From Podocnemis expansa (Eukaryota > Chordata > Testudines > Podocnemididae), in NCBI GenBank assembly GCA_007922195.1, contig ML682002.1, positions 744,001 to 808,000 of the forward strand: a stretch of 64,000 nucleotides of DNA, given 5' to 3'. This document shows positions 1-64,000 of the stretch, piece by piece. How positions within the stretch are numbered: the stretch's first letter is position 1; each line of letters starts with the position of its first letter. A program made the position numbers and the translations under genes. Under the pieces are notes generated by a model. The model saw only the letters and a list, made by a program, of their open reading frames with translations, was not told the origin of the DNA and did no database searches.

Positions 1-799
1 CGCACTCCACTCTCCCCTCACCCTGACTGCATTCATGTTTGTCTGGTGCCAGGCTCCCATTGTCTTCCCTGTTAGCTGACCTTTCTGCTGTGATGCAAAT
101 GCCTTTGTTCCTGATGTCTATCTGAGCCTCATAACATTTTTGTGTGTTTGAATCACAGGGTAACAGGCTACTGCAGCACCATGAAGGAATTTCTTTATTC
201 TGTAATCACAAAGGAAAATAATCACATTTCACTGCTCACCTCATATCTACCTTAGGTACATATAAGGCCCCATTACCATAGTATTTGAACGTACCACAAT
301 CTTTAAAGTATTCTTACCTCTAATGACACAAGTGCATAGCAAAATTCAGGCTGTTTTTTGTCAGGAGGAGAAATTGATGCTGGCAGTGGGTGTTTCTTTG
401 ATGCAGGCCTGTTTATTTACTAAGGCTTTACCAAGTCCGGTTTCCGTGAACACATCAGGACTGCAACAGCAGGAGAGCTCCTTTGCCAGTGCTTTTCTCC
501 AAAAGTCAGTCGTTGCTTTTCTGTTGCCTCACATTACCAATTCTTCTGCATCTGGTGCTTTCACATCTGATGTTTCTGTCTGGTGTTTCACACACACACA
601 CACAACACCCCATGGCTGGTGGAAACCCCTCTGCCCACATAGCTCAGTTTCTGATCAGCCATACATGGCCTGTGTTTTGGGCAGTGGCTCCTACTGCTGG
701 AGCTATTCAGTTCCATGAAAGACCCTGATTATTTCTTACATTTATCCTGAATGAGGGTGATTGTTACACCCTCCAGTTCCAAACCAATCCCTAGCAGAG

Positions 800-985
800 T
801 AGTATTTATTCTCACAACACTGCTGCATGGTAGGGAAGTGCTAATATCCCCATTTCACAGCCAGGAGACTGAGGCACAGGGAGGTTTAGCATCTGATGAA
901 GCTTTACTAGGGGAGGGAATTGAACCCAGGGACCCAAGTCCTAGGTTAGTGCTGGTGGCCAGGATGCTCCACTCATTGCAGGACT
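800..985 (-). mobile_element. MIR-like SINE fragment
   Basis: CCCCATTTCACAG, GAGACTGAGGCACAGGGAGG and GAATTGAACCCAGG are the reverse complement of the MIR core and flanks. Old and diverged. Confidence 0.5.
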
Positions 986-3009
986 GGAGCCTCCTCACTT
1001 GGAGCAACGGTTCATGAGATCAACACCTCTTCCTGGAGTCGCACGCTGTCTTTCTGCCTCTCTCTCTGGGTCTGCAGCCCCTCTCATCCTCCACAAGCTT
1101 CTGCTGCTTCTTCTCGACTCAGCCCTCCGGCCAGCCCAACAAATGGCCTCCCCTTCTGGTACTGGAGAGTCTGCCTGAGCCTGTTTTGGGGAAATCTTCC
1201 CTTTCACCGCCTTGTGTGTCACTCCCTCAGTGGCTGGCAGGGGAACCCGGGCCCACCCTCTGTTCCAGGTTCAGCCTCAGGGATCCTCTAGCCAGCGCTC
1301 AAGGTCTGTTTCCTCGCAGAACGTATTGCCTTTTCCTGAGCCCCCTCCTATCTTATTTGCTCCCTGCCCCAGGTTTGCTAGCTCAAACCTGCCGCCCATC
1401 TCCCAAGGCGTGACTGCAGACTTTCACACCATCTCTTCTGCCGCCAGTTTCCTGCCTTTTTAGTCCCAACTCAACCATTGCTCCTCAGCCGTCTTTCTTC
1501 ATTCTATCAGGGGATTGCTCAGAGACCTAATTCCTCTGGTGTTAATCCACTAACTACTTCCACGGCAGCTCCAGCACACTCTTGGTCTGTCCTTGAGCTG
1601 GCTGAGAGCGATCATATGTCACAGCGCTGAGCGCTGTGGTGTTGTTGGAGGATCCTTTGGGCAATTCGGGGCTCAGCACGACAGCTCTGTGACTGAGGCC
1701 AGCAGTTCTGGTTCTTGTGCATAGATCTGAGTGTGTGCACCATCAGCATACTGATGAAACAAGAGCTGGGGAGATGGGTTTCTGGCTTCCCTGACAGGAG
1801 CTGGGCCTATCATGAATCAGAGGGCAGAATGAGTCTCTTTCTCTCGCACGCACGCTTGTACATTCCCATAACTCATGATTCCTGAGAAAAAGTTCTGTGC
1901 TGAAGTTCTTTACTACGTATACTGGTTATATATGGCGACAATGTCCCTTTGCTCCTATCTCTGGCTCTTGACATAATCCTCTCTCGAGCTTCTTTTTCTC
2001 CCAGATTCACCCTGCTCACGATTCCTGCTCACACTCCCAGAAACCTCAAATATCTGGATCTCATCACAAATCTTCCTCATAACTTGAGTCAGGGCCAGGT
2101 TCCAGCTAAAAGTCAGGGGTAGGACCCTGTTCCAGGACTTTTCAGGCTTAGGGAGAGGCCTGGTTGAGCTGTATTAAAATCCTATCTGCATTAGCAGCTG
2201 GCATTAATCCTTTTTACTACAGCTTTTACCCCCGGGAATTCCACTACAAGTTATTCTTCAGCAACAGCTGCCACAAGATGTGATGATGTCAAGGAAAAAA
2301 GTCATCAGACTGCTCCTTTACTTACTGCTTTGTTCCCTTTGCAGGGTGGTGGGAAATGGCCACCCTCTGACAGTGCAGGAGCTGTACGGACCTGGCAAAC
2401 ATCGTCTCCCTCACAGGTTTGGAAGAACAGTTGTGTTACATCTGGAAAGCTTATGCAGCACCCGCTCCTGTCTAAACACTCCTGTGTCCCAATCTACTAT
2501 CGGGGGGGGGGTACATTTGAGTTCATCTTCCCCTAGAGAGCCCAGCCTAACGTTGTTTGTCTTCTAGTTCAATGTGGACCGTCTAAGCTAATAACACTTC
2601 CCATGGTTTATGTTGGCCATGTCTCTCCCGGAGAGACATTAATACAATCACACAATAATACCTGAAGTTTGCATTTGAAATATAATTGATTCCAAAGAGA
2701 GTGAAACTTAATAAATTTTCTCAAGGAAATTGCGGAAAACTGCCATATCTGTCACAACGCTTGCACAGATATTCTTGGTGACATTTTTCACTGAGGTTGC
2801 TGCTAAATGGAATCCATTTCCCATGGGCGTGGGTCAACTTCTATCCCAGGAAGTTGGATTTGGGCACATGTTGTAAACACACACATTATACCAGGAAATA
2901 CCTTGACTGTGCATCACCAATAGGAAAATGATGTGCTACAAGAACTGAATGTCTGCTGTAGTTCAGCAAAAGGAGCAACAATACAAATCACGTTTAAAAA
3001 ACTGAACCA

Positions 3010-4345
3010 ATCAATCAACTGTTGCCCAGTCCCAGCTTCTAGCAACCAGAGGTTAGGGACACTTCAGAGCAGGGTTTGCACCCCTGCTCATCCTGGCTAC
3101 TAGCCACTGATGGACCTAGCCTCACTGAACGTATCTAGCTCTATTTTGAACCCCATTACAGCCTTGGCCTTCACAACATCCTCTGACAAATAAGTCTGCA
3201 GGTTGACTGTTGCCTATTCCTTTCCTTTGGTGACCCCCTTGTTCTTGTGTTCTGAGGAAGGAGTAAATAACACTTCTTTATTTACTTTCTACACCTGTCA
3301 GTATTTTATATAAATCATATCATATTACATCATAGCCAAGCTCTTTTCCAAGCTTAAAAGTCCCTTTCTTATTAACCTCTCTTCATATGGAAGCTGTTCT
3401 GCACCCAAAATAATTTTTGTTACCCCTTGCTATACCTTATCTTATTTCAATCTATCTTTTTGAGACGAGGCAAGCAGATCTGCATACGGTATTATACATG
3501 TGGCCATACCATGGATTTACAAAGGGGTAATATGATATATTCTGTCTTATCTATCCCTTCTTCAATAATTCCCAGCATTCCATTAGCTTTTTTGACTGCT
3601 GCTACATGCTGAGCCCTAGTCTACATTTGAGGGCTTTTCGGCAGCTGTTGACCGCTGGTTATGCAAGGAACGTAAAATTCCTTGTGTAACTGGCAGTGAC
3701 TTTCAAAGCTGCTGGTACACATCAGGGAAAAGCTGACTGCAAATCACTTGTGGTCAGCTTTCCGCTATGCCTCCTTACCCCCAGGACTTCCAGGAGCAGC
3801 GTGGCAAGTTCACACTTGCTGCTATCTGCTCCCGGAGAGGTGAATTGATGGTGGCAAAATGTCTGCCATCAGTATAGACATAGCCTGAGTAGATGGTTTC
3901 AAAGAACTATCCATAGTGACTCCAAGATCTCTTGCTTGAGTGGTAACAGCTAACTTAGATCCCATCATTTGATATGTTTATTTAGGATTATTTTTTCCAA
4001 GGTGCATCATTTTGCATTTATCAACATTGACTTTCAACTGCCATTTAGTTGCCCACTTCTGTAAGATCCATTTGCAGGCTGTGGGTGACTTAACTATCAT
4101 GAATCATTTTATATTGTCTGCAAATGTTGCCACCTCTCTGTTTATCCCTTTATCCAGACCATTTATAAATACGTTGAACAGTTCTGTTCCCAATACAAAC
4201 CACTGGGAGGAGCACTATTTACCTCTCTCCAGTCTGAAAACTGATAATTTAATCCTACACTTTGCTTCCTCTCTTTTAACCAATAACTGATCCAGGAGAG
4301 GACCATCCCTCTTATCCCATGACCCCTTACTCTGATTAAGAGCAA
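3010..4345 (-). mobile_element. CR1-type LINE, 3' part, reverse orientation, split by an insert
   Basis: Reverse complement of 3,890-4,345 corresponds to the reverse-transcriptase tail (CTGTTCAACGTATTTATAAA encodes the LFNVFIN type motif), and 3,010-3,608 is the 3' tail (GCTTCCATATGAAGAGAGG, TAAACAAAGAAGTGTTATTT type motifs). The same family occurs in plus orientation at 39.3-40.98 kb, and comparison of the two shows the block at about 3,612-3,884 is an insertion. Heavily mutated, no open reverse transcriptase. Confidence 0.75.
3612..3884. mobile_element. Small inverted-repeat element inside the CR1 copy
   Basis: Begins with TAGTCTACATTT and ends with AGTATAGACATAGCC, a degenerate inverted pair of the TGTCTACA type also seen in other elements of this window. 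It interrupts CR1 sequence that is continuous at 39.7-40.4 kb. A TGAG direct repeat on both sides may be the target duplication. Confidence 0.5.
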
Positions 4346-5274
4346 ATCAGCAGCTACCACTCTGCGCTCACAAGTGAGGGGTGATTTGCAGCACTGTTAA
4401 GGGTGCTCTCTCTCGTTAGATTTGTTTCTTAGGGTCCCTAGCACAAACAGAGCAGGACCCAACCTTGATTTCGATGCAGAGCAGATTGATACATTTCTCC
4501 CTACGTGGCAGGATCTGGCCCTTTATGAGATAATATACAACCAAAAGAATTGCTTAGTTTATCTACTCATACCATTAATAGCAACACAGTCCTGAAATAA
4601 GATGTTAACCCTGAGGCTAGAGACTATTTTTTCCAGGCTGCTTGTCATAAAAAATATTAACCTCCCTTGGAGGAAAAAAAAAGGCAGTTTTCTTAACCTT
4701 TCAGATTTCTGTTTAGTCAAGAGCCTTGTAGATTCATGTTAGCAATTTAACAGGGCACCATTGCTCCTCCAATTGCTAGCAGTGACAAGAGAATAGCTCT
4801 CCACAATGATGGTGGACTTTCTATAGGTCAGCTACTACTGTCTATGAATACGTTTGGGCTGGAAATTAGAAGAAGTTTCCAACCGTCAGAGGAGAGAAGT
4901 TCTGTACTCGCCTTCTGGGGCTAGGGAGGGGTTGCAAGGGCATCAACTGAACCAGTTTGAAGATGGATCTTGCTATGTTTACAAGTGATGTTGTATGATA
5001 AGGTAGCCTGTGATAGCAGAGGCTGGACTTGATGACCCAGGAGGCCCTTAACCATCTCATGGCCCCAAGTTCTTGCTCTTTCAGCTGACATTAATATTTC
5101 TCCAGAGACAGTTACACCACCCCAGAAAAATGGGCTTGGAATGAAAATGTCGCCTTGTTGACCATAGTTCTGTGTGCCCCAAAATGGGTGTGGGAAGGAG
5201 GCTAGTGAAATGGCTCATCTTGTTTGGTGCTGTACAGCTCTACAGCAAGAGGCCGTCCCAGCACTTAGCTTGAA

Positions 5275-5575
5275 GGGTACGTCTACACTCTAAAAACAGA
5301 CAAAACCTCAGAGCCCAGGTCAAATGACTTGGCCTTGTGCTGTGGGGCTACAAAGAGCAGTGTAGACATTCCCACTCGGGTTGGAGCCAAGCTCCCTTTC
5401 TCACTGGGTTTCAAAGTCTGCATTCCAGCCTGAGTGGGGACGCTGCGTTGCTGTTGTTTGCACTGTGATGTGAATCCCTCAAGCTACAGTCAGTTGACCC
5501 AGGCCGAGACTGGCTGCCCTGCGGATATTTTTGCAATGTACACCTGCCTTGTGTAGACAAGTCAATTCAAAGTGT
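5275..5575. mobile_element. Inverted-repeat element with TGTCTACA-type ends
   Basis: Left end GGGTACGTCTACACTC and right end TTGTGTAGACAAGTC form an imperfect terminal inverted repeat about 300 bases apart. No coding capacity. Family not identified. Confidence 0.45.
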
Positions 5576-6221
5576 TTGGCTTAGACTCTTGACGCAGACT
5601 GGGAATGCAGGAAATCTCTGATGGAGGCAGGAATCAAACCCAGTTATCTTGAGTCCCCCCTGCTGTCCTTAACTACTCAACCATCCCAGCTGACGTATTA
5701 TAATAGATGCTGTGACATTCCTGCAATGCTGTGTTGGTGTCATGCTGAAGGACCTGTGGGTTCAGACGTGCAGCCCCACAGCAGACCCAGAGTCTACTAA
5801 CCATGGTGGTGAGGTGGCGCATCTCAGTACACATCCCTATTTCTGGCCAAGTGTCTTAATACTTCCAATGCTTTGTTCTGAGCAAGCCCCGTGTTACACA
5901 CTCTCCTACCTCCAGCATTGCCTGACCATGGAGCCTTCAGCATATTGGAACTCATTAGTCACAGCACAGTGATCTCACACACGGCGCCTCTCCTCGGGAT
6001 ACATACAGGGTGTTATGCACGTGCGGTCCCGACCACCCACAGACAGGCAGGCTGGCTGCTGCAGAGACAGGAGATGAGGCTGGTTCACAAAACCCATTCA
6101 GACCGACAACTAGCTGGCGCACGTGTATTTGGACAGTCAAAAGCGTGCTGCCTTTATTTGCCACTCTATCTGGCTTACTTCTGATGCAACAGACACCGGT
6201 GGCAATTTTGCCATTGATTTC

Positions 6222-6639
6222 AAGGGGTAAATCTACACTGGAGGCTCTGTTAAGTCTATTCTACAAGGTCGACATTAAGTTGACTTAAAATTGATCTTGT
6301 TAAGTCAACTTAGAGAGTCTACACTGAAAACTCCTGTTGACTGCCTGCATCAACACTGGCAGGTGCTAGGTCAACCCTTCCTGGTGGCCAGGAACTCTGG
6401 GGGCGGCGGGGGGGGGGGCCCTGGAGGCCAATTAGGTTGACTTAAGGGCTTTTCCCTGTCTACACTGGCCTAAGTTGACTTAATAAGGTCAACTTAAGCA
6501 TTAAGTTGACCTTAAGAGGTGGTGTTATTAAGTCAACTTAAGGAAGCACTTAAGTTGACTTAATAAAAGCCCAGTGGGGGTCTATAGGTCAACTTAACCA
6601 TCCTTAAGTCGACCTAAGGCTCCAATGTAGACATGCCCA
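6222..6639. mobile_element. Palindrome-rich inverted-repeat element, copy 1
   Basis: Termini GGTAAATCTACACTGGAGGC and CCTCCAATGTAGACATGCCC type sequences are inverted repeats. The interior is packed with self-complementary units such as TTAAGTTGACTTAA and GTCAACTTAA in both orientations. A second copy lies at 43,159-43,490. No open frame; probably a non-autonomous DNA transposon. Confidence 0.6.
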
Positions 6640-6699
6640 TGGAGACTGCAGCTCTATCCCAAAGTGCCGGCTCATCCAGGACCCAAGCACTCTACAGTG

Positions 6700-6860
6700 C
6701 TCCCAGGAGGGGGTGTGATTGGCATCTCCATTTACAGACAGGGAAACTGAGGCACAGAACAGTTATGTGGCTAACTTAAAATCCTGGTGTAAGTGTCAAG
6801 ATTCTGGATCAGCGCAGAGGAGTCCTGATTTCCTGCCCTTTTGAGTTGTCCAGTGATCCC
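6700..6860 (-). mobile_element. MIR-like SINE fragment
   Basis: CTCCATTTACAGACAGGGAA followed by ACTGAGGCACAGAACAG matches the reverse MIR core. Confidence 0.5.
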
Positions 6861-8082
6861 CACTCTCCTGAGGGTTCAACTCCCAGTTTATCAGCTAAAT
6901 TTGTGTCACTTCTCTGGTGATAGCTGCTCACAGTGTCATTAAGTGGATTGCAATTTATGTCTATACTGATGGTAGGAAAATTGCAGCCATCAGTGTGCTC
7001 TTCACCCCAGTAACTTCAGCCCCAGAAGTGGTTTATTGCTAAGGTGACTGAACGGCACTTCTGGTCGCCTTAGTGAAGTGTGTAAGGACTAGTTAGTAAG
7101 TCCTCAGGAGATATGCAAGGTAGTTTATGTACCTTGTCTATCGCCCATCGACTGCCACTGAAAAGCGTGGTGAATGTAGACTAGGGTGCAGGTGCCAGGT
7201 GGCACAACTAATGGGATGCAGGTCATTGCTTGGCGATGAGAGGGGAGCCCTCTGCAGTCAGTGGGAAGGACGTGGGTCTGTGTCTTCCATTTCTCCCCAC
7301 TGCTCTGTTGTCTCTTCTTTTTGGGTGATGTTGTAGCCATCTAGCCAGAGCCCCATGGCAAGCATGGGTGCAGAAGAGCAGCACCCACTAGAAGCTGATT
7401 TGGGTCCCTGGCCATTGGGACCTCCAAGAAGAGCAGGCCAGACTGACACCCTTCCAGCAATGAGCTCTGGTCCATCTGTAGTCTCCTTGCCTGCAGGAAA
7501 TGACCGTGGGTCACTTCTGTGCCTAATGCCTGAGTAAAAGAGCAGAAGTGGAGGGAGTGTTTGTGGGGATTTATGGTCCTCACACCCCTCCCCACTCGGG
7601 CTGTGTGTGAAAGCGGTTTAGCCCATCACAACATGCATGGACAAAGCAATTCTTCACTGTAGCGCAGATGGCTGCAGAGCTAGGACTGGCTTTTACACAG
7701 GACAGCATTTCTCTAACCTGAGCTGTCCTGCAGATTGGATTCCTGGCTATTCCTCTCATCACAGGCCAGTGATGCACTGCGGCACTTGCAGAGCAGGCAC
7801 GTTAAAATGGACACGATCCCTAGGCAGTGAGAAACCAGAAGCCAAATCCAAACATGCAAGGGAAATTCCCTTCTCATGGGCATGCCTCACAACCAGCAAC
7901 TCCTACAGGTATTGGAGGAGATCACGTCTGACCAGCCAGAATCCCCCCAGTGTGGTCCAATCCTTAGAAGCACTGAGTCCCTCAGTGTTGGGCTCCCACC
8001 AGAGATGTGCTCAGCACTTCGCAGGACCAGCCCTCTGAGGGAGGCTCGTGAGCACCAAAAAACCCAGCAGACATGGACACGG

Positions 8083-8213
8083 AGGAAACGCAGAAAATTA
8101 TCTTTATTGTATTCCATTTGGACATACAAGACGTCATCACTAACTCCCTACCGTGTTCAGGTAGCTTGGTGGGGACCCAAGCCCTGGCATCATCGTTGTT
8201 GGATGCAAACAGG
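8083..8213 (-). other. TRPN1: TRPN1 3' untranslated region
   Basis: About 130 bases between the stop codon and the likely cleavage zone. It is short for a vertebrate channel gene. The left end is an estimate, placed 10-25 bases past the polyadenylation signal. Confidence 0.6.
8103..8108 (-). terminator. Canonical polyadenylation signal AATAAA
   Basis: The plus strand reads TTTATT here, giving AATAAA on the coding strand about 106 bases after the TRPN1 stop. Its position right behind a conserved C-terminus suggests a genuine 3' end. Confidence 0.7.
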
Positions 8214-8422
8214 CTAGACCTTGCAGACGTCCTGGCTGTTCACCAGCAGATGGACGGGTTGCATGACCGTCCTTTCCTCGGGGTGCATGGACAGCTCCCT
8301 CTCAAACTGTGCTTTGTCCATTCGCCCTTTCAAGGAGTAGTAGCGGAGAGCCACGCTGGGCCAGTCTATTGCCTCCTCAATGTGCAGAGGCCCAGCTGGG
8401 AGAGGGCTTCGAATGTGCCCAC
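8214..8422 (-). CDS. TRPN1: TRPN1 window exon 23: conserved C-terminus and stop
   Basis: 209-bp coding part, phase 1 in, 68 residues (1390-1457) and TAG at 8,214-8,216. EEAIDWPSVALRYYSLKG resembles the ADWEAIAKKYRAL element near the C-terminus of fly NOMPC, which supports this as the true last exon. The acceptor is ...tatccttag; an AATAAA signal lies downstream of the stop. Confidence 0.85.
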
Positions 8423-11400
8423 CTAAGGATAGAACAAGAGATGGGTCATAGGGCAAGAGAAGAAAGTCACCTACCTGTATCCCATGACCCTTTTCTTTGG
8501 TACCCCTGAAATTGGTGGAGATGGTTCAGTATAGGTATCAGACAGCATTGTCCTCTCCTGCATGAAATCAGACCAGCTCAAGTGTTTGCAATTTTATCAC
8601 CTCCTGGTGGCTGGAGGACTGCAAAAGTCTAATCACACAATATTACCTTAAAAGGTAACAGGATTTCCCATTGTGTTCAGGTGGCAGAGGTTTGCTTTTG
8701 GAGCAAAAAATCTACAGTTCAGTCCCCTGACTGTGTGAATTAGGTGGCAATTGTGGCGTTTATGGAACCTCACAAAATCAGGGTCTGAAATTATATCTTC
8801 TGATATTATTTGTAGCTCCTAAGATGATTGAGTTCTTAAATTTTTCATTTCTCTTAATTATGGAAAGAAACTTCTGTAAATCACTAAATTATCCAATAAA
8901 ATGTTGCTTAGCGTTAACTGTAGGATATATTCTATTATATATGTCACATTAATTTTCTGTAGTTAATGCAAGGATTGCCTCTGATTAAATGGGTTTGCTC
9001 ACAGAAAAGATTCTGCCCTTGGATGTGAACTTTAAGCTCCTATCGAGGAAGCAGAGTCTGTTAAGGGAGCAGAGCCTGGCCCTGTAACTACTGGACTTTC
9101 TCCACTCGTTTACGGGTTCAAATCCAGCCTATATCTTACTGAAAGCTGTCAGGGGCTATGCAAATGAAGTTGGTCTGAGTCCAATCTGATGAGGAAGTGG
9201 CAACAGCTCATAGGAAACAAATATGAATCAAGAATAAAAATGCCATTGCACATCCTCAGTGAAACATGCTCTTGCTGCAGAGCAGAATCCAATCTATCCC
9301 TTCAAGGCACAGCACCTCCTCTGTCTGTCTCTGCGATAGGATGGCCCTGCAGCCGAGAGGGGAGGCGCTATTCCTTGCTGAATCCGTTCTTGGTTGAGTG
9401 AGTAATGAGAGAGGCAGAAAGAAGAGATGGAAGCACCCTGTCTTCTATTCTTCTACAGCAAAGACAATGAAAAACGAGGAGATGTGCCCCCTCATTCCCC
9501 CCAAATTCATTCTGACTATGCCACAGAATTCCATCTTGTTTGTCTGATCTCCCAGAGTCTAGGCTCCTCTCTTCAAATGCACAGGGTCGGCCTAACCTAC
9601 TGAACAGAAACTTCCCTTCCAGCCGCCTCCAACAGCACCTCAAGTTACAAGCCAAGCCAGATAACAGCCGAGTGGGAGGAGAAATCTTTGCAGAGTTGTG
9701 CTAGTGAGATGTTGGGTTACACTGATGCACAGTTTGTCCTCTCCAGACAAAACATAAACAGTGCTGGCCAAAGCCCCCTCCCTCCCGCTGCTTTGAAAAC
9801 TGACTCCTAAGTGTCTGAACCAACAGCACTGAAGCAAAAGACAGGCAGAGCAATGACTCAATCCTTAGTGTGCTCTAGTTGTGCCTAGATATGGTAGCAT
9901 ATGCAGAAGTTTGTTCTGCAGAGCACCTTCCATCCGCAATATTTCCCAAAATGGATAATACTCTTCGGAAGTGTGACAGCAAAGGGGGACAAAAATTCAG
10001 ATGCGTAGATAAGGGAGGAAGGGAGACTCTTCCAGCTATGTGAACCAATAAGAGAATCATTGTGGTGGAGAGATACAGCAAGGCAACTGCAGGATATAGG
10101 AAGGCAAGAGCTGCCGAAGAAAAGGCTATTTGCACCAAGGCTAATGACTCTGCACAGAAGAGAGACATATGGCAAGAGCCCACCCATGTAGTCTGACGCT
10201 CCGAACAGTACAGAGAAAAAAACCCAAGAGGTATATTAAGGATTGACTGGGCACCTTTCCTAGGGAAAGACTGAGGATCAAGGAGGGGGAAAAGACCCTT
10301 AGTGCATCGAGGTCATCACAGGGGCCAATGGGAGGGTTGTTCCCTGCACTGTACCCTCCAGCAATGGGGACTTCTTTCCGTTCCAGTATCCAATAGCTCC
10401 CCTTCCAAGGACACTCCCACCCTAATACTCATCCTATGTTTTTCTTTGCTCAGTCTCAGAGGTGTACCCCACTGGGGCCCACTGTCTAATCTGGTCCTCT
10501 TCTGGAGGCTTATTGTGGATTTCCATCAGATGACTCAGCAAAGGGTTAGTACCTTCTGGTGATACTTGCGTCATCCTCTTGGCAGTGACCCTAATCCAAC
10601 CCATGGACGTATGAGCCAGCATGTTGATGGATCGCGTGTCGGAAGCGCTGTCCAAGTCTTCCTCTTCATTTATCAGGTCCTTCTGTTCAGTGGTGGACAG
10701 CTTACCTGGGAGGAGCACAGAAGCTCAGAGAAGTTGGGTTGTGCAAAATCATGATCTTGACCTCATCAGTGAGAACTTATCATCAGATTCTCCAACGCTC
10801 ATACTATTATTCTTTTCTGGACACGATCATGTCAGCCGGTGTGAGAGATACACATAGTTTGTACCAATAACCCATCCTGTCCTCACCCAGGAAATTAGTG
10901 ACAGACAAACCTTTCACATTCAGTTAAGAGTCCCAAAACTTGGATGTTCATTTAAGGCAGGGTCTCAAACTCATAGCCCATGGGCAGCATGTGGCCCCTG
11001 AGGCCTGCAACACTGTTGTTATCAACATTTGCAAAATCATTGTATGAAAAGGGTTCAGTGGTGCGGCCGTTGGGCTAACATACTAGTCCTCATGTGGCCC
11101 TTGGGGTGATTTAAGTTTGAGACCCCCTGATTTAAGGCTTATGAGAGTCTTCTGGGTGTGGACATCTCCAAAGGCTGGGGTCTCCAATAAGATTTCTAGG
11201 GGTGCGTGGTTTAGATGAGACCAGAAACAGACTCATAGACTAAGATCAGAAGGGACCATTATGATCATTTGGTCTAGTCTCATGCCCTGTACAATGCAGG
11301 TACAGAACTTCTCCCACCAACTCCTGTAATAAGCCAATGACCAAGTTATTAAATTCCTCAAATCATGGTTTAAAGACTTTAAGGTACAGAGAATCCACCA

Positions 11401-14400
11401 GTAATTGAGCCATGCCCCATGCTACAGAGGAAGTTAAAACCCTCAGCAATGGCAGGGCCTCAGATCAATTTGGGCAATGGGTTGGTCAAATTATTTAGAG
11501 AAATGATTAATTATTAGACCCCAATAGTTATTGCCGATTATTTTCAAGGTAATTTTTCACTGTTTGTGTCCAGCATACTGGGTCATGCTGGAAAGACTGC
11601 TGATGTGCAGGACTGGGAGTTTTGGATTATCCTTCTCCTCGTCCTCAAAACTGAAAAACATTATCCACATTTAATTCTTAACTCTCAAAACCAGTCAGAT
11701 AATATTTGAGGATTATTCTAATCAACTGGTGATATTTTCAAGCCATTTTGTCTATAGTTCAGCTCATGAATATGGATTGAGGCTCTGAAACTTTTGTTTG
11801 GGGGTCTAAATGAGGCCACATTTAGACTATCAGATTTGTAAATTCCATAGAACCTTTTTTGAAAAGCTCCCCCCCCAACCCCTCCCAAAATGAAATTAAA
11901 AAAGTACATTTTTGCTAGAGATTTTGGTTGGTGTTTTGGGGCTTTTTTTCATCATCAGGCAAAAATGAAAATGAAAATTTTCATACAACTGACTTGAATA
12001 TTTTTTGGTTTTCATTTACCAAACCCCCTCAAATTTTCCATTTTGTGTGTTTTGGTTTCTCATAAGGAAAAAATAACATGATTTTTTAAAATTGAAATGA
12101 ATCATTTCCCATGCATTTTCCAGTTTGAAAGAAAGAAAGAAAGAAAGCCATTTTCCACTACAAAAATAATTCTGACATCTTTCCCGATTCATCAGCTCTT
12201 GTGCTAACACACTGAATTTAGAACTGAGTAAATAATTCATAGCTAATAAATTATTCACTGATTTTAGCCTACTTTTCCATTTGGAAGTTGCCCACTAACA
12301 ACTTACAATTTTCTTGAATTTAATCATTATTAAATACTGTATTGTTTGTTGGTTAGTTTTGGTGAATAATTCTTGGTCTGTAGATACCTGGTTCACTTAA
12401 ACAGGGTAGCACAGTCATGCTTCTGATCTCTGGCAGGATGAATTGGGATTGCAAAATTCACTCTCCAAAACTATTTTCTCATATTGACTTAACATTTGCT
12501 GTTCACACCAACTTCCCCAGCAGGATTATGCTCTGTGGGTACATTCACCAATTTTAAACCCAGCGAGGTTTTCATGTGAGCAAATATTTGAGCTGAATGT
12601 TTTTTCAGATGTTTGCTCCTCTCTGTATGACATTGTTCCTCTGGCAACCCTGACTGGTAAAAAAGACTGGGCCACATATCTGAACCAGACAGCTGGGAAA
12701 AACTTGGAAGGGAACGCAATCCATAACGTGGTGGAAAATCACAACTTCAAATGCCAAGAGGGTCTGAAATGACTGAGAACGGGGCCCGTGCCAGTAAACG
12801 GTCCTGACATAAACCTATTTATAGTAGGTCTGCCTAGGGTGAAATCTAGTCCATTGACTTCGCTTCCCAGGATCAGGCCCTCAGTCTCCTGGGATTAAAT
12901 TTCTCATAGAACCACAGAAACTGGAGATGGGAAAGATTTCTTGGATCATCTTGTCCACATGCCCCCTGCTGGAGCCATGTGGGATTTCCTCAGTTTAACT
13001 ATTCGTTTTCAAACGCCTAGTCTAGGTTAGATGGAAATGTCTCAAGCAATAGGAGTCCTAGTGTCAACCACATCCACAGAACCCGCCAGGGTCTTTTTCT
13101 CAGACTTCTTTGTTTGTTTTTACTATTTGATGTTAGTTTCTTAGTTCTGCCCTGTCATGGCATCATGAGGAAAGAAAGGACAGAGTTCAACAGAACCTTA
13201 TAGATCAGTCTAATGTGTTCTGCAATTCTATCATGGATTAATTCCAATTCAGGGGTTCTCAGGCCAATTTTCTGGGGGCCAGACTCACACTTTTTCCTAA
13301 CATACTTGATAAACTTTAGGAAAAACAAATGGGTATATACATGTCCAAAATCATTGCAATTTATTTTCAGCTAGCTAGTGAATCAGCTGTGAAAAGTGAT
13401 ATTAAAAAACAGACAAGGATAACTTTTTCGTCGCAGACTGACTTAGTCCGTGCAAGCCTGGGGCCAAATTAAACTGTGGATGGGGGACATGGGAAGCAGC
13501 AGAGGCCAAGCGTGATGGGCTAGGGGCCCGGGTGAGGCAGCAGGAGGCTGGAGTCCAGCTGGAGCCTGCCCCCCCCAGGACTGAAACCCAAAGTCTGAGC
13601 CCCACCACCTCTGGAAAGGGGGGGAACGCACCAGCTGCCTGCTCCTCCAGCGCTGTTTCCAAAGGGGGACAGGGTCCAATCCCTCCTGCCAGCCCTGGCA
13701 ACCAACACCAAGGTGGTGCATCCAGGAGTAACCAAGAAGGAGAAGGTCCACTGCTTTGCCCAGCCCCCAAACAGCCCTAGGAGGTTGTGACCACAATAAA
13801 AGCCCCTACTGGTGGCATGCAGCCACAGCTGGTTTTGGGATAATTACAACATCTGTGCTGGTGCTCAACCTTAACCCTATGTTGCTGTCATTTTTATCTG
13901 GGAATATACTAATATGTCCTCTTTCCACAGTTACTTGGGAAATAAATAGTATTGTGTTTATCGGCTACTTGCTTAAATTGTGCAGCCTTGGTTCTGGTTC
14001 AGAAAGGGGGGATTACACAACAGTCCATGTAACATTTATATAGGAAAAGCCTATGTAGACGACTCCCTCCCCCACTGCAATTACATCATGTTTTCTGGAA
14101 CGCTTCCAGTCTAATTGGTGACAATGGACTAAAAATGTGTAACCCCCACCCTTTATTTTAAACTATATTATAACTGATCTCTCTGGAGACGTAATATAGC
14201 AGCCTCAAGCCCTGTGAGGGCCCCATTCCCTTGTCTATCTGTGAAAAGGAATGGAGTCGTGCCTCTTTAAGAGAGCACACATCCGCCCCTCCCTGAAAGT
14301 GAAAGTTTCCATCAGACTTGGAGACACTGTTTTCTCATTTCTCTACCACCCATTTAGCCCCGCTGATGTCCAGGGCAGCGGCATCATTTCAGAAAATATG

Positions 14401-17400
14401 CAGGGCCAGAGGGCAAAGCTGTGTCAGCATACAGACCATTATAGGTGACAATATGGGTTGGTGAAGTGAAGTAGCTAGGCCTATTAATTTGGGAGGAGAG
14501 GTAAACCAACATCTGGGGGGCTACCTGCCCTTCTTGCCCCACATTAAATGATGCCCCCAGTTCAGGGGTTGCCTGGGTCTAACAGAGATCTACCTTCATT
14601 GGCAAGATATTTGTTGTTGGAGGTGATCACTGCTCGTTCACCCAAAATCTCTATATTTCATCCTGCTGGACCATATTTTGGTACAAATGAGTGGAAAGTG
14701 TTTTCTTGCATTGTTTGTGTAGAACAATGGTATGAAGTTTCTATGCATCATATTAATGTGCATGATACTGACAGCTGGATCAGAAATACTGAGGTTCTGT
14801 GTTTTCCAGACTAGACATCTACTGTTGGTTCACATGGAGGGTATTTGGTCTGTAAAAGACTGGTTGGAAATTTTTCTAATGGAACATTTTCTTTTGGACA
14901 ACACTGATTTGTCAAAAGTGAAAGATTTCACCATAAATCTCTCAGTTTGGATGAAATTTTAGTTTTGGGAAAGAAAAAAAAACATTTGGATTGTGCTAAA
15001 ACATTCCATTTGATGGAACATTCATGGAACATTTCTATTTTTTGGTTTGAAGTGACTTCTCATTTAGTAATGTATTTTATATGATACAAAACAAAAAGTG
15101 TTAAAAATGGAATGAAATGTTTTGATTCACCCAAAATGAATCAAAGTTTGTTTTCCAGGAAATTTTGAATTATTTTGTTTTTCTTCCATTTTGGAATGGA
15201 AAAGGCTTTTTTGCAAGCTCACAGACTTTCCTACATATTGAAAATCTGAGTTTCCACTCATCCCTAGTCTGTAAGGTAAGCAACAGAGATAACAGTGGGT
15301 TCATGTTCTACCTTCCACCCCAATATGGTTGTCTGGCTATAGGCGAAGGAAGAGTAACATGCCATGAGCCTGTTACTCATGCAGCACATACTGCCCCCTC
15401 TGTGATGACCCTAAATAAGTCAAGGCACTGCCCTCTGATATGCTTTCACTTCTCAAAGTGTCCCTAAAACCTTTTACAGCCGCTGACATTCAATCATTTC
15501 ATTTCATTTCTCCAATAGGCTTTGGGAACAACACATCCAGGACTCTAGAGGAAAAATGTTCTGTGAAACAAATCTATATATAAATTAGCAGTTGTACCTC
15601 TGTGTTTGCAAAGTATTTTGATGTAATAGAGAAGATTTGTGAAGAGGTTAAAGGGGGAAGGTGTTCCAGACTTCCTAGTCATATCCCTGATGAGCATGGC
15701 CCTTCCAAACTTCCACTCTGTGTCAGATTGGGCCTGTATCCGCTGGTAGGTGTCACTCATCATGGCAATCAGCAGGTTGATCAGCACGATCAAGGTCACT
15801 ACCAGGTAGACCCCAAACACAAAGCGGATGATGACAAAGGTGAACTGAGGAGTTCTGGTGAGTGAGGGCAGGCACTCAGGGTCAACGAGTCCAAACAAGG
15901 AGAAGAATAATGTGACCATAATGACAACGGGGTCCTGGATAGAAGAGTTCACAGTTGCATTTGCAGAGGCAGCTGAGAGATTGGTCTTTGGTTCAGGGTA
16001 GACCGGCTGGTAGACAGAAGAGAGCTGCATGGTGAAGGCTATGTGAAACAAGCCTAGGATGACTGCGAACCTGGTGAGATCCTTCATGAGGTTCCTGATT
16101 ATGACAGCCCAAGGGCCAAAAAGGTGGTGGAAGGTGAGGAACTCCAGGAACTGCACAAAGGAGAGTGTCATGGCCACCCCGAGGAAGATGTTCCTAGCAA
16201 ACAGGCAGTGCAAGCGATCTGTGCCGGTGAACATCAAGGCTAGCAAATGGCAAAGGAAAGCAATGGCAGAGAAGCCCAAGACGAATACTCTGATCCAAGC
16301 CAGGCCAGCCCTTTCTCCAGGATGGGTGAGCTCTGTGACCAGGGTCCCCAACAACCATGCTAAGAGCAGCCACTCGTTCCAGTATGGCATCATGTGACCT
16401 TCATAGATGGGGCTAATCGGAGGGTACACTATGGTTAGGATGAACAGGATGAGCAGGAAGATATGCGATGCCAAGTGGCTCATGAACTTCATGATGGGAA
16501 TTTTATTGAACCTATGTTTCAGGGGCAGGGAGAAAACCAGCCACATGGGAGGGCATGCTAGGAAGCAGAAGAACAAGAGGGCTATCTTCCATGGGGCCCA
16601 CTTCAGGCTGCCATACCAGACTTCGGTTAGATATTTTTGCACTGCTGGATGAGCTACTACGTCCTTCTGTTCACATTCAATTAATGAGTCCAGCATCGTG
16701 ACGCCTCTGTGATCCACGGCACGGAGAAGGTAACCAGCGCTTCTCCCTCCAGAAGCCAGTGTCAGCAGCTCAGTGGCCATGCTCTCTGTGAACTTGGCGG
16801 CACTCAACAAGTCTTTGGCACGCTCCTTCTCCTTCAAGGCTGCCACGTGAAATGCTCGGGAAAGCTTGACTGCCGTGTCCAGGGGAGCGGAAGAGTGAAG
16901 GACGAATTCCTCAGTCACCTTGTTGTTGTTCAGTTTTCCACAGACCATGAGGTCAAAGATAAACTGGAAGAACAAACACTGTAATTAATAACAGGAAGAG
17001 GAAAGATGCTCTGGAGTTAAGGAATAGGACAGGGCCCCTGATCTGACTTCAATTCCCAGCCCTGCCACATGATCCCAAGTACAACCTCAGGCAAATCACT
17101 GAGTATTGCTGGCATCCTTCTGTAAAATGGGAACAACAATACTGTCTCCTCCTCCTCCTGTTGGTTTTCTCTATTTGCAATATAAGCTCTCTGGGGTGAG
17201 GCTCATCTCTTCCTAAATGCGTGCACAGCACCTGGCATGATGGAGCATGTAATGCAAATTACAACAAAGACTAATACTTTACAAACATTGACTAACCCAC
17301 AACACATCTCTGGGTAGGACAATATCATTATCACCACTTAGCATATGGTGAAACTGAGGCAGAGATTTGGTGACTTCCTAAAGCCACAGAATGACCCGGA

Positions 17401-20400
17401 CTGAGATTAGAAACCCAAATTCTGTACTCAGAGACTGTATTTAATCTCTGGATTTACTAAATAGCTCTGTGGGGAAAAAAAAATCCAATTTGAGATGAAT
17501 AATTCCAGAATTCCATGAACATTCACATATCTTCCACAGGGAATAGAGAAGGCATGATCATATAAATGCTGGCTGCATGGGCCTAATGCTCAGTGATGTT
17601 TCTTTCATCTTCTAGGAACAGAGCAGAGGTGACTCTGACCAGGTCAACTGCCCAGTCAAAAAGTCTTTTGCATCTGGGCGAATAAGGGATTTTTAGGTTC
17701 ATTGGCAGTTCTAACAAAGGTAAAAAACATTGTTTCAGGTCAGACCAAATCCGAAATTTTTTGATATTTTTGCACTTTGAGAAATCAACATTTTGATTTT
17801 TCAGTGAACAGAATGTTTCATTCCAATAAAATCAAAATGTTTCATTTACTTTTGAGTGTTTCTAAAATAAAATGAAAAGAAATTTTGAAACAAAAAGTCA
17901 TTTCCTACCAAAAATCAAAATGTTTAATTTTGGACATGTCAAAATAAAACTTTTTGATGTTTTTTGGTTTCCCCCCCCCCCCCGAAACTAGGTGAAACAA
18001 TTAAGTGAACCAGACGCCAATTCATGAAACATTTGGGTTCAGTTATATTCATCTCTTTAACCAGATCCTGTGCTCCATGTAGGACTAATTCAAGAACTGT
18101 CTTTCCTCTTGTTGGTTCCAGGGCTAGCTGCTCCAAGAAGCAGTCATTTAAGGTGTCAAATGAAATGACATAATCAATACAGGGATAGTTTAAATCTCCC
18201 ATTATTATTGAAACTTTTTTTAATAGCCTCTTTGCTGAGCATTTCACAGTCACTATCACAATCCAGAGCCGGTGGTGGGTAGCATATCCTCGCTGCTATA
18301 TTTTCATTATTCAAGCTTCGAATTACTATCCACAGAGATTCTGTGGCACAGCTTGGTCTTAAGGTTTTTACTGCATTTGACTCTATGCTTTCTTTTACAT
18401 ATAATGCTACTCCCTCATCAGTATGACCTATTCTGGCCTTCCAATATATTTTGTACCCTTCTCTTACTGTATCCCATTGATTAGCCTTACTCTACCATTT
18501 GCCAGCAGCAGCAGGGGCCAGATCCGGCTCTGGCCCTCTTGCTGGCAAGTGGCAGGAGGCTTGAAGCCAGAACTGGTCCCTTCTGTTGCGCTTCCGGTCA
18601 GGCGTGGCAGGCGGGAGATGCAGGGCCTGTGCCTCGCTGGCCCCAGTGCATCGACACGCCTGCTGGGTAGCCCCCACTCTTTTACTGGACTTTTACTGGC
18701 ATTCTCTCTTCACTCCTGCAGCTTATTTTATTGTTTGTTTTTTACTGGGGGAGATTATTGTCTTTCGTTTACAGAATGTTAATTAAGTGAACCCTCCCTC
18801 TGAGAAGTCCCGTGCTAGCTGCCCTGTTTGCTAGCTCCTCTGGTCACATAGAGGCAGACTCTTTAAACCCTGGTTCTCCCTGAGTAGCCTCGCCTTGGTT
18901 AAGGGTTGATGGATGCTAAAGGATCAAACTCTCAGCCTTGCCCAGCAGGCCATGAGCATCAACCCGCAGTGCCCCAGACAAACAGACCACAACATACTCT
19001 TCAATCAAGCAGCAGGCACAGCACAGACATGCTACAGGGGACAGACTCACCCAACAAACTCACCCCAATGACTCTACAAACTCCTACATTAAACGGGATC
19101 CCAGCCATGTTATTGCAGCCTCAGAGCACAGGGCAGGTGTTTAGAGCAGGAGTTTGCAAACAAGAGTAGTACAACATATGCATCTTGGCTCAGGGCTCGC
19201 CCACTTCACCTCCCAAGCACTCCGGCTACGCTTTACCTTCCTGTCCTCAATCAGTTTCAAAGTGGGGGTGGTTTTTTTCAGCAGGAAGCTCACTACTTCT
19301 TGGTGGTTCTCAGCAGCAGCATGTTGGATGGGTGTCCTGCCCTCTTTGGACTCGAGGTTGGGTGTCGCGCCGGACTCCACCAGCAGCCGGACACAGGCCA
19401 GGAACCCTGATTTTGCAGCAAAGTGCAACGGGCTCCAGCCTTGCTGTGGGATGAAAGGACACCCAATGAAAATGCTTCCTTCATTAACTACAGGCCTCAG
19501 GCAGCCATATAGTGGGGACGGATGGCAGTAAGGGGATAGAATCACTTTTAGTGGAAGTGAGTGCCAGATATCAAGGGATGGGCATATTGGAAATCCACAT
19601 GTAGTTGACTTGGCTGCCAGTTTTTGTCAACAGAGAACGATACTGTGATAGGACTCTGGAAATTCAGCACAGAGGGTTTGCTGACACTGAGCAGCAACCC
19701 CCGTGTCACCATGTATTGTTTGTGGCACTGACTGGCAATCAAGGCTTAGTGTGAGGCTCTACGTGAAAAGATGCTGCACAGAAAGTGTGACTGTCCCTTG
19801 CTTTTCCTGCAGGTCAACACCCACCCTGCAAGCTGCCCCTCTACCTTGTCAGTGACGTTGATCTCAGCTCCCTGGCCCAGCAGCGCCCGCACCATCTCAA
19901 CGTGGCCATTGGCAGCAGCCAGGTGCAGGCACGTCCGCCCTCTCTTGTCTCGAAGATGCAGCTGGGAGGTGGATTTACTCAGAAGGAGGCCAACAACAGC
20001 GGTGTGACCATGCTGAGCCGCCAGGTGGAGAGGCGTGGAGCCCTAAGCACAAGTGGGCCGTCAGCATGGTGCAGCGTTTGGGATGGGAGGTCTCCCAGGT
20101 CAGGAATGGGATGCTGAGCTTAGTGCCTGTGGGCTCACCCAGACTCAACAGCCACAACTCATACTAGCTCTTATGAAACAATTTGGTGGTCCCCATTCTC
20201 AGTCCAGGTCCTAGCAGGCAGCTGCTCGTGTCACCTAAAATCATGATCTTACTGAGCGCGGAGTGATTTCTCTCTTACAGCAAGGACAGAGGCTGAGGAC
20301 TACCCTCTGCCACCAGAGAGAAGAGGGCTGAGGTCTGCTGGCCAGGGGTTAGGTGGATGAAGCTTGCACTATGGCAGCCTCTTCTGCAGAGGGAGGAGCA

Positions 20401-23400
20401 TCCTCCAGGGTTATTAAGCCAGCACCTTTCAGAAGCATGAAGTTCAGAAACCTGCATAGTGGGGTGCATGGTTTAGGTTGGCCTGGGTTGGAGAGCCACC
20501 CAAGCAATAGGCTGTGGGACTGAGCATGGAACATCCCAAAAGTTTGATGTGTCATAGCAACCTTCCTCTTGTGTCATCAGACACCAGCGCCAAGTGGGGG
20601 TGCCATGTGAGGCCCCCTGAGGCTACTCTCAGAGTAGCTTAACATGGCTTGGTGGCCATCAGCTTGGGGGGTGACATACAGTGGCCAGTGAAAGACGAAG
20701 TGGCCACTGTGACGCACACCCCGTGTCTGCCTCTTTCTTCTCCACCCTTGGTCCACTCCTTGCATCCTCTTTCCTTCCTATCCCTCCTCTACACCGTGGA
20801 CCCCCCCCCCGGGGTCTCTTCTCACTACGTCTTCTCCTTCCCGAACCTTCTCTTCCTTTCACGGGCCTTGTGTATCCAAAGGACTGCCCCCAGGATCCTC
20901 CTTGACACACCTTTACACCTCTGCTAGTGCAGAGACAGAATGAGGGACGAAGCCTGCCAGAGCCTCTGTTATCCCAGAAGTGATACTCTGAGAATCAAAG
21001 ACACCCCCCATCTCAACAGACTGCATCCTTCTGCCTTGCTGAGCCATGGCGGCCCCATGCACTTGGGAGTAGATGCTGAACGCGACTAATCTGGGCTGGT
21101 GTCTTACCTGCAGGCTGGTCTGGCCGTCCACCTGCACGCCAGGGTAGTTGAGCAGCAGCCGGACCAGGTTCTCGTGCCCTGACTGGGCAGCCAGGTGCAG
21201 CGGTGTGAACCCTGACTGCAATAAATCACACAGAGCATGGCAGGGCCTCTGTGATGCTCTGGACTCTTAGGCACATGGGGAGGGCAATACAGTTCCCAAA
21301 TCTACCCTTCTCCTCCCAGCAGGAACCGGAGGTGAGAGCAGCTGCTCCTTGTTTTCTGCAACTGCCTCTTAATGATCTACACGCCTCTTTCTCTCTCTGA
21401 GGCCCTGGATAATGCACCCTGGTTGCAGCCCCCCTGCCCCCCACTCACCATTACACTGGGGCCCCTCAGGGCTTAGGGGCCTGGTGCCTTGTTGGGCAGG
21501 AGGCCTCACACAGCCCCTCACTAACAACCCCTGCTGTCAACCAAGCATTTGCTGGCTGCTACTTGGGCAACAAGCCTGCAACGCAGCCTGGCCAGCAGAA
21601 AAGCCTTCACACATTTTTGCTGCCTGTTACCCCATCAGATATCACCCATGCCTGTCACTGAGGCCAGGCTTCACCTTGCCTGTGAGATACCCAGCCATGT
21701 ACAGTGATTCTGGGGAGCATATTATATTCCCCCAAGAACCGCATCCTATTCTAGGACACTTCTAAACCTTTACGCCAGTGGGGTGCGCTGAGTCTGACAC
21801 CTGTTTGCTTCCTCCTGCCTCTCAACCTGGCCGGAGGATGGCAACTCCATTTTGGGGCAACTTTTGAGGTTTCAAAATTTATTTCTGTTCCAGATTGGAG
21901 TTGTAAACCTAAAGGCTTTAAGGAGAACTTGTGTCACTATAGCCCGGTGGCTAAGGCACTGATGTGGAAGACCCAGGCACACATACTTGCCATTGATTCA
22001 GAGCAGATAACTCTGAACTAGACATCCCCCAAATTCCAGACCAACAACCTGCTCTCCAGCCCCAAACCCTCCTGAAAACAGTTTGTGGAAACCAAAACTT
22101 TTCGCTTTTGATGAAGCAAGGTATTTCGGCAAAATGGCCTAAACAGTTCTACCATCTTCCCAGGTCTTGAACCAGTGATGCTGTGGGGCCAAAAGCTGAA
22201 GTCTCTATGCTACACAAAGTCCACACACAGCCTGTAACCTTGCCATTTGTCTTCCAAATCTCCTGTTTCTGGCTCTTTGGAAAGATGCCCCATGTTGCCA
22301 AACATATGATCGCCAAGGAGAGCACAGATGTGGAGAGAATGAATAGAGGGGTGTCTCCTTGGTCTCACTCCATGCGCCCAAGAAAGAAAGGAACCAGGGC
22401 AGCTGTGTTATTCAGACGTGTGTGACATGATGAAAGGAATTGGCAGGGGCAGGGGGGCTCACCACAGCCTTCCTGCCCCAGAGCTGGGATCTATACATAC
22501 TAACATGGAAGGGTGTGATGAGGCTGTCCAGGAGCATGTGGCAGGCAGGAGGATCTGCGACTATGAAGGTTCACTGGTTAAAACCACAGCTTGGACAGGA
22601 GTAAGATGCCAGCAGATGTGGACGTTACTAACTAGAGCTTTCTGATCTACAGGAGCAGCAAAGAGAGCCACCAGGGTGGGGGATTGGCCCTCTTCTAAAC
22701 CATTTTACAAGGGAGAAGACTTGGGCCAGCCACACGTTGAAATCAAACGGCTCTGTAACACAAGACCCTCTGTTATGCAGTTGCACAGAAACACACAGGT
22801 GGGATCAGGGTGCCATGCATCAGCTTGGCCCTTCATCCCTCTTTGGGGCTGGCTGTTGTGTTACCTCACTGCCTTGCTCCTTGACCCGCTGTCCTGCGGA
22901 GGGGAATTTCGGAGGCTCACTGCGCATGGTAGCTAGTCCCCTGGTGAGCATGTCTCGGACAAAATCCAGCTGGCCGGAGTGTGCTGCCACATGAAGGGCA
23001 GTAAATCCTGTCTTGGAAAGGAAAGAAAAACACATCCACAGTTCAGGGAAAACAAACAAGCTTTGCTCTTTTAAATGAACCAGCGTGCTCCCATTTAGCG
23101 TTGGATCAAAGCACCATACATGCTGGCCAGCTGGAAGGAAGAAGGCTAAAAAGGAGAGGTCATGGAAGACATGAGAATGACAGGAAAGAAAACAAAGAGG
23201 GGGAAAAAGAGAGAGTCAAAGGAGGAGTTTTTGTGGTTATGTGACGCGACAGTAAGTGTCCTTTGCATCTGGCATACATGGCTGACTTTGCGAGACTCTG
23301 GAAAAGAAAACACCCAACAAAGCCATAAAAGGAGGGTCCTGTCTGAGGCAAGAGAGTGGAGCCAGGAGCTGGGGAATCTATTCTTTTCTCTGTCATAGCT

Positions 23401-26400
23401 GAGATTTCTAAAAAAGAATAAACTACTTAGGATGTCTCTACTTCTGGGGGCTCACCTTGAGATCCCGAGCCTAGCCTGATTTTGTGGAAGTGCTGAGTGC
23501 TGGCCCTCTCAAATTTAGATGCCTTTATGGCATCCAGAAAATGAGGCCCTCAGAATTCACTAGTCATCTTTGAGCACCTCGTCTTGATCTCGCTGGGCCT
23601 CAATTTGCTATCTGTAAAATGGAGATGGTAACGCTTCCCTTCTCTTCTCCCACCTTCTCCCTGGGCTCTTTGCAAGCTCACTGGGGCAGGGGCTGTCTCT
23701 CACTAGGTGTACACCCAGCACTTGCCACACAAGGGACAAAAGATTGCCAGCAACTGCTTTGCCATGTGTCCTATCACCCCTTGCCATGCAGCCAGGTTGT
23801 GATGCTTGCCTGTGACCCGGTTATGACAAACCTAAGCTGAGCTGTATCCACACAGCAGCTGTTTTCACAACACAGCCACACGTCAAGTGTGCCGTCATGG
23901 CCACACCTTTGACATAGGTGGCACGGTCCTCCCTCTCCTTGCTCTGTAAAGCCAGTGGCCTCTCACTCACCTTGGTGCTGGTGATTCTCAAGGAGACGCT
24001 GCCCTTTAAGACCTCCAGGACATTGATGTGCCCGTGTTTGGCTGCCAGGTGAATTGCCGTCATTCCTTCCTAATGAGGAGGAGAGGACAAGCATCACAAG
24101 ACATGGCCTAGTGCAAACACCAGCATGTTATCACAGCAATGGAGGAAGGCTGGGTGAGGGACAGAGGCTTGGAACAGGCCTCCTGGGGTCTACTCATATC
24201 CTTTGAGGTCGTGACACTTCCATCATGGCCTAACTCCATGCTATGAGGGTACAATTCAAGGCATTACAGGCTGGCTGGGCAGTCAGGACACGGGGTCAGC
24301 CAACGGAGAGCTACGTTAGCCTAGAACTGTGGGAAGAGTCATGAAGAAAGAGGAGACTGGCTCTTTACAAGGGAAACATTGCTGCCCTCTTACTGGGTAA
24401 AAAGAATTAATCCCTCATCCTGGAAAGAAAACTCACCACACTAGAGTCACAACAGGTCACTATCGTGGGTCTAGTCTGTGAGATACAAAAATTGGGGGTG
24501 GGAGAGATGGAAAGAGCAAAAAGAGGGATGTTTTACTTTAGCATCTCAGAGAAATGTTAGCACCTTCCTCAAAGGAGAAAGGGTCCAGGCCTGCCACTCA
24601 CATAGGTGCACATCACAAAGAGGAGCAAGGAGGTGAACATAAATTTTGTGAATGCAACTTTCCCTTCTGAGCATGCCCCCTGAAATGAGGGAGGGGAGCT
24701 CAATATAGCTCCCAGCAGCCCACGGTTTTGACTGCAGAAGGGCCAGGCAGTTGGCCAAAGCAGGCAGCCATCACTCATTGCGTTGATCACATCTGCACTT
24801 TGCACGGGGAGCTGTCTAGCAGAGCCCTTGCTACTTACACCATCCTCATCCGCTGCCGAGGCGCCTGACTGCAGCAAGACCTTCACCACCTCGCCGTGCC
24901 CGCCCGCAGCTGCCAGGTGCAGAGGAGTGGAGTTGTTTGTCTGCAACACAAAGACAGAGCGGCTGGGTAACTAGTTATGTGCAACCTGGGTCTGAACGAG
25001 CTCTCCCTGCTGTGGGAAAACGTCAGGACCAGAATGCGGTTGCATTAGCACACTCACTCTGTAGGAGCTCAGCACAATGGGATGGCTTTGTCCAAATGAT
25101 CCCTTTGGCTGGTGTTAGGTGACAAATCACTTTCATGCTAAATACAAGGCGAATGAAATATTTCCCCCCTCTTTGCATAAGTAAAGGGCAGCAGAACTGT
25201 GTTCTGATGGGGAGACCACCCTCATCTGAAACAGGCAAGCAGGAGGCTCGGATGCAGACCCCGTCTCCTCTCACTGGTGAAAAGGACTTGGTGTAGGTGT
25301 CCCTGCTGGGAGATAGTGCTCCATATAAAAGTCCTGTGCATGGTTGACTAACTCCTCCCCGCTGTTCAAAGATAGAGCTTCCTAGGGCTCCGCGAGTCTT
25401 GTTAAGTGTTCACTAGAGCTGAAACCCCTTGGTGTGGGGCTGTGTTTTCTGCCCTGCCTGCTCCAGCAGTGAAGTTCCCACTGGGAGCTGGGTGGTGCCT
25501 CGAGGTCTCAGTAGAAAAGGAGGTGGCAGCAGAAGGTGACGATGTGCACGGGTGGCAGCCGGTGGGACAGTCAGTGGAGCACAGGGTGCCCAGCAGATAC
25601 AGGGAGCGACTGGCAGGGTGGTGAGCAAACAGGGTTGCTGCAATAATGGCCAAACAGCAGAGCGAGCAAGGTGCCTTCTTTTCCCCTCGTCCCCTAAATC
25701 AGAGTACAAGGGGACCCTGCAGCTGCACCTCTGAACTCTGGGTCAGCCCTGACTAACGATAACTACTGTAAATGTGGTGCTGTGAGGGAAGACATGTTAA
25801 AGAAAACTTGGTCGCTGGGCTTAAAAAACTGAGGCAAATGGAAACTGTTCAGTGTACTCTGGACTGGGTGTTTTGCTCATGCGTATATGCTCGTCAACAT
25901 GCTTGTGGCATTTTCCCAAGATAATGCCAAGTTACTTTTCTCTGTTTGTTAAAAGTCTCATTTCTACACTCAGTCTCTGTGCTTATGAGAGGGAGGGGAG
26001 GTGTTGCCTGGACCTTGCATTCGACAAAGGAAATGGTGAAGGAAGGACACCCGCTATGGAATTAGACCTCCCACATGGCAGGTGCAAAGAGGCAGAAATT
26101 GCATTAGTCGCCTCTTCAACATCACTACCCTGATGGGGCGGCGGGGGTGAATAAACCCAGTCACGTCACACAACATGATATTTCACCACTTTGCTTCGAT
26201 TGCACTGGCTTGAGCCCTAAATCTGGGATCCTAATCCAACCTTTGCCTAACTTTAGGAGTGTGGGAGGTAGGCTTCTTGGGTTGGCCAATTATGTCGATA
26301 GGAACCAGCTGAAATGCTCCAATCCAGCATCTCAAAAAGTATAAATAGGAAACCCCTTGGCTTCCCTCCCAGCCATAAGACACAGGGGTCTCGACAAGAT

Positions 26401-29400
26401 AAAGGGAATGTGCCTGCAGCTCTTAGTAAGGACATTTTCCTCTTCCCCTTTGTGATGAGATGACTGTCAACGTTGCTACAGCTGCCAGCTGGTTTTTGTA
26501 GTGTGTGCTATACAGTGACACCACCAGTGGATCTCTTCAGACCTTGCTTTTTGGGCCAAACAACTGAGGCTGAGGTTGCAGTCCATAGTTCCTGGTTAAA
26601 TGCAGCTGTTGGACCCTCTGCCTCCTCTCTTTGGCTTGTATGACGAATCACAGAGTGCATCCTTAGGGCAAGTTAGTGCTGAGAAGACCCAGGATTGAGG
26701 CATCTGGAGGTGAAGCCTGTGAGAGAATCCCACATAGTCTTACAAAACAAACAAGCAGTCCTGTGGCACTTAAAAAACTAAGAAATTTATTTATCACATG
26801 AGCTTTTGTGGGAGAAAATCCCACTTCGTCGGATGCTTCTGACAAAGCGGGATTTTCTCCCGCGAAAGCTCATGTGATACATATATTTGTTAGTTGTTAA
26901 GTGCCACAGGACTCCTTGCTTGTTTTGCTGAACTCGACTAAGACGGCTACCCCTCATGGTCATGATGCTCTGTGCTGTTGCACTGCTGTGGCGTTTGGTC
27001 TTTAGAGATGCCACCCAACACTTTGATTCCCAGTAATGTCAGATCTTAGTGATGGGCAGCTCCTTGTGGGGCACCCTCCATGCTGAAGGCGGGTGGAAGC
27101 GCAGGCCCGCAGGAGGTGATTTCCATGCTAGTGAGCACTTAACAAAAGACTCCCAACAGAAGCTTGCCTAGCTCTGTATTTGAACAGCGGGAGGGAAAGG
27201 CATGCTTGGGGCTCTCAGGCTGAGCCCACACTTCCAGGCAAAAGGTCCCCAACCCCTATCAATGTCTGTCATCCGAACCCCTTGGTTAGCCAGTTTGGTT
27301 AGAGGATAAAGACACTTCAATCAGAACAGGCTCGGCACCATTCTGCTGCCCTTTGCTCATGCTGTAAGGAGACAACTTTCTCATTACTCCTGCATTTAAC
27401 GCTAAAATGTTAACCCAACACCAGCAAACAGGAGCAGGAGAGAGTCCCTCCAAGCCCTGCTTACATCTCTCTTATTGGGTTGTCCATTGGCCGCGGAGCT
27501 AGGACTTCGATAGTGTGGCCATGCAACAAGGGCAACTGAGGCATTGAGAATGAAACACTGGATTTTAGCTGGGCACTGCTTGAGCTTTCACACACGGGGA
27601 AACAGGAGGTGCAATACCCCCTCTTCTTCCATACAGGTTCAGCACCAGCTTCAAACTCCTCCCACAGATCAACTAGTGAGCGTTCTCCATTTTCCCTCGT
27701 CCTCCTGCATGAACGTTTGACTCCCAGATTTCTCATCCCATGAGGATACTGGAATAGGTCAGATCTAGATGGAGAGATCAGTGCTGTGAAATGCTACACA
27801 GCTGAACAGGACCAAAGCTTGGGGACAGCCCCACGTGGACTCACCTTGTTGCGTGCTGTGGTCACCCCCACCTTGTTGAACTTCAGTAGTTCCTTGATGA
27901 CAGCAACACTGCCTTGCGAGGCAGCTATGTGGGCACAGGTTGAACCTTCCACGTTGGCAGAGGTCACCAATTCCGGCTTGTGCTTCAGAAAGAACTTAAC
28001 CACCTCTGAATGGTCGTTCTCCGCAGCCAGGTGCAGCGGTGTCTGTCCTTCCTGGGGAGAAAACAGAGCCAAGCACCTTAAAACTCTGGCCTGCCACTGG
28101 ACTGAGTTGGGGCTTGATTGTGCCTTGGTTCCTCTGGGGTGGATGTGGCTGGAAGGTAAAGGCTGGGGCAAAAGAGGGATGTTTTTCCAATTCACACATT
28201 CAGATCTGAAAAGCAGAAACTTCCAAAAATTAAAGGCTTCTGCCAGAAAAACTGGAAATTCAGCCACGGGCCACCTGGTCTGTACCTGAATGGTCACAGT
28301 TAGAGGTAAATCAGCCTTTTTTCGGTCAGGCAGCTGGAGACTGAAAACAAAATCAATCAAACACGAAGATTGAATGAAGAAGCATTTTAACTTGCCAAGA
28401 CTGTTGTTCAAGTGTCTGCGTTCCTGCTAAAACATCTGCTGGCAACACTCATTCTGCCTCCAAAGCAGGGCGTGGCACAGTGGGGGACAAAGTCCCTTTC
28501 CTGCTTTACGCATTAGCAAAATCAAAAATGTGAAGGGGATCTTGCTTGTGTTCTCTGGCTCTTTCCACTGCTCCTTAAGGTACATGTGAACCTGCAACTT
28601 AGATTTACCCGTGGGCCCGGTCTGGCCAATGCTGATGGAGATGGACTAGGGGCAGATGTCAGAACTCAGCTAAAACACCTGGTGGTCAGCTAAGAGCCGC
28701 CTGGGTGAAGGACATTGGTGACCATGAGCATGCACACATGGCGGAGTAGGGATCTTGCTCGGCTACAGGTATAAGGTAGGCAGCGTCTGCATTAGTTTGC
28801 ACAACCACATTGTCAGAGAGGTCAGTCTTGTTCCTTTCACCAGCACTCAATTCGCATACCCATAGCTCTCTTCGCGCTTCACTTTTAAAGCATGGGATTT
28901 CACACAACAGACACATCCGCTTTTCTTTCCACTTCCACCCAGCTACTTAGTTATCTGCAATGTGTAGGCTGGTCCACTTCTGGTCATTTTTCAGCAGTGC
29001 ACACTCCATAGTCAATGGGCCAGATTATTTATATGCCCAATGGGACTGCTACGGAAATCCTAACAGGGTGATTGCTGCAACTGCTGGGGAAATCCCTGCG
29101 GTTTGACACACAGAGCCAGAATGATTAGGAAGTGGAAAGGGAGGGGAACAGAGAACGCTGCTGTTGTGAAAGACAAATGTCTCACATAAGGAATGATAGA
29201 GGAAGGAATATTAGACAAGGGAGAGATAAACTGGGCTTTATTTAGACCCTAGGGATGTTTTTGACAGCTGGCTACGGCAGACTCTGTTGTTTTGAATCTT
29301 GTTATTTGCAGACAGAGGGCTGAGCACATGACATCTAACACAATTCAATGACAAGTCGAGTGAGTGCATCTTCACTAGACAGGCTGAGGGTGACCAGACA

Positions 29401-32400
29401 GAGTTGGAAAAAACAGGACCAGGAGGGGAGAGATCTGGTTATTCTACCCCTCCTTCCCAGCACCTCATGCCCTGGGGCTGCCCGCTCCCTGCCAGCACGT
29501 CCTCCACCTTCCCAGAATGTCTCAGGACCAGCCCCTCACTGGCCCCGGCTCCCTGGCCCCAGGACTAGCACCCACAGCGCCCTGGTCCAGCTCCCTCTTT
29601 CCTCCCTGCAGCACCCATAGCGGGAGCTCCCTCCCTCCCCTGCCCCATGGCTTCCCAGTCCAGCTCTCTCCCAGCACCTCGGGCGCCCTTCTCCCACTGC
29701 CTCCCCTCCCAGCGCCCACACTCTCCAAAGTGGAGGCAGAGACCCTGCAGTGGCTTTCCATTTCCCACTTTGAGAAACCCGGGCACTGCCTGGACTGTGC
29801 GTGGTGGGAGATTTAAAGTGGCTCCACTGGCCCCAGCTGCACGAGGAGCTGCAATACCAAAACGAGGGACAATTCATCCATTTTTGACTGAAAATACAGG
29901 ATATGTGATAGAGGGCTAAGATAAGGGACTGTCCCTTTCAAAACAGGATGCATGGTCTCCCTAGCCAGGCTGACGGCTACGTTTCAGCAGGAATGATGGC
30001 TAATGGAGTGCTAATGAGCCTTGCTATTCCTAACCTTGCACGGCATCTTACCTGACATTATCGGAAATGAGCCAGGGCCTGCAGAGCCCAGAAAATTGAG
30101 TGAATTTAGACTTAGATTTTAATGGGAGTAACTGGAACCATCAGCACTTACAGAGGTCTGAGGAAAGTGTGTGGGGCTCTATCATAATCTGGCAGCAGCA
30201 GCAGTTTTGCTAAGACAGTGCCAAATGCTCAGCGTCCGTGTTCCACTTCAACTTAAATTTATATTTTTGCTGATTTCTCTGCCCCTTCAGGCCCAGGCTT
30301 TAATCATGGGGACTGCTGCTCCTTTAAAATTGTTCCTTGGGGAGGAAGCCAGCTGTCCTGCAGTGTGATATCAATGTCACCGTGCCACCAAGCTGCAAAA
30401 TGGGACAACCGGCTCCGCTGACTTTCCATCAACCTACAGTGCTGTGGGTTAGCACGGCAGCCTTACAGTGAACAGCAGCGCCAGGCTAAGGGGGTTGAGT
30501 GGTTTCCTCAGCTGCAAATGTTGGGGTTCAGCTATTGGTTGTATAGGCACTCAGAAAGGCATATCAAGGTTGAATGTATCTTCATCCCTGTACAAGCTGA
30601 TGATCTGCTGAGGCAATCACAGGGGCCCGCTTGGGTTGCAACAGCAGAGTTTTAGTATGCTTTGGAAGGACTCAGTTTCCCTGGAGATTCTTCCAAGTGT
30701 GTATGTTTGGCTATGGATGCTAAACTGTCCTGGGTCGGGGAGGGAAACAGCTGTAAGCTGTTTCTATGGGAGATGGGAAGCCAGGGGGAAGCAGCTGTGA
30801 GTGGGGCCCTGAGAGGAAGCAGAGGTAGATCTTGGGCAAAGAGCTTGCTTTAGATGCAAGCTGGGGAATTCTGGAGCAAGGAAACCGCCTGCTGTTTGTT
30901 TTCACTGCATTCAGGGAAACAGGACTTTGGTGGATGTTCCGTTTAAATAAACAAGAACAGACCTGACCGTATCACCAATTTCTCATCCCAACAGCAACAG
31001 CTGGGTAAGGCTCTGCATTTTGGCTAACAGCTTGGGCCGAAGGAGCCTGTCACAAGGCCGTGCTGTGAGCGCCGTATCAGGGTTGGCCTTTTTAGGCATT
31101 CTGCAAGCTAGGCTGCTGTTGGATAATCTCCTATTTTTTAAACACATGCCCATCCATAGGGTACTTCACAGAGGGGCCCTTCAGCAACAGTGTAGGATCA
31201 CAAGTTACCATCCCTATATGATTCATGCTGGCTGTCCTTTTTTTTTTTTGAGGGTCTCAGCAGAGGTTTCAAGGACTAATGGGCCATGGAGACCAATGTG
31301 ACTTCTCCCCCATGGAGGAAGCTCCTCCAGGTTATAGTCAAGGCACAGTGGTATGTGACAGATGCATGCTGGCTAACCCTGGGTACCAGTTTTCTGTCCA
31401 TATGGTTTGGGTCTCCAGGACTCTTCCAGTTAGACCCTCCAAATTCTGGCTGGTCAGCTGAAGGAGACAAATTTCTTATCTGGCATCAGCTCCAGCTCCA
31501 CCTGCCTCCCCCAGAAAACAGCTTCTGGTGAGGGACAAATTGGGCACGTTGGGTGGACACAATGCAGAGCGCTATGTCAGCCCTGCATCCTCATCTAGCA
31601 GGTGATCACTTAGGAACTTTATGTCTTTGGTGTCAGCCAGCGCCACACCTATTCTCCTTTAACTCACGGTTGAGTAGGCACATACCAGGCCATTGAATCA
31701 GCTCCCAACTTCCCTATGCCAAGAGGATTTCTGGATAGGACAGAAAAACTTTTTAAAAGATACAGTAACAATTGAACATGCCATATAAAAATAACCACTT
31801 ATACCAATTGGTGGCCTTTGTTTTACATTATGTTTTTCCCTCTTGTTCTCCACATGGCGCCCCATCTATTCCTGCTCCCCAAGAGGTAAGACGGCCCCTC
31901 CAGCATGCTCCTGATGCTTATTTTAGCACAGGAACTAACAGCAAGCCTGACACAGGAATCAGCAGTGGAAATAGGCCAGCAAGTAAAATATCCGGTCGTA
32001 AAAGCCAGTGCAGAATGTTTGCAATAAAACATTTGTATGCAGGGGAAAAAGCAGCTGGGGACACAAAGCAGAGCAGTAAGTGATGAAAAGTGACGTCTGG
32101 CACAGACAGGGAGGTGTAAGCTCTCCCACTGATACAATAAAGCCTTTGGCTCATCAGCTCATCTTCCACTGGAGTCATTCAGACTCCCCAATGAATAAAC
32201 CTCATGGGAACCCCATGAACGATCCCATGACTTGCCCAAAGTCACAAAGCAAGTCACTGGCAGAGGCAACCCCATCCGCTCAGAGGAGTCAGAGGGCGGC
32301 TCTTGTGGCACAATGATTCATGGGGTACTTCTGCCATCAGACAGAGGCTGATCAAATTCAATCCAGCTACAGATTAGAAACAGAGCAGGGGGCGCAGGCT

Positions 32401-35400
32401 TCCTGGGGGTTAAAATAAAAGGAGGGTCCTGTCTGTTATATACTTACTGACAGCTGGTTGCATGGCATTATACAGTAGTAAGCCTCTTGCCCAGTGGTGA
32501 GGCTTTCTTTGGGCAGGAAGGACAATCTAACGACTAAGACAGAGTTGAGATTCTGGAGACTTTTACTTCACTGGCGCCTTACAGACTAACAGATTTCTTC
32601 TGGCATACACTTTTGTGGGCACCAACCTGCTGCTCCACTCCTGCTCCTTAGACAACTTGTTGTGTGTCTTGTCTCATTGCCTCCAAATAAGGTAATACCC
32701 CCAAGCCGTCAGCCTAGACTACTCAGTGCCTGTAAAACCTTGGCAGAGAGAGGCTACTGGAGAGCAGAGTACTCATCTGGTGAGTTAAAAGATTTCTAGG
32801 CCGTGGGGAGCGTTAGAGCTGGCATTCTGCTGGTGGAATGGCATTATCTGGTGTAGGGCTATAGGCACCCCTCTCCGAGGGCATGGGGTCCCCCTACCTT
32901 AATGGCACCAGCAAAGGGAAATAGCAATCAGAAGGAGAAAGGAAAGAACCCAAATGGATAACAATGAGCTCCTAGGTCACATCCAGACAAAGAGCCTGTA
33001 AAGTTCATGGGGAAAGGAAATTATTTTGCCTTTGGCAGCAGGGGCGGGACCTTCTGAATCACAGGATGTTTTGCTCCTAGACACGTATTCATCTCAGCAG
33101 AGCTCATGTGCAGGCTGCAGCGCCTCTTTGCGAGGCTGGGACAAGGAGCTAGGATCCGCGCGGGAGCCTTACAATGTCCGTGGCGTTGACGTCCACACTC
33201 AGGTTCAGCAGGCTGGTGCACACGTCCAGCTGGCCATTCAGTGCTGCCAGGTGCAGAGGGGTTCGCTTGGTCTGCCCAAGAAGAAAAGCCAAAGTGAATT
33301 CAGCACACAGCTTCCTTTAAAGAGCCAACACAGCACCAGGAGAAAAGGTGGCCCTGTAGGGATCCAAGTGGATGTGGACGTCTACTCTGGGGCAGAGATA
33401 CCCGTTGGCCTTTGAAGGATACACTATGTCTCCACTAGGAAAGCAGGTATTTTCTTTACCTCGTGCAGCTGACATGGTAAAGTCCTATGGAAGACAAGAC
33501 ACCTGAATAGACTGAGGAGAAGCTTGGGAGGAGACCAGAGTTTATATCTCAACCTGCTACCACACGTGAAAGCTACACTCAGCCTTGTCTGCACTAGGAT
33601 TTTACTTTGCGTAGGTTACTGCGTGTCAGTTAACAATACTCCTCTTTCTCCAGTGAGGACGAGGGCTAAGATTTAAAGGGGCCAATGTTAGCACTTGCTA
33701 GCAAACACCTTTGAAAAGCCTGTAGTTCAAGACTTTAACACCTGCTAACCCAGACAAATTAAAGCCCAGACTGGCCCTGGCTTTAGATCAACCAGGTTAG
33801 CATACGTTAAAAGCAGGGGGTGTTGTGTGCACTAGACCAGAGGTTCCTGGCTTGAAGGCCACAGACATCATTTTTACAACCCTGAAGGTCCAGCAGACAC
33901 TGTCAGTCGGGCCCCCATCCCTGCAACCAGCTGGAAGGAGCTCAGGGAGCAGGTAGCCTCCTTGCAGACAGCCAGTCTCCCTGTCCTGTAGCCCTCGGCA
34001 CCTGGGTCCCCAGGCAGTAGCTCCCTGCTGCAGCCAGGGGTGTGGAAGATCAGGGCCCCCCTTCCTTTGGCTCCAGCAGGGACCCTAGCACCCAGGGAAT
34101 TAAGTGGATTGCTTTGTCATGCTCCTTGCTACAGCCAGGGGGAAGGAAACACTGATCTCTTATCCTCTTGGTCACAGCAAAGAGCCTGCTCTTGTCTCTT
34201 AGTCCCATTGAGTGCTGTGCCTGGGTCCTTAGGCACGGATCTCTTCTGCAGCCAGCAGGAGGGGAGCTACGGGCCACTTTGAAAGCTGTCGCAGGCCGCA
34301 GATTGCAAACCACTGCACTAGATATTCCAAGAACGTTAGCAAACACCACAACGTCTACCTTGGTTCAGACAAAGCCCAAGCAACTGAGAATGCCGTGCAA
34401 CTCCTCACGTAGCAGGGACGCTTAACCTGAAGTCTCCCTGCCCCTTTTCTTGGGCTTTGGATGATATTCTGGGTTGAGCTGCTCAGAGGCACCCCCAGAA
34501 CTACCAGTCCAGAGCAAGGACGACTCTGGAGGCGGTAAGCCACCTTTGTGGCCTTCAGAGTCTGGGCTGCTTCAAGGACTGGAGAGGCCCCCACCATAAG
34601 AAGCCAGCCCTGACAGAGTTATTTCTGCCGTTGCCACTGGGCCATATCACTGCCAGGAATTTTCTCAGCACCGTGCATTGTGTTGGTCCACCCTTGACAC
34701 ATCTCTCCTGCTCCTAGCTCTTCCTCTTGCACATCCCCTAAGGTAAAGTTTGTGAGGTGGGCCTTGCAAGGTAGCTTTACTACAGTCTTCCACAGTGCCT
34801 CAGCTAGAGGGCTGTGCCCCAGCCAGCCAGAGTTATTTTGGGGCCCCTTTACACCACTCCGACCCTTTTACCATCTGACTGAAGTGGGGTGTGAGACCCT
34901 CATGTACCAGCCCTGAAAAACCAGCACAGTGCTGTGATAGAACGGACACCAATGCAAGTGAAGTGAAGGGCTATATGGGGTCAGAAACCACATAGCTGAT
35001 ATGTTTGTTCCCAACAGTCACCAGCTTAGCAGAATTTATTTTGGTAGCTGCTACTTTCCCTGGGGAACCTTGATAGTGGTTCATGCTATTGCAATCCTAA
35101 AATTATCCCAAGCACGCCAATATCTGTCGGTTTGAAGGAAGCAGGCTCGGCTGGTGTTAAGACCAAAGCCCTTTTTATGTAGCTCTGTGCCTCCTTGCCA
35201 CTGGGCCTGGATGCTTGAGCCGTTTATTTACTAGCTGACTGAAACCAAACGAACAAATACTCTTAATATGATGGAAGGCCGAGCTCTGATTTAATTAGGG
35301 TTGGCAAAGGGTATGAGGAGAGAATTTCAACCTATAGGATCTAAGCTAACCCCATGTCAAGGCAGCTTTTACCGGAGCCCATAAGAGACTTGAGAATGGG

Positions 35401-38400
35401 CTTATGTTTGATCTCATCACACAAGTCTTACAAATGGGGTTGGTGTCCCCTGGATCTTTACCAAACCTGCCTGAGTCCGAATAAGAATGTCTCCGTCTGA
35501 TGACCATTATTAGCACCCCTTTGGTTTGTATGGGGTAAAGCTCTGTAAAAAGCAGGCAGGCATCTGGCAGTTTTTTGCTTGCTTTCAGTCAGTCACAGAG
35601 TTTGGGCCCAGAAACCTGGCTCTGACGGCTTTCTTTGCTGATATACAGTGCCAGAACTAGCTCTTCCGGCACCTGGGGCAAGCATCCCCAAAGGCACCAT
35701 CCCTGACCTGGGCCCGATCCAGCCCCAGCTGCAGCTGGAAGGTGACGGGGAGCCAGATCGGTCCCCAGCTGCCGTCCAGCCACAGCTGGAGCTCCCCACT
35801 GCCTCCCAGCAATGGCTGGGGATGGATCCAGCTCCCAGCCACTGCATTGTAGCGGGTGCAGGGGACAGATCTGACTCCCTGTGGCAGCTGGCGATGGATC
35901 CGGCTCCTCAGCAGCAAGGAGCCAGATCCACCCCCAGCCACCATGGGGTGCTGGATCTGTCCCCTGTGCCATCTAAAATTCAGCTGCTGGGGCTTTGCCC
36001 TGGTCACCATGGCCTAGTTACAACCCTGCCACTTTAGTTATTTACTAATAGTACTGTATATACGGTCACAGCTAAAGGCCTCCATCAGAGATCGGTGTCC
36101 ATTGTGCTAGGCCGTGTACACAGATATCAAAGAGATGCTCCATGCCCCACTAACAGGGCCAGAAGCCCTGGGTACCAGCAAAAATGGGACTCCATCCCTA
36201 TGTTCCCTCTAAGCTGTGCACATGTGCATGCGCACAAAGGTTGTGAAACCTGTGCACCCAACAAATTAAAGTGCGCACAAAAAAATTCAACAGTGCTAAA
36301 ATTTTTATGCTGCTTTAAGTAGGTAATTTCAAATAGCATGTTTCAAATAAGGCTTTGTAATTTATGACATCATTTCCATCACCATATCAAAATAAAATTT
36401 AGAAATTATTTGCATCATACACATTTACTTCATTGCACTCACCAGTTTGACCACAATCACTGGCACGTGCACAGATTTGACCACTGGTTCCAAAAATTTG
36501 CACAAAAGAAATTTTTTGCTCACACAGCCTACGAAAAGTTAGAGGGAACATTGCTCCATCCCCTAATGCTCCTGCAAAATCTGGCCCCCTGCCTCACCAA
36601 CCTCCCATTACAGCACTGGTGGGGCTTGCTTGGGGGTGTGGGGTGAGGTCCTGGGGCCAGAGGCCAGGCTCCACGAGGTCCCACCCTGGCCCTAGACAGG
36701 CTAGTCCACCCCCAGGGGTGGGGTGGGGTGGGGTGGGTGGCTTTCCAGCCGGCCCCTAGGGACAGACCAGCTGCTCCAGGGCTGGGGCGAGAGGCCCCTT
36801 GTGCCCCCCAAGGATGCCTCCCCCCCAACAGGCCACCATGGGGGGCCTTGGTGGGGCCCCTAGAGGGGGTGGCTGTACAGTGGTGGGCAGCCTGGGGCCA
36901 CTTAATCCAGCCCTGTCCACACGCCTTAGCATTTTACACACTTCGGAAGACACGACAGGGAATAAATGAGCAGAGGACGAGGTGAACAGTCAGTTAGTAA
37001 GGGGGAGCATAAGTAACTTTTCTGGGACTATTTAGACCCACTGATTCAGATGCCCTCTTGTCTGCATACGGGTCTAGTCCCTTGGACCTTGCAGACTACT
37101 CGCTGTGCCACATCTTTCAGCCTACAATCACCACCCCTCCTACCCACATACAGGTGCATCGCTCCTCCAAGCTGTGCCTTACCAGGGTCATCGCATCGAT
37201 GCTGGCTTGGTGGGTCTCCACCAGGAGCTTGACTAAATGGTTGTAGCCGTTCTGTGCGCTGAGGTGAAGAGGCGTCAGGCCCAGTTTGGTCTTGGCGTTG
37301 ACAAAGGCCTTGTGCCACAGCAGGATGTCTGCAATCTGGTCATGGCCGTTTTCAGCTGCCAGGTGCAAAGCTGCCTTCCCGTGCTGCCAACAAAGCCCTG
37401 AGGTTACCTGCTGCACTTACCCAAGCAGCCAGAAAATCACAGATGGGCCCCCTTGGAAACATGACCTTTAAGTTATTCCTAGAGATTTGCTGTGTGCTCT
37501 GGACCTATAAATACTGGGCCATGAAAAGAGTGCTGCATGACTATTTTTGATCATAAGCAAAGAAGTCAAACATGGTCTGAGCTGTGTGTGAGTGTGAGAG
37601 AGACGGAGAGTGACAACAGGAAGAATGGCCCAGTGGTTAGGGCACTCAGGAGCCCCGGGGCCAAGGCCCTACTCTCACAATGTCCTGTGTGACCTCGGGC
37701 AAGTTGCTTAGCCTCTCTGGATATGTCCACAAAGCAGCAGGCCTCAGAGCCTGAGTCAGTTAACTGGGGCTTGCACTGTGGGGTTAAAAATGGTGATGCA
37801 GAAATTGGGGCTCAAGGTGAATCCTGGGGAGGTTCTCAAAGCCTGACCAGCTCCATTGCTATTTGTAATGTGAGGTCAGTCTTGCTCCCATGAATTTTTT
37901 CACAGCACAGACATATCCTCTGTGCCTCAGTTCCCCATCTGTAATATGGGGACAAGAGCACCTCAGAGGGGGTCGTGAGCTGCTCAGATATTGGGGTGAC
38001 AGGGGCTGGGTAAGTAGCTTAGATAGATGATGCCCTCCAGTGACTGGACCCCAGAAAGCGCCCATAACCTTCTGCTACTGTCTGCCAAAGAAGCGCTCTT
38101 TCAGATCAAATGCAAAAGGTCTGTTTCTGGAGCTGTGGGATAGAGGTTCAAGTCCCTCCACCCCAGGCAGGCGAGCTTGTGTGTTGTCTGCAGGATGCAA
38201 AATTATTGTAGTGTCTTTACCTCATCAAGAAAGAGTTTTAATCCCCTCTCTAGCATGGGTGGCATTTGAACATCTCCTGGGGGAGTCTAGTTCCCTGTCA
38301 AACTTTTTCCACCTGCCTACCCCTGCTCTGCCCCAGGGTCTGTGTCACATCCCTTCCCATTGCTAGAGGAATGAGGCAAGTATTGGGTCTTGCAGGAGTG

Positions 38401-41400
38401 GAAGAAGGTATGTAGTGAGGGGCGGCATGTGAAGAGGAGGGACCTGGTGGGTGGGGAGAGAGGAAGGTGCAGAGGGTGGAGGGGACTTGTGACAGGAATA
38501 AGCAACAGGCACAGGCACAAGGAGCTGAGCAGCAGGTGCTGGGGCCTTGAAGGAGATAAGCAAGGAGGAAAATGGGGGGATCACTATGGACCAGGCTTCT
38601 GGCAGTTGCATCATGGATGGTTTAACCTCCCCTGGCCTACTATACCCACCGCCCATGCTCTAAGGCCAGAACAGTATGGAGCCAAATAGGTTACAGGGAT
38701 GCAATGCAGACAAATCTCTATGCATTTATTTAGCATCATACATGTTCTGTGTGTTACAGGCAATGCACCTGCCCCAACGTGATGTCAGACTAATTAATCT
38801 AAAAGCACAGCTAGCTGGTAGACGCTAGAGGAGCCAGTGGCAGGGAAAGATGGCCACATAATTTTTCCAGGCAGAGCAAATCACCAGAATGGGAGGAAAA
38901 TCCCATTCTGTAAATTCCTCATCTTCTAGAGTCTGACGAAGTGGGATTTTTCTCCTACGAAAACTCATGTGATAAACATAAATCATTCCAAATTAAATAG
39001 CATTCCAAACTAACTATCATTTTGATCATGTATTAGCAGCCCACGTTGCCTGCAATGAAGAAGAAGTTGAGAGAGCTGTACAGAAAGCCAAGAAAATCCT
39101 ATAGTTGGAAGATCAATTCCTTGCTCTTCTGGCTTACAAATCAACATCAATAGCAGCTACTGGATATAATCCAGGCCAGCTCTTGATGGGAGGACAGCTC
39201 AACACTACTGTTCCAACTTTGGGGGAAAAAAAATCTGTCTCCAAAGTGGCCAGACATGAAAAGAGTAGCCAAATCAGATAAAAAAGACAAATAGGAAACA
39301 GTCATGGGATAAGAGGAAAGTCCTCTCTTGGATCAGTAACTAGTTAAAAGACAGAAAATAAAAGGTAAGAATAAATGGTCAGTTTTCAGCATGGAGAGAG
39401 ATAAATAGCAGGTCCACCTAAGGATCTGTACTGTTCAACGTATTCATAAATGATCTGGAAAAGGGGTAAACACTGAGAAGGCAAATAATAAGAAACAGAA
39501 TTATTCATGGTGGAAGAGTCCAAATTTGACTGTGAAGAATCACAAAGGGATCTCACAAAGCTTGGTGACTGGAAAATAAAGTAGCAGAAGAAATTCAATG
39601 TAGATAAATGCAAAATAATGCACGTTGGAAAGTATAATCCCAGTTATGCATACAAAAGATGGGGTCTAAATTACCTCTCATCACTCAAAAAAGAGATCTT
39701 GGCATCATTGCGGATAGTTCTTTATAAACACCTTCTCCATGTGCAGCAGCAGCTGTCAAAAAGGGCTAATGGGGGAGTTGCTGCTGCAGCCCCCCCACAT
39801 CTCTGGCCCAGCCCCGGCAGCTATTGGGACTGGATCGGGCTCACAGAGGCCACCAGAGGCAGGAGCCAGATCTGAGCTTGGGTCACTTGCTGCTGGCTGT
39901 CGGTGGCAAAAGTCAGATCCAAGTCCAGGTTGTTTGCCGCTGGCTGGCAGGCAGTGGCTGGAGACAGATTAGGCCCAGGGGCGAGGCTGGGCCAAGGCCC
40001 TGAGCTTTTTTCAGGGGAGCAATGCTCCTGGCTAACAATGTTAAGAATCCTTAGAAAAAGGATAGAAAATTGAGAAAATATAGTAGAGATACTATATAAA
40101 CAGGGCCGGCTCTACTGTGAGGCAAGAGACAGACATGGCTTCAGGTGACAGTTCTTAGGGGCGCCTGGCTCCCCTGAAGATCAGGCTGGCTCCTGCCTCT
40201 TCAACTCTTTCCTAGAAGCTCAGGCACTGTTAGTCAACCTGCAGCTTAAGTCATGTAGGCAGAGTGCACTTTAAATCCCTCTGCAGGCAGATGCTGGAGA
40301 TTTATGGACTTTGGAAAACCATTTTCCACCTCCATGAATGAGATGGGGGGGGGCACCAAGTCAAAATTTGGCTTGGGGCGCCACAACCCCTTGAGCTGGC
40401 CCTGTATATAAATCCCACATCTTGAATACTGAGTGCATTTCTGGTCTCTCCATCTCAAAAAAACATATATTGGAGTTGGAAAAAGAACCTAGAAAGGAAA
40501 CGAGAAAAAAATATTAGGGGTATCAAACAACTTTCATATGAGGAGAGATGAAAAATACTGGGGCTGTTCAGCTTGGGAAAGAGACAACTAAGGACAGATA
40601 TGACAGAGCTCTATAAATCATGAACATGGTGGAGAAAGTTAATAAGGAGGTGTTATTTGCCCCTTTACACAACAGAAGAACCCGGTGCCAGCTGATGAAA
40701 ATAGTTGGCAGGTTTAAAACAAACATAGGGAAGTATTTCTTCACATAGTTCACTATCTATCTGTGGAACTTGTTATCAGGTGAGGTGGTGAAGACCAACA
40801 ATATAACTGGTTTCAAAGAAGTATTAGATCAGTTTAAGGAGAACAGGTCCATCAGTGGCTATTAGCCAAGATGGTCTGATTGCCAAATGCTGAGACCAGA
40901 TGGAGGACAAGATACTGGACAAGATGGACGATTAGTCTGACCCAGAATGGCCAATCTCACGTTCTTATGTTCTATGATTGTATGAACACTCTCGCAACAG
41001 ACATCACACAGAGAACTACTGGTTCTAGAGCCTGGTGACTGTATTCACATCAAATTGGATGGAGAAAAAGGACAGACCACTCCAGCTGTTGCAAAGAAAA
41101 AGAATTCAAAACCCAGATCATATGTGGAAAAAACCAACAGTGGAGCTCAACGGAAAACATTGGCATCTACAGCATGTTCCTCAGAAAGAACGAACAAACA
41201 AACGCTACACACGGAGGATGAAGAACAAGAGTGACAACTCCTCAAGAATCCTAGACTGACCACAGCCAGTCATCAGAAGTCCAAAGTTTGATTTGTGCTC
41301 TTAGAAAACCAGTACATATCACAGAGGCCTAACAGATGGGTCTGTACTGAACTTCAAAGATAGCATGATAGTATAAATATTGTAAATGGCAGGAATGTAG

Positions 41401-44400
41401 AACTTAAAGGGGGAGACAGAATGAAGTTACACTGTGGGTAAAACACCTTATTTAAGCGAACATCAGTGACACCTGGGAGTAGATCTCAAGATCTCCTGAT
41501 GAGCACATCTGGTCTGAATCTGGAACAGAAGGAAGCTCTGTAGCTAACCCATATCTGGCACAGGAACACGGCAGCCAGGACGCCTACTCTCTTTCACTCC
41601 CCTTCCAACAGTGTTCAGGGAGGGTACGCCTGATCAGACTGGCAATCCTCAGACTCCTCCAAGGAACAGGGGTCTGAGGAAAACTGCCTCTAGTGTAAGC
41701 CTCTGCCTTTGATGGATCCGAGGTTAATATTGGCAACTATGAGACACATCTAAGCCTACATTGAAGGGGGATCTCGCTCGGATTCCTCTCAGCCCCTGCT
41801 TGCCCTGCCCTCTCTGCATAGCCCAGCTTGGGTCACTGCCACCTCATGCTAGGCTGTGGTGACATGGAAGAGGCACCTGTCCCCTACCTCATCGAAGACA
41901 TCAACGCGGGCATGGTGCTGGAGCAGGATCTTCACTATCTCTGTGTGTCCTTGGTCCGCTGCCACCAGCAATGGGGACCAGCCATTCTAGAGAAGAGGAA
42001 GAGATGGGGTGTGCTGAGCTCTTTGTCCTTTTCCTGCTATTGTCATGGACCTAGAGAGTCAGCACACTTGGATGGTCAGAAATACACTAAATTCAGTGGT
42101 GAGAGGGGCAGGATTCACCGGTGCTGGAAGTGCTGTATAGTCACACAACAGGTACAGCACGGCCAACAGTGGCACCAGCTTCTTCACACACCTTCCCTGT
42201 TGATGCACTCTGAGGGACCCACCTCTGGCAGTTGTGGCACTTCACAGTCAGCACCTAGTAAGTCCCCGGCCTTTCTTTAAGGGGGCTGTCAGTTAACACC
42301 AGCTCTGTCGGTGGTTCTGCGACGTGGCCACCTGCTTCCTCACAAAGGGACCGAGGCCACCAGATCACCTCATGCCAGCCAAAGTGGCAGCAGATAGAAA
42401 TGACTCCACCACTTCTCACCCACCTGACAGAACAATGACTGTACAGCCCACCAACATCCCTCGACCTTCCCATTTCAGTCCTCCCACTGGCTACAGATTC
42501 CAATTGCAGCTCATGTGAGCACAGTGAAAGGATTCAGAGTCACTATGGAAGCTGTCTTCTGAACTCTTTCCAAGCCAACATCAGAGACTGGAGATTTTAT
42601 ATCTTGGATCTTCCATCCACTCATTAGTTCCAGCCCTGCTTTCAGTGTTTGCTACCCCTCTCCCCCCCCCAAAATCTGGCTAACAATGACCGACATGACA
42701 TAGGATGCCAAGACAAAGCGTTCCCTGTTCCCAACTGTTACTGCAGCCCTGATAAATTCACTCTACCAAAGGCATTACTTACAGGGCATTTGTCCATAAA
42801 GGGTAACATATCAGATCTCTTTTGAAAGCATTCAACTTATTGATGCTCATAATCATAGAGAAAAGTGTGTTTGGGTAATATAAACGAACCAGGAATCCTG
42901 TGCACTGAAAGACTAATTTATTTTTTGCATGAGCTTTCATGGGAGAAAATCCCACTTAGACGCTTTGAAGATGGGGGAACTAAGTTCAATACATCTGATG
43001 AAGTGGGATTTTCTCCCATGAAAGTTCATGCAAAAAATAAATTAGTTAGTCTTTAAATGCCACAGAACTCCTTGTTTGTTTGTTTTACTGAACTTGACTA
43101 ATTTGGCTACCCCTTTGGATTCAGGTAATATGTAAGGAATGATGTCAGTACACTGAAAGGCTGTGTCGACACTAGAGGGCTCAAGTAAGTCAACTTAATA
43201 AGGTCCCCTTAGAGAGGCCCAGTTTGTTTAAGCCGACTTTATAAAGTCGACTTAAACCAGGGGTATCCATTTTAAGTTGACTTTATAAGCTGACTTTAAT
43301 GGCTCACCTGCCTTAAGTTGACTTTATTTTGTTGACTTTCATGGCCACATTTTGTTAACTCAACTTAATAAAGCTGACTTAACCCTTAAAGTTGACTTTA
43401 ATGGTGAGAGTTATTAAGTCGACTCAATGAACTCCAAATGTGGCCCTAGAGTTGCTTAAGTTGACTTAAGCCTCCAGTGTAGACATAGCCAGTGTGATGC
43501 TCAGTGATCTTAAAGTTAAAAGGAGTCACCAGGAAGTGCAAGAACTCAGTGATGGCCTATTTGTGTAGGAGAGATTTGCTATCCCATCCTGGTCTGCCAG
43601 GATGGGGTAATGCATGGCTCAGTTGACTACCTTTGGTCCGTCCCAGAACAGTTTATGGAAAATCCTCAGAAACCAAGGCAAATGACTGAAACCACTTGGA
43701 AGTCAGAAAAGACATTTCAACACAGGGGATCACCCTGTCTAGGTGTATGGCAAGAGACTGATTCAGTACAATACAGAGTGGGGAGAAAAGGCACTCTGGA
43801 TCCATTTCCTGAGAGACATCTTGTTGAGCGGGAGTGTCTCATGAAAAAATGGATCCTAGTTTCTGTGAACTTTTTTCACTAGCTATGAAAAGGAACTGTT
43901 ACCAAGTGTAAACCCTACTTCATGTGTTATGATGCTCTTTGCTCATTTCCATCATCCTCTAGTTTCTAGCTGAACCTCTATTCCTTTGAAATAAACCTTC
44001 CTTTGGTTTATCAAAGGATTCACAAGTGCTATGAGTTACACCAAAACAGTGGTTAAAGGGAAAACTGGTGAGCAAGGGTATATGGTTTTTTTAGGCATAG
44101 AGGATCATGGATTTCAAAGTAGCCAGTAAGGTAAAAAATTCCAGTGTGGTAGCCGTGTTAGTCTGTGTACAGGAAAAGCAACAAGAGCCCTGCACACCTT
44201 AAAGGTGAACAGATTTCTTTGGTCATAAGCGTTCGTGGACTCCAACCCACTTCATCAGATGCTTATGCCCGAAGAAATCTGTTGGTCTTCAAGGTACCAC
44301 AGGACTCTTGTTTTTAAAGCCAGTGTTATGGGCTGCTATCACAGGGGAATGCTTCAAGGGGCCTTAGGGACTGGGTTCACCCCTTGTTAACCTGCAAGGT

Positions 44401-47400
44401 GCTAACAGGGCTGGTGCAGGCTGGTGGAGAGCGTTTGAGTAGCTGACAGGCTGGTGCCTTTCAGAAACTCACATGCCAGGCTCCCTCATGCTGCAGGCAG
44501 GCGGTAAGAAGTGGACTCATGGCTCGGGGTACCCCAGGAACCGTCACACAGAGCTAGAGCTTAAAGAGTTTGGCAAGGAACCATGCAGTTATTGATTGGT
44601 ACTAGGTATTGTTCTCTCCACGGCCTAGTGAAAGTAGTCTGCCATTGACTAAGCTGGGAAGGGTTTTTCTTCGGCATCCATGTCAGTTTAGCAGCATCAG
44701 GCCATGCTGGCTATTTACCATTTTTCTGGCCATTCAAAGCTCAAGTTGCTGAAGGACACAACGTCTACCTTTTTGCAACGGATGCTTGGTGCAGAGCAGA
44801 ACACCCTCACCTAGTTTACATTGCAGTGGACCTCTTCCAAACTAAACTTCATTCAAGGCATTGCTCCTACTGGGAAATGCTCCATTCAGAGATGCAGGGG
44901 AGAGGCATCAGCCCAGGACAGAAATACCTTGGCTTGCTTGTTAATGGACTGCTGCATTTGACTGGTACTCATGTGCTTCAGCATCTCCAGCAGCACATCT
45001 GCATTGCCCACGCGAGCGCAGTAATGCAAAGGGGTCTCATGTGACTGCAACACAGAAACAACCAAAGAGACTCTGAGAAGCCTTCCTCCATCAACCCATT
45101 AGCTTGAAGAATTTTGTCACCCACCCCGTCGAGAGCAAGGAGAACTTTGGGGGACACCTTAAAAGCCAATGTCTTGCCTGTTCTGCGTAGACATGGAGAA
45201 ATGGGTTTCCTCTGGCATCCTTAACCAGTATTCCTTCCTCACCACTACAGGACAACATGCTTTGCACTCGATGTTTCTGCATCTGATGTACTCCACCTCA
45301 AAAGATGATGCCTTTCTGTGGGGCTGGGTGTAAATAACTGGAGGAGGTGCTTTGGATTCCATCAAGATGCATATAAATACCAATATGCATTGTATACGAA
45401 CATTTTTATTCTTCGCTATTTTCTAAAATCGGACAGCTAAGCTGAGAAGAATCTAGGTGGCTGCATGGGGGGGGTCTGTTTTCACAAGAGCTAAGCACAT
45501 AATCTGCTTTAACAAGGAGAGTGGCACTTTTGCAACTAACTCCCCATGAAGCCCATTCAGTAAACAACCATTTTGACAGGAGCCTTCAGGACAAACAGGT
45601 CATGGAAAAAACTCCAGCTTCATAGGTCTGGGAAAACCCAGGCCCCCAACTTTGCTAGCTTTGAAGATCAGATCAGCCTGTTGGAAGGTGCTTGTTAGAC
45701 AGTCTCTATGCCTAGAACAGTGACATGATGCCTCTATGAGTGGCGGGGCCCCAGCCTTGCACGTACCAGTCGAGTGGTGTGAGAAACATCGGCATTGTAC
45801 TCTAGCAGCATGGCGATGATCTTGGTCTCCTCTTCCTCAAAGTGGACCTTGTCTTTCTTCATTGCAGCAGCCAAGTGAAGGGGTGTCTCCCCTGCCTGCA
45901 AAAAGACATGACCCAAAACACAACAAGCAAAGCGGAGCGTGCACCCCGTGGTCTCATCACGCTATCACATAGCATGGCGCTGTCACCATGTGGGGTTATC
46001 ACAGCATGTGGGCAAGCACAGTTGCCCTGCAAACAAGGAACCCTGGTCAGCTTCCTCTGATTCTTCACTGTTTATAGCTCCCCCTCAGAAAGGCTACTCT
46101 GGTTTATCAGACCCGGTATTTGAGGCTTCCCCGTGCTTGTGAGTGCTAGTGAAAAACATCCTTTTTCCCTGGTGCGTGACTGATCTCGCCACAGAGGGTC
46201 TCTCGCCCAGCAGGACTTCGTCCTTCAGGCTCAGGTCTTCCAGTCAGCGCAGTAGGAATGTGGGAAGGGAACAGCAGCCCCTCCGCTGCTTGAGGGTCTG
46301 AGCCAAAGCCCATGGACATCAGCGGGAATTTTTCCATTGACTTTGGACCAGGACCATGGAGAGGAGCCCAGGGCAGAGTGAGATGAGGAAGAAAAAGGGG
46401 GCAGGAATGGGGGAGAGAGAAGATTTCTGGGCAGAAAACGGCAGTTTGGGCTGACCCCAGACCCTAGAAGTGGTTTCTAAAAGCAGCTTTTGTTCCAAAT
46501 CATATTGACTTGGAAGGGATCGGGCACCCCAATAGAAGGCACAGTGAGGAAGAAAGACTTCTTGGTAAGCAGAAGGTCCTACAAAAAAAGCCTTCTCAAA
46601 ATGCACTTGTGAACTGAATTGCTGCCTGCTGCCCGGTTCATCAGCCTGTTCCCAGACGCTTATCTCTCACACTGTGGTTGGGCAGAGGGTGCTTGTTGTC
46701 GTTCTCACCCTCCGCGGGGACTCAGCCACATAGCCCCATGCCCCTCCATTGGAAAGGGTCACCAGCTGATGCCTCCAGCTCTCCCCATGACAAATCTAAG
46801 AAGTGTTTCTGTGACTTGACTGGGAGGAGATTAATTCCCCCATACCGTGTCCCTCCCCGCCACACACATACATAACACGCTCAGTTTCACATGCCCCAAC
46901 ATTTACATACTGGGCTCTTCTCGCCTACAGGCTCCTCCCTCTACCCCTGTCACCTCGTTTTCCTGGTTGACACAGGTGACGGCCTCCGTGTGGCTCTTCT
47001 CCATGGCCAGGTAGTTGAGGATCGACTCCACCACGGGTAGGTGACAATGCCGCACTGCGATGTGTAGAGGACACTCTCCGGCCTGCCAGTGGGGAGCAGG
47101 AAACGGACATTGAGATGGGTCTTCCAGGGCTGACCCTAGCCCTTGAGGCTGCACACACCATCTACCACCCTGACAGAAAAACTCCTCCAATCTCAGCTCC
47201 GTTCCCTTGCTGGACCTGGAAATGAATGAGCTGCCGTGTGTGGAGACAGCGAATCCAGCCATGTGCCAAGAACCATCCCTCATGCCCAGCTGCAGTCTTG
47301 TCCCTTTTCAGACTCTGCACTTCTAGGTCTGTACCCCAAATAAAGCTAATCCATCCCATTCCTTTAGACTCTCAGTTCCCTTTGGACCTCCACTGACACA

Positions 47401-50400
47401 ACAAAGAGTCACATGGCTCACGTGTGTAGCATGGAGTTTGTTTTGCGGATGGTGCCCTGCATGGTACCCAAGTGCTAAAGACTACCTAAAATTCAAGGTC
47501 CTTCGAGTACCGGGATCATTGTTCATGACTCTCCCTCATCAGGTTGAGCATTCATTAGTGCGAATACAGTTATTTAGTCTGTCCAGGGGATTTCCTGTTT
47601 GCTCCACATCCAAATTCCAAGCAGGATTCATTTCTGCTCCATCAGAGATAGCTAGTGAAATGACCACATCACAGGAGAGTAAAGTTGAGCAACCAAGAGG
47701 CGGAGTCCTCAGTAGTTCTCCTTGCTCCCTTATTCATTTTCTTCACTGTTTTTTTCTGCCCTTCAAGACTCTGTGGTGACTGGACAGCTAGTGAAATGAC
47801 CACATCACTGGAGAGTACAGTTGAGCAATTGAGAGGGGAAACAATTGTTTCAAAGTCTTTGCTGGTTTGTTTTTGACAACACCTTTTTCTATTCAATAAC
47901 TAACATTCTGGAGAATGCAGGTCTTTGTTAGATGTCCATCCACACTCTCCTTGCCCAACTGACTCATAGTAAACATGCTCTGAGCTGTTGAAGAGATTTC
48001 CCAGCAAAATCAAGGAGCAGCAGCACCAGCATTCGAGATATCTCTAAGATAAAGAATGGACAATAAAAAACAAAAGCCCACAGCTTTCAGGTTGCCTTTC
48101 TACACCAGAAAGAAGCCCCAGGGCACAAATTCCAGGGCTGTAAGACTTGTTGGGTCTTCTCTACCCAAGAACCAGAAGGCAGCTGTGTGCATTTGGTTTG
48201 GGGTGAATTTAATGCTCCCACGAATGCTAGTCTGAGTACAACGGCAAAAGTTGAGGTTAGGAGTGCAAGCAGCGCCACACTTCCTGCTAACCAGTTTTTC
48301 ATTTAACTCTCCTGAGGTCTCCCCTGACCAGCCAGTGCTCAAGGAAATAAGTCTGACTTAGCTGCAAGGTGGGTAGCTAGAGAACTGGCAGAGAGACCAG
48401 CAATTTCGTTTAAACAATTAGAAGCTAATGTCTGTGTGAGCCCAGCTTTCCAGGGAAAACAGACCAATGAATTCACAGCTCATTCTATCACTTGGTTATT
48501 TATACTTGGCCTCATAATTGCTAAATAATGAGCAGTCGTGGTTTGTTTGACAGACCAATCTAACCCTTTGCGCAAGTTAATGTTAAGACATATTTTAGCT
48601 CTGATGTAAATCCCAAAGGGATAAACCTGAGGTTGCAGAAACGATAATCACCAGCCCATGGTGGGCTGGATAGTCCCATTTGCTGGGGGTGCACTGGAAC
48701 CAGTTCTTAGTATGTATACGGGCACTGGCTACTCCTGAAGGGGCAACACATGGGACTTGATGAGCCAATGGTCTGGTTCACTCTGGCAAGTCTTACCTTT
48801 CCATTCTTGTGCTTCCCATTCTTTCCTGCAGATTCCTGGAACAAGTGACAGGGACTGAGTGTGTCTTGGCCCTCTTAGGGTCACCTACCTTGGACTGCCA
48901 GGTGAGCTCCCCTCCTTCCTCTATCAGGGCCTTGATCATACTCAGGCTGCCATGGCGAGCTGCGATGTGCATGGCCGTCTCGCCGTCCTGCAGCCAAAAT
49001 GCAGCACTGAAATGAGTTACCTGCCACCAGGATCCAGCAACCCATCTAACCCCCAGGAACGTGGCCACGTGCATCACCTCTTGCTCTACATTGACATCGG
49101 CTCCGCTCTTCAGCAGCATCTCTGCTACCTTCTCTCCCTCGCTGATGCGGGCTGCGATGTGCAGGGGTGTCTCCTGGGCCTGACAGAGACACAGGTGAAG
49201 GCTCAGAGCTCAGTGGAACCGTGTCGGCTTCTCTCACTACATCCGCTCAACCCGAGTCTCGTTGCTGCCTGGCACCCTGTGCCAGCACTTACCCCTCTGC
49301 AAGGGGTAACATGCTGCCCTTTTGATCAGGTAGGTTTCACACCCACCAAGCATATAGGGTACAAAACAGGGACAATCAGGCCTGGTATATTTCATACGGT
49401 TCTCACTCGAAGCCCGTGATGACAAGTTCGGTCTCCATGGGACACCTGGCCTCATCCTCGCCTCTCCTAGCCCCAGTGTCCAGACCCTTCCTGTGCTGTG
49501 ACCCTTCTGCTTAACAATCCAGTCCTGTCCCTTCTGTAGTGCTGCCACCTTTAGACCTCACCCCCTGGCACAAGGTCATTGAGCCATGGACGGAAATTTT
49601 CCGAATTTTGATTCTGTTTTGCAAAAATGTTCAAGTTCCCCTCTTCCCTTGTTTTTTAATCCAGCACTTGTCATGATGATGCCACTGAAGAATTTGTCTC
49701 ATGTCACAAGGATGCATCAGTTGTGGAGGTGTTTTGGCGCAGAGTTCACAGTCAGCTGCAGGCATGGACCTGCCACTTCAAAATCCAAACTGGTCCACCC
49801 TAATCCAAATGACAGTCAACTTTCCTTACCTTCCCCTCCCAGCTAGTGAGAGATTCACCGTTAAGGTTGGAGGAGCTCTCCTCTTTTCCTTCTAAAACCC
49901 CAGATTTGGTGGGCTTGGTTTATATTTATATGATTTCATGTATCCAGAAGTCAAAGGTGAACGGGTAAAGCTATTATGTCCCCTGGAACCCACCCTGGTT
50001 AGCACTTTCTTTCCAAGGCATAAGTTCAGAACTAATAAATAAATGGCAATTCCATTTTATTTGACAGGTTTCCAAACCACTGGGGATTTTGTCACTGGGA
50101 AGATCCGATAGGTTAGCTCCATCTATCTACTTACGAGAGACCCATGGCTATCTTACTAAGACACTGAATCGCTAGCTTCAGCAGGATTTTTACAGCTTGG
50201 TTCTCAGAGCAGCCTGGATTAAACCAAAGAGAATCACAAATAAACAGATGAGACCAGACAAAGTTTTTCAAATAAACTTTTTTTAAACCCCATCTGAAAA
50301 CAATGCAGATTCAGACTGACTGGAACGTTTGGCAAGCGTGTGTTTAATTTGCCTAATTGGCTTGGTCACATATAAAGTGCTAAAAAAGCTGAACTGTTTC

Positions 50401-53400
50401 ACTGGGATTTTTTTGAAATGAAACTTTACAACTTTTCAATTCTGAATAGCTTTTCCTTTTGCATTTTACTTCAATTAAATTTAAAGAAAAATTTGGAAAG
50501 ATAAAGAAACTGGGAAACAAAACCAAATGGAATTAGTTTTTTATTTTTCCCATTTGGCTCCTGAATGGAAAAATCAGATCCAGCTCTATCAGGAATGGCA
50601 AAAATATGGATTCAGGATTGTTGCTGAATACTGTGACAAAGTTCCTCTGCTACCTGGGTGGGTCCTTGGCTTTCCTCTGCCGTGAGCCTGTTTCCCTCAG
50701 GCCTCCAGGCCTGAGAAAAGTTCATTGCCCGCTTCAAAGATGGTTTTCGCTTCTCCCCAGTCCTTGTACCTGCAAGACTCTTCCTGACCAGAGCTCTGCT
50801 CCTTCTCCAGATCTGCCTGCCTTCCAACAGCACCTTGCCTCCTCTCACACACTCCTGTACCTCTCCTCACTCTCACACTCCCGCTACCCCCTTTCTCTGG
50901 ATGGGAGGCTTTTAATGAGTCCCTGGCTGGGCGTTCATTAGCTCCAGGTATGCTAATTACCCTGGGGTAACACTGCTCAGCTACAAGAGGGAAAGGGACT
51001 TTATGAGCCTGGGGCTAATATATTGGTTTTCTAGAGCTCCCCGGAAACCCTCCAGTCTGATCCTGTCACAGCGCACAGGTGGACTACATGACCCAAACAA
51101 ACGAGTCCTGTGGCACTTAAAAACTAACAAATATATTTGTTGTGTGAGCTTTCAGGGGAGAAAATCCCACTTTGTCAGATATCTGTGATTTTTTTTAGTC
51201 TTTAAGTGCCACAGGACTCCTTGTTTGTCTGTTTTACTGAACCAGACTAACACAGCTATGCCTTTGGATCTAGGTGACCCAAGAGATCATTTCATCTCAA
51301 TCTTGTAGGATTCCACATTCTTCAATGCAAAAGGTTCTTTTAAAGATACAAGCTGCAGCCTAGTTAACAGAGAGGTAGATCGATTATTGATCAGTCCCAC
51401 AACGATCAACCAGCATCCAGTCTTCTTACAACCAAAGCATCAGGAAAGTTATTACCAATATCATCAAAATGAAAGCCCCTCTATAGCACATGAAGAACAG
51501 TAACACCCAAGTAATTACATGACCGTTTATTATTAATTTTGCTATGCAGATAAATAATGCCACAAAACACCAAAATGCAAGAGCAGGCAGGAGCATGCAA
51601 AGGTTTAGCTCTAGGTCTGGCCACTCACATCTCATATCTACTGCTAAGGAAACCTGGAGCATCAGTCATTTTCTTTCCCATTATTACCTTTGTGGTTGTC
51701 ATCTAAAGCTGTCATCCTGGCATTTCCTTTTACTCTGAATTATGCTCATGCCTCCTAAGACTCAGACTTACGCATAAGAGTACCAACCCCTTTTTCCTTC
51801 GACACCCTGCTAATTTAGTGGTGTCTCATTTCTCATTGACTATCCCCTTATTCTCAGTAACATCTACTTTAACCAGTTACCACAGTAACTCAAAGTTACT
51901 ACAGAATCCCCCAAAATGTTAGTATCCAGTATCTTACAGTATTAACTGGTAAACTGCAGAATATTGTAAAGTCTCTTGCTGCATGGCTTCCCCAACATCA
52001 GCACTTCATGCATCTTTTACTATGATCTTGTCTTTACTGCTACCAGGATATCTTTCAGTCAGCTAGCCCCCCTCAATTGTCTCAGGTCTGAGCCTTGTGC
52101 ATCTCAGCTAAATATTTCACAGGCCTCTGGGCTCTGTGTCACAACACTAATTAATAGGCATATTTCACCTCTATATCCTAAGTATATTCTCTCTCTTTTA
52201 TTCTTGGCTACAAAGAACTTGGGAGAATATTCCACGGTTTATAGATCCTGCTTTAGGGGTTTTGCTGTTATTCCTCGTTATAAATCCCTGACTCTCTCCA
52301 TCGACGTAAATATTTACATCAGTGGCTCCCCAGCTCTTTGGCTTGATGGCCACAGATATCATTTTTACAACCCTGAAGGACCATTAGTCTCCACTAGCAG
52401 AACCCCAGTGCCTGGGGACCCAGGCAGAGTGCTTAGCTCTTTGATGGGGCCGACAGGAGAGAAAAAGTGATCTCCTCTCCTCTGGCGCCAGCAGGGAACC
52501 CAGCGCCTATGGACCAGGATGGCGTGCTTTGACATGCTCCCTGCAACAGTCAGGGGAGGGAGTGCTCCTCTCCATCCCCTTGGCTGCAGCAAGGCACCTA
52601 CACCAGCCTTTCAGCCCCGTGGAAACACACTCTGCAAGGGTCCTCAAGCAGTGGTTGTCTCTGCAGCCAGCAGGAGGGGAGCTGCGGGCCACTTTGAAAG
52701 CTCCCACAAGCCACTTTTGGCCCCTGGATCACAAGCTGGAAAACACTGATTTGCATCATGGCCGTTGAGCCTGGTGACCCACTGAAGTGGTGGTGAACTG
52801 ATCTGTACAGCATCTTTCCATTTCTACAACCGCAGGTGGCAACAGAACGTGTTAACCAGTCACCAGAGATGAGCCTATAGCCCAGGAACGCTTCCTCGCT
52901 GGTCCTTCCTGGTGCAGAAAATGCCACTGGCTGGTGGTACTGTCTTGCCACCTGGTGTGCTTGTGATATGACACTGTGTGTTCAGAGGGATCCTGGATTA
53001 GCCTTCCTTTTTAAAACCCATTGGCTCAGAAAAAATTAGAACTGGATACAGCAGAACTCTGTCAGCAAGTGAAATCCTAGCAGAGTTCACAAAGGTCGTG
53101 ATCACTTGGCAATCTGTCTCCCCTCTGAAACAGACAGGGCATTGGAAGGGTGTGGGTGCCGTGGGGAATAGGGAATAGCACAGGACCACTCCAGTGAAGG
53201 AATAAGAAAGCAGCCCTGATTATGGGAGCAGGGAATAAGGTTACATGGCCTGCAAGGAAAAGTCACATCCCAGCTTTTGCCCCTACCTTGCCTCCCTTGA
53301 GCTGGACCTGTGCCCCAAAGCCCAGAAGGGTCTGTACCACCAGCGGCTTGCAGTGCTGGGCAGCAATGTGCAGGGCCGTGTAGTTTTCTTTGGTTCGAGC

Positions 53401-56400
53401 ATCCACATCTGCACCCCTCTGCAGCAGCGCCTTCACCACGGCAGCATGACCCATCTTGGCTGCTATGTGCAAGCAGATCGCCCCATTCTGAAAGAGAAGC
53501 AACCGGTTTCAGCGGCGTTTGTGTTTTCAACACTCAATAACGACCTTCACGCTGAAAAAGTGGGCAGGGGGAACCAATTGGTCAGCGGGCCAGGGCATAA
53601 CGTGTGCTGTAGGGGCTGGTCTGACAGCTGCCACACTGGCCTATCTGAGGAACTGAACTGGGGATATCCAGAGTGAGAAACCTGAGTCCCGGTTTGTGTA
53701 GCTGTGAGAGACTCACACTGATTCTGTATCAGGCTCGGGGGAGGACACAACGTATATTGATCAGTGGACTAGACTGGCTCTTTGTGGCTAAGAAAAGCTG
53801 AAATTTAGTGAGCTAGATGGGAAGACAATGAGGGGTGGATTATGGAAACAATTTAGGGGGTGATTTTCACCGAAATTTGGATGAAAAATTGCTTTGAAAT
53901 GAGAAAAACTTCTGCCACTTGTAAATCAAGACCCAGTGACACTGAAATATTGCTCCTGGTGTGCTAATTATGTCCTTGGGAAATCAGGCAGAAAAAGCTG
54001 GGAAAATGTATGAAGAAGTTAACAGTTTTCATCGGGTTTAAAATGTTCTGTGAAGTTTTTCTCTCCATTACATATCACTTTGTTTTTTTGGGTGTGGGGC
54101 AGTCAGAGGTGAATACATTTCTCCAGCTGTTTTATGCAAACTTTTACTGTGATTGTAAATGCAATTTCAATAAAGCAGATGCAACTCGAGGCTAAAAAGA
54201 AGGCAGCTGGGAAGCAAAGATGTGTGGCTAATAGAAGCAGTTTAATAAACAAGTTGCATCCTAGCATCTTGGAATGAAGGATCTCAGCATGTTTTGGAAA
54301 CAGAGAGTCTTGCAGCATCCCATGGGGAAGGTTGAAATTGTTTCCCTTTCACAGATGGGGAAACTGAGGCAGGGAGTTAATAAAGGTTTTATGAGAGGCC
54401 ACAGAACTAAATCAGTGACAGCTGAGTGGAGGCCCTCGGAAATCTGTATAGCTGAGAAATGGTGTCTGTCACAGGCATGCTACTAGCTGGGGTGGTTGGT
54501 GAGACCAGAATGGGCTGGTGGGAAATAAACCTCTCTAGTTTTTCCTTTTCTCATTGAAAAATGATGGGAAAGACATGGAGGGGAAAACTCCACTCCTATA
54601 TGTTTTTTTCCAGGAAGGGAAAATAATAAATAATTATGGGGGCAAGGGGTGTTCCTCCCCCACATTGAAACTAAATTTTTAAAGACTTTTTTGAAAAACT
54701 TCAACCCAAATGATATTTTTTTTCCCATGAGGCAACGTCTTTTATTGGCCTATGGTTGGGGACAGAGAGATGCTTTTGAGCTACACAGTGCTCTTCTTTT
54801 GAACCTGCCGGCCCCAGAATATTAGAGAGGCAAGGATCAGAAGAACGGCTCTGTGTATCAATGTCCACAACAGACATCGGTCCGAGGTGAGATCTCTTCA
54901 CCGGCCTTCTCTCTAACTTCCTGGGAGAGACATGGCTACAACAGTGCTGAGTCTTTTTCGTGAACATTTTTGTTTGGCTTGAAAAGGCATTTTTCACCCG
55001 CTCCAAATCAACCCTTTGGCCGTAAGGTTTAGGTCCTGTTGCTGGCCCTGCCCACCTTCCTGTGCCAGGTTACCTTATTGGGCATGTGCAGCAGGACTCC
55101 TTTCTTCAGCAAGGCCAGAGCAGTGTCAGCGTGCCCATACTCAGAGGCCACATGCACAAAGGTGCTGCCATCCTTCAGGGACAAAAATGAGCAGCAAGTA
55201 AGGATGATGAAAATCTCTGGGCTAGGCCAGAAGCCGGGTAAAAAATCCACAGGCAGAGGGGTTCAGATAAGGACCCTGCCTCCAGCCCCTCTCCCCACCT
55301 CCCCATCCCTTCAATTTTAGACTATGGCACAGCTCTCTCCTGCTGTCGCCTGTCACCTGTGCACGGGAAACAGGTTCTTGGTGCACAGGCTCTTTGGGGC
55401 TGTTGTCACAAGGCACTGGGGTTTGTGCCGCTTGTGTCTGACAGTACAATGAGGGCTGGAGGTCTACAGGTGGTGTGTTCATCACAGCCACAGTACATGG
55501 AACAGAAAACCAGCCCAAACATAGGTCTTTTCCATTTGAGACTTCAGAAAATCCTCATATGTTGGCATTGGGGCTTTGTTCTCTCCATGGGCCAGCCATG
55601 ATAGACTCTAAGGTCAGAAAGGACCTCCTGCACAATGCAGGCCACAGCACCCCACCCACCCACTCCTATACTAGCCCCTAACCTGAGACTGAGTTATTAA
55701 AGCCCTCAAACCAGAAGGCAAAATGTGCAGCCGATATATTACAATGGAATTGTCACTATGTCCTCTTTCCATTTGGATTCCAGATAGAGCTGAGGCTGTG
55801 AGGCTCCAAGGTAAGGAAACCAGGCCTTCATTTCCAATCCAGTTTTGTCTTGCTCAAGGTAGTAGCAGCACTCAGATTAACAGTAGGTGCAAGTGCTGGT
55901 CTCACTTGTTACACAGAGCGACATGGACATACGTGCAATCACCTTAGTGCGAGCTAGCACATTGGAGTGGAACTTCTCTGTCAGTAGCTCCACGATGCTG
56001 GTGTGGCCTCTTTCTGCAGCAATGTGCAAGGGGGACCTGTCCATCTGCAACCAAAAAACCACAACATTTCCGAACAAGCAGCTGGAGCGGTGGGCATTTA
56101 TATGCAAGCACAACATGAGCTCAGGAGGTAGACAACCTGAGTGCAAGTCTAACTGAAACGTGCCCTTGGCTGAAACGGAACAACATCAACATCAGCGGCT
56201 TACCAAGAACCGCTCTGAAAGCTGGAACTTCCTCGAATTCTTGATCTCATGTCAGGTCACGATCTAGTGATACATAGCCACCAGCCTCTTGGTCAGCAGT
56301 GGCCAGGAAAAATTAATGGACACAAATGCTAAATGCACTGAGTAACCCCATCCGGGGTAGTCTGTGTCCACTTCTGGCAGGTCCTCGAGGTACCTTGCTT

Positions 56401-59400
56401 CTCTTACACTTTGTATACTGAGAGTAAGTTTGGGTGCAAAGCTGTAGAGGTTGGAAGGAAGCTGCCACAGCTGCTGTCTTTGGGGCATTTGCTCACTTGT
56501 TAGATCAATGGTTTTCAAACCACAGACTGGGACCCAGTACTGGGTCATAAACCTTCTGGTGCCACTGTCAGAAGACTGGAATGCGTTGCTCAAAGATGTG
56601 TCAGCATAAGTGATTTTTTTCAACCAGGTCCCGAGGCAAAAGTTTGAAAACGATTAGATAACTTCAACCTCCCCAGGTGCCAACCTGTTTCCAGTATGAC
56701 CACCTGCCTATACGTTTCTTTAAAAATCCACAACGCCCAGCACTGCTAGAGCAAGTGACAGCCACATGAATGATCAACTTGTTCAGGAAATGGCTCATGC
56801 CCTTTTGTCTTCATTGAGTTGCACTAGTTAACAGACAGGCTCTTACTGAAATTGGGAAAGGCTGTTATTCCAGCATGATGGTAATGGGACCTTGGAAGTC
56901 TTTCCTCCCTTATCTTAGGGCTGTTTCCTGCCTAGACAGGGGAAGGGAGGAGGAAGGCACTTTCTCCAGCTTCCTCAGCACTGTGAAGTTTAAGGAAAGG
57001 AGACAAGCTTTGAGCTTAGCCTGTGTACTTGCTGAAGCAGACGCAAGATTGAGAATGCCAAAAAAGTGAGTCAATGGTGCCCTGTATAGGAGTGGTATTG
57101 CATCTGCCAGTTTCAAAGGTCTATCACTCCAATAGCTGCCCCAAAAGGACTCAAACAAGGCTCTTGGTCTTCTCTGTAAAGGGTTAATCTGCTCTCTAGA
57201 ATTTTTACATAATAGTTTCTCCATCCTGGGATGAGCCAATGTCAGTTTATTCTGCTGGTGTAATGCTGCACGTTGCATGGTCTATTGGTCAAAAGTATTG
57301 ATCCACCCACTCGTCTATCACCATTTTCCTGTTCGGTACGGAAATGGAAGGTAAAAGGACTCTGGATCAGACAGTTCCCTCTCCCCACTCCCTTTACCTT
57401 GTCTGTTATGTTAGGGTTGGCCTTGCACTGATGGAAGAACTTAAGCAGGCCTTCATCGCCTTCCCAAGCAGCTACATGTAGAGGAGTCTGACCTTCATCC
57501 TGAAACAAAGGGCATCAGAAGATGCTGGGTTATCCTAGGGTTTAGCCCAAGCAGACAACCTACTGGGCGGGAGAACTTGGGTACCTGAGATGGCCACTTT
57601 CTGTAGCATGAAAGCATCATTCCTCCGCCCTGAAAGCTTCATCTCCTGCAGTGACACCACCAGATTACAAACTATCACCGAACCACGCTTGGAGGCAGTC
57701 AGGCCACAGCTTCCTGTAGCATTGGGGCTGCTACTGTCCAGGAAGCAGGGACTGTCCTAACCAAACCCAGATCAGTTTTCAGGGATGCAGTGCCCTTCTA
57801 GAAGAGGGTAGGTGACACTGACAGAGACCAGCTCCTATTAATTCCTTTATTGCATTGTGTAAAGAATCCATGCCCCTCTTCTGAGGACCACGTGGATCAT
57901 AATGATGAACAGAACTTGGAGCCTTCTGCATCAAAGGCCCAGTCCCCCCAACTCCATCTAAAGCAGAATATCTTTGGCTGTACATGTCCTAGAGTGTCCA
58001 GAATATACTTCTGTGGACCTCTCAACTCAGATACATCACTCAGAAGTGACCTGTTTAAATACAGTTCAATGTGGTGGCAAGTCTTTGACCTGGATGGGTA
58101 AGTATGGGTCTTGTCTACCCTCCTTTTCTTTATGGCTACATGAAAGGGAGTCCCTGAAATTATTCTGCTATGACCTGGGGTGCTGATATGGAAGAGGGGG
58201 AGAATCACCAAACCAGGTAATGGTTGTAAAAGTCACTAGCAACAGCTATTGGGGAAAATCCAGGACTGAGAATGGCCCCTCCAAAGAGAGACATGACCAG
58301 AGAAACAAAAAAGGAGTCTGGTGGCACTTTTAAAGACTAACACGCGTATGACCAGAGAAGACAATCAACGTGGGTTTCTCTACTGGTCATTTTAACCATT
58401 TCTTACTAATACTTCCATAAACATATGCTTGTGCATTGGAACCATTTTAAACCACCCTCCTCGCTCTGCCAAATACTGGAAGAAGAAGAAGGATTTGAAC
58501 TTTAATGGCTTTTTGGTGTGTTTTGGCACAAAGCTGATAAGTGCTAGTGTGAAGCCTGCCCTGGTTCTGAAATACTACAGCCCTAGATTTATCTTGGCAT
58601 TTTGTCTAATTCACTTAAAGGCCTTTTATAAATAACTCAGGACCTTTCAGACTTACAGTTCTACAGAATTGCTTTGTTTATGTGAGGGTTTAAGTTGGTC
58701 TTGATGTTTTTAATAAAAATAAACTTCTTGTCAGAAGCCTCTCTCTTTTGGGATCTCTGAAAGGTCCTCATGAAGAGCTGTGCACCTCTTTGGAGCAGGC
58801 TTTTCTTATTACTTGCACCTTTGGGTTTATTTGAAGAAGAAGAAAAGGAAGAGAATGGACAATTTGGAGAAAGGTTAGTGGCTCTCAGCTGGTTCTATTC
58901 TACCCCCTCCCACAGAGACTGTCTCAGTCCCTGACTTTTGTGAACCAGACTAGAGCGACGGACCCCCTCATTTGCGCTCAGCGACTCTAAACCCTGCACC
59001 TAAACCTGCACCTGCAACAACCTTTTCAAAAAGGTGATGCTAGCAAGATTCAATCCATAGCATTGCCAGACAGACACATAGAGGAAGATTGTACAGCTAT
59101 AGAGCAATAACCCCACACCTTCAAACCTCACCAGTTGATTGGGGGCCCTAGAAGCTATATGAAACAGCTGTCCCACAACTTTGAAACCTGGGTCAAAAAC
59201 TCCAGAGTCCAATCTACCCTCCTGCTTACATTGTCCTCTGGTGAGGAGAGCTGGTCAGGAATTTTTCCATCTAAAAATTTTGATTCATCAAAATCAACAC
59301 TGTTTGTGAACAGGGTCAGGTTCAGCAAATTTCTCAACTTGGAAAAATGTCGAGCACAACATTTCAAAGATGCTGAAATGTTTCATTTTGACATTTCCTA

Positions 59401-62400
59401 AATGAAAAATTACTTTTTTGGGAGAAAATGGCTTTTTTATTGCTAGTTGAAGCTAATTAGACTGGAAAAAAAAATCAAAACTGCAATGTTTTGAACTTAT
59501 TGAAATGAACTTAAAAGAAAAAATGTTTTTGGTGCATGACAGGATTTATACTTTTGACTTTTTATATCCTGATTCGAGACAGGACAAGTTCTGAACTCTT
59601 GAAAATATTTGCAAAATAGGAAAATCATGTCCTACTCCTCTGTGCCCAAACCACAGACGATAGCAGTCTGTTACAGAGTCAGCTGAGAAGTCTTGTCTCT
59701 TTACCTCAAGCTACATCTGCTCATGCCTTTAGTGCCAGAGGTTACTGGTTCAATCAACCAGCGTCTCTGACAACATGGTGGTCATCACACCTACACTGTC
59801 TGTTAGCGATGCTGCAGCTGCCCTGCTGCTTACAAAACTTGTACGCATGTTCATAGTGCAGATATGGTCAGAAAGATTTAAAAATAAGCATCAAGAAAAT
59901 GATTTCAATATTAAAGCTGTAAACATTTAAAGTCACTAATTTCACACAGGCATGTGTGAATTTCTCTGTCATTGATACTAAATTCCTTTTCAGCATGTAT
60001 GCAGTTAAAGGGTGGCCTTTTTTAAAGACTAATTTAATCTGTTGATGAGCTGATAAACTCTGCCAGCTGAATATTTCCATATATAGGAACGTTTGATTTA
60101 AGAGACCTCAGGTTAAAGTTACAAGCCCATGAGTCTTCACTGTTTAAAAGCTCCTCAGGAAAGGAGGCCAAAAAGCTGAGGAACTTTGAATTCAGGAATT
60201 TAAACTCCACTGATGAAGCTATATAGAGCTTGTGAGAAACCCCACCGCATACAATAGTGCTGGCCTGCTCTTGACTCAGAAAATTATATACAAACCATGA
60301 CTGCCCTCTAGTGCAACAGAAAGATTAGAATACCTAGCAGACCGACTGCCAAAATGTCATATTTTCTACCCCAGTTTTCTTCTTTAAAGGTAAATTTTAA
60401 AGTATTCTTGACTGTGTTATTAATTTAAGAGACAGGAAGTGCATGGTGGCCAAGATGATGTTGCTGAAGCATGCTACCCTTGGGAATGTCCCATATCTGA
60501 ACATATTTCCACCTTAATAATCAATAAACAATTTTGAATTTAATTTAATATTACAGCTTGGACAGCACATGATGGCAGGAGGCAGATTCTGCTTGGCCTA
60601 TCAAGGATATGAACAATAGCATTGACTTTCCAAGGGGAAGCATGGTGAAGATTGACTATCCAGTATGTCATACTCGGCATTTTGATCTCGATGTCTCATT
60701 AGATAACTACCGATCTTATCCCAAAGTCTCTGGTTCGCCAAGGCTGGAGAACTGAGCAACTAATTCATAATTAAGGATTGATTTCTTGAGCTTTCATGAG
60801 CAGATCACAACCTTCTTGAATTTATCCCTAGATTTTCATCATAGGAGTGTCATGCATAATATTAAACTTTGAAATTCCCACTATGTTGTTGGTTTGTTGC
60901 ATAAATTAGATGAAATTGTTTATGTACCCTGATTGGGTGGTTTATGTAACTATTCAATACTACACAGATTTTGAATATTACAACTAGGGCTAGGCAATTT
61001 ATTGATTGATTGACTGCCAGAAACTCTTTTTTAGTGAGAAGGGTGGATTTGGTGACATTGAAACATTTTCTGAATTCATATGGATTTTTACTCAATTGTT
61101 TTGGTCACAAAATATTCTAAAAAATAATTTAGATAACTTAAAAATGAAACTTTTCCATTTTTCAGTTTGAAATTACTTTTTGTTTAAAAATTTCCTTTAA
61201 TTTTCTTAAACAATCAAAAAATTTAAAATGGGTGAAATTGATACAAATTGTTTCCACTTTGTCAAAATCAAATGTTTTGTTTGATCCCTGTTTCATCTTT
61301 TCCATTTGTTGATTTTTTTAAAAAAAATGTTTTTAGTGTAAGGCAGAGTTAGAAGCTATGCCTAACAGCTTCTGGGGTGGGGGGCACAACTAATCTGCAT
61401 GGGTTTAGTATTTGCATGAGCACAAAGAACATATTAGCATAAATATACTATGGGTGCAGAGCAATACGGGTAAAAGTATTTGGGATTAATCTGATCACAG
61501 ATTTGTCATTATCTGTAATTCTACTGAAGGGAAACGTGAGATATCGTCTTTTGTAATATGCTACTCTCTTGCTGGATCAACCTCTGGTTAGGTTAGTTAA
61601 AGGGTAAAAGCTACCCCTAGCAAAAAAAAGAAACTTGTAGGAGAGGCCACTTCCTGTTTCAGCCTGAAAAAGTTAAGACAGGGATGGGGGGTTGCATAGC
61701 CACTTCTGGAGCTATGCCCTGAGGCATTGCCTCACCCCCTGACCCCCTTGTCAAATGATAGATTTGGCTGGGCGTCTTATGAAGCCTTTCTTTGTTATTT
61801 TAGTGGAAAAAGCTGTTTGCAGCTACTGGAGGTTTAAGAGCTGAAATCACTGAGAGAGGCAAACCCTCTCTCTGAGCTGAAATCACTTAAGAGGAGCAGC
61901 AGATGGAGTGAATGACCAGCGGGTGGAGCCAGCGGACGGTGAGAGCGTCCAGCGGCCGGCATGAGTGACCAGTGGGCAGAGTCAGCAGCTGGTCAGAGTG
62001 GAGTATGAGTGACCAGTGGGAGGAGCTGATGGCCAGTGGGTAGAACGAGGGAACAGGGAGAGCGGCCAGCGGCAGGCGGACGGTATGAGTGACCACAGGC
62101 AGAGCTGGCGGACAGTGGGTGGATTCAGCAGCTGGTGAGAGCAGAGTGTGAGTGATCAGTGGGTGGAGCCGGTGTACAGTGGGCAGAGCCCAGAGGACAG
62201 TGCTAGTGACCAGTGGTTGGCGCTGGCAGATAGCTGGGGTGAAGACACTCCCTACATACTGTGGAGTTTGTTGGGAGCCTGTTTTGCACTGATTCTCCAG
62301 ATCAGTGCTGGGTTTGCTATTGAGTTTATGTGCTGTTATGCTGTATGGGATCATGTTGGGAACCTCTTCTGCACTGATTTTCCAGATCAGTGCTGATTTT

Positions 62401-63089
62401 TGTTATTTGGCCGTTTACACTCTGTTTTTACTAGTATTAAAAGTTTTTTATGCTACACTCAGACTCATGCTTGCAAATGGAGATGCATTACCTCTTTAGC
62501 GTGCCCAGGAGACAGTGCATGATTTCCCAAAAATCTGGGTGGGGGCTTGAGCCAGTTGGTGGTGTTACATTATTTGGAAACCCCTAAATATAGAACCTGG
62601 CTCTTGTTCTGCCATCTCACCATGGCAGAAGGGTTGTATTAGTTTTACATAAAATAATTCCCTCCTCACTGATTTTCTTGAAATTGTCCATGCACTGAAA
62701 AATGCGTCATCCTCACAGTTCTAATTACAACCAAACTCAAGTTTGAAATTCAGATATTCAGATATTAAGCATAAAATTCATTTCCTGTGAGCATTCATGC
62801 TTGTAAAACCTAATCACTCCAGTGTCTGTGTAAAGCAAACAGGATGGGGTCACAAACAAAGAGCAGCAACATTTGTTTTTACAATTGATCAGCTATCAGG
62901 AGAATTTCCTAGCTGTCTGATCATCTCTACTGATGACACAGGCTAAACCTGCAGTGCTCACATTCCCATTCTTGTGTATTTTATACTCACATTCTGGCAA
63001 TCCACCACAGCCCCGTACTCCACTAGGATTTTGGCAATTTCCACATCTCTTTTCCTACAGCTTGCATGCAGCACAGTGTCACCATGTCT
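8214..63089 (-). CDS. TRPN1: TRPN1 (NOMPC-type) mechanosensitive TRP channel, spliced from 23 exons in the window, 5' end outside
   Basis: Pore-forming mechanotransduction channel of the plasma membrane; in flies and fish it serves touch, hearing and hair-cell sensing, with the ankyrin spring tethering the pore to microtubules. Joining 23 exons bounded by AG and GT on the minus strand gives 1,457 codons without a stop or frameshift: about 25 ankyrin repeats (residues 1-882 of the window product), linker helices, pre-S1 elbow, S1-S6, TRP helix and a short cytoplasmic tail. Exon order and content follow fly NOMPC repeat by repeat as I know it, including HMPNK, TLLGFGA, HLFGPWA and LINLLIAMMSDTYQRIQAQS. 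Family members have about 29 repeats and 1,600-1,750 residues, so roughly 150-300 residues including the start codon lie right of the window. TRPA1 is excluded by repeat number and pore sequence. Orthology is inferred from remembered family sequences, not a database search. Confidence 0.95.
8423..10552 (-). other. TRPN1 intron after window exon 22 (2.1 kb)
   Basis: No coding signal. A GGGTTCAAATCC motif near 9,113 resembles a tRNA B-box and may be a SINE relic, but no A-box or ends could be found. Confidence 0.55.
10553..10705 (-). CDS. TRPN1: TRPN1 window exon 22: cytoplasmic tail
   Basis: 153-bp exon, phase 1 in and phase 1 out, 50 full codons plus two split glycine codons (residues 1338-1389). 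It begins KLSTTEQKDLINEEEDLDSA and contains MLAHTSMGWIRVTAKRMTQ. Little family similarity is visible here, so the exon is supported mainly by its splice sites (ctcccag acceptor, gtacta donor), its fit in phase with both neighbours, and its place between the TRP helix and the conserved end. An alternative donor (gtatca) 13 bases upstream would shift the frame. Confidence 0.8.
10958..11129. mobile_element. hAT-type non-autonomous element with 8-bp target duplication
   Basis: 172 bp; ends CAGGGTCTCAAACT and AGTTTGAGACCCCCTG are inverted repeats. The flanks carry the identical octamer ATTTAAGG (10,950-10,957 and 11,130-11,137). An 8-bp duplication with CAG...CTG ends is typical of hAT elements. 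No coding capacity. Confidence 0.85.
11230..11450 (-). mobile_element. CR1 3'-end fragment
   Basis: TCATAGACTAAGATCAGAAG and GGGACCATTATGATCAT resemble the reverse complement of the CR1 3' end familiar from sauropsid genomes. Similar scraps occur at 12,905-13,085 and 55,598-55,715. Confidence 0.6.
11880..12190. repeat. AT-rich AAACATTTTG-type repeat
   Basis: Rich in AAATGAAAATTTTCA and AATCATTTCC-like self-complementary words, with a (GAAA)n tract. Similar blocks occur at 14,860-15,250, 17,700-17,970, 50,380-50,590, 59,250-59,620 and 61,060-61,330. An old interspersed family, unnamed by me. Confidence 0.5.
12905..13085 (-). mobile_element. CR1-like 3'-end fragment, diverged
   Basis: CATAGAACCACAGAAACTGG and GGATCATCTTGTCCACATGC fit the same reverse CR1 end pattern but are more diverged. 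Confidence 0.45.
14860..15250. repeat. AT-rich AAACATTTTG-type repeat
   Basis: TGGAACATTTTCTTTTGGAC, TGGAACATTCATGGAACATT and GGAATGAAATGTTTTGATTC belong to the same word family. Confidence 0.5.
15598..16963 (-). CDS. TRPN1: TRPN1 window exon 21: linker, S1-S6 pore domain and TRP helix
   Basis: 1,366-bp exon, phase 0 in and phase 1 out, encoding window residues 883-1337 plus the first base of the next codon. In exon numbering: linker helices 1-120 (FIFDLMV, EKERAKDLL, AVQKYL.EVWYGSL), pre-S1 elbow 123-146, S1 159-180, S2 196-212, S3 222-246, S4 257-279 leading to HHLFGPW, S4-S5 linker 284-297 (RNLMKDLTRF), S5 298-317, extracellular turret 318-345 with three NXS/T sequons, pore helix and filter around SLFGLVD at 355-361, S6 376-402 and the TRP helix with DTEWKFGRAMLIRDM at 414-428. 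VLINLLIAMMSDTYQRIQAQ is the hallmark TRPN S6 end. The acceptor is ...ttcttccag; the donor gtacaa was chosen because its phase fits the next exon. The whole channel core without an intron is notable. Confidence 0.96.
17700..17970. repeat. AT-rich AAACATTTTG-type repeat
   Basis: AATCAACATTTTGATTTTTC, AATCAAAATGTTTCATTTAC and AATCAAAATGTTTAATTTTG are near-palindromic units; it abuts a poly-C run. Confidence 0.55.
18020..18480 (-). mobile_element. LINE (CR1/L3-like) AP-endonuclease fragment
   Basis: The coding strand reads IGHTDEGVALYVKESIE, then CATESLWIVIRSL, then after a frame change IIMGDLNYPCIDY and LALEPTRGKTVLELVL. MGDLNYP, EPTRG and the LDL-type end are hallmarks of the apurinic endonuclease domain of CR1/L3-type LINEs. 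It is frameshifted and truncated, so a dead copy. Confidence 0.7.
19237..19443 (-). CDS. TRPN1: TRPN1 window exon 20: last two ankyrin repeats
   Basis: 207-bp, phase 0-0 exon, 69 residues (814-882), QGWSPLHFAAKSGFLACVRL... then EGRTPIQHAAAENHQEVVSF..., ending KLIEDRK. It closes the ankyrin spring and hands over to the linker helices; the fly counterpart ends LMEDKR. Acceptor ...cccacag, donor gtaaag. Confidence 0.94.
19444..19844 (-). other. TRPN1 intron after window exon 19
   Basis: 401 bp; nothing recognisable. Confidence 0.65.
19845..20042 (-). CDS. TRPN1: TRPN1 window exon 19: two fused ankyrin repeats
   Basis: 198-bp, phase 0-0 exon, 66 residues (748-813): GSTPLHLAAQHGHTAVVGLL... then RGRTCLHLAAANGHVEMVRA..., ending NVTDK. 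The second repeat has LLGQGAEIN, shared with fly NOMPC. Acceptor ...tgtgcttag, donor gtagag. Confidence 0.94.
20043..21107 (-). other. TRPN1 intron after window exon 18
   Basis: 1.07 kb. A poly-C run near 20,801-20,810 is the only feature. Confidence 0.6.
21108..21215 (-). CDS. TRPN1: TRPN1 window exon 18: one ankyrin repeat
   Basis: 108-bp, phase 0-0 exon, 36 residues (712-747), SGFTPLHLAAQSGHENLVRL... to GQTSLQ. It contains LLLN..GVQVD as in fly NOMPC. Acceptor ...ttattgcag, donor gtaaga. Confidence 0.94.
21216..22864 (-). other. TRPN1 intron after window exon 17
   Basis: 1.65 kb with no repeat or coding signal that I can assign. Confidence 0.6.
22865..23011 (-). CDS. TRPN1: TRPN1 window exon 17: ankyrin repeat with long loop
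   Basis: 147-bp, phase 0-0 exon, 49 residues (663-711), TGFTALHVAAHSGQLDFVRD... then a 20-residue polar loop (ATMRSEPPKFPSAGQ...) to GSE. A loop of similar size at the same place (ATVKSETPTGQSLFGD) exists in fly NOMPC, so the long form is ancestral and not an annotation error. Acceptor ...tttccaag, donor gtaaca. Confidence 0.92.
23012..23970 (-). other. TRPN1 intron after window exon 16
   Basis: 959 bp; a MIR-like fragment lies at about 23,570-23,730 (CTATCTGTAAAATGGAGATGG). Confidence 0.6.
23971..24069 (-). CDS. TRPN1: TRPN1 window exon 16: one ankyrin repeat
   Basis: 99-bp, phase 0-0 exon, 33 residues (630-662), EGMTAIHLAAKHGHINVLEV... to LRITSTK. Matches fly GFTAVHLAAQNGHGQVLDVL and LRINSKK. 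Acceptor ...ctcattag, donor gtgagt. Confidence 0.93.
24070..24838 (-). other. TRPN1 intron after window exon 15
   Basis: 769 bp. Nothing recognisable. Confidence 0.6.
24839..24940 (-). CDS. TRPN1: TRPN1 window exon 15: one ankyrin repeat
   Basis: 102-bp, phase 0-0 exon, 34 residues (596-629), TNNSTPLHLAAAGGHGEVVK... to AADEDG. The donor was placed at gtaagt after the GGT glycine codon, which keeps phase 0; a GT two bases earlier would break the frame. Acceptor ...gtgttgcag. Confidence 0.92.
24941..27844 (-). other. TRPN1 intron after window exon 14 (2.9 kb)
   Basis: Its only clear repeat is the hairpin-type element at 26,743-26,958; the rest is unassigned. Confidence 0.6.
26743..26958. mobile_element. 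Hairpin-type interspersed element, full copy
   Basis: Left arm AGTCCTGTGGCACTTAAA... GAGCTTTTGTGGGAGAAAAT and right arm GATTTTCTCCCGCGAAAGCT ... AAGTGCCACAGGACTCC are reverse complements around a centre near 26,830. Related copies sit at 42,890-43,118 and 51,094-51,268, with half copies elsewhere. Family name not known to me. Confidence 0.65.
27845..28051 (-). CDS. TRPN1: TRPN1 window exon 14: two fused ankyrin repeats
   Basis: 207-bp, phase 0-0 exon, 69 residues (527-595), EGQTPLHLAAENDHSEVVKF... then EGSTCAHIAASQGSVAVIKE..., ending TTARNK. The TCAHIAA.QGSV.VI.EL.KF signature is nearly identical in fly NOMPC and distinguishes TRPN from other ankyrin-repeat proteins. Acceptor ...ctccccag, donor gtgagt. 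Confidence 0.95.
28052..33172 (-). other. TRPN1 intron after window exon 13 (5.1 kb)
   Basis: Contains an inverted-repeat-ended element (29,387-29,962), a MIR-like fragment (32.18-32.30 kb) and a short hairpin-element fragment near 32.56-32.64 kb. Long stretches (30.0-32.1 kb) hold nothing I recognise. Confidence 0.6.
29387..29962. mobile_element. Inverted-repeat element with AGGGTGACCAGA ends
   Basis: Starts AGGGTGACCAGACAG and ends with the inverted ATGGTCTCCCT. AATACAGGATATG, AAGGGACTGTCCC and related sequences near the right end fit a non-autonomous element of the GGTGACCAGA type. The centre is GC-rich with C-rich short repeats. Confidence 0.5.
33173..33271 (-). CDS. TRPN1: TRPN1 window exon 13: one ankyrin repeat
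   Basis: 99-bp, phase 0-0 exon, 33 residues (494-526), TKRTPLHLAALNGQLDVCTS... to VNATDI, matching fly QTPLHLAAASGQMEVCQLLL. Acceptor ...tgggcag, donor gtaagg. Confidence 0.92.
33838..34315. mobile_element. hAT-type non-autonomous element, 478 bp
   Basis: Ends CAGAGGTTCCTGG and GCAAACCACTG are CAG...CTG inverted repeats, flanked by CACTAGAC and CACTAGAT (7 of 8 matching). The interior has imperfect repeats of a CTGCAGCCAG/GGGTCC unit. A related copy lies at 52,320-52,749 (shared ATCATTTTTACAACCCTGAA and GGGCCACTTTGAAAGCT). Confidence 0.75.
35646..36010. repeat. GC-rich interspersed block with internal subrepeats
   Basis: Repeated variants of GGAGCCAGATC, GATCCAGCCCC and CCCAGCTGC at irregular spacing. 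The left end CAGTGCCAGAACTAGCTC looks hAT-like but no matching right end was found. Confidence 0.45.
36199..36553. mobile_element. hAT-type element with TGTTCCCTCTAA ends
   Basis: TGTTCCCTCTAA and TTAGAGGGAACA are perfect inverted repeats near the two ends. The 9-base CTCCATCCC occurs directly on both sides (36,190-36,198 and 36,554-36,562), giving a clear target duplication. Confidence 0.8.
37183..37383 (-). CDS. TRPN1: TRPN1 window exon 12: two fused ankyrin repeats
   Basis: 201-bp, phase 0-0 exon, 67 residues (427-493), HGKAALHLAAENGHDQIADI... then LGLTPLHLSAQNGYNHLVKL..., ending DAMTL. It aligns with the two fly repeats that read SALHLAAERGYLHV and TALHLAAMNGFTHLVKF. Acceptor ...ttggcag, donor gtaagg. 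Confidence 0.93.
37622..38000 (+). mobile_element. MIR-like SINE, split copy
   Basis: GCCCAGTGGTTAGGGCACTC, GTGTGACCTCGGGCAAGTTG and, after about 190 bases of other sequence, GCCTCAGTTCCCCATCTGTA occur in MIR order. The gap suggests an insertion in the middle. Confidence 0.55.
39060..39298 (+). pseudogene. Ty3/Gypsy-type retrotransposon integrase fragment, left part
   Basis: In one frame it reads EVERAVQKAKKIL, a stop, then FLALLAYKSTSIAATGYNPG and QLLMGGQLNTTVPTL, the end of a Gypsy-type integrase core. The internal stop marks it as dead. It continues at 40,985 after a CR1 insertion. Confidence 0.75.
39778..40035. mobile_element. GC-rich insert within the CR1 copy
   Basis: Interrupts CR1 between GGGCTAAT and GGCTAACAATG, which may be a target duplication (GGCTAA). 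The CAGATC/GGCTGGCAGGCAG-like subunits resemble the blocks at 35,646-36,010 and 18,490-18,680. Not classified. Confidence 0.5.
40101..40404. mobile_element. hAT-type element (CAGGGCCGGCTC ends) within the CR1 copy
   Basis: 304 bp, starting CAGGGCCGGCTCTA and ending GAGCTGGCCCTG, with identical flanking octamers TATATAAA (40,093-40,100 and 40,405-40,412). Confidence 0.88.
40985..41262 (+). pseudogene. Ty3/Gypsy-type integrase fragment, right part
   Basis: LEPGDCIHIKLDGEKGQTTP followed by KPRSYVEKTNSGAQ fits the segment downstream of the integrase core. Together with 39,060-39,298 it forms one element interrupted by a LINE. A polypurine tract (41,406-41,415) follows. Confidence 0.7.
41406..41415 (+). 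other. Polypurine tract of the Gypsy remnant
   Basis: AAAGGGGGAG, about 145 bases after the integrase-tail stop, is where a primer for plus-strand synthesis would sit; a decayed 3' LTR may follow. No clear LTR end was found. Confidence 0.45.
41888..41986 (-). CDS. TRPN1: TRPN1 window exon 11: one ankyrin repeat
   Basis: 99-bp, phase 0-0 exon, 33 residues (394-426), NGWSPLLVAADQGHTEIVKI... to VDVFDE. The unusual PLL in place of PLH and the ARVDVFD end are both shared with fly NOMPC (GWTPLLIACHRGH; ARVDVFD). Acceptor ...cttctctag, donor gtaggg. Confidence 0.93.
42890..43118. mobile_element. Hairpin-type interspersed element, full copy
   Basis: Arms GAGCTTTCATGGGAGAAAAT and GATTTTCTCCCATGAAAGTT pair across a short centre; the ends carry AATCCTGTGCACTGAAAGAC and GCCACAGAACTCC. 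Same family as 26,743-26,958. Confidence 0.65.
43159..43490. mobile_element. Palindrome-rich inverted-repeat element, copy 2
   Basis: Ends GGCTGTGTCGACACTAGAGG and CCTCCAGTGTAGACATAGCC are inverted repeats; the interior repeats AAGTCGACTTAA and AAGTTGACTT units. Same family as 6,222-6,639, in a TRPN1 intron. Confidence 0.6.
44141..44316. mobile_element. Diverged member of the hairpin-type family
   Basis: GTGGTAGCCGTGTTAGTCTG, AAAGGTGAACAGATTTCTT, CACTTCATCAGATGCTTATG and a right end ACCACAGGACTCTTG follow the same layout with different arm sequence. Confidence 0.55.
44928..45044 (-). CDS. TRPN1: TRPN1 window exon 10: atypical long ankyrin repeat
   Basis: 117-bp, phase 0-0 exon, 39 residues (355-393), SHETPLHYCARVGNADVLLE... 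to INKQAK. The HYCA...GN.DVL core and the following MSTSQMQQSINKQ extension match the HYCAVAGNNDVL and MNPTDIQKAMNRQS region of fly NOMPC. Acceptor ...tgttgcag, donor gtattt. Confidence 0.92.
45045..45766 (-). other. TRPN1 intron after window exon 9
   Basis: 722 bp. A fragment near 45,120-45,310 resembles part of the hairpin/SINE-like family (CTTAAAAGCCAATG, GATGTACTCCACCTC) but is too degraded to assign. Nothing else seen. Confidence 0.55.
45767..45895 (-). CDS. TRPN1: TRPN1 window exon 9: extended ankyrin repeat
   Basis: 129-bp, phase 0-0 exon, 43 residues (312-354), AGETPLHLAAAMKKDKVHFE... to SHTTRL. It includes an acidic insertion (HFEEEETK) before the second helix, paralleling the KIPESDKQ insertion of fly NOMPC. 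Two AG acceptors six bases apart (tttgcag then gcag) are possible; I chose the first because it keeps the AGETPLH start. Confidence 0.9.
45896..46953 (-). other. TRPN1 intron after window exon 8
   Basis: 1.06 kb with no recognisable repeat or coding signal. Confidence 0.6.
46954..47082 (-). CDS. TRPN1: TRPN1 window exon 8: extended ankyrin repeat
   Basis: 129-bp, phase 0-0 exon, 43 residues (269-311), AGECPLHIAVRHCHLPVVES... to VNQENE. It is ten residues longer than a standard repeat because of a polar insertion (MEKSHTEAVTCVN), and the fly protein has an insertion of the same kind at this position (GETPLHMACRACHPDIV then EKHGPDKATTYINS). Acceptor ...actggcag, donor gtgaca. Confidence 0.92.
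47083..48888 (-). other. TRPN1 intron after window exon 7
   Basis: 1.8 kb; contains a spaced direct duplication at 47,651-47,701 and 47,786-47,836. Otherwise unassigned. Confidence 0.65.
47651..47836. repeat. Spaced direct duplication of about 50 bases
   Basis: AGCTAGTGAAATGACCACAT followed by CAC(A/T)GGAGAGTA occurs at 47,651 and again at 47,786, with continuing similarity (AGTTGAGCAA) and an unrelated 84-base spacer. Confidence 0.7.
48889..48987 (-). CDS. TRPN1: TRPN1 window exon 7: one ankyrin repeat
   Basis: 99-bp, phase 0-0 exon, 33 residues (236-268), DGETAMHIAARHGSLSMIKA... to LTWQSK. Corresponds to the fly repeat LTPVHVAARHGNLATLMQLL. Acceptor ...ggctgcag, donor gtaggt. Confidence 0.93.
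48988..49077 (-). other. TRPN1 90-base intron, in frame and open
   Basis: Starts gtgatg and ends ctgcag on the coding strand. It is exactly 90 bases and has no stop in the reading frame of the flanking exons, so retention would add 30 residues between two ankyrin repeats. It is read as an intron because the insert resembles no ankyrin repeat and the splice sites give perfect repeat boundaries. Confidence 0.85.
49078..49179 (-). CDS. TRPN1: TRPN1 window exon 6: one ankyrin repeat
   Basis: 102-bp, phase 0-0 exon, 34 residues (202-235), AQETPLHIAARISEGEKVAE... to NVEQE. Aligns to the fly repeat ETPLHIAARVKDGDRCALML. Acceptor ...ctgtcag, donor gtgatg. The next exon follows after only 90 bases. 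Confidence 0.93.
50632..51070. mobile_element. Possible solo LTR
   Basis: Begins TGTGACAAAGTTCCTCTGCT and ends CCTGTCACA, giving TG...CA termini with a short inverted repeat (TGTGACA / TGTCACA). Length (439 bp) suits an LTR. No target duplication could be seen, and no internal region is attached. Confidence 0.5.
51094..51268. mobile_element. Hairpin-type interspersed element, shorter copy
   Basis: GAGTCCTGTGGCACTTAAAA at the left and TTAAGTGCCACAGGACTCC at the right are inverted; the right inner arm is mostly deleted. Confidence 0.6.
52320..52749. mobile_element. hAT-type non-autonomous element, 430 bp
   Basis: Ends CAGTGGCTCCCCAGC and GCTGGAAAACACTG are inverted repeats; flanks ATTTACAT and ATTTGCAT match at 7 of 8 bases. 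Same family as 33,838-34,315. Confidence 0.75.
53287..53487 (-). CDS. TRPN1: TRPN1 window exon 5: two fused ankyrin repeats
   Basis: 201-bp, phase 0-0 exon, 67 residues (135-201) holding two complete repeats: NGAICLHIAAKMGHAAVV... and ENYTALHIAAQHCKPLVVQT..., ending QLKGGK. The second repeat contains TLLGFGA, identical to fly NOMPC. Two-repeat exons suggest loss of an ancestral intron between single-repeat modules. Acceptor ...ctttttcag type, donor gtaggg. Confidence 0.94.
53488..55073 (-). other. TRPN1 intron after window exon 4
   Basis: 1.6 kb. A MIR-like fragment lies at about 54,290-54,450; the rest is unassigned. Confidence 0.65.
54290..54450 (-). mobile_element. MIR-like SINE fragment
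   Basis: TTTCACAGATGGGGAAACTG and AGGCAGGGAG match the reverse MIR core. Confidence 0.5.
55074..55172 (-). CDS. TRPN1: TRPN1 window exon 4: one ankyrin repeat
   Basis: 99-bp, phase 0-0 exon, 33 residues (102-134), DGSTFVHVASEYGHADTALA... to LLHMPNK. The HMPNK end is identical to the corresponding fly repeat end, a strong orthology marker. Acceptor ...ccctgaag, donor gtaacc. Confidence 0.93.
55173..55942 (-). other. TRPN1 intron after window exon 3
   Basis: 770 bp; carries a short CR1 3'-end fragment at about 55,598-55,715. No coding signal. Confidence 0.65.
55598..55715 (-). mobile_element. CR1 3'-end fragment
   Basis: ATGATAGACTCTAAGGTCAG and AAAGGACCTCCTG follow the reverse CR1 end pattern. 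Confidence 0.5.
55943..56044 (-). CDS. TRPN1: TRPN1 window exon 3: one ankyrin repeat
   Basis: 102-bp, phase 0-0 exon, 34 residues (68-101), MDRSPLHIAAERGHTSIVEL... to LARTK. Matches the fly repeat DRTPMHLAAENGHAHVIEIL. Acceptor ...ggttgcag, donor gtgatt, a weaker than consensus donor but in the right frame. Confidence 0.92.
56045..57397 (-). other. TRPN1 intron after window exon 2
   Basis: 1.35 kb. Contains a degraded hAT-type element around 56,512-56,655. Nothing else recognisable. Confidence 0.65.
56512..56655. mobile_element. Degraded hAT-like element
   Basis: CAATGGTTTTCAAAC and GTTTGAAAACGA are inverted ends, with TTAGAT on both sides. Short, with no coding content. Confidence 0.5.
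57398..57499 (-). CDS. TRPN1: TRPN1 window exon 2: one ankyrin repeat
   Basis: 102-bp, phase 0-0 exon, 34 residues (34-67), starting DEGQTPLHVAAWEGDEGLLK and ending NITDK. It carries the canonical TPLH and helix pattern and aligns with the fly repeat reading GQTALHIACAEGDEALVKYF. Acceptor ...gtttcag, donor gtaaag. The intron before it is the longest in the window (5.5 kb). Confidence 0.92.
59250..59620. repeat. AT-rich AAACATTTTG-type repeat
   Basis: AATTTTGATTCATCAAAATC and GATGCTGAAATGTTTCATTT are typical units of the family. Confidence 0.5.
61060..61330. repeat. AT-rich AAACATTTTG-type repeat
   Basis: Contains AAATGAAACTTTTCCATTTT and TCAAAATCAAATGTTTTGTT. No coding content. Confidence 0.5.
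61900..62230. repeat. Degenerate minisatellite
   Basis: About ten variants of GTGACCAGTGGGTGGAGCC, alternating with AGCGGACGGTGAGAGC-like units. Its antisense frame is open for 155 codons only because of the repeat structure. Confidence 0.65.
62270..62400. repeat. Tandem duplication of a 40-base unit
   Basis: GGGAGCCTGTTTTGCACTGA and GGGAACCTCTTCTGCACTGA, each followed by CCAGATCAGTGCTG, lie 84 bases apart. They directly follow the minisatellite and may belong to the same decayed element. Confidence 0.6.
62991..63089 (-). CDS. TRPN1: TRPN1 window exon 1: one ankyrin repeat
   Basis: 99-bp, phase 0-0 exon encoding 33 residues (window residues 1-33). It opens with RHGDTVLHASCRKRD and ends with VDCQN, matching the GDTALHAACRKRD...VDQQN repeat of fly NOMPC. 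The acceptor is a pyrimidine-poor ...cattacag and the donor is gtgagt. It is the most 5' coding exon seen; the repeats expected before it are outside the window. Confidence 0.9.
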
Positions 63090-64000
63090 CTGTAATGGGC
63101 AAGCAATGTTTTGCCTATTAATTACACACACACACACCCCACACACAGCGCAGATGCTCCTGTTTTCACTTTAGAGAATTACTTGGTATCTGATGCAGAA
63201 TACTGAAGGGTTAACTTGTTCTGAACATTCAAATGGCACACTTTCCACTCACACAGCTCTATCAAGGCATCCCATGCCTAGTTTGTTGCACCTTTGCAGC
63301 CAGCTATTTCCTGTCTTCCCCCACTGCCCTGCCTAACTGCGAGTCATCTGCTATTCTTCCTCCATCTCCCCCATCGCTTTCCCCATGCTCCAAAGGGGTA
63401 GCTATGTAAGTCTAGTTCAGTAAAACAAGCAAGCAGCCTTGTGGCACTTAAAGGCTAACAAATTTATTTATTGTGTAGGTGATTGTGGCACCCGACCTGG
63501 CTGGAGGGTGCCTCCTGCTGGTGATACTAGGGAGTTAGCCTCATTGTGTCCTCCTCCAGGCAATCGGTGCTTCGCCTCCTACCTGCAGGACTCTGCGCTG
63601 AGTCCTTGTCTGGTTTTAGCTCTCTGGCCAAGCCTATCAGTCCTCCCCTTCTGGGGTGTCTGGGAACAAAGGAGTCCATAGCCCCAGCCCCAGGTGGCAC
63701 AGGCAAATACAAAGTCAGTAGTTCTGGCCTCCAAGTGGGGTTGGCAAATACAAAGTCAGGAGCCCCAGCCACCAGGCAGGGCAAGTGGATGCTACAGTTC
63801 ACTGCCCAGCCCTCAGGTGGGGTCAGGCATGCACCAGATGGGCAAAAGCACTGCTTGAACCCCTCAGCAGCCCTGGCATGGGGTTCAAGCACTCCAGGTG
63901 GTTGGGAAAGGAAAGGGATGAGGAGGAGGATGCAGGTCTATCCATCTCCACTGTGTCCCAGCCCAGGGCCCTACCAGTGACCGAGGGGTCAGTCACTGAG
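63090..64000 (-). other. TRPN1 intron upstream of window exon 1 (partial)
   Basis: Intronic. It holds a (CA)n tract near 63,122-63,146, a half copy of the hairpin-type element near 63,390-63,478, and a short tandem motif (GGCAAATACAAAGTCAG, twice) at 63,701-63,759. No further ankyrin-repeat exon is visible, so the next upstream exon is beyond 64,000. Confidence 0.7.
63390..63478. mobile_element. Half copy of the hairpin-type element
   Basis: CAGCCTTGTGGCACTTAAAG, CTAACAAATTTATTTATTG at one end of the family; the second arm is absent. Confidence 0.5.

What the first reader, a model, noticed from the sequence alone, without database searches (positions are those of the whole stretch)
8214..63089. 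Apparently intact TRPN1/NOMPC mechanotransduction channel in a reptile-like genome
Twenty-three exons read through in frame to a complete ankyrin spring, pore, TRP helix, conserved C-terminus and polyadenylation signal. TRPN is well known in insects, fishes and amphibians and is usually described as lost in amniotes. The surrounding repeats point to a sauropsid. If so, this is a retained amniote TRPN1, relevant to hair-cell, lateral-line and touch evolution.
Basis: partly seen in the sequence, partly recalled or inferred. Interest (0 to 1): 0.92.

Follow-up and report, generated by a model that had tools for sequence, protein, structure and literature searches.

The report
Intact TRPN1 touch channel in turtles
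This stretch of turtle DNA carries a seemingly working gene for NOMPC (TRPN1), the touch-and-hearing channel of flies, fish and frogs that was reported to have vanished at the origin of reptiles, birds and mammals.

Summary
In detail: on the minus strand, 23 exons (63089..8214) join through 22 of 22 GT-AG introns into 1457 codons without a stop, then TAG and AATAAA. The protein is collinear with fly NOMPC from residue 2 to 1423. One overstatement: exon 1 of the window is internal; about 191 N-terminal residues lie beyond it. The species is a turtle, grouped with side-necked Emydura (98/98). The ten amniote rows of that tree form one clade (100/100) beside amphibians, so this is vertical retention. 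Orthologues turned up in eleven turtle genera, tuatara and alligator, mostly under wrong names. No row named as bird, mammal or squamate was among the 120 best rows shown in each of three protein searches. Changes avoid sites that other vertebrates keep: in the window's own lineage (6 of 38; 15.7 expected; p 0.0007), tuatara and alligator. So the gene looks constrained, not decaying. This contradicts the published loss of TRPN at the root of amniotes (PMC4494053) and implies at least three later losses. Transcripts, dN/dS and function were not tested. A known kind of gene where print says it is absent.

The parts
62991..63089 (-). exon 1 of the window (internal exon, no start codon; ankyrin)
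   Evidence: homology
57398..57499 (-). exon 2, ankyrin
55943..56044 (-). exon 3, ankyrin
55074..55172 (-). exon 4, ankyrin
53287..53487 (-). exon 5, two ankyrin repeats
49078..49179 (-). exon 6, ankyrin
48889..48987 (-). exon 7, ankyrin
46954..47082 (-). exon 8, ankyrin
45767..45895 (-). exon 9, ankyrin
44928..45044 (-). exon 10, ankyrin
41888..41986 (-). exon 11, ankyrin
37183..37383 (-). exon 12, two ankyrin repeats
33173..33271 (-). exon 13, ankyrin
27845..28051 (-). exon 14, two ankyrin repeats
24839..24940 (-). exon 15, ankyrin
23971..24069 (-). exon 16, ankyrin
22865..23011 (-). exon 17, ankyrin plus loop
21108..21215 (-). exon 18, ankyrin
19845..20042 (-). exon 19, two ankyrin repeats
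19237..19443 (-). exon 20, last ankyrin repeats
15598..16963 (-). exon 21: linker helices, S1-S6, pore loop and TRP helix in one 1366-base exon
10553..10705 (-). exon 22, C-terminal tail
8214..8422 (-). exon 23, C-terminal end and stop codon
8103..8108 (-). AATAAA polyadenylation signal

Best explanation
The window holds the TRPN1 (NOMPC) gene of a turtle, probably a side-necked one, inherited vertically from the tetrapod ancestor and kept under purifying selection. It most likely works as in flies and frogs: four subunits form a cation pore; about 29 ankyrin repeats per subunit make a spring tied to microtubules of a cilium; compression of the spring pushes the linker helices against the TRP helix and opens the pore. 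Shown here: gene structure, family, species group, protein-level constraint, conserved pore and most named gating residues. Inferred: tetramer, microtubule tether, ciliary site and sensory role.
For: Open 23-exon structure, 22 of 22 GT-AG introns. NOMPC is the best solved structure for the open frame around exon 21 (E 4.4e-125; next TRPC4 4.8e-28) and for the whole protein (E 0 over 2-1423); best fold match of the exon 21 model is NOMPC, E 4.5e-24, TM 0.76 by query length, mean pLDDT 84.9. Tree of 25 rows: amniotes one clade 100/100, window with Emydura 98/98; same picture with 30 rows. Identity 1337/1457 to painted turtle, no residue missing or extra. At 520 sites invariant in 21 non-amniote vertebrates the window differs at 14. 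Own changes fall on such sites 6 of 38 times against 15.7 expected, p 0.0007; tuatara 16 of 68 against 31.5, p 9e-5; alligator 19 of 103 against 45.9, p 2e-8. Differences from three turtles are conservative: mean BLOSUM62 0.37 to 0.47 against -0.34 to -0.44 for random missense. Of the gating residues named in PMC8186909 (passages), K1244, Q1253, W1572 and R1581 are unchanged; S1577 is A and S1421 is T (read by hand from the alignment).
Against: No transcript was seen and no dN/dS computed. The start codon and first exons are outside the window. Database turtle proteins are open by construction of gene models, and some lack residues of the window's stretch (5 of 10 turtle models miss 39 to 265, Emydura 34), by isoform, model or real loss. 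Of the 6 turtles tested one, Gopherus, is not significant (3 of 14, 5.9 expected, p 0.10). Alligator and tuatara differ at more of the invariant sites (25/519 and 24/519) than turtles (9 to 14), so constraint may be softer there; the control values of most amphibians are lower than the turtles', though they have near relatives in the set.
Confidence: 0.93

Rival explanations
1. A recently silenced gene: open by chance or recent loss, no longer used in this species.
For: No transcript evidence here; the 5' end is not in the window.
Against: From the amniote stem to the window the tree gives about 0.21 changes per column, about 309 residues; at 0.042 nonsense per missense about 13 stops would be expected under no selection and none is seen in the exons chosen; no residue is missing or extra against painted and snapping turtle. 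The window's own 38 changes avoid conserved sites.
Confidence: 0.04
2. Contamination or horizontal origin: the sequence comes from an amphibian or fish.
For: Print says amniotes lack the gene (passages).
Against: Nested inside turtles, 98/98 with Emydura, and the amniote part of the tree agrees with the accepted species tree as I recall it.
Confidence: 0.01
3. Another ankyrin protein (PPP6 ankyrin subunit, ANKRD52, TRPA1), as database names suggest.
For: Many orthologues are named serine/threonine-protein phosphatase 6 regulatory ankyrin repeat subunit.
Against: Six-helix channel, TRP helix and tail present; NOMPC best by over 300 bits in the open frame around exon 21 and best over the whole length.
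Confidence: 0.01
4. Retained for a non-mechanical or non-ear role, for example in motile cilia, sperm or embryonic skin.
For: Frog TRPN1 sits in cilia of epithelial cells as well as hair-cell kinocilia (title of the 2005 paper in the reference list of PMC6406257); no contribution was found in frog saccular hair cells according to PMC4494053 (passage).
Confidence: 0.35

Closest known systems
Drosophila NOMPC (PDB 5vkq)
   Same: Collinear over residues 2-1423; ankyrin spring, linker helices, six-helix channel, TRP helix; W1572, R1581, K1244, Q1253 kept
   Different: Pore loop and C-terminal tail diverge; vertebrate-type pore LFFSLFGLVDPE close to that of frogs and fishes
Xenopus and other amphibian TRPN1
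   Same: Same architecture, 74 to 80% identity over the 11 amphibian-like rows; sister group in the tree
   Different: Tail only 42 to 53% identical
TRPN1 of other turtles, tuatara and alligator (database proteins)
   Same: Orthologues, 88 to 93% (turtles), 84% (tuatara), 83% (alligator)
   Different: Mostly misnamed; tuatara model lacks 47 of 120 tail residues, Emydura model 33

Membership tests
TRPN (NOMPC) | closest to NOMPC rather than to other TRP families | tested here: met
   (solved structures only)
TRPN (NOMPC) | about 28 to 29 ankyrin repeats | tested here: inconclusive
   23 scoring repeats plus two aligned ones inside the window; the remaining N-terminal repeats lie outside it; three turtle proteins score 24 to 25 with the same simple profile, Xenopus laevis 24, zebrafish 27
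TRPN (NOMPC) | linker helices, S1-S6, pore, TRP helix | tested here: met
TRPN (NOMPC) | groups with TRPN1 of other vertebrates in a tree | tested here: met
   (TRPN rows only; TRPA and TRPC rows were not included)
TRPN (NOMPC) | opens under mechanical force | not testable with these tools
   needs electrophysiology
PPP6 regulatory ankyrin subunit / ANKRD52 | ankyrin protein without a channel domain | tested here: not met
   channel exon present; the definition of that family is recalled
TRPC | best match among TRPC, few ankyrin repeats | tested here: not met
   TRPC4 scores 101 bits against 421 for NOMPC; 23 scoring ankyrin repeats

The most novel reading that the evidence does not exclude
TRPN1 is a working force-gated channel of ciliated sensory cells (kinocilia of vestibular or auditory hair cells, or skin receptors) in turtles, crocodilians and tuatara, and was lost separately in mammals, squamates and birds, so amniotes with and without it can be compared directly.
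Probability: 0.4. Interest if true: 0.85.

Novelty: new member of a known kind. Interest (0 to 1): 0.66.

Why it matters
The 2015 survey of the family states that TRPN was lost completely at the root of amniotes and builds a scenario on it: TMC channels took over in hair cells and made TRPN redundant (PMC4494053, passages). Retention under constraint in turtles, tuatara and alligator removes that single early loss. It replaces it by at least three later losses and makes the question 'what does TRPN do when TMC is present' testable in living amniotes, among them turtles, whose ears are well studied (recalled).

Tried and rejected
Pseudogene, contamination and misnamed ankyrin protein were considered and rejected (see rivals). 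Other genes in the window: Pfam on ten chosen open frames (eight on the + strand up to base 8038, two on the minus strand, 4163-4396 and 17939-18295) gave two weak matches below their cut-offs and nothing above; Rfam at gathering scores and ARAGORN found nothing. The window's own assembly could not be searched: the same request was sent ten times and never answered, so start exon, flanking genes and synteny remain open. dN/dS was not possible because no DNA of another turtle was at hand; I used protein-level tests in its place. Early models had wrong exon ends and read out of frame in places; they were corrected from the sequence and from turtle proteins. The query was such an earlier model without exons 1, 4 and 22, and only its residues 820-1339 (channel and tail) were scored. 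Ten literature searches listed no paper that I could see reporting TRPN in turtles or crocodilians. Three of the lists were cut (20 of 55 papers, 15 of 1937, 40 of 102), only open-licence papers are searched, and supplements were not readable. Passages read that bore little on the question: PMC13143021, PMC9242649, PMC3376737, PMC11526382, PMC9664204.

Full report
What is there. The gene lies on the minus strand. Twenty-three exons between 63089 and 8214, with 22 of 22 introns GT-AG and 20 of 22 in phase 0, give 1457 residues and a stop, followed by AATAAA at 8108-8103. Exons 1 to 20 carry mostly one or two ankyrin repeats each. The whole channel, from linker helices to TRP helix, is in one exon of 1366 bases, 16963-15598. 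The gene is not complete in the window: exon 1 has no start, and 7 of 10 turtle models carry 191 residues upstream of it.

What family. The open frame around exon 21 finds fly NOMPC with E 4.4e-125, 421 bits, against 101 bits for the next, TRPC4. The whole protein matches NOMPC from 2 to 1423 with E 0; the only others under 1e-100 are ankyrins, matched in the repeats only. The AlphaFold model of exon 21 (mean pLDDT 84.9, pTM 0.73, 74 sequences) has NOMPC as its best solved fold (E 4.5e-24, TM 0.76 by query length, 45% identity), followed by TRPC and TRPM channels. The rmsd is large (11.4), so the fold match is of topology and not of exact arrangement.

Which animal. Of the 589 proteins found, 120 were listed; the first 17 rows are turtles of ten genera (some names are cut off in the output and completed by me: Gopherus, Dermochelys), row 18 is tuatara, row 24 alligator. 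I aligned 35 of those 120 with the window: 92.6% identity to Emydura (1318/1423), 91.8% to painted turtle (1337/1457), 84.1% to tuatara (1186/1410), 82.6% to alligator (1184/1433), 74 to 80% to amphibians, 73 to 77% to coelacanth, lungfish, gar, bowfin, bichir, sharks and ray, 61 to 66% to zebrafish, lamprey, amphioxus and Lingula. A tree of 25 of these 36 rows (11 dropped) gives amniotes 100/100, turtles 100/99, window plus Emydura 98/98, turtles plus alligator 94/94, amphibians 94/93. A tree of 30 rows (6 dropped), with lamprey, zebrafish, amphioxus and Lingula, agrees on these groups, by SH-aLRT alone. The split from Emydura is deep (path 0.09 against 0.11 to 0.12 to hidden-necked turtles); a side-necked turtle of another family is my inference.

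Where it is missing. No row named as a bird, mammal or squamate is among the 120 rows listed in each (of 589, 308 and 345 found). By the length rule these searches cover proteins of about 134 to 2345 residues between them. Rows without names are at most 69% identical, below the 83% of alligator. One search added an eleventh turtle genus, Chelonoidis. Absence from these lists is not proof of absence from genomes. For eight lizards, PMC9774356 reports no TRPN (passages). On accepted amniote relationships (recalled), retention in turtles, crocodilians and tuatara with absence in mammals, squamates and birds needs at least three losses.

Is it under selection. Codon comparison was not possible, since only proteins of other turtles were at hand. 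Three protein-level tests were made. First, at 520 of 1457 sites that are invariant in 21 non-amniote vertebrates the window differs at 14; ten other turtle models at 9 to 13 (of 412 to 520 sites), tuatara at 24 of 519, alligator at 25 of 519. In the leave-one-out control the 21 non-amniotes differ at 0.2 to 8.8%, most under the turtles' 1.7 to 2.9%, the highest being zebrafish and lamprey. Second, changes seen only in the window among the turtles number 38, of which 6 fall on such sites against 15.7 expected (p 0.0007). Softshell (5 of 44, 17.6 expected), snapping turtle (0 of 11, 4.6 expected), painted turtle (0 of 8, 3.4 expected) and Emydura (4 of 27, 11.3 expected) go the same way; Gopherus is not significant (3 of 14, 5.9 expected, p 0.10). 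Tuatara 16 of 68 (31.5 expected) and alligator 19 of 103 (45.9 expected) pass too. Third, differences from three turtles are more conservative than random missense changes of this coding sequence, by mean BLOSUM62 0.37 to 0.47 against -0.34 to -0.44; tuatara 0.24 and alligator 0.17. Expected stops without selection since the amniote stem are about 13 (0.212 changes per column, 0.042 nonsense per missense); none is present, though exon choice favours open frames.

How it probably works. In fly NOMPC the ankyrin bundle is associated with microtubules and acts as a spring; pushing it moves the linker helices and turns the TRP helix around W1572, opening the pore (PMC8186909, passages). Named contact residues K1244, Q1253, W1572 and R1581 are the same in the window; S1577 is alanine and S1421 threonine (read by hand). 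The pore sequence around LFFSLFGLVDP and the TRP helix are nearly the same from shark to turtle. Frog TRPN1 is found in kinocilium bulbs of hair cells (PMC6406257, passage). A ciliary force sensor is therefore the best reading; the tissue in turtles is unknown.

What is in print. PMC4494053 (passages) states complete loss of TRPN at the root of amniotes. PMC9774356 (passages) writes that TRPN is present only in worms, flies and zebrafish. The tuatara genome paper PMC7116210 (passages) reports 37 TRP-like sequences in all seven subfamilies and compared a turtle and an alligator, which may already include TRPN; the word TRPN was counted 0 times in its text and its supplement was not readable. 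The alligator protein P0024 already bears the name TRPN1 in a database. So the sequences are public and partly named, while I saw no paper that draws the conclusion in my ten searches, three of whose lists were cut.

Verdict. A real, open, constrained TRPN1 in a turtle, part of a set retained by turtles, a crocodilian and tuatara. The gene kind is known; its presence here contradicts a published loss.

Noticed in passing
window 26773-26834, 42904-42965, 51119-51180, with inverted arms 26838-26917 and 42993-43073: A palindromic interspersed repeat: a reference copy with two direct copies at 73 and 81% identity, and matching inverted arms; looks like a short terminal-inverted-repeat element.
   Followed up: no
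window 17942-18295 and 4166-4396, minus strand: Open frames that resemble decayed LINE endonuclease and reverse transcriptase pieces by eye (recalled); Pfam gave nothing above cut-off.
   Followed up: partly
database proteins among P0001 to P0017, also P0022 and P0035: TRPN1 orthologues are named protein tyrosine phosphatase type IVA 3, PPP6 regulatory ankyrin subunit or uncharacterized; the misnaming may explain why the amniote gene was overlooked, and the PTP4A3 name may hint at a neighbouring gene.
   Followed up: no
P0018 (tuatara) and P0016 (Emydura), C-terminus: The tuatara model lacks 47 of 120 tail residues and the Emydura model 33; gene-model error or real shortening is open.
   Followed up: no
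P0009, P0010, P0013 (sea turtles): Three sea-turtle models carry the same length of 20 extra residues relative to the window, absent from painted and snapping turtle; perhaps an alternative exon.
   Followed up: no
P0024 (alligator): Longest end branch among the sauropsids in the tree (0.17), a shorter loop before the pore and an altered end of the tail; constraint may be softer in crocodilians.
   Followed up: partly
P0021 (unnamed source): Full-length 1670-residue TRPN on a 5812-base contig that groups with Ambystoma; the contig size suggests a transcript.
   Followed up: no
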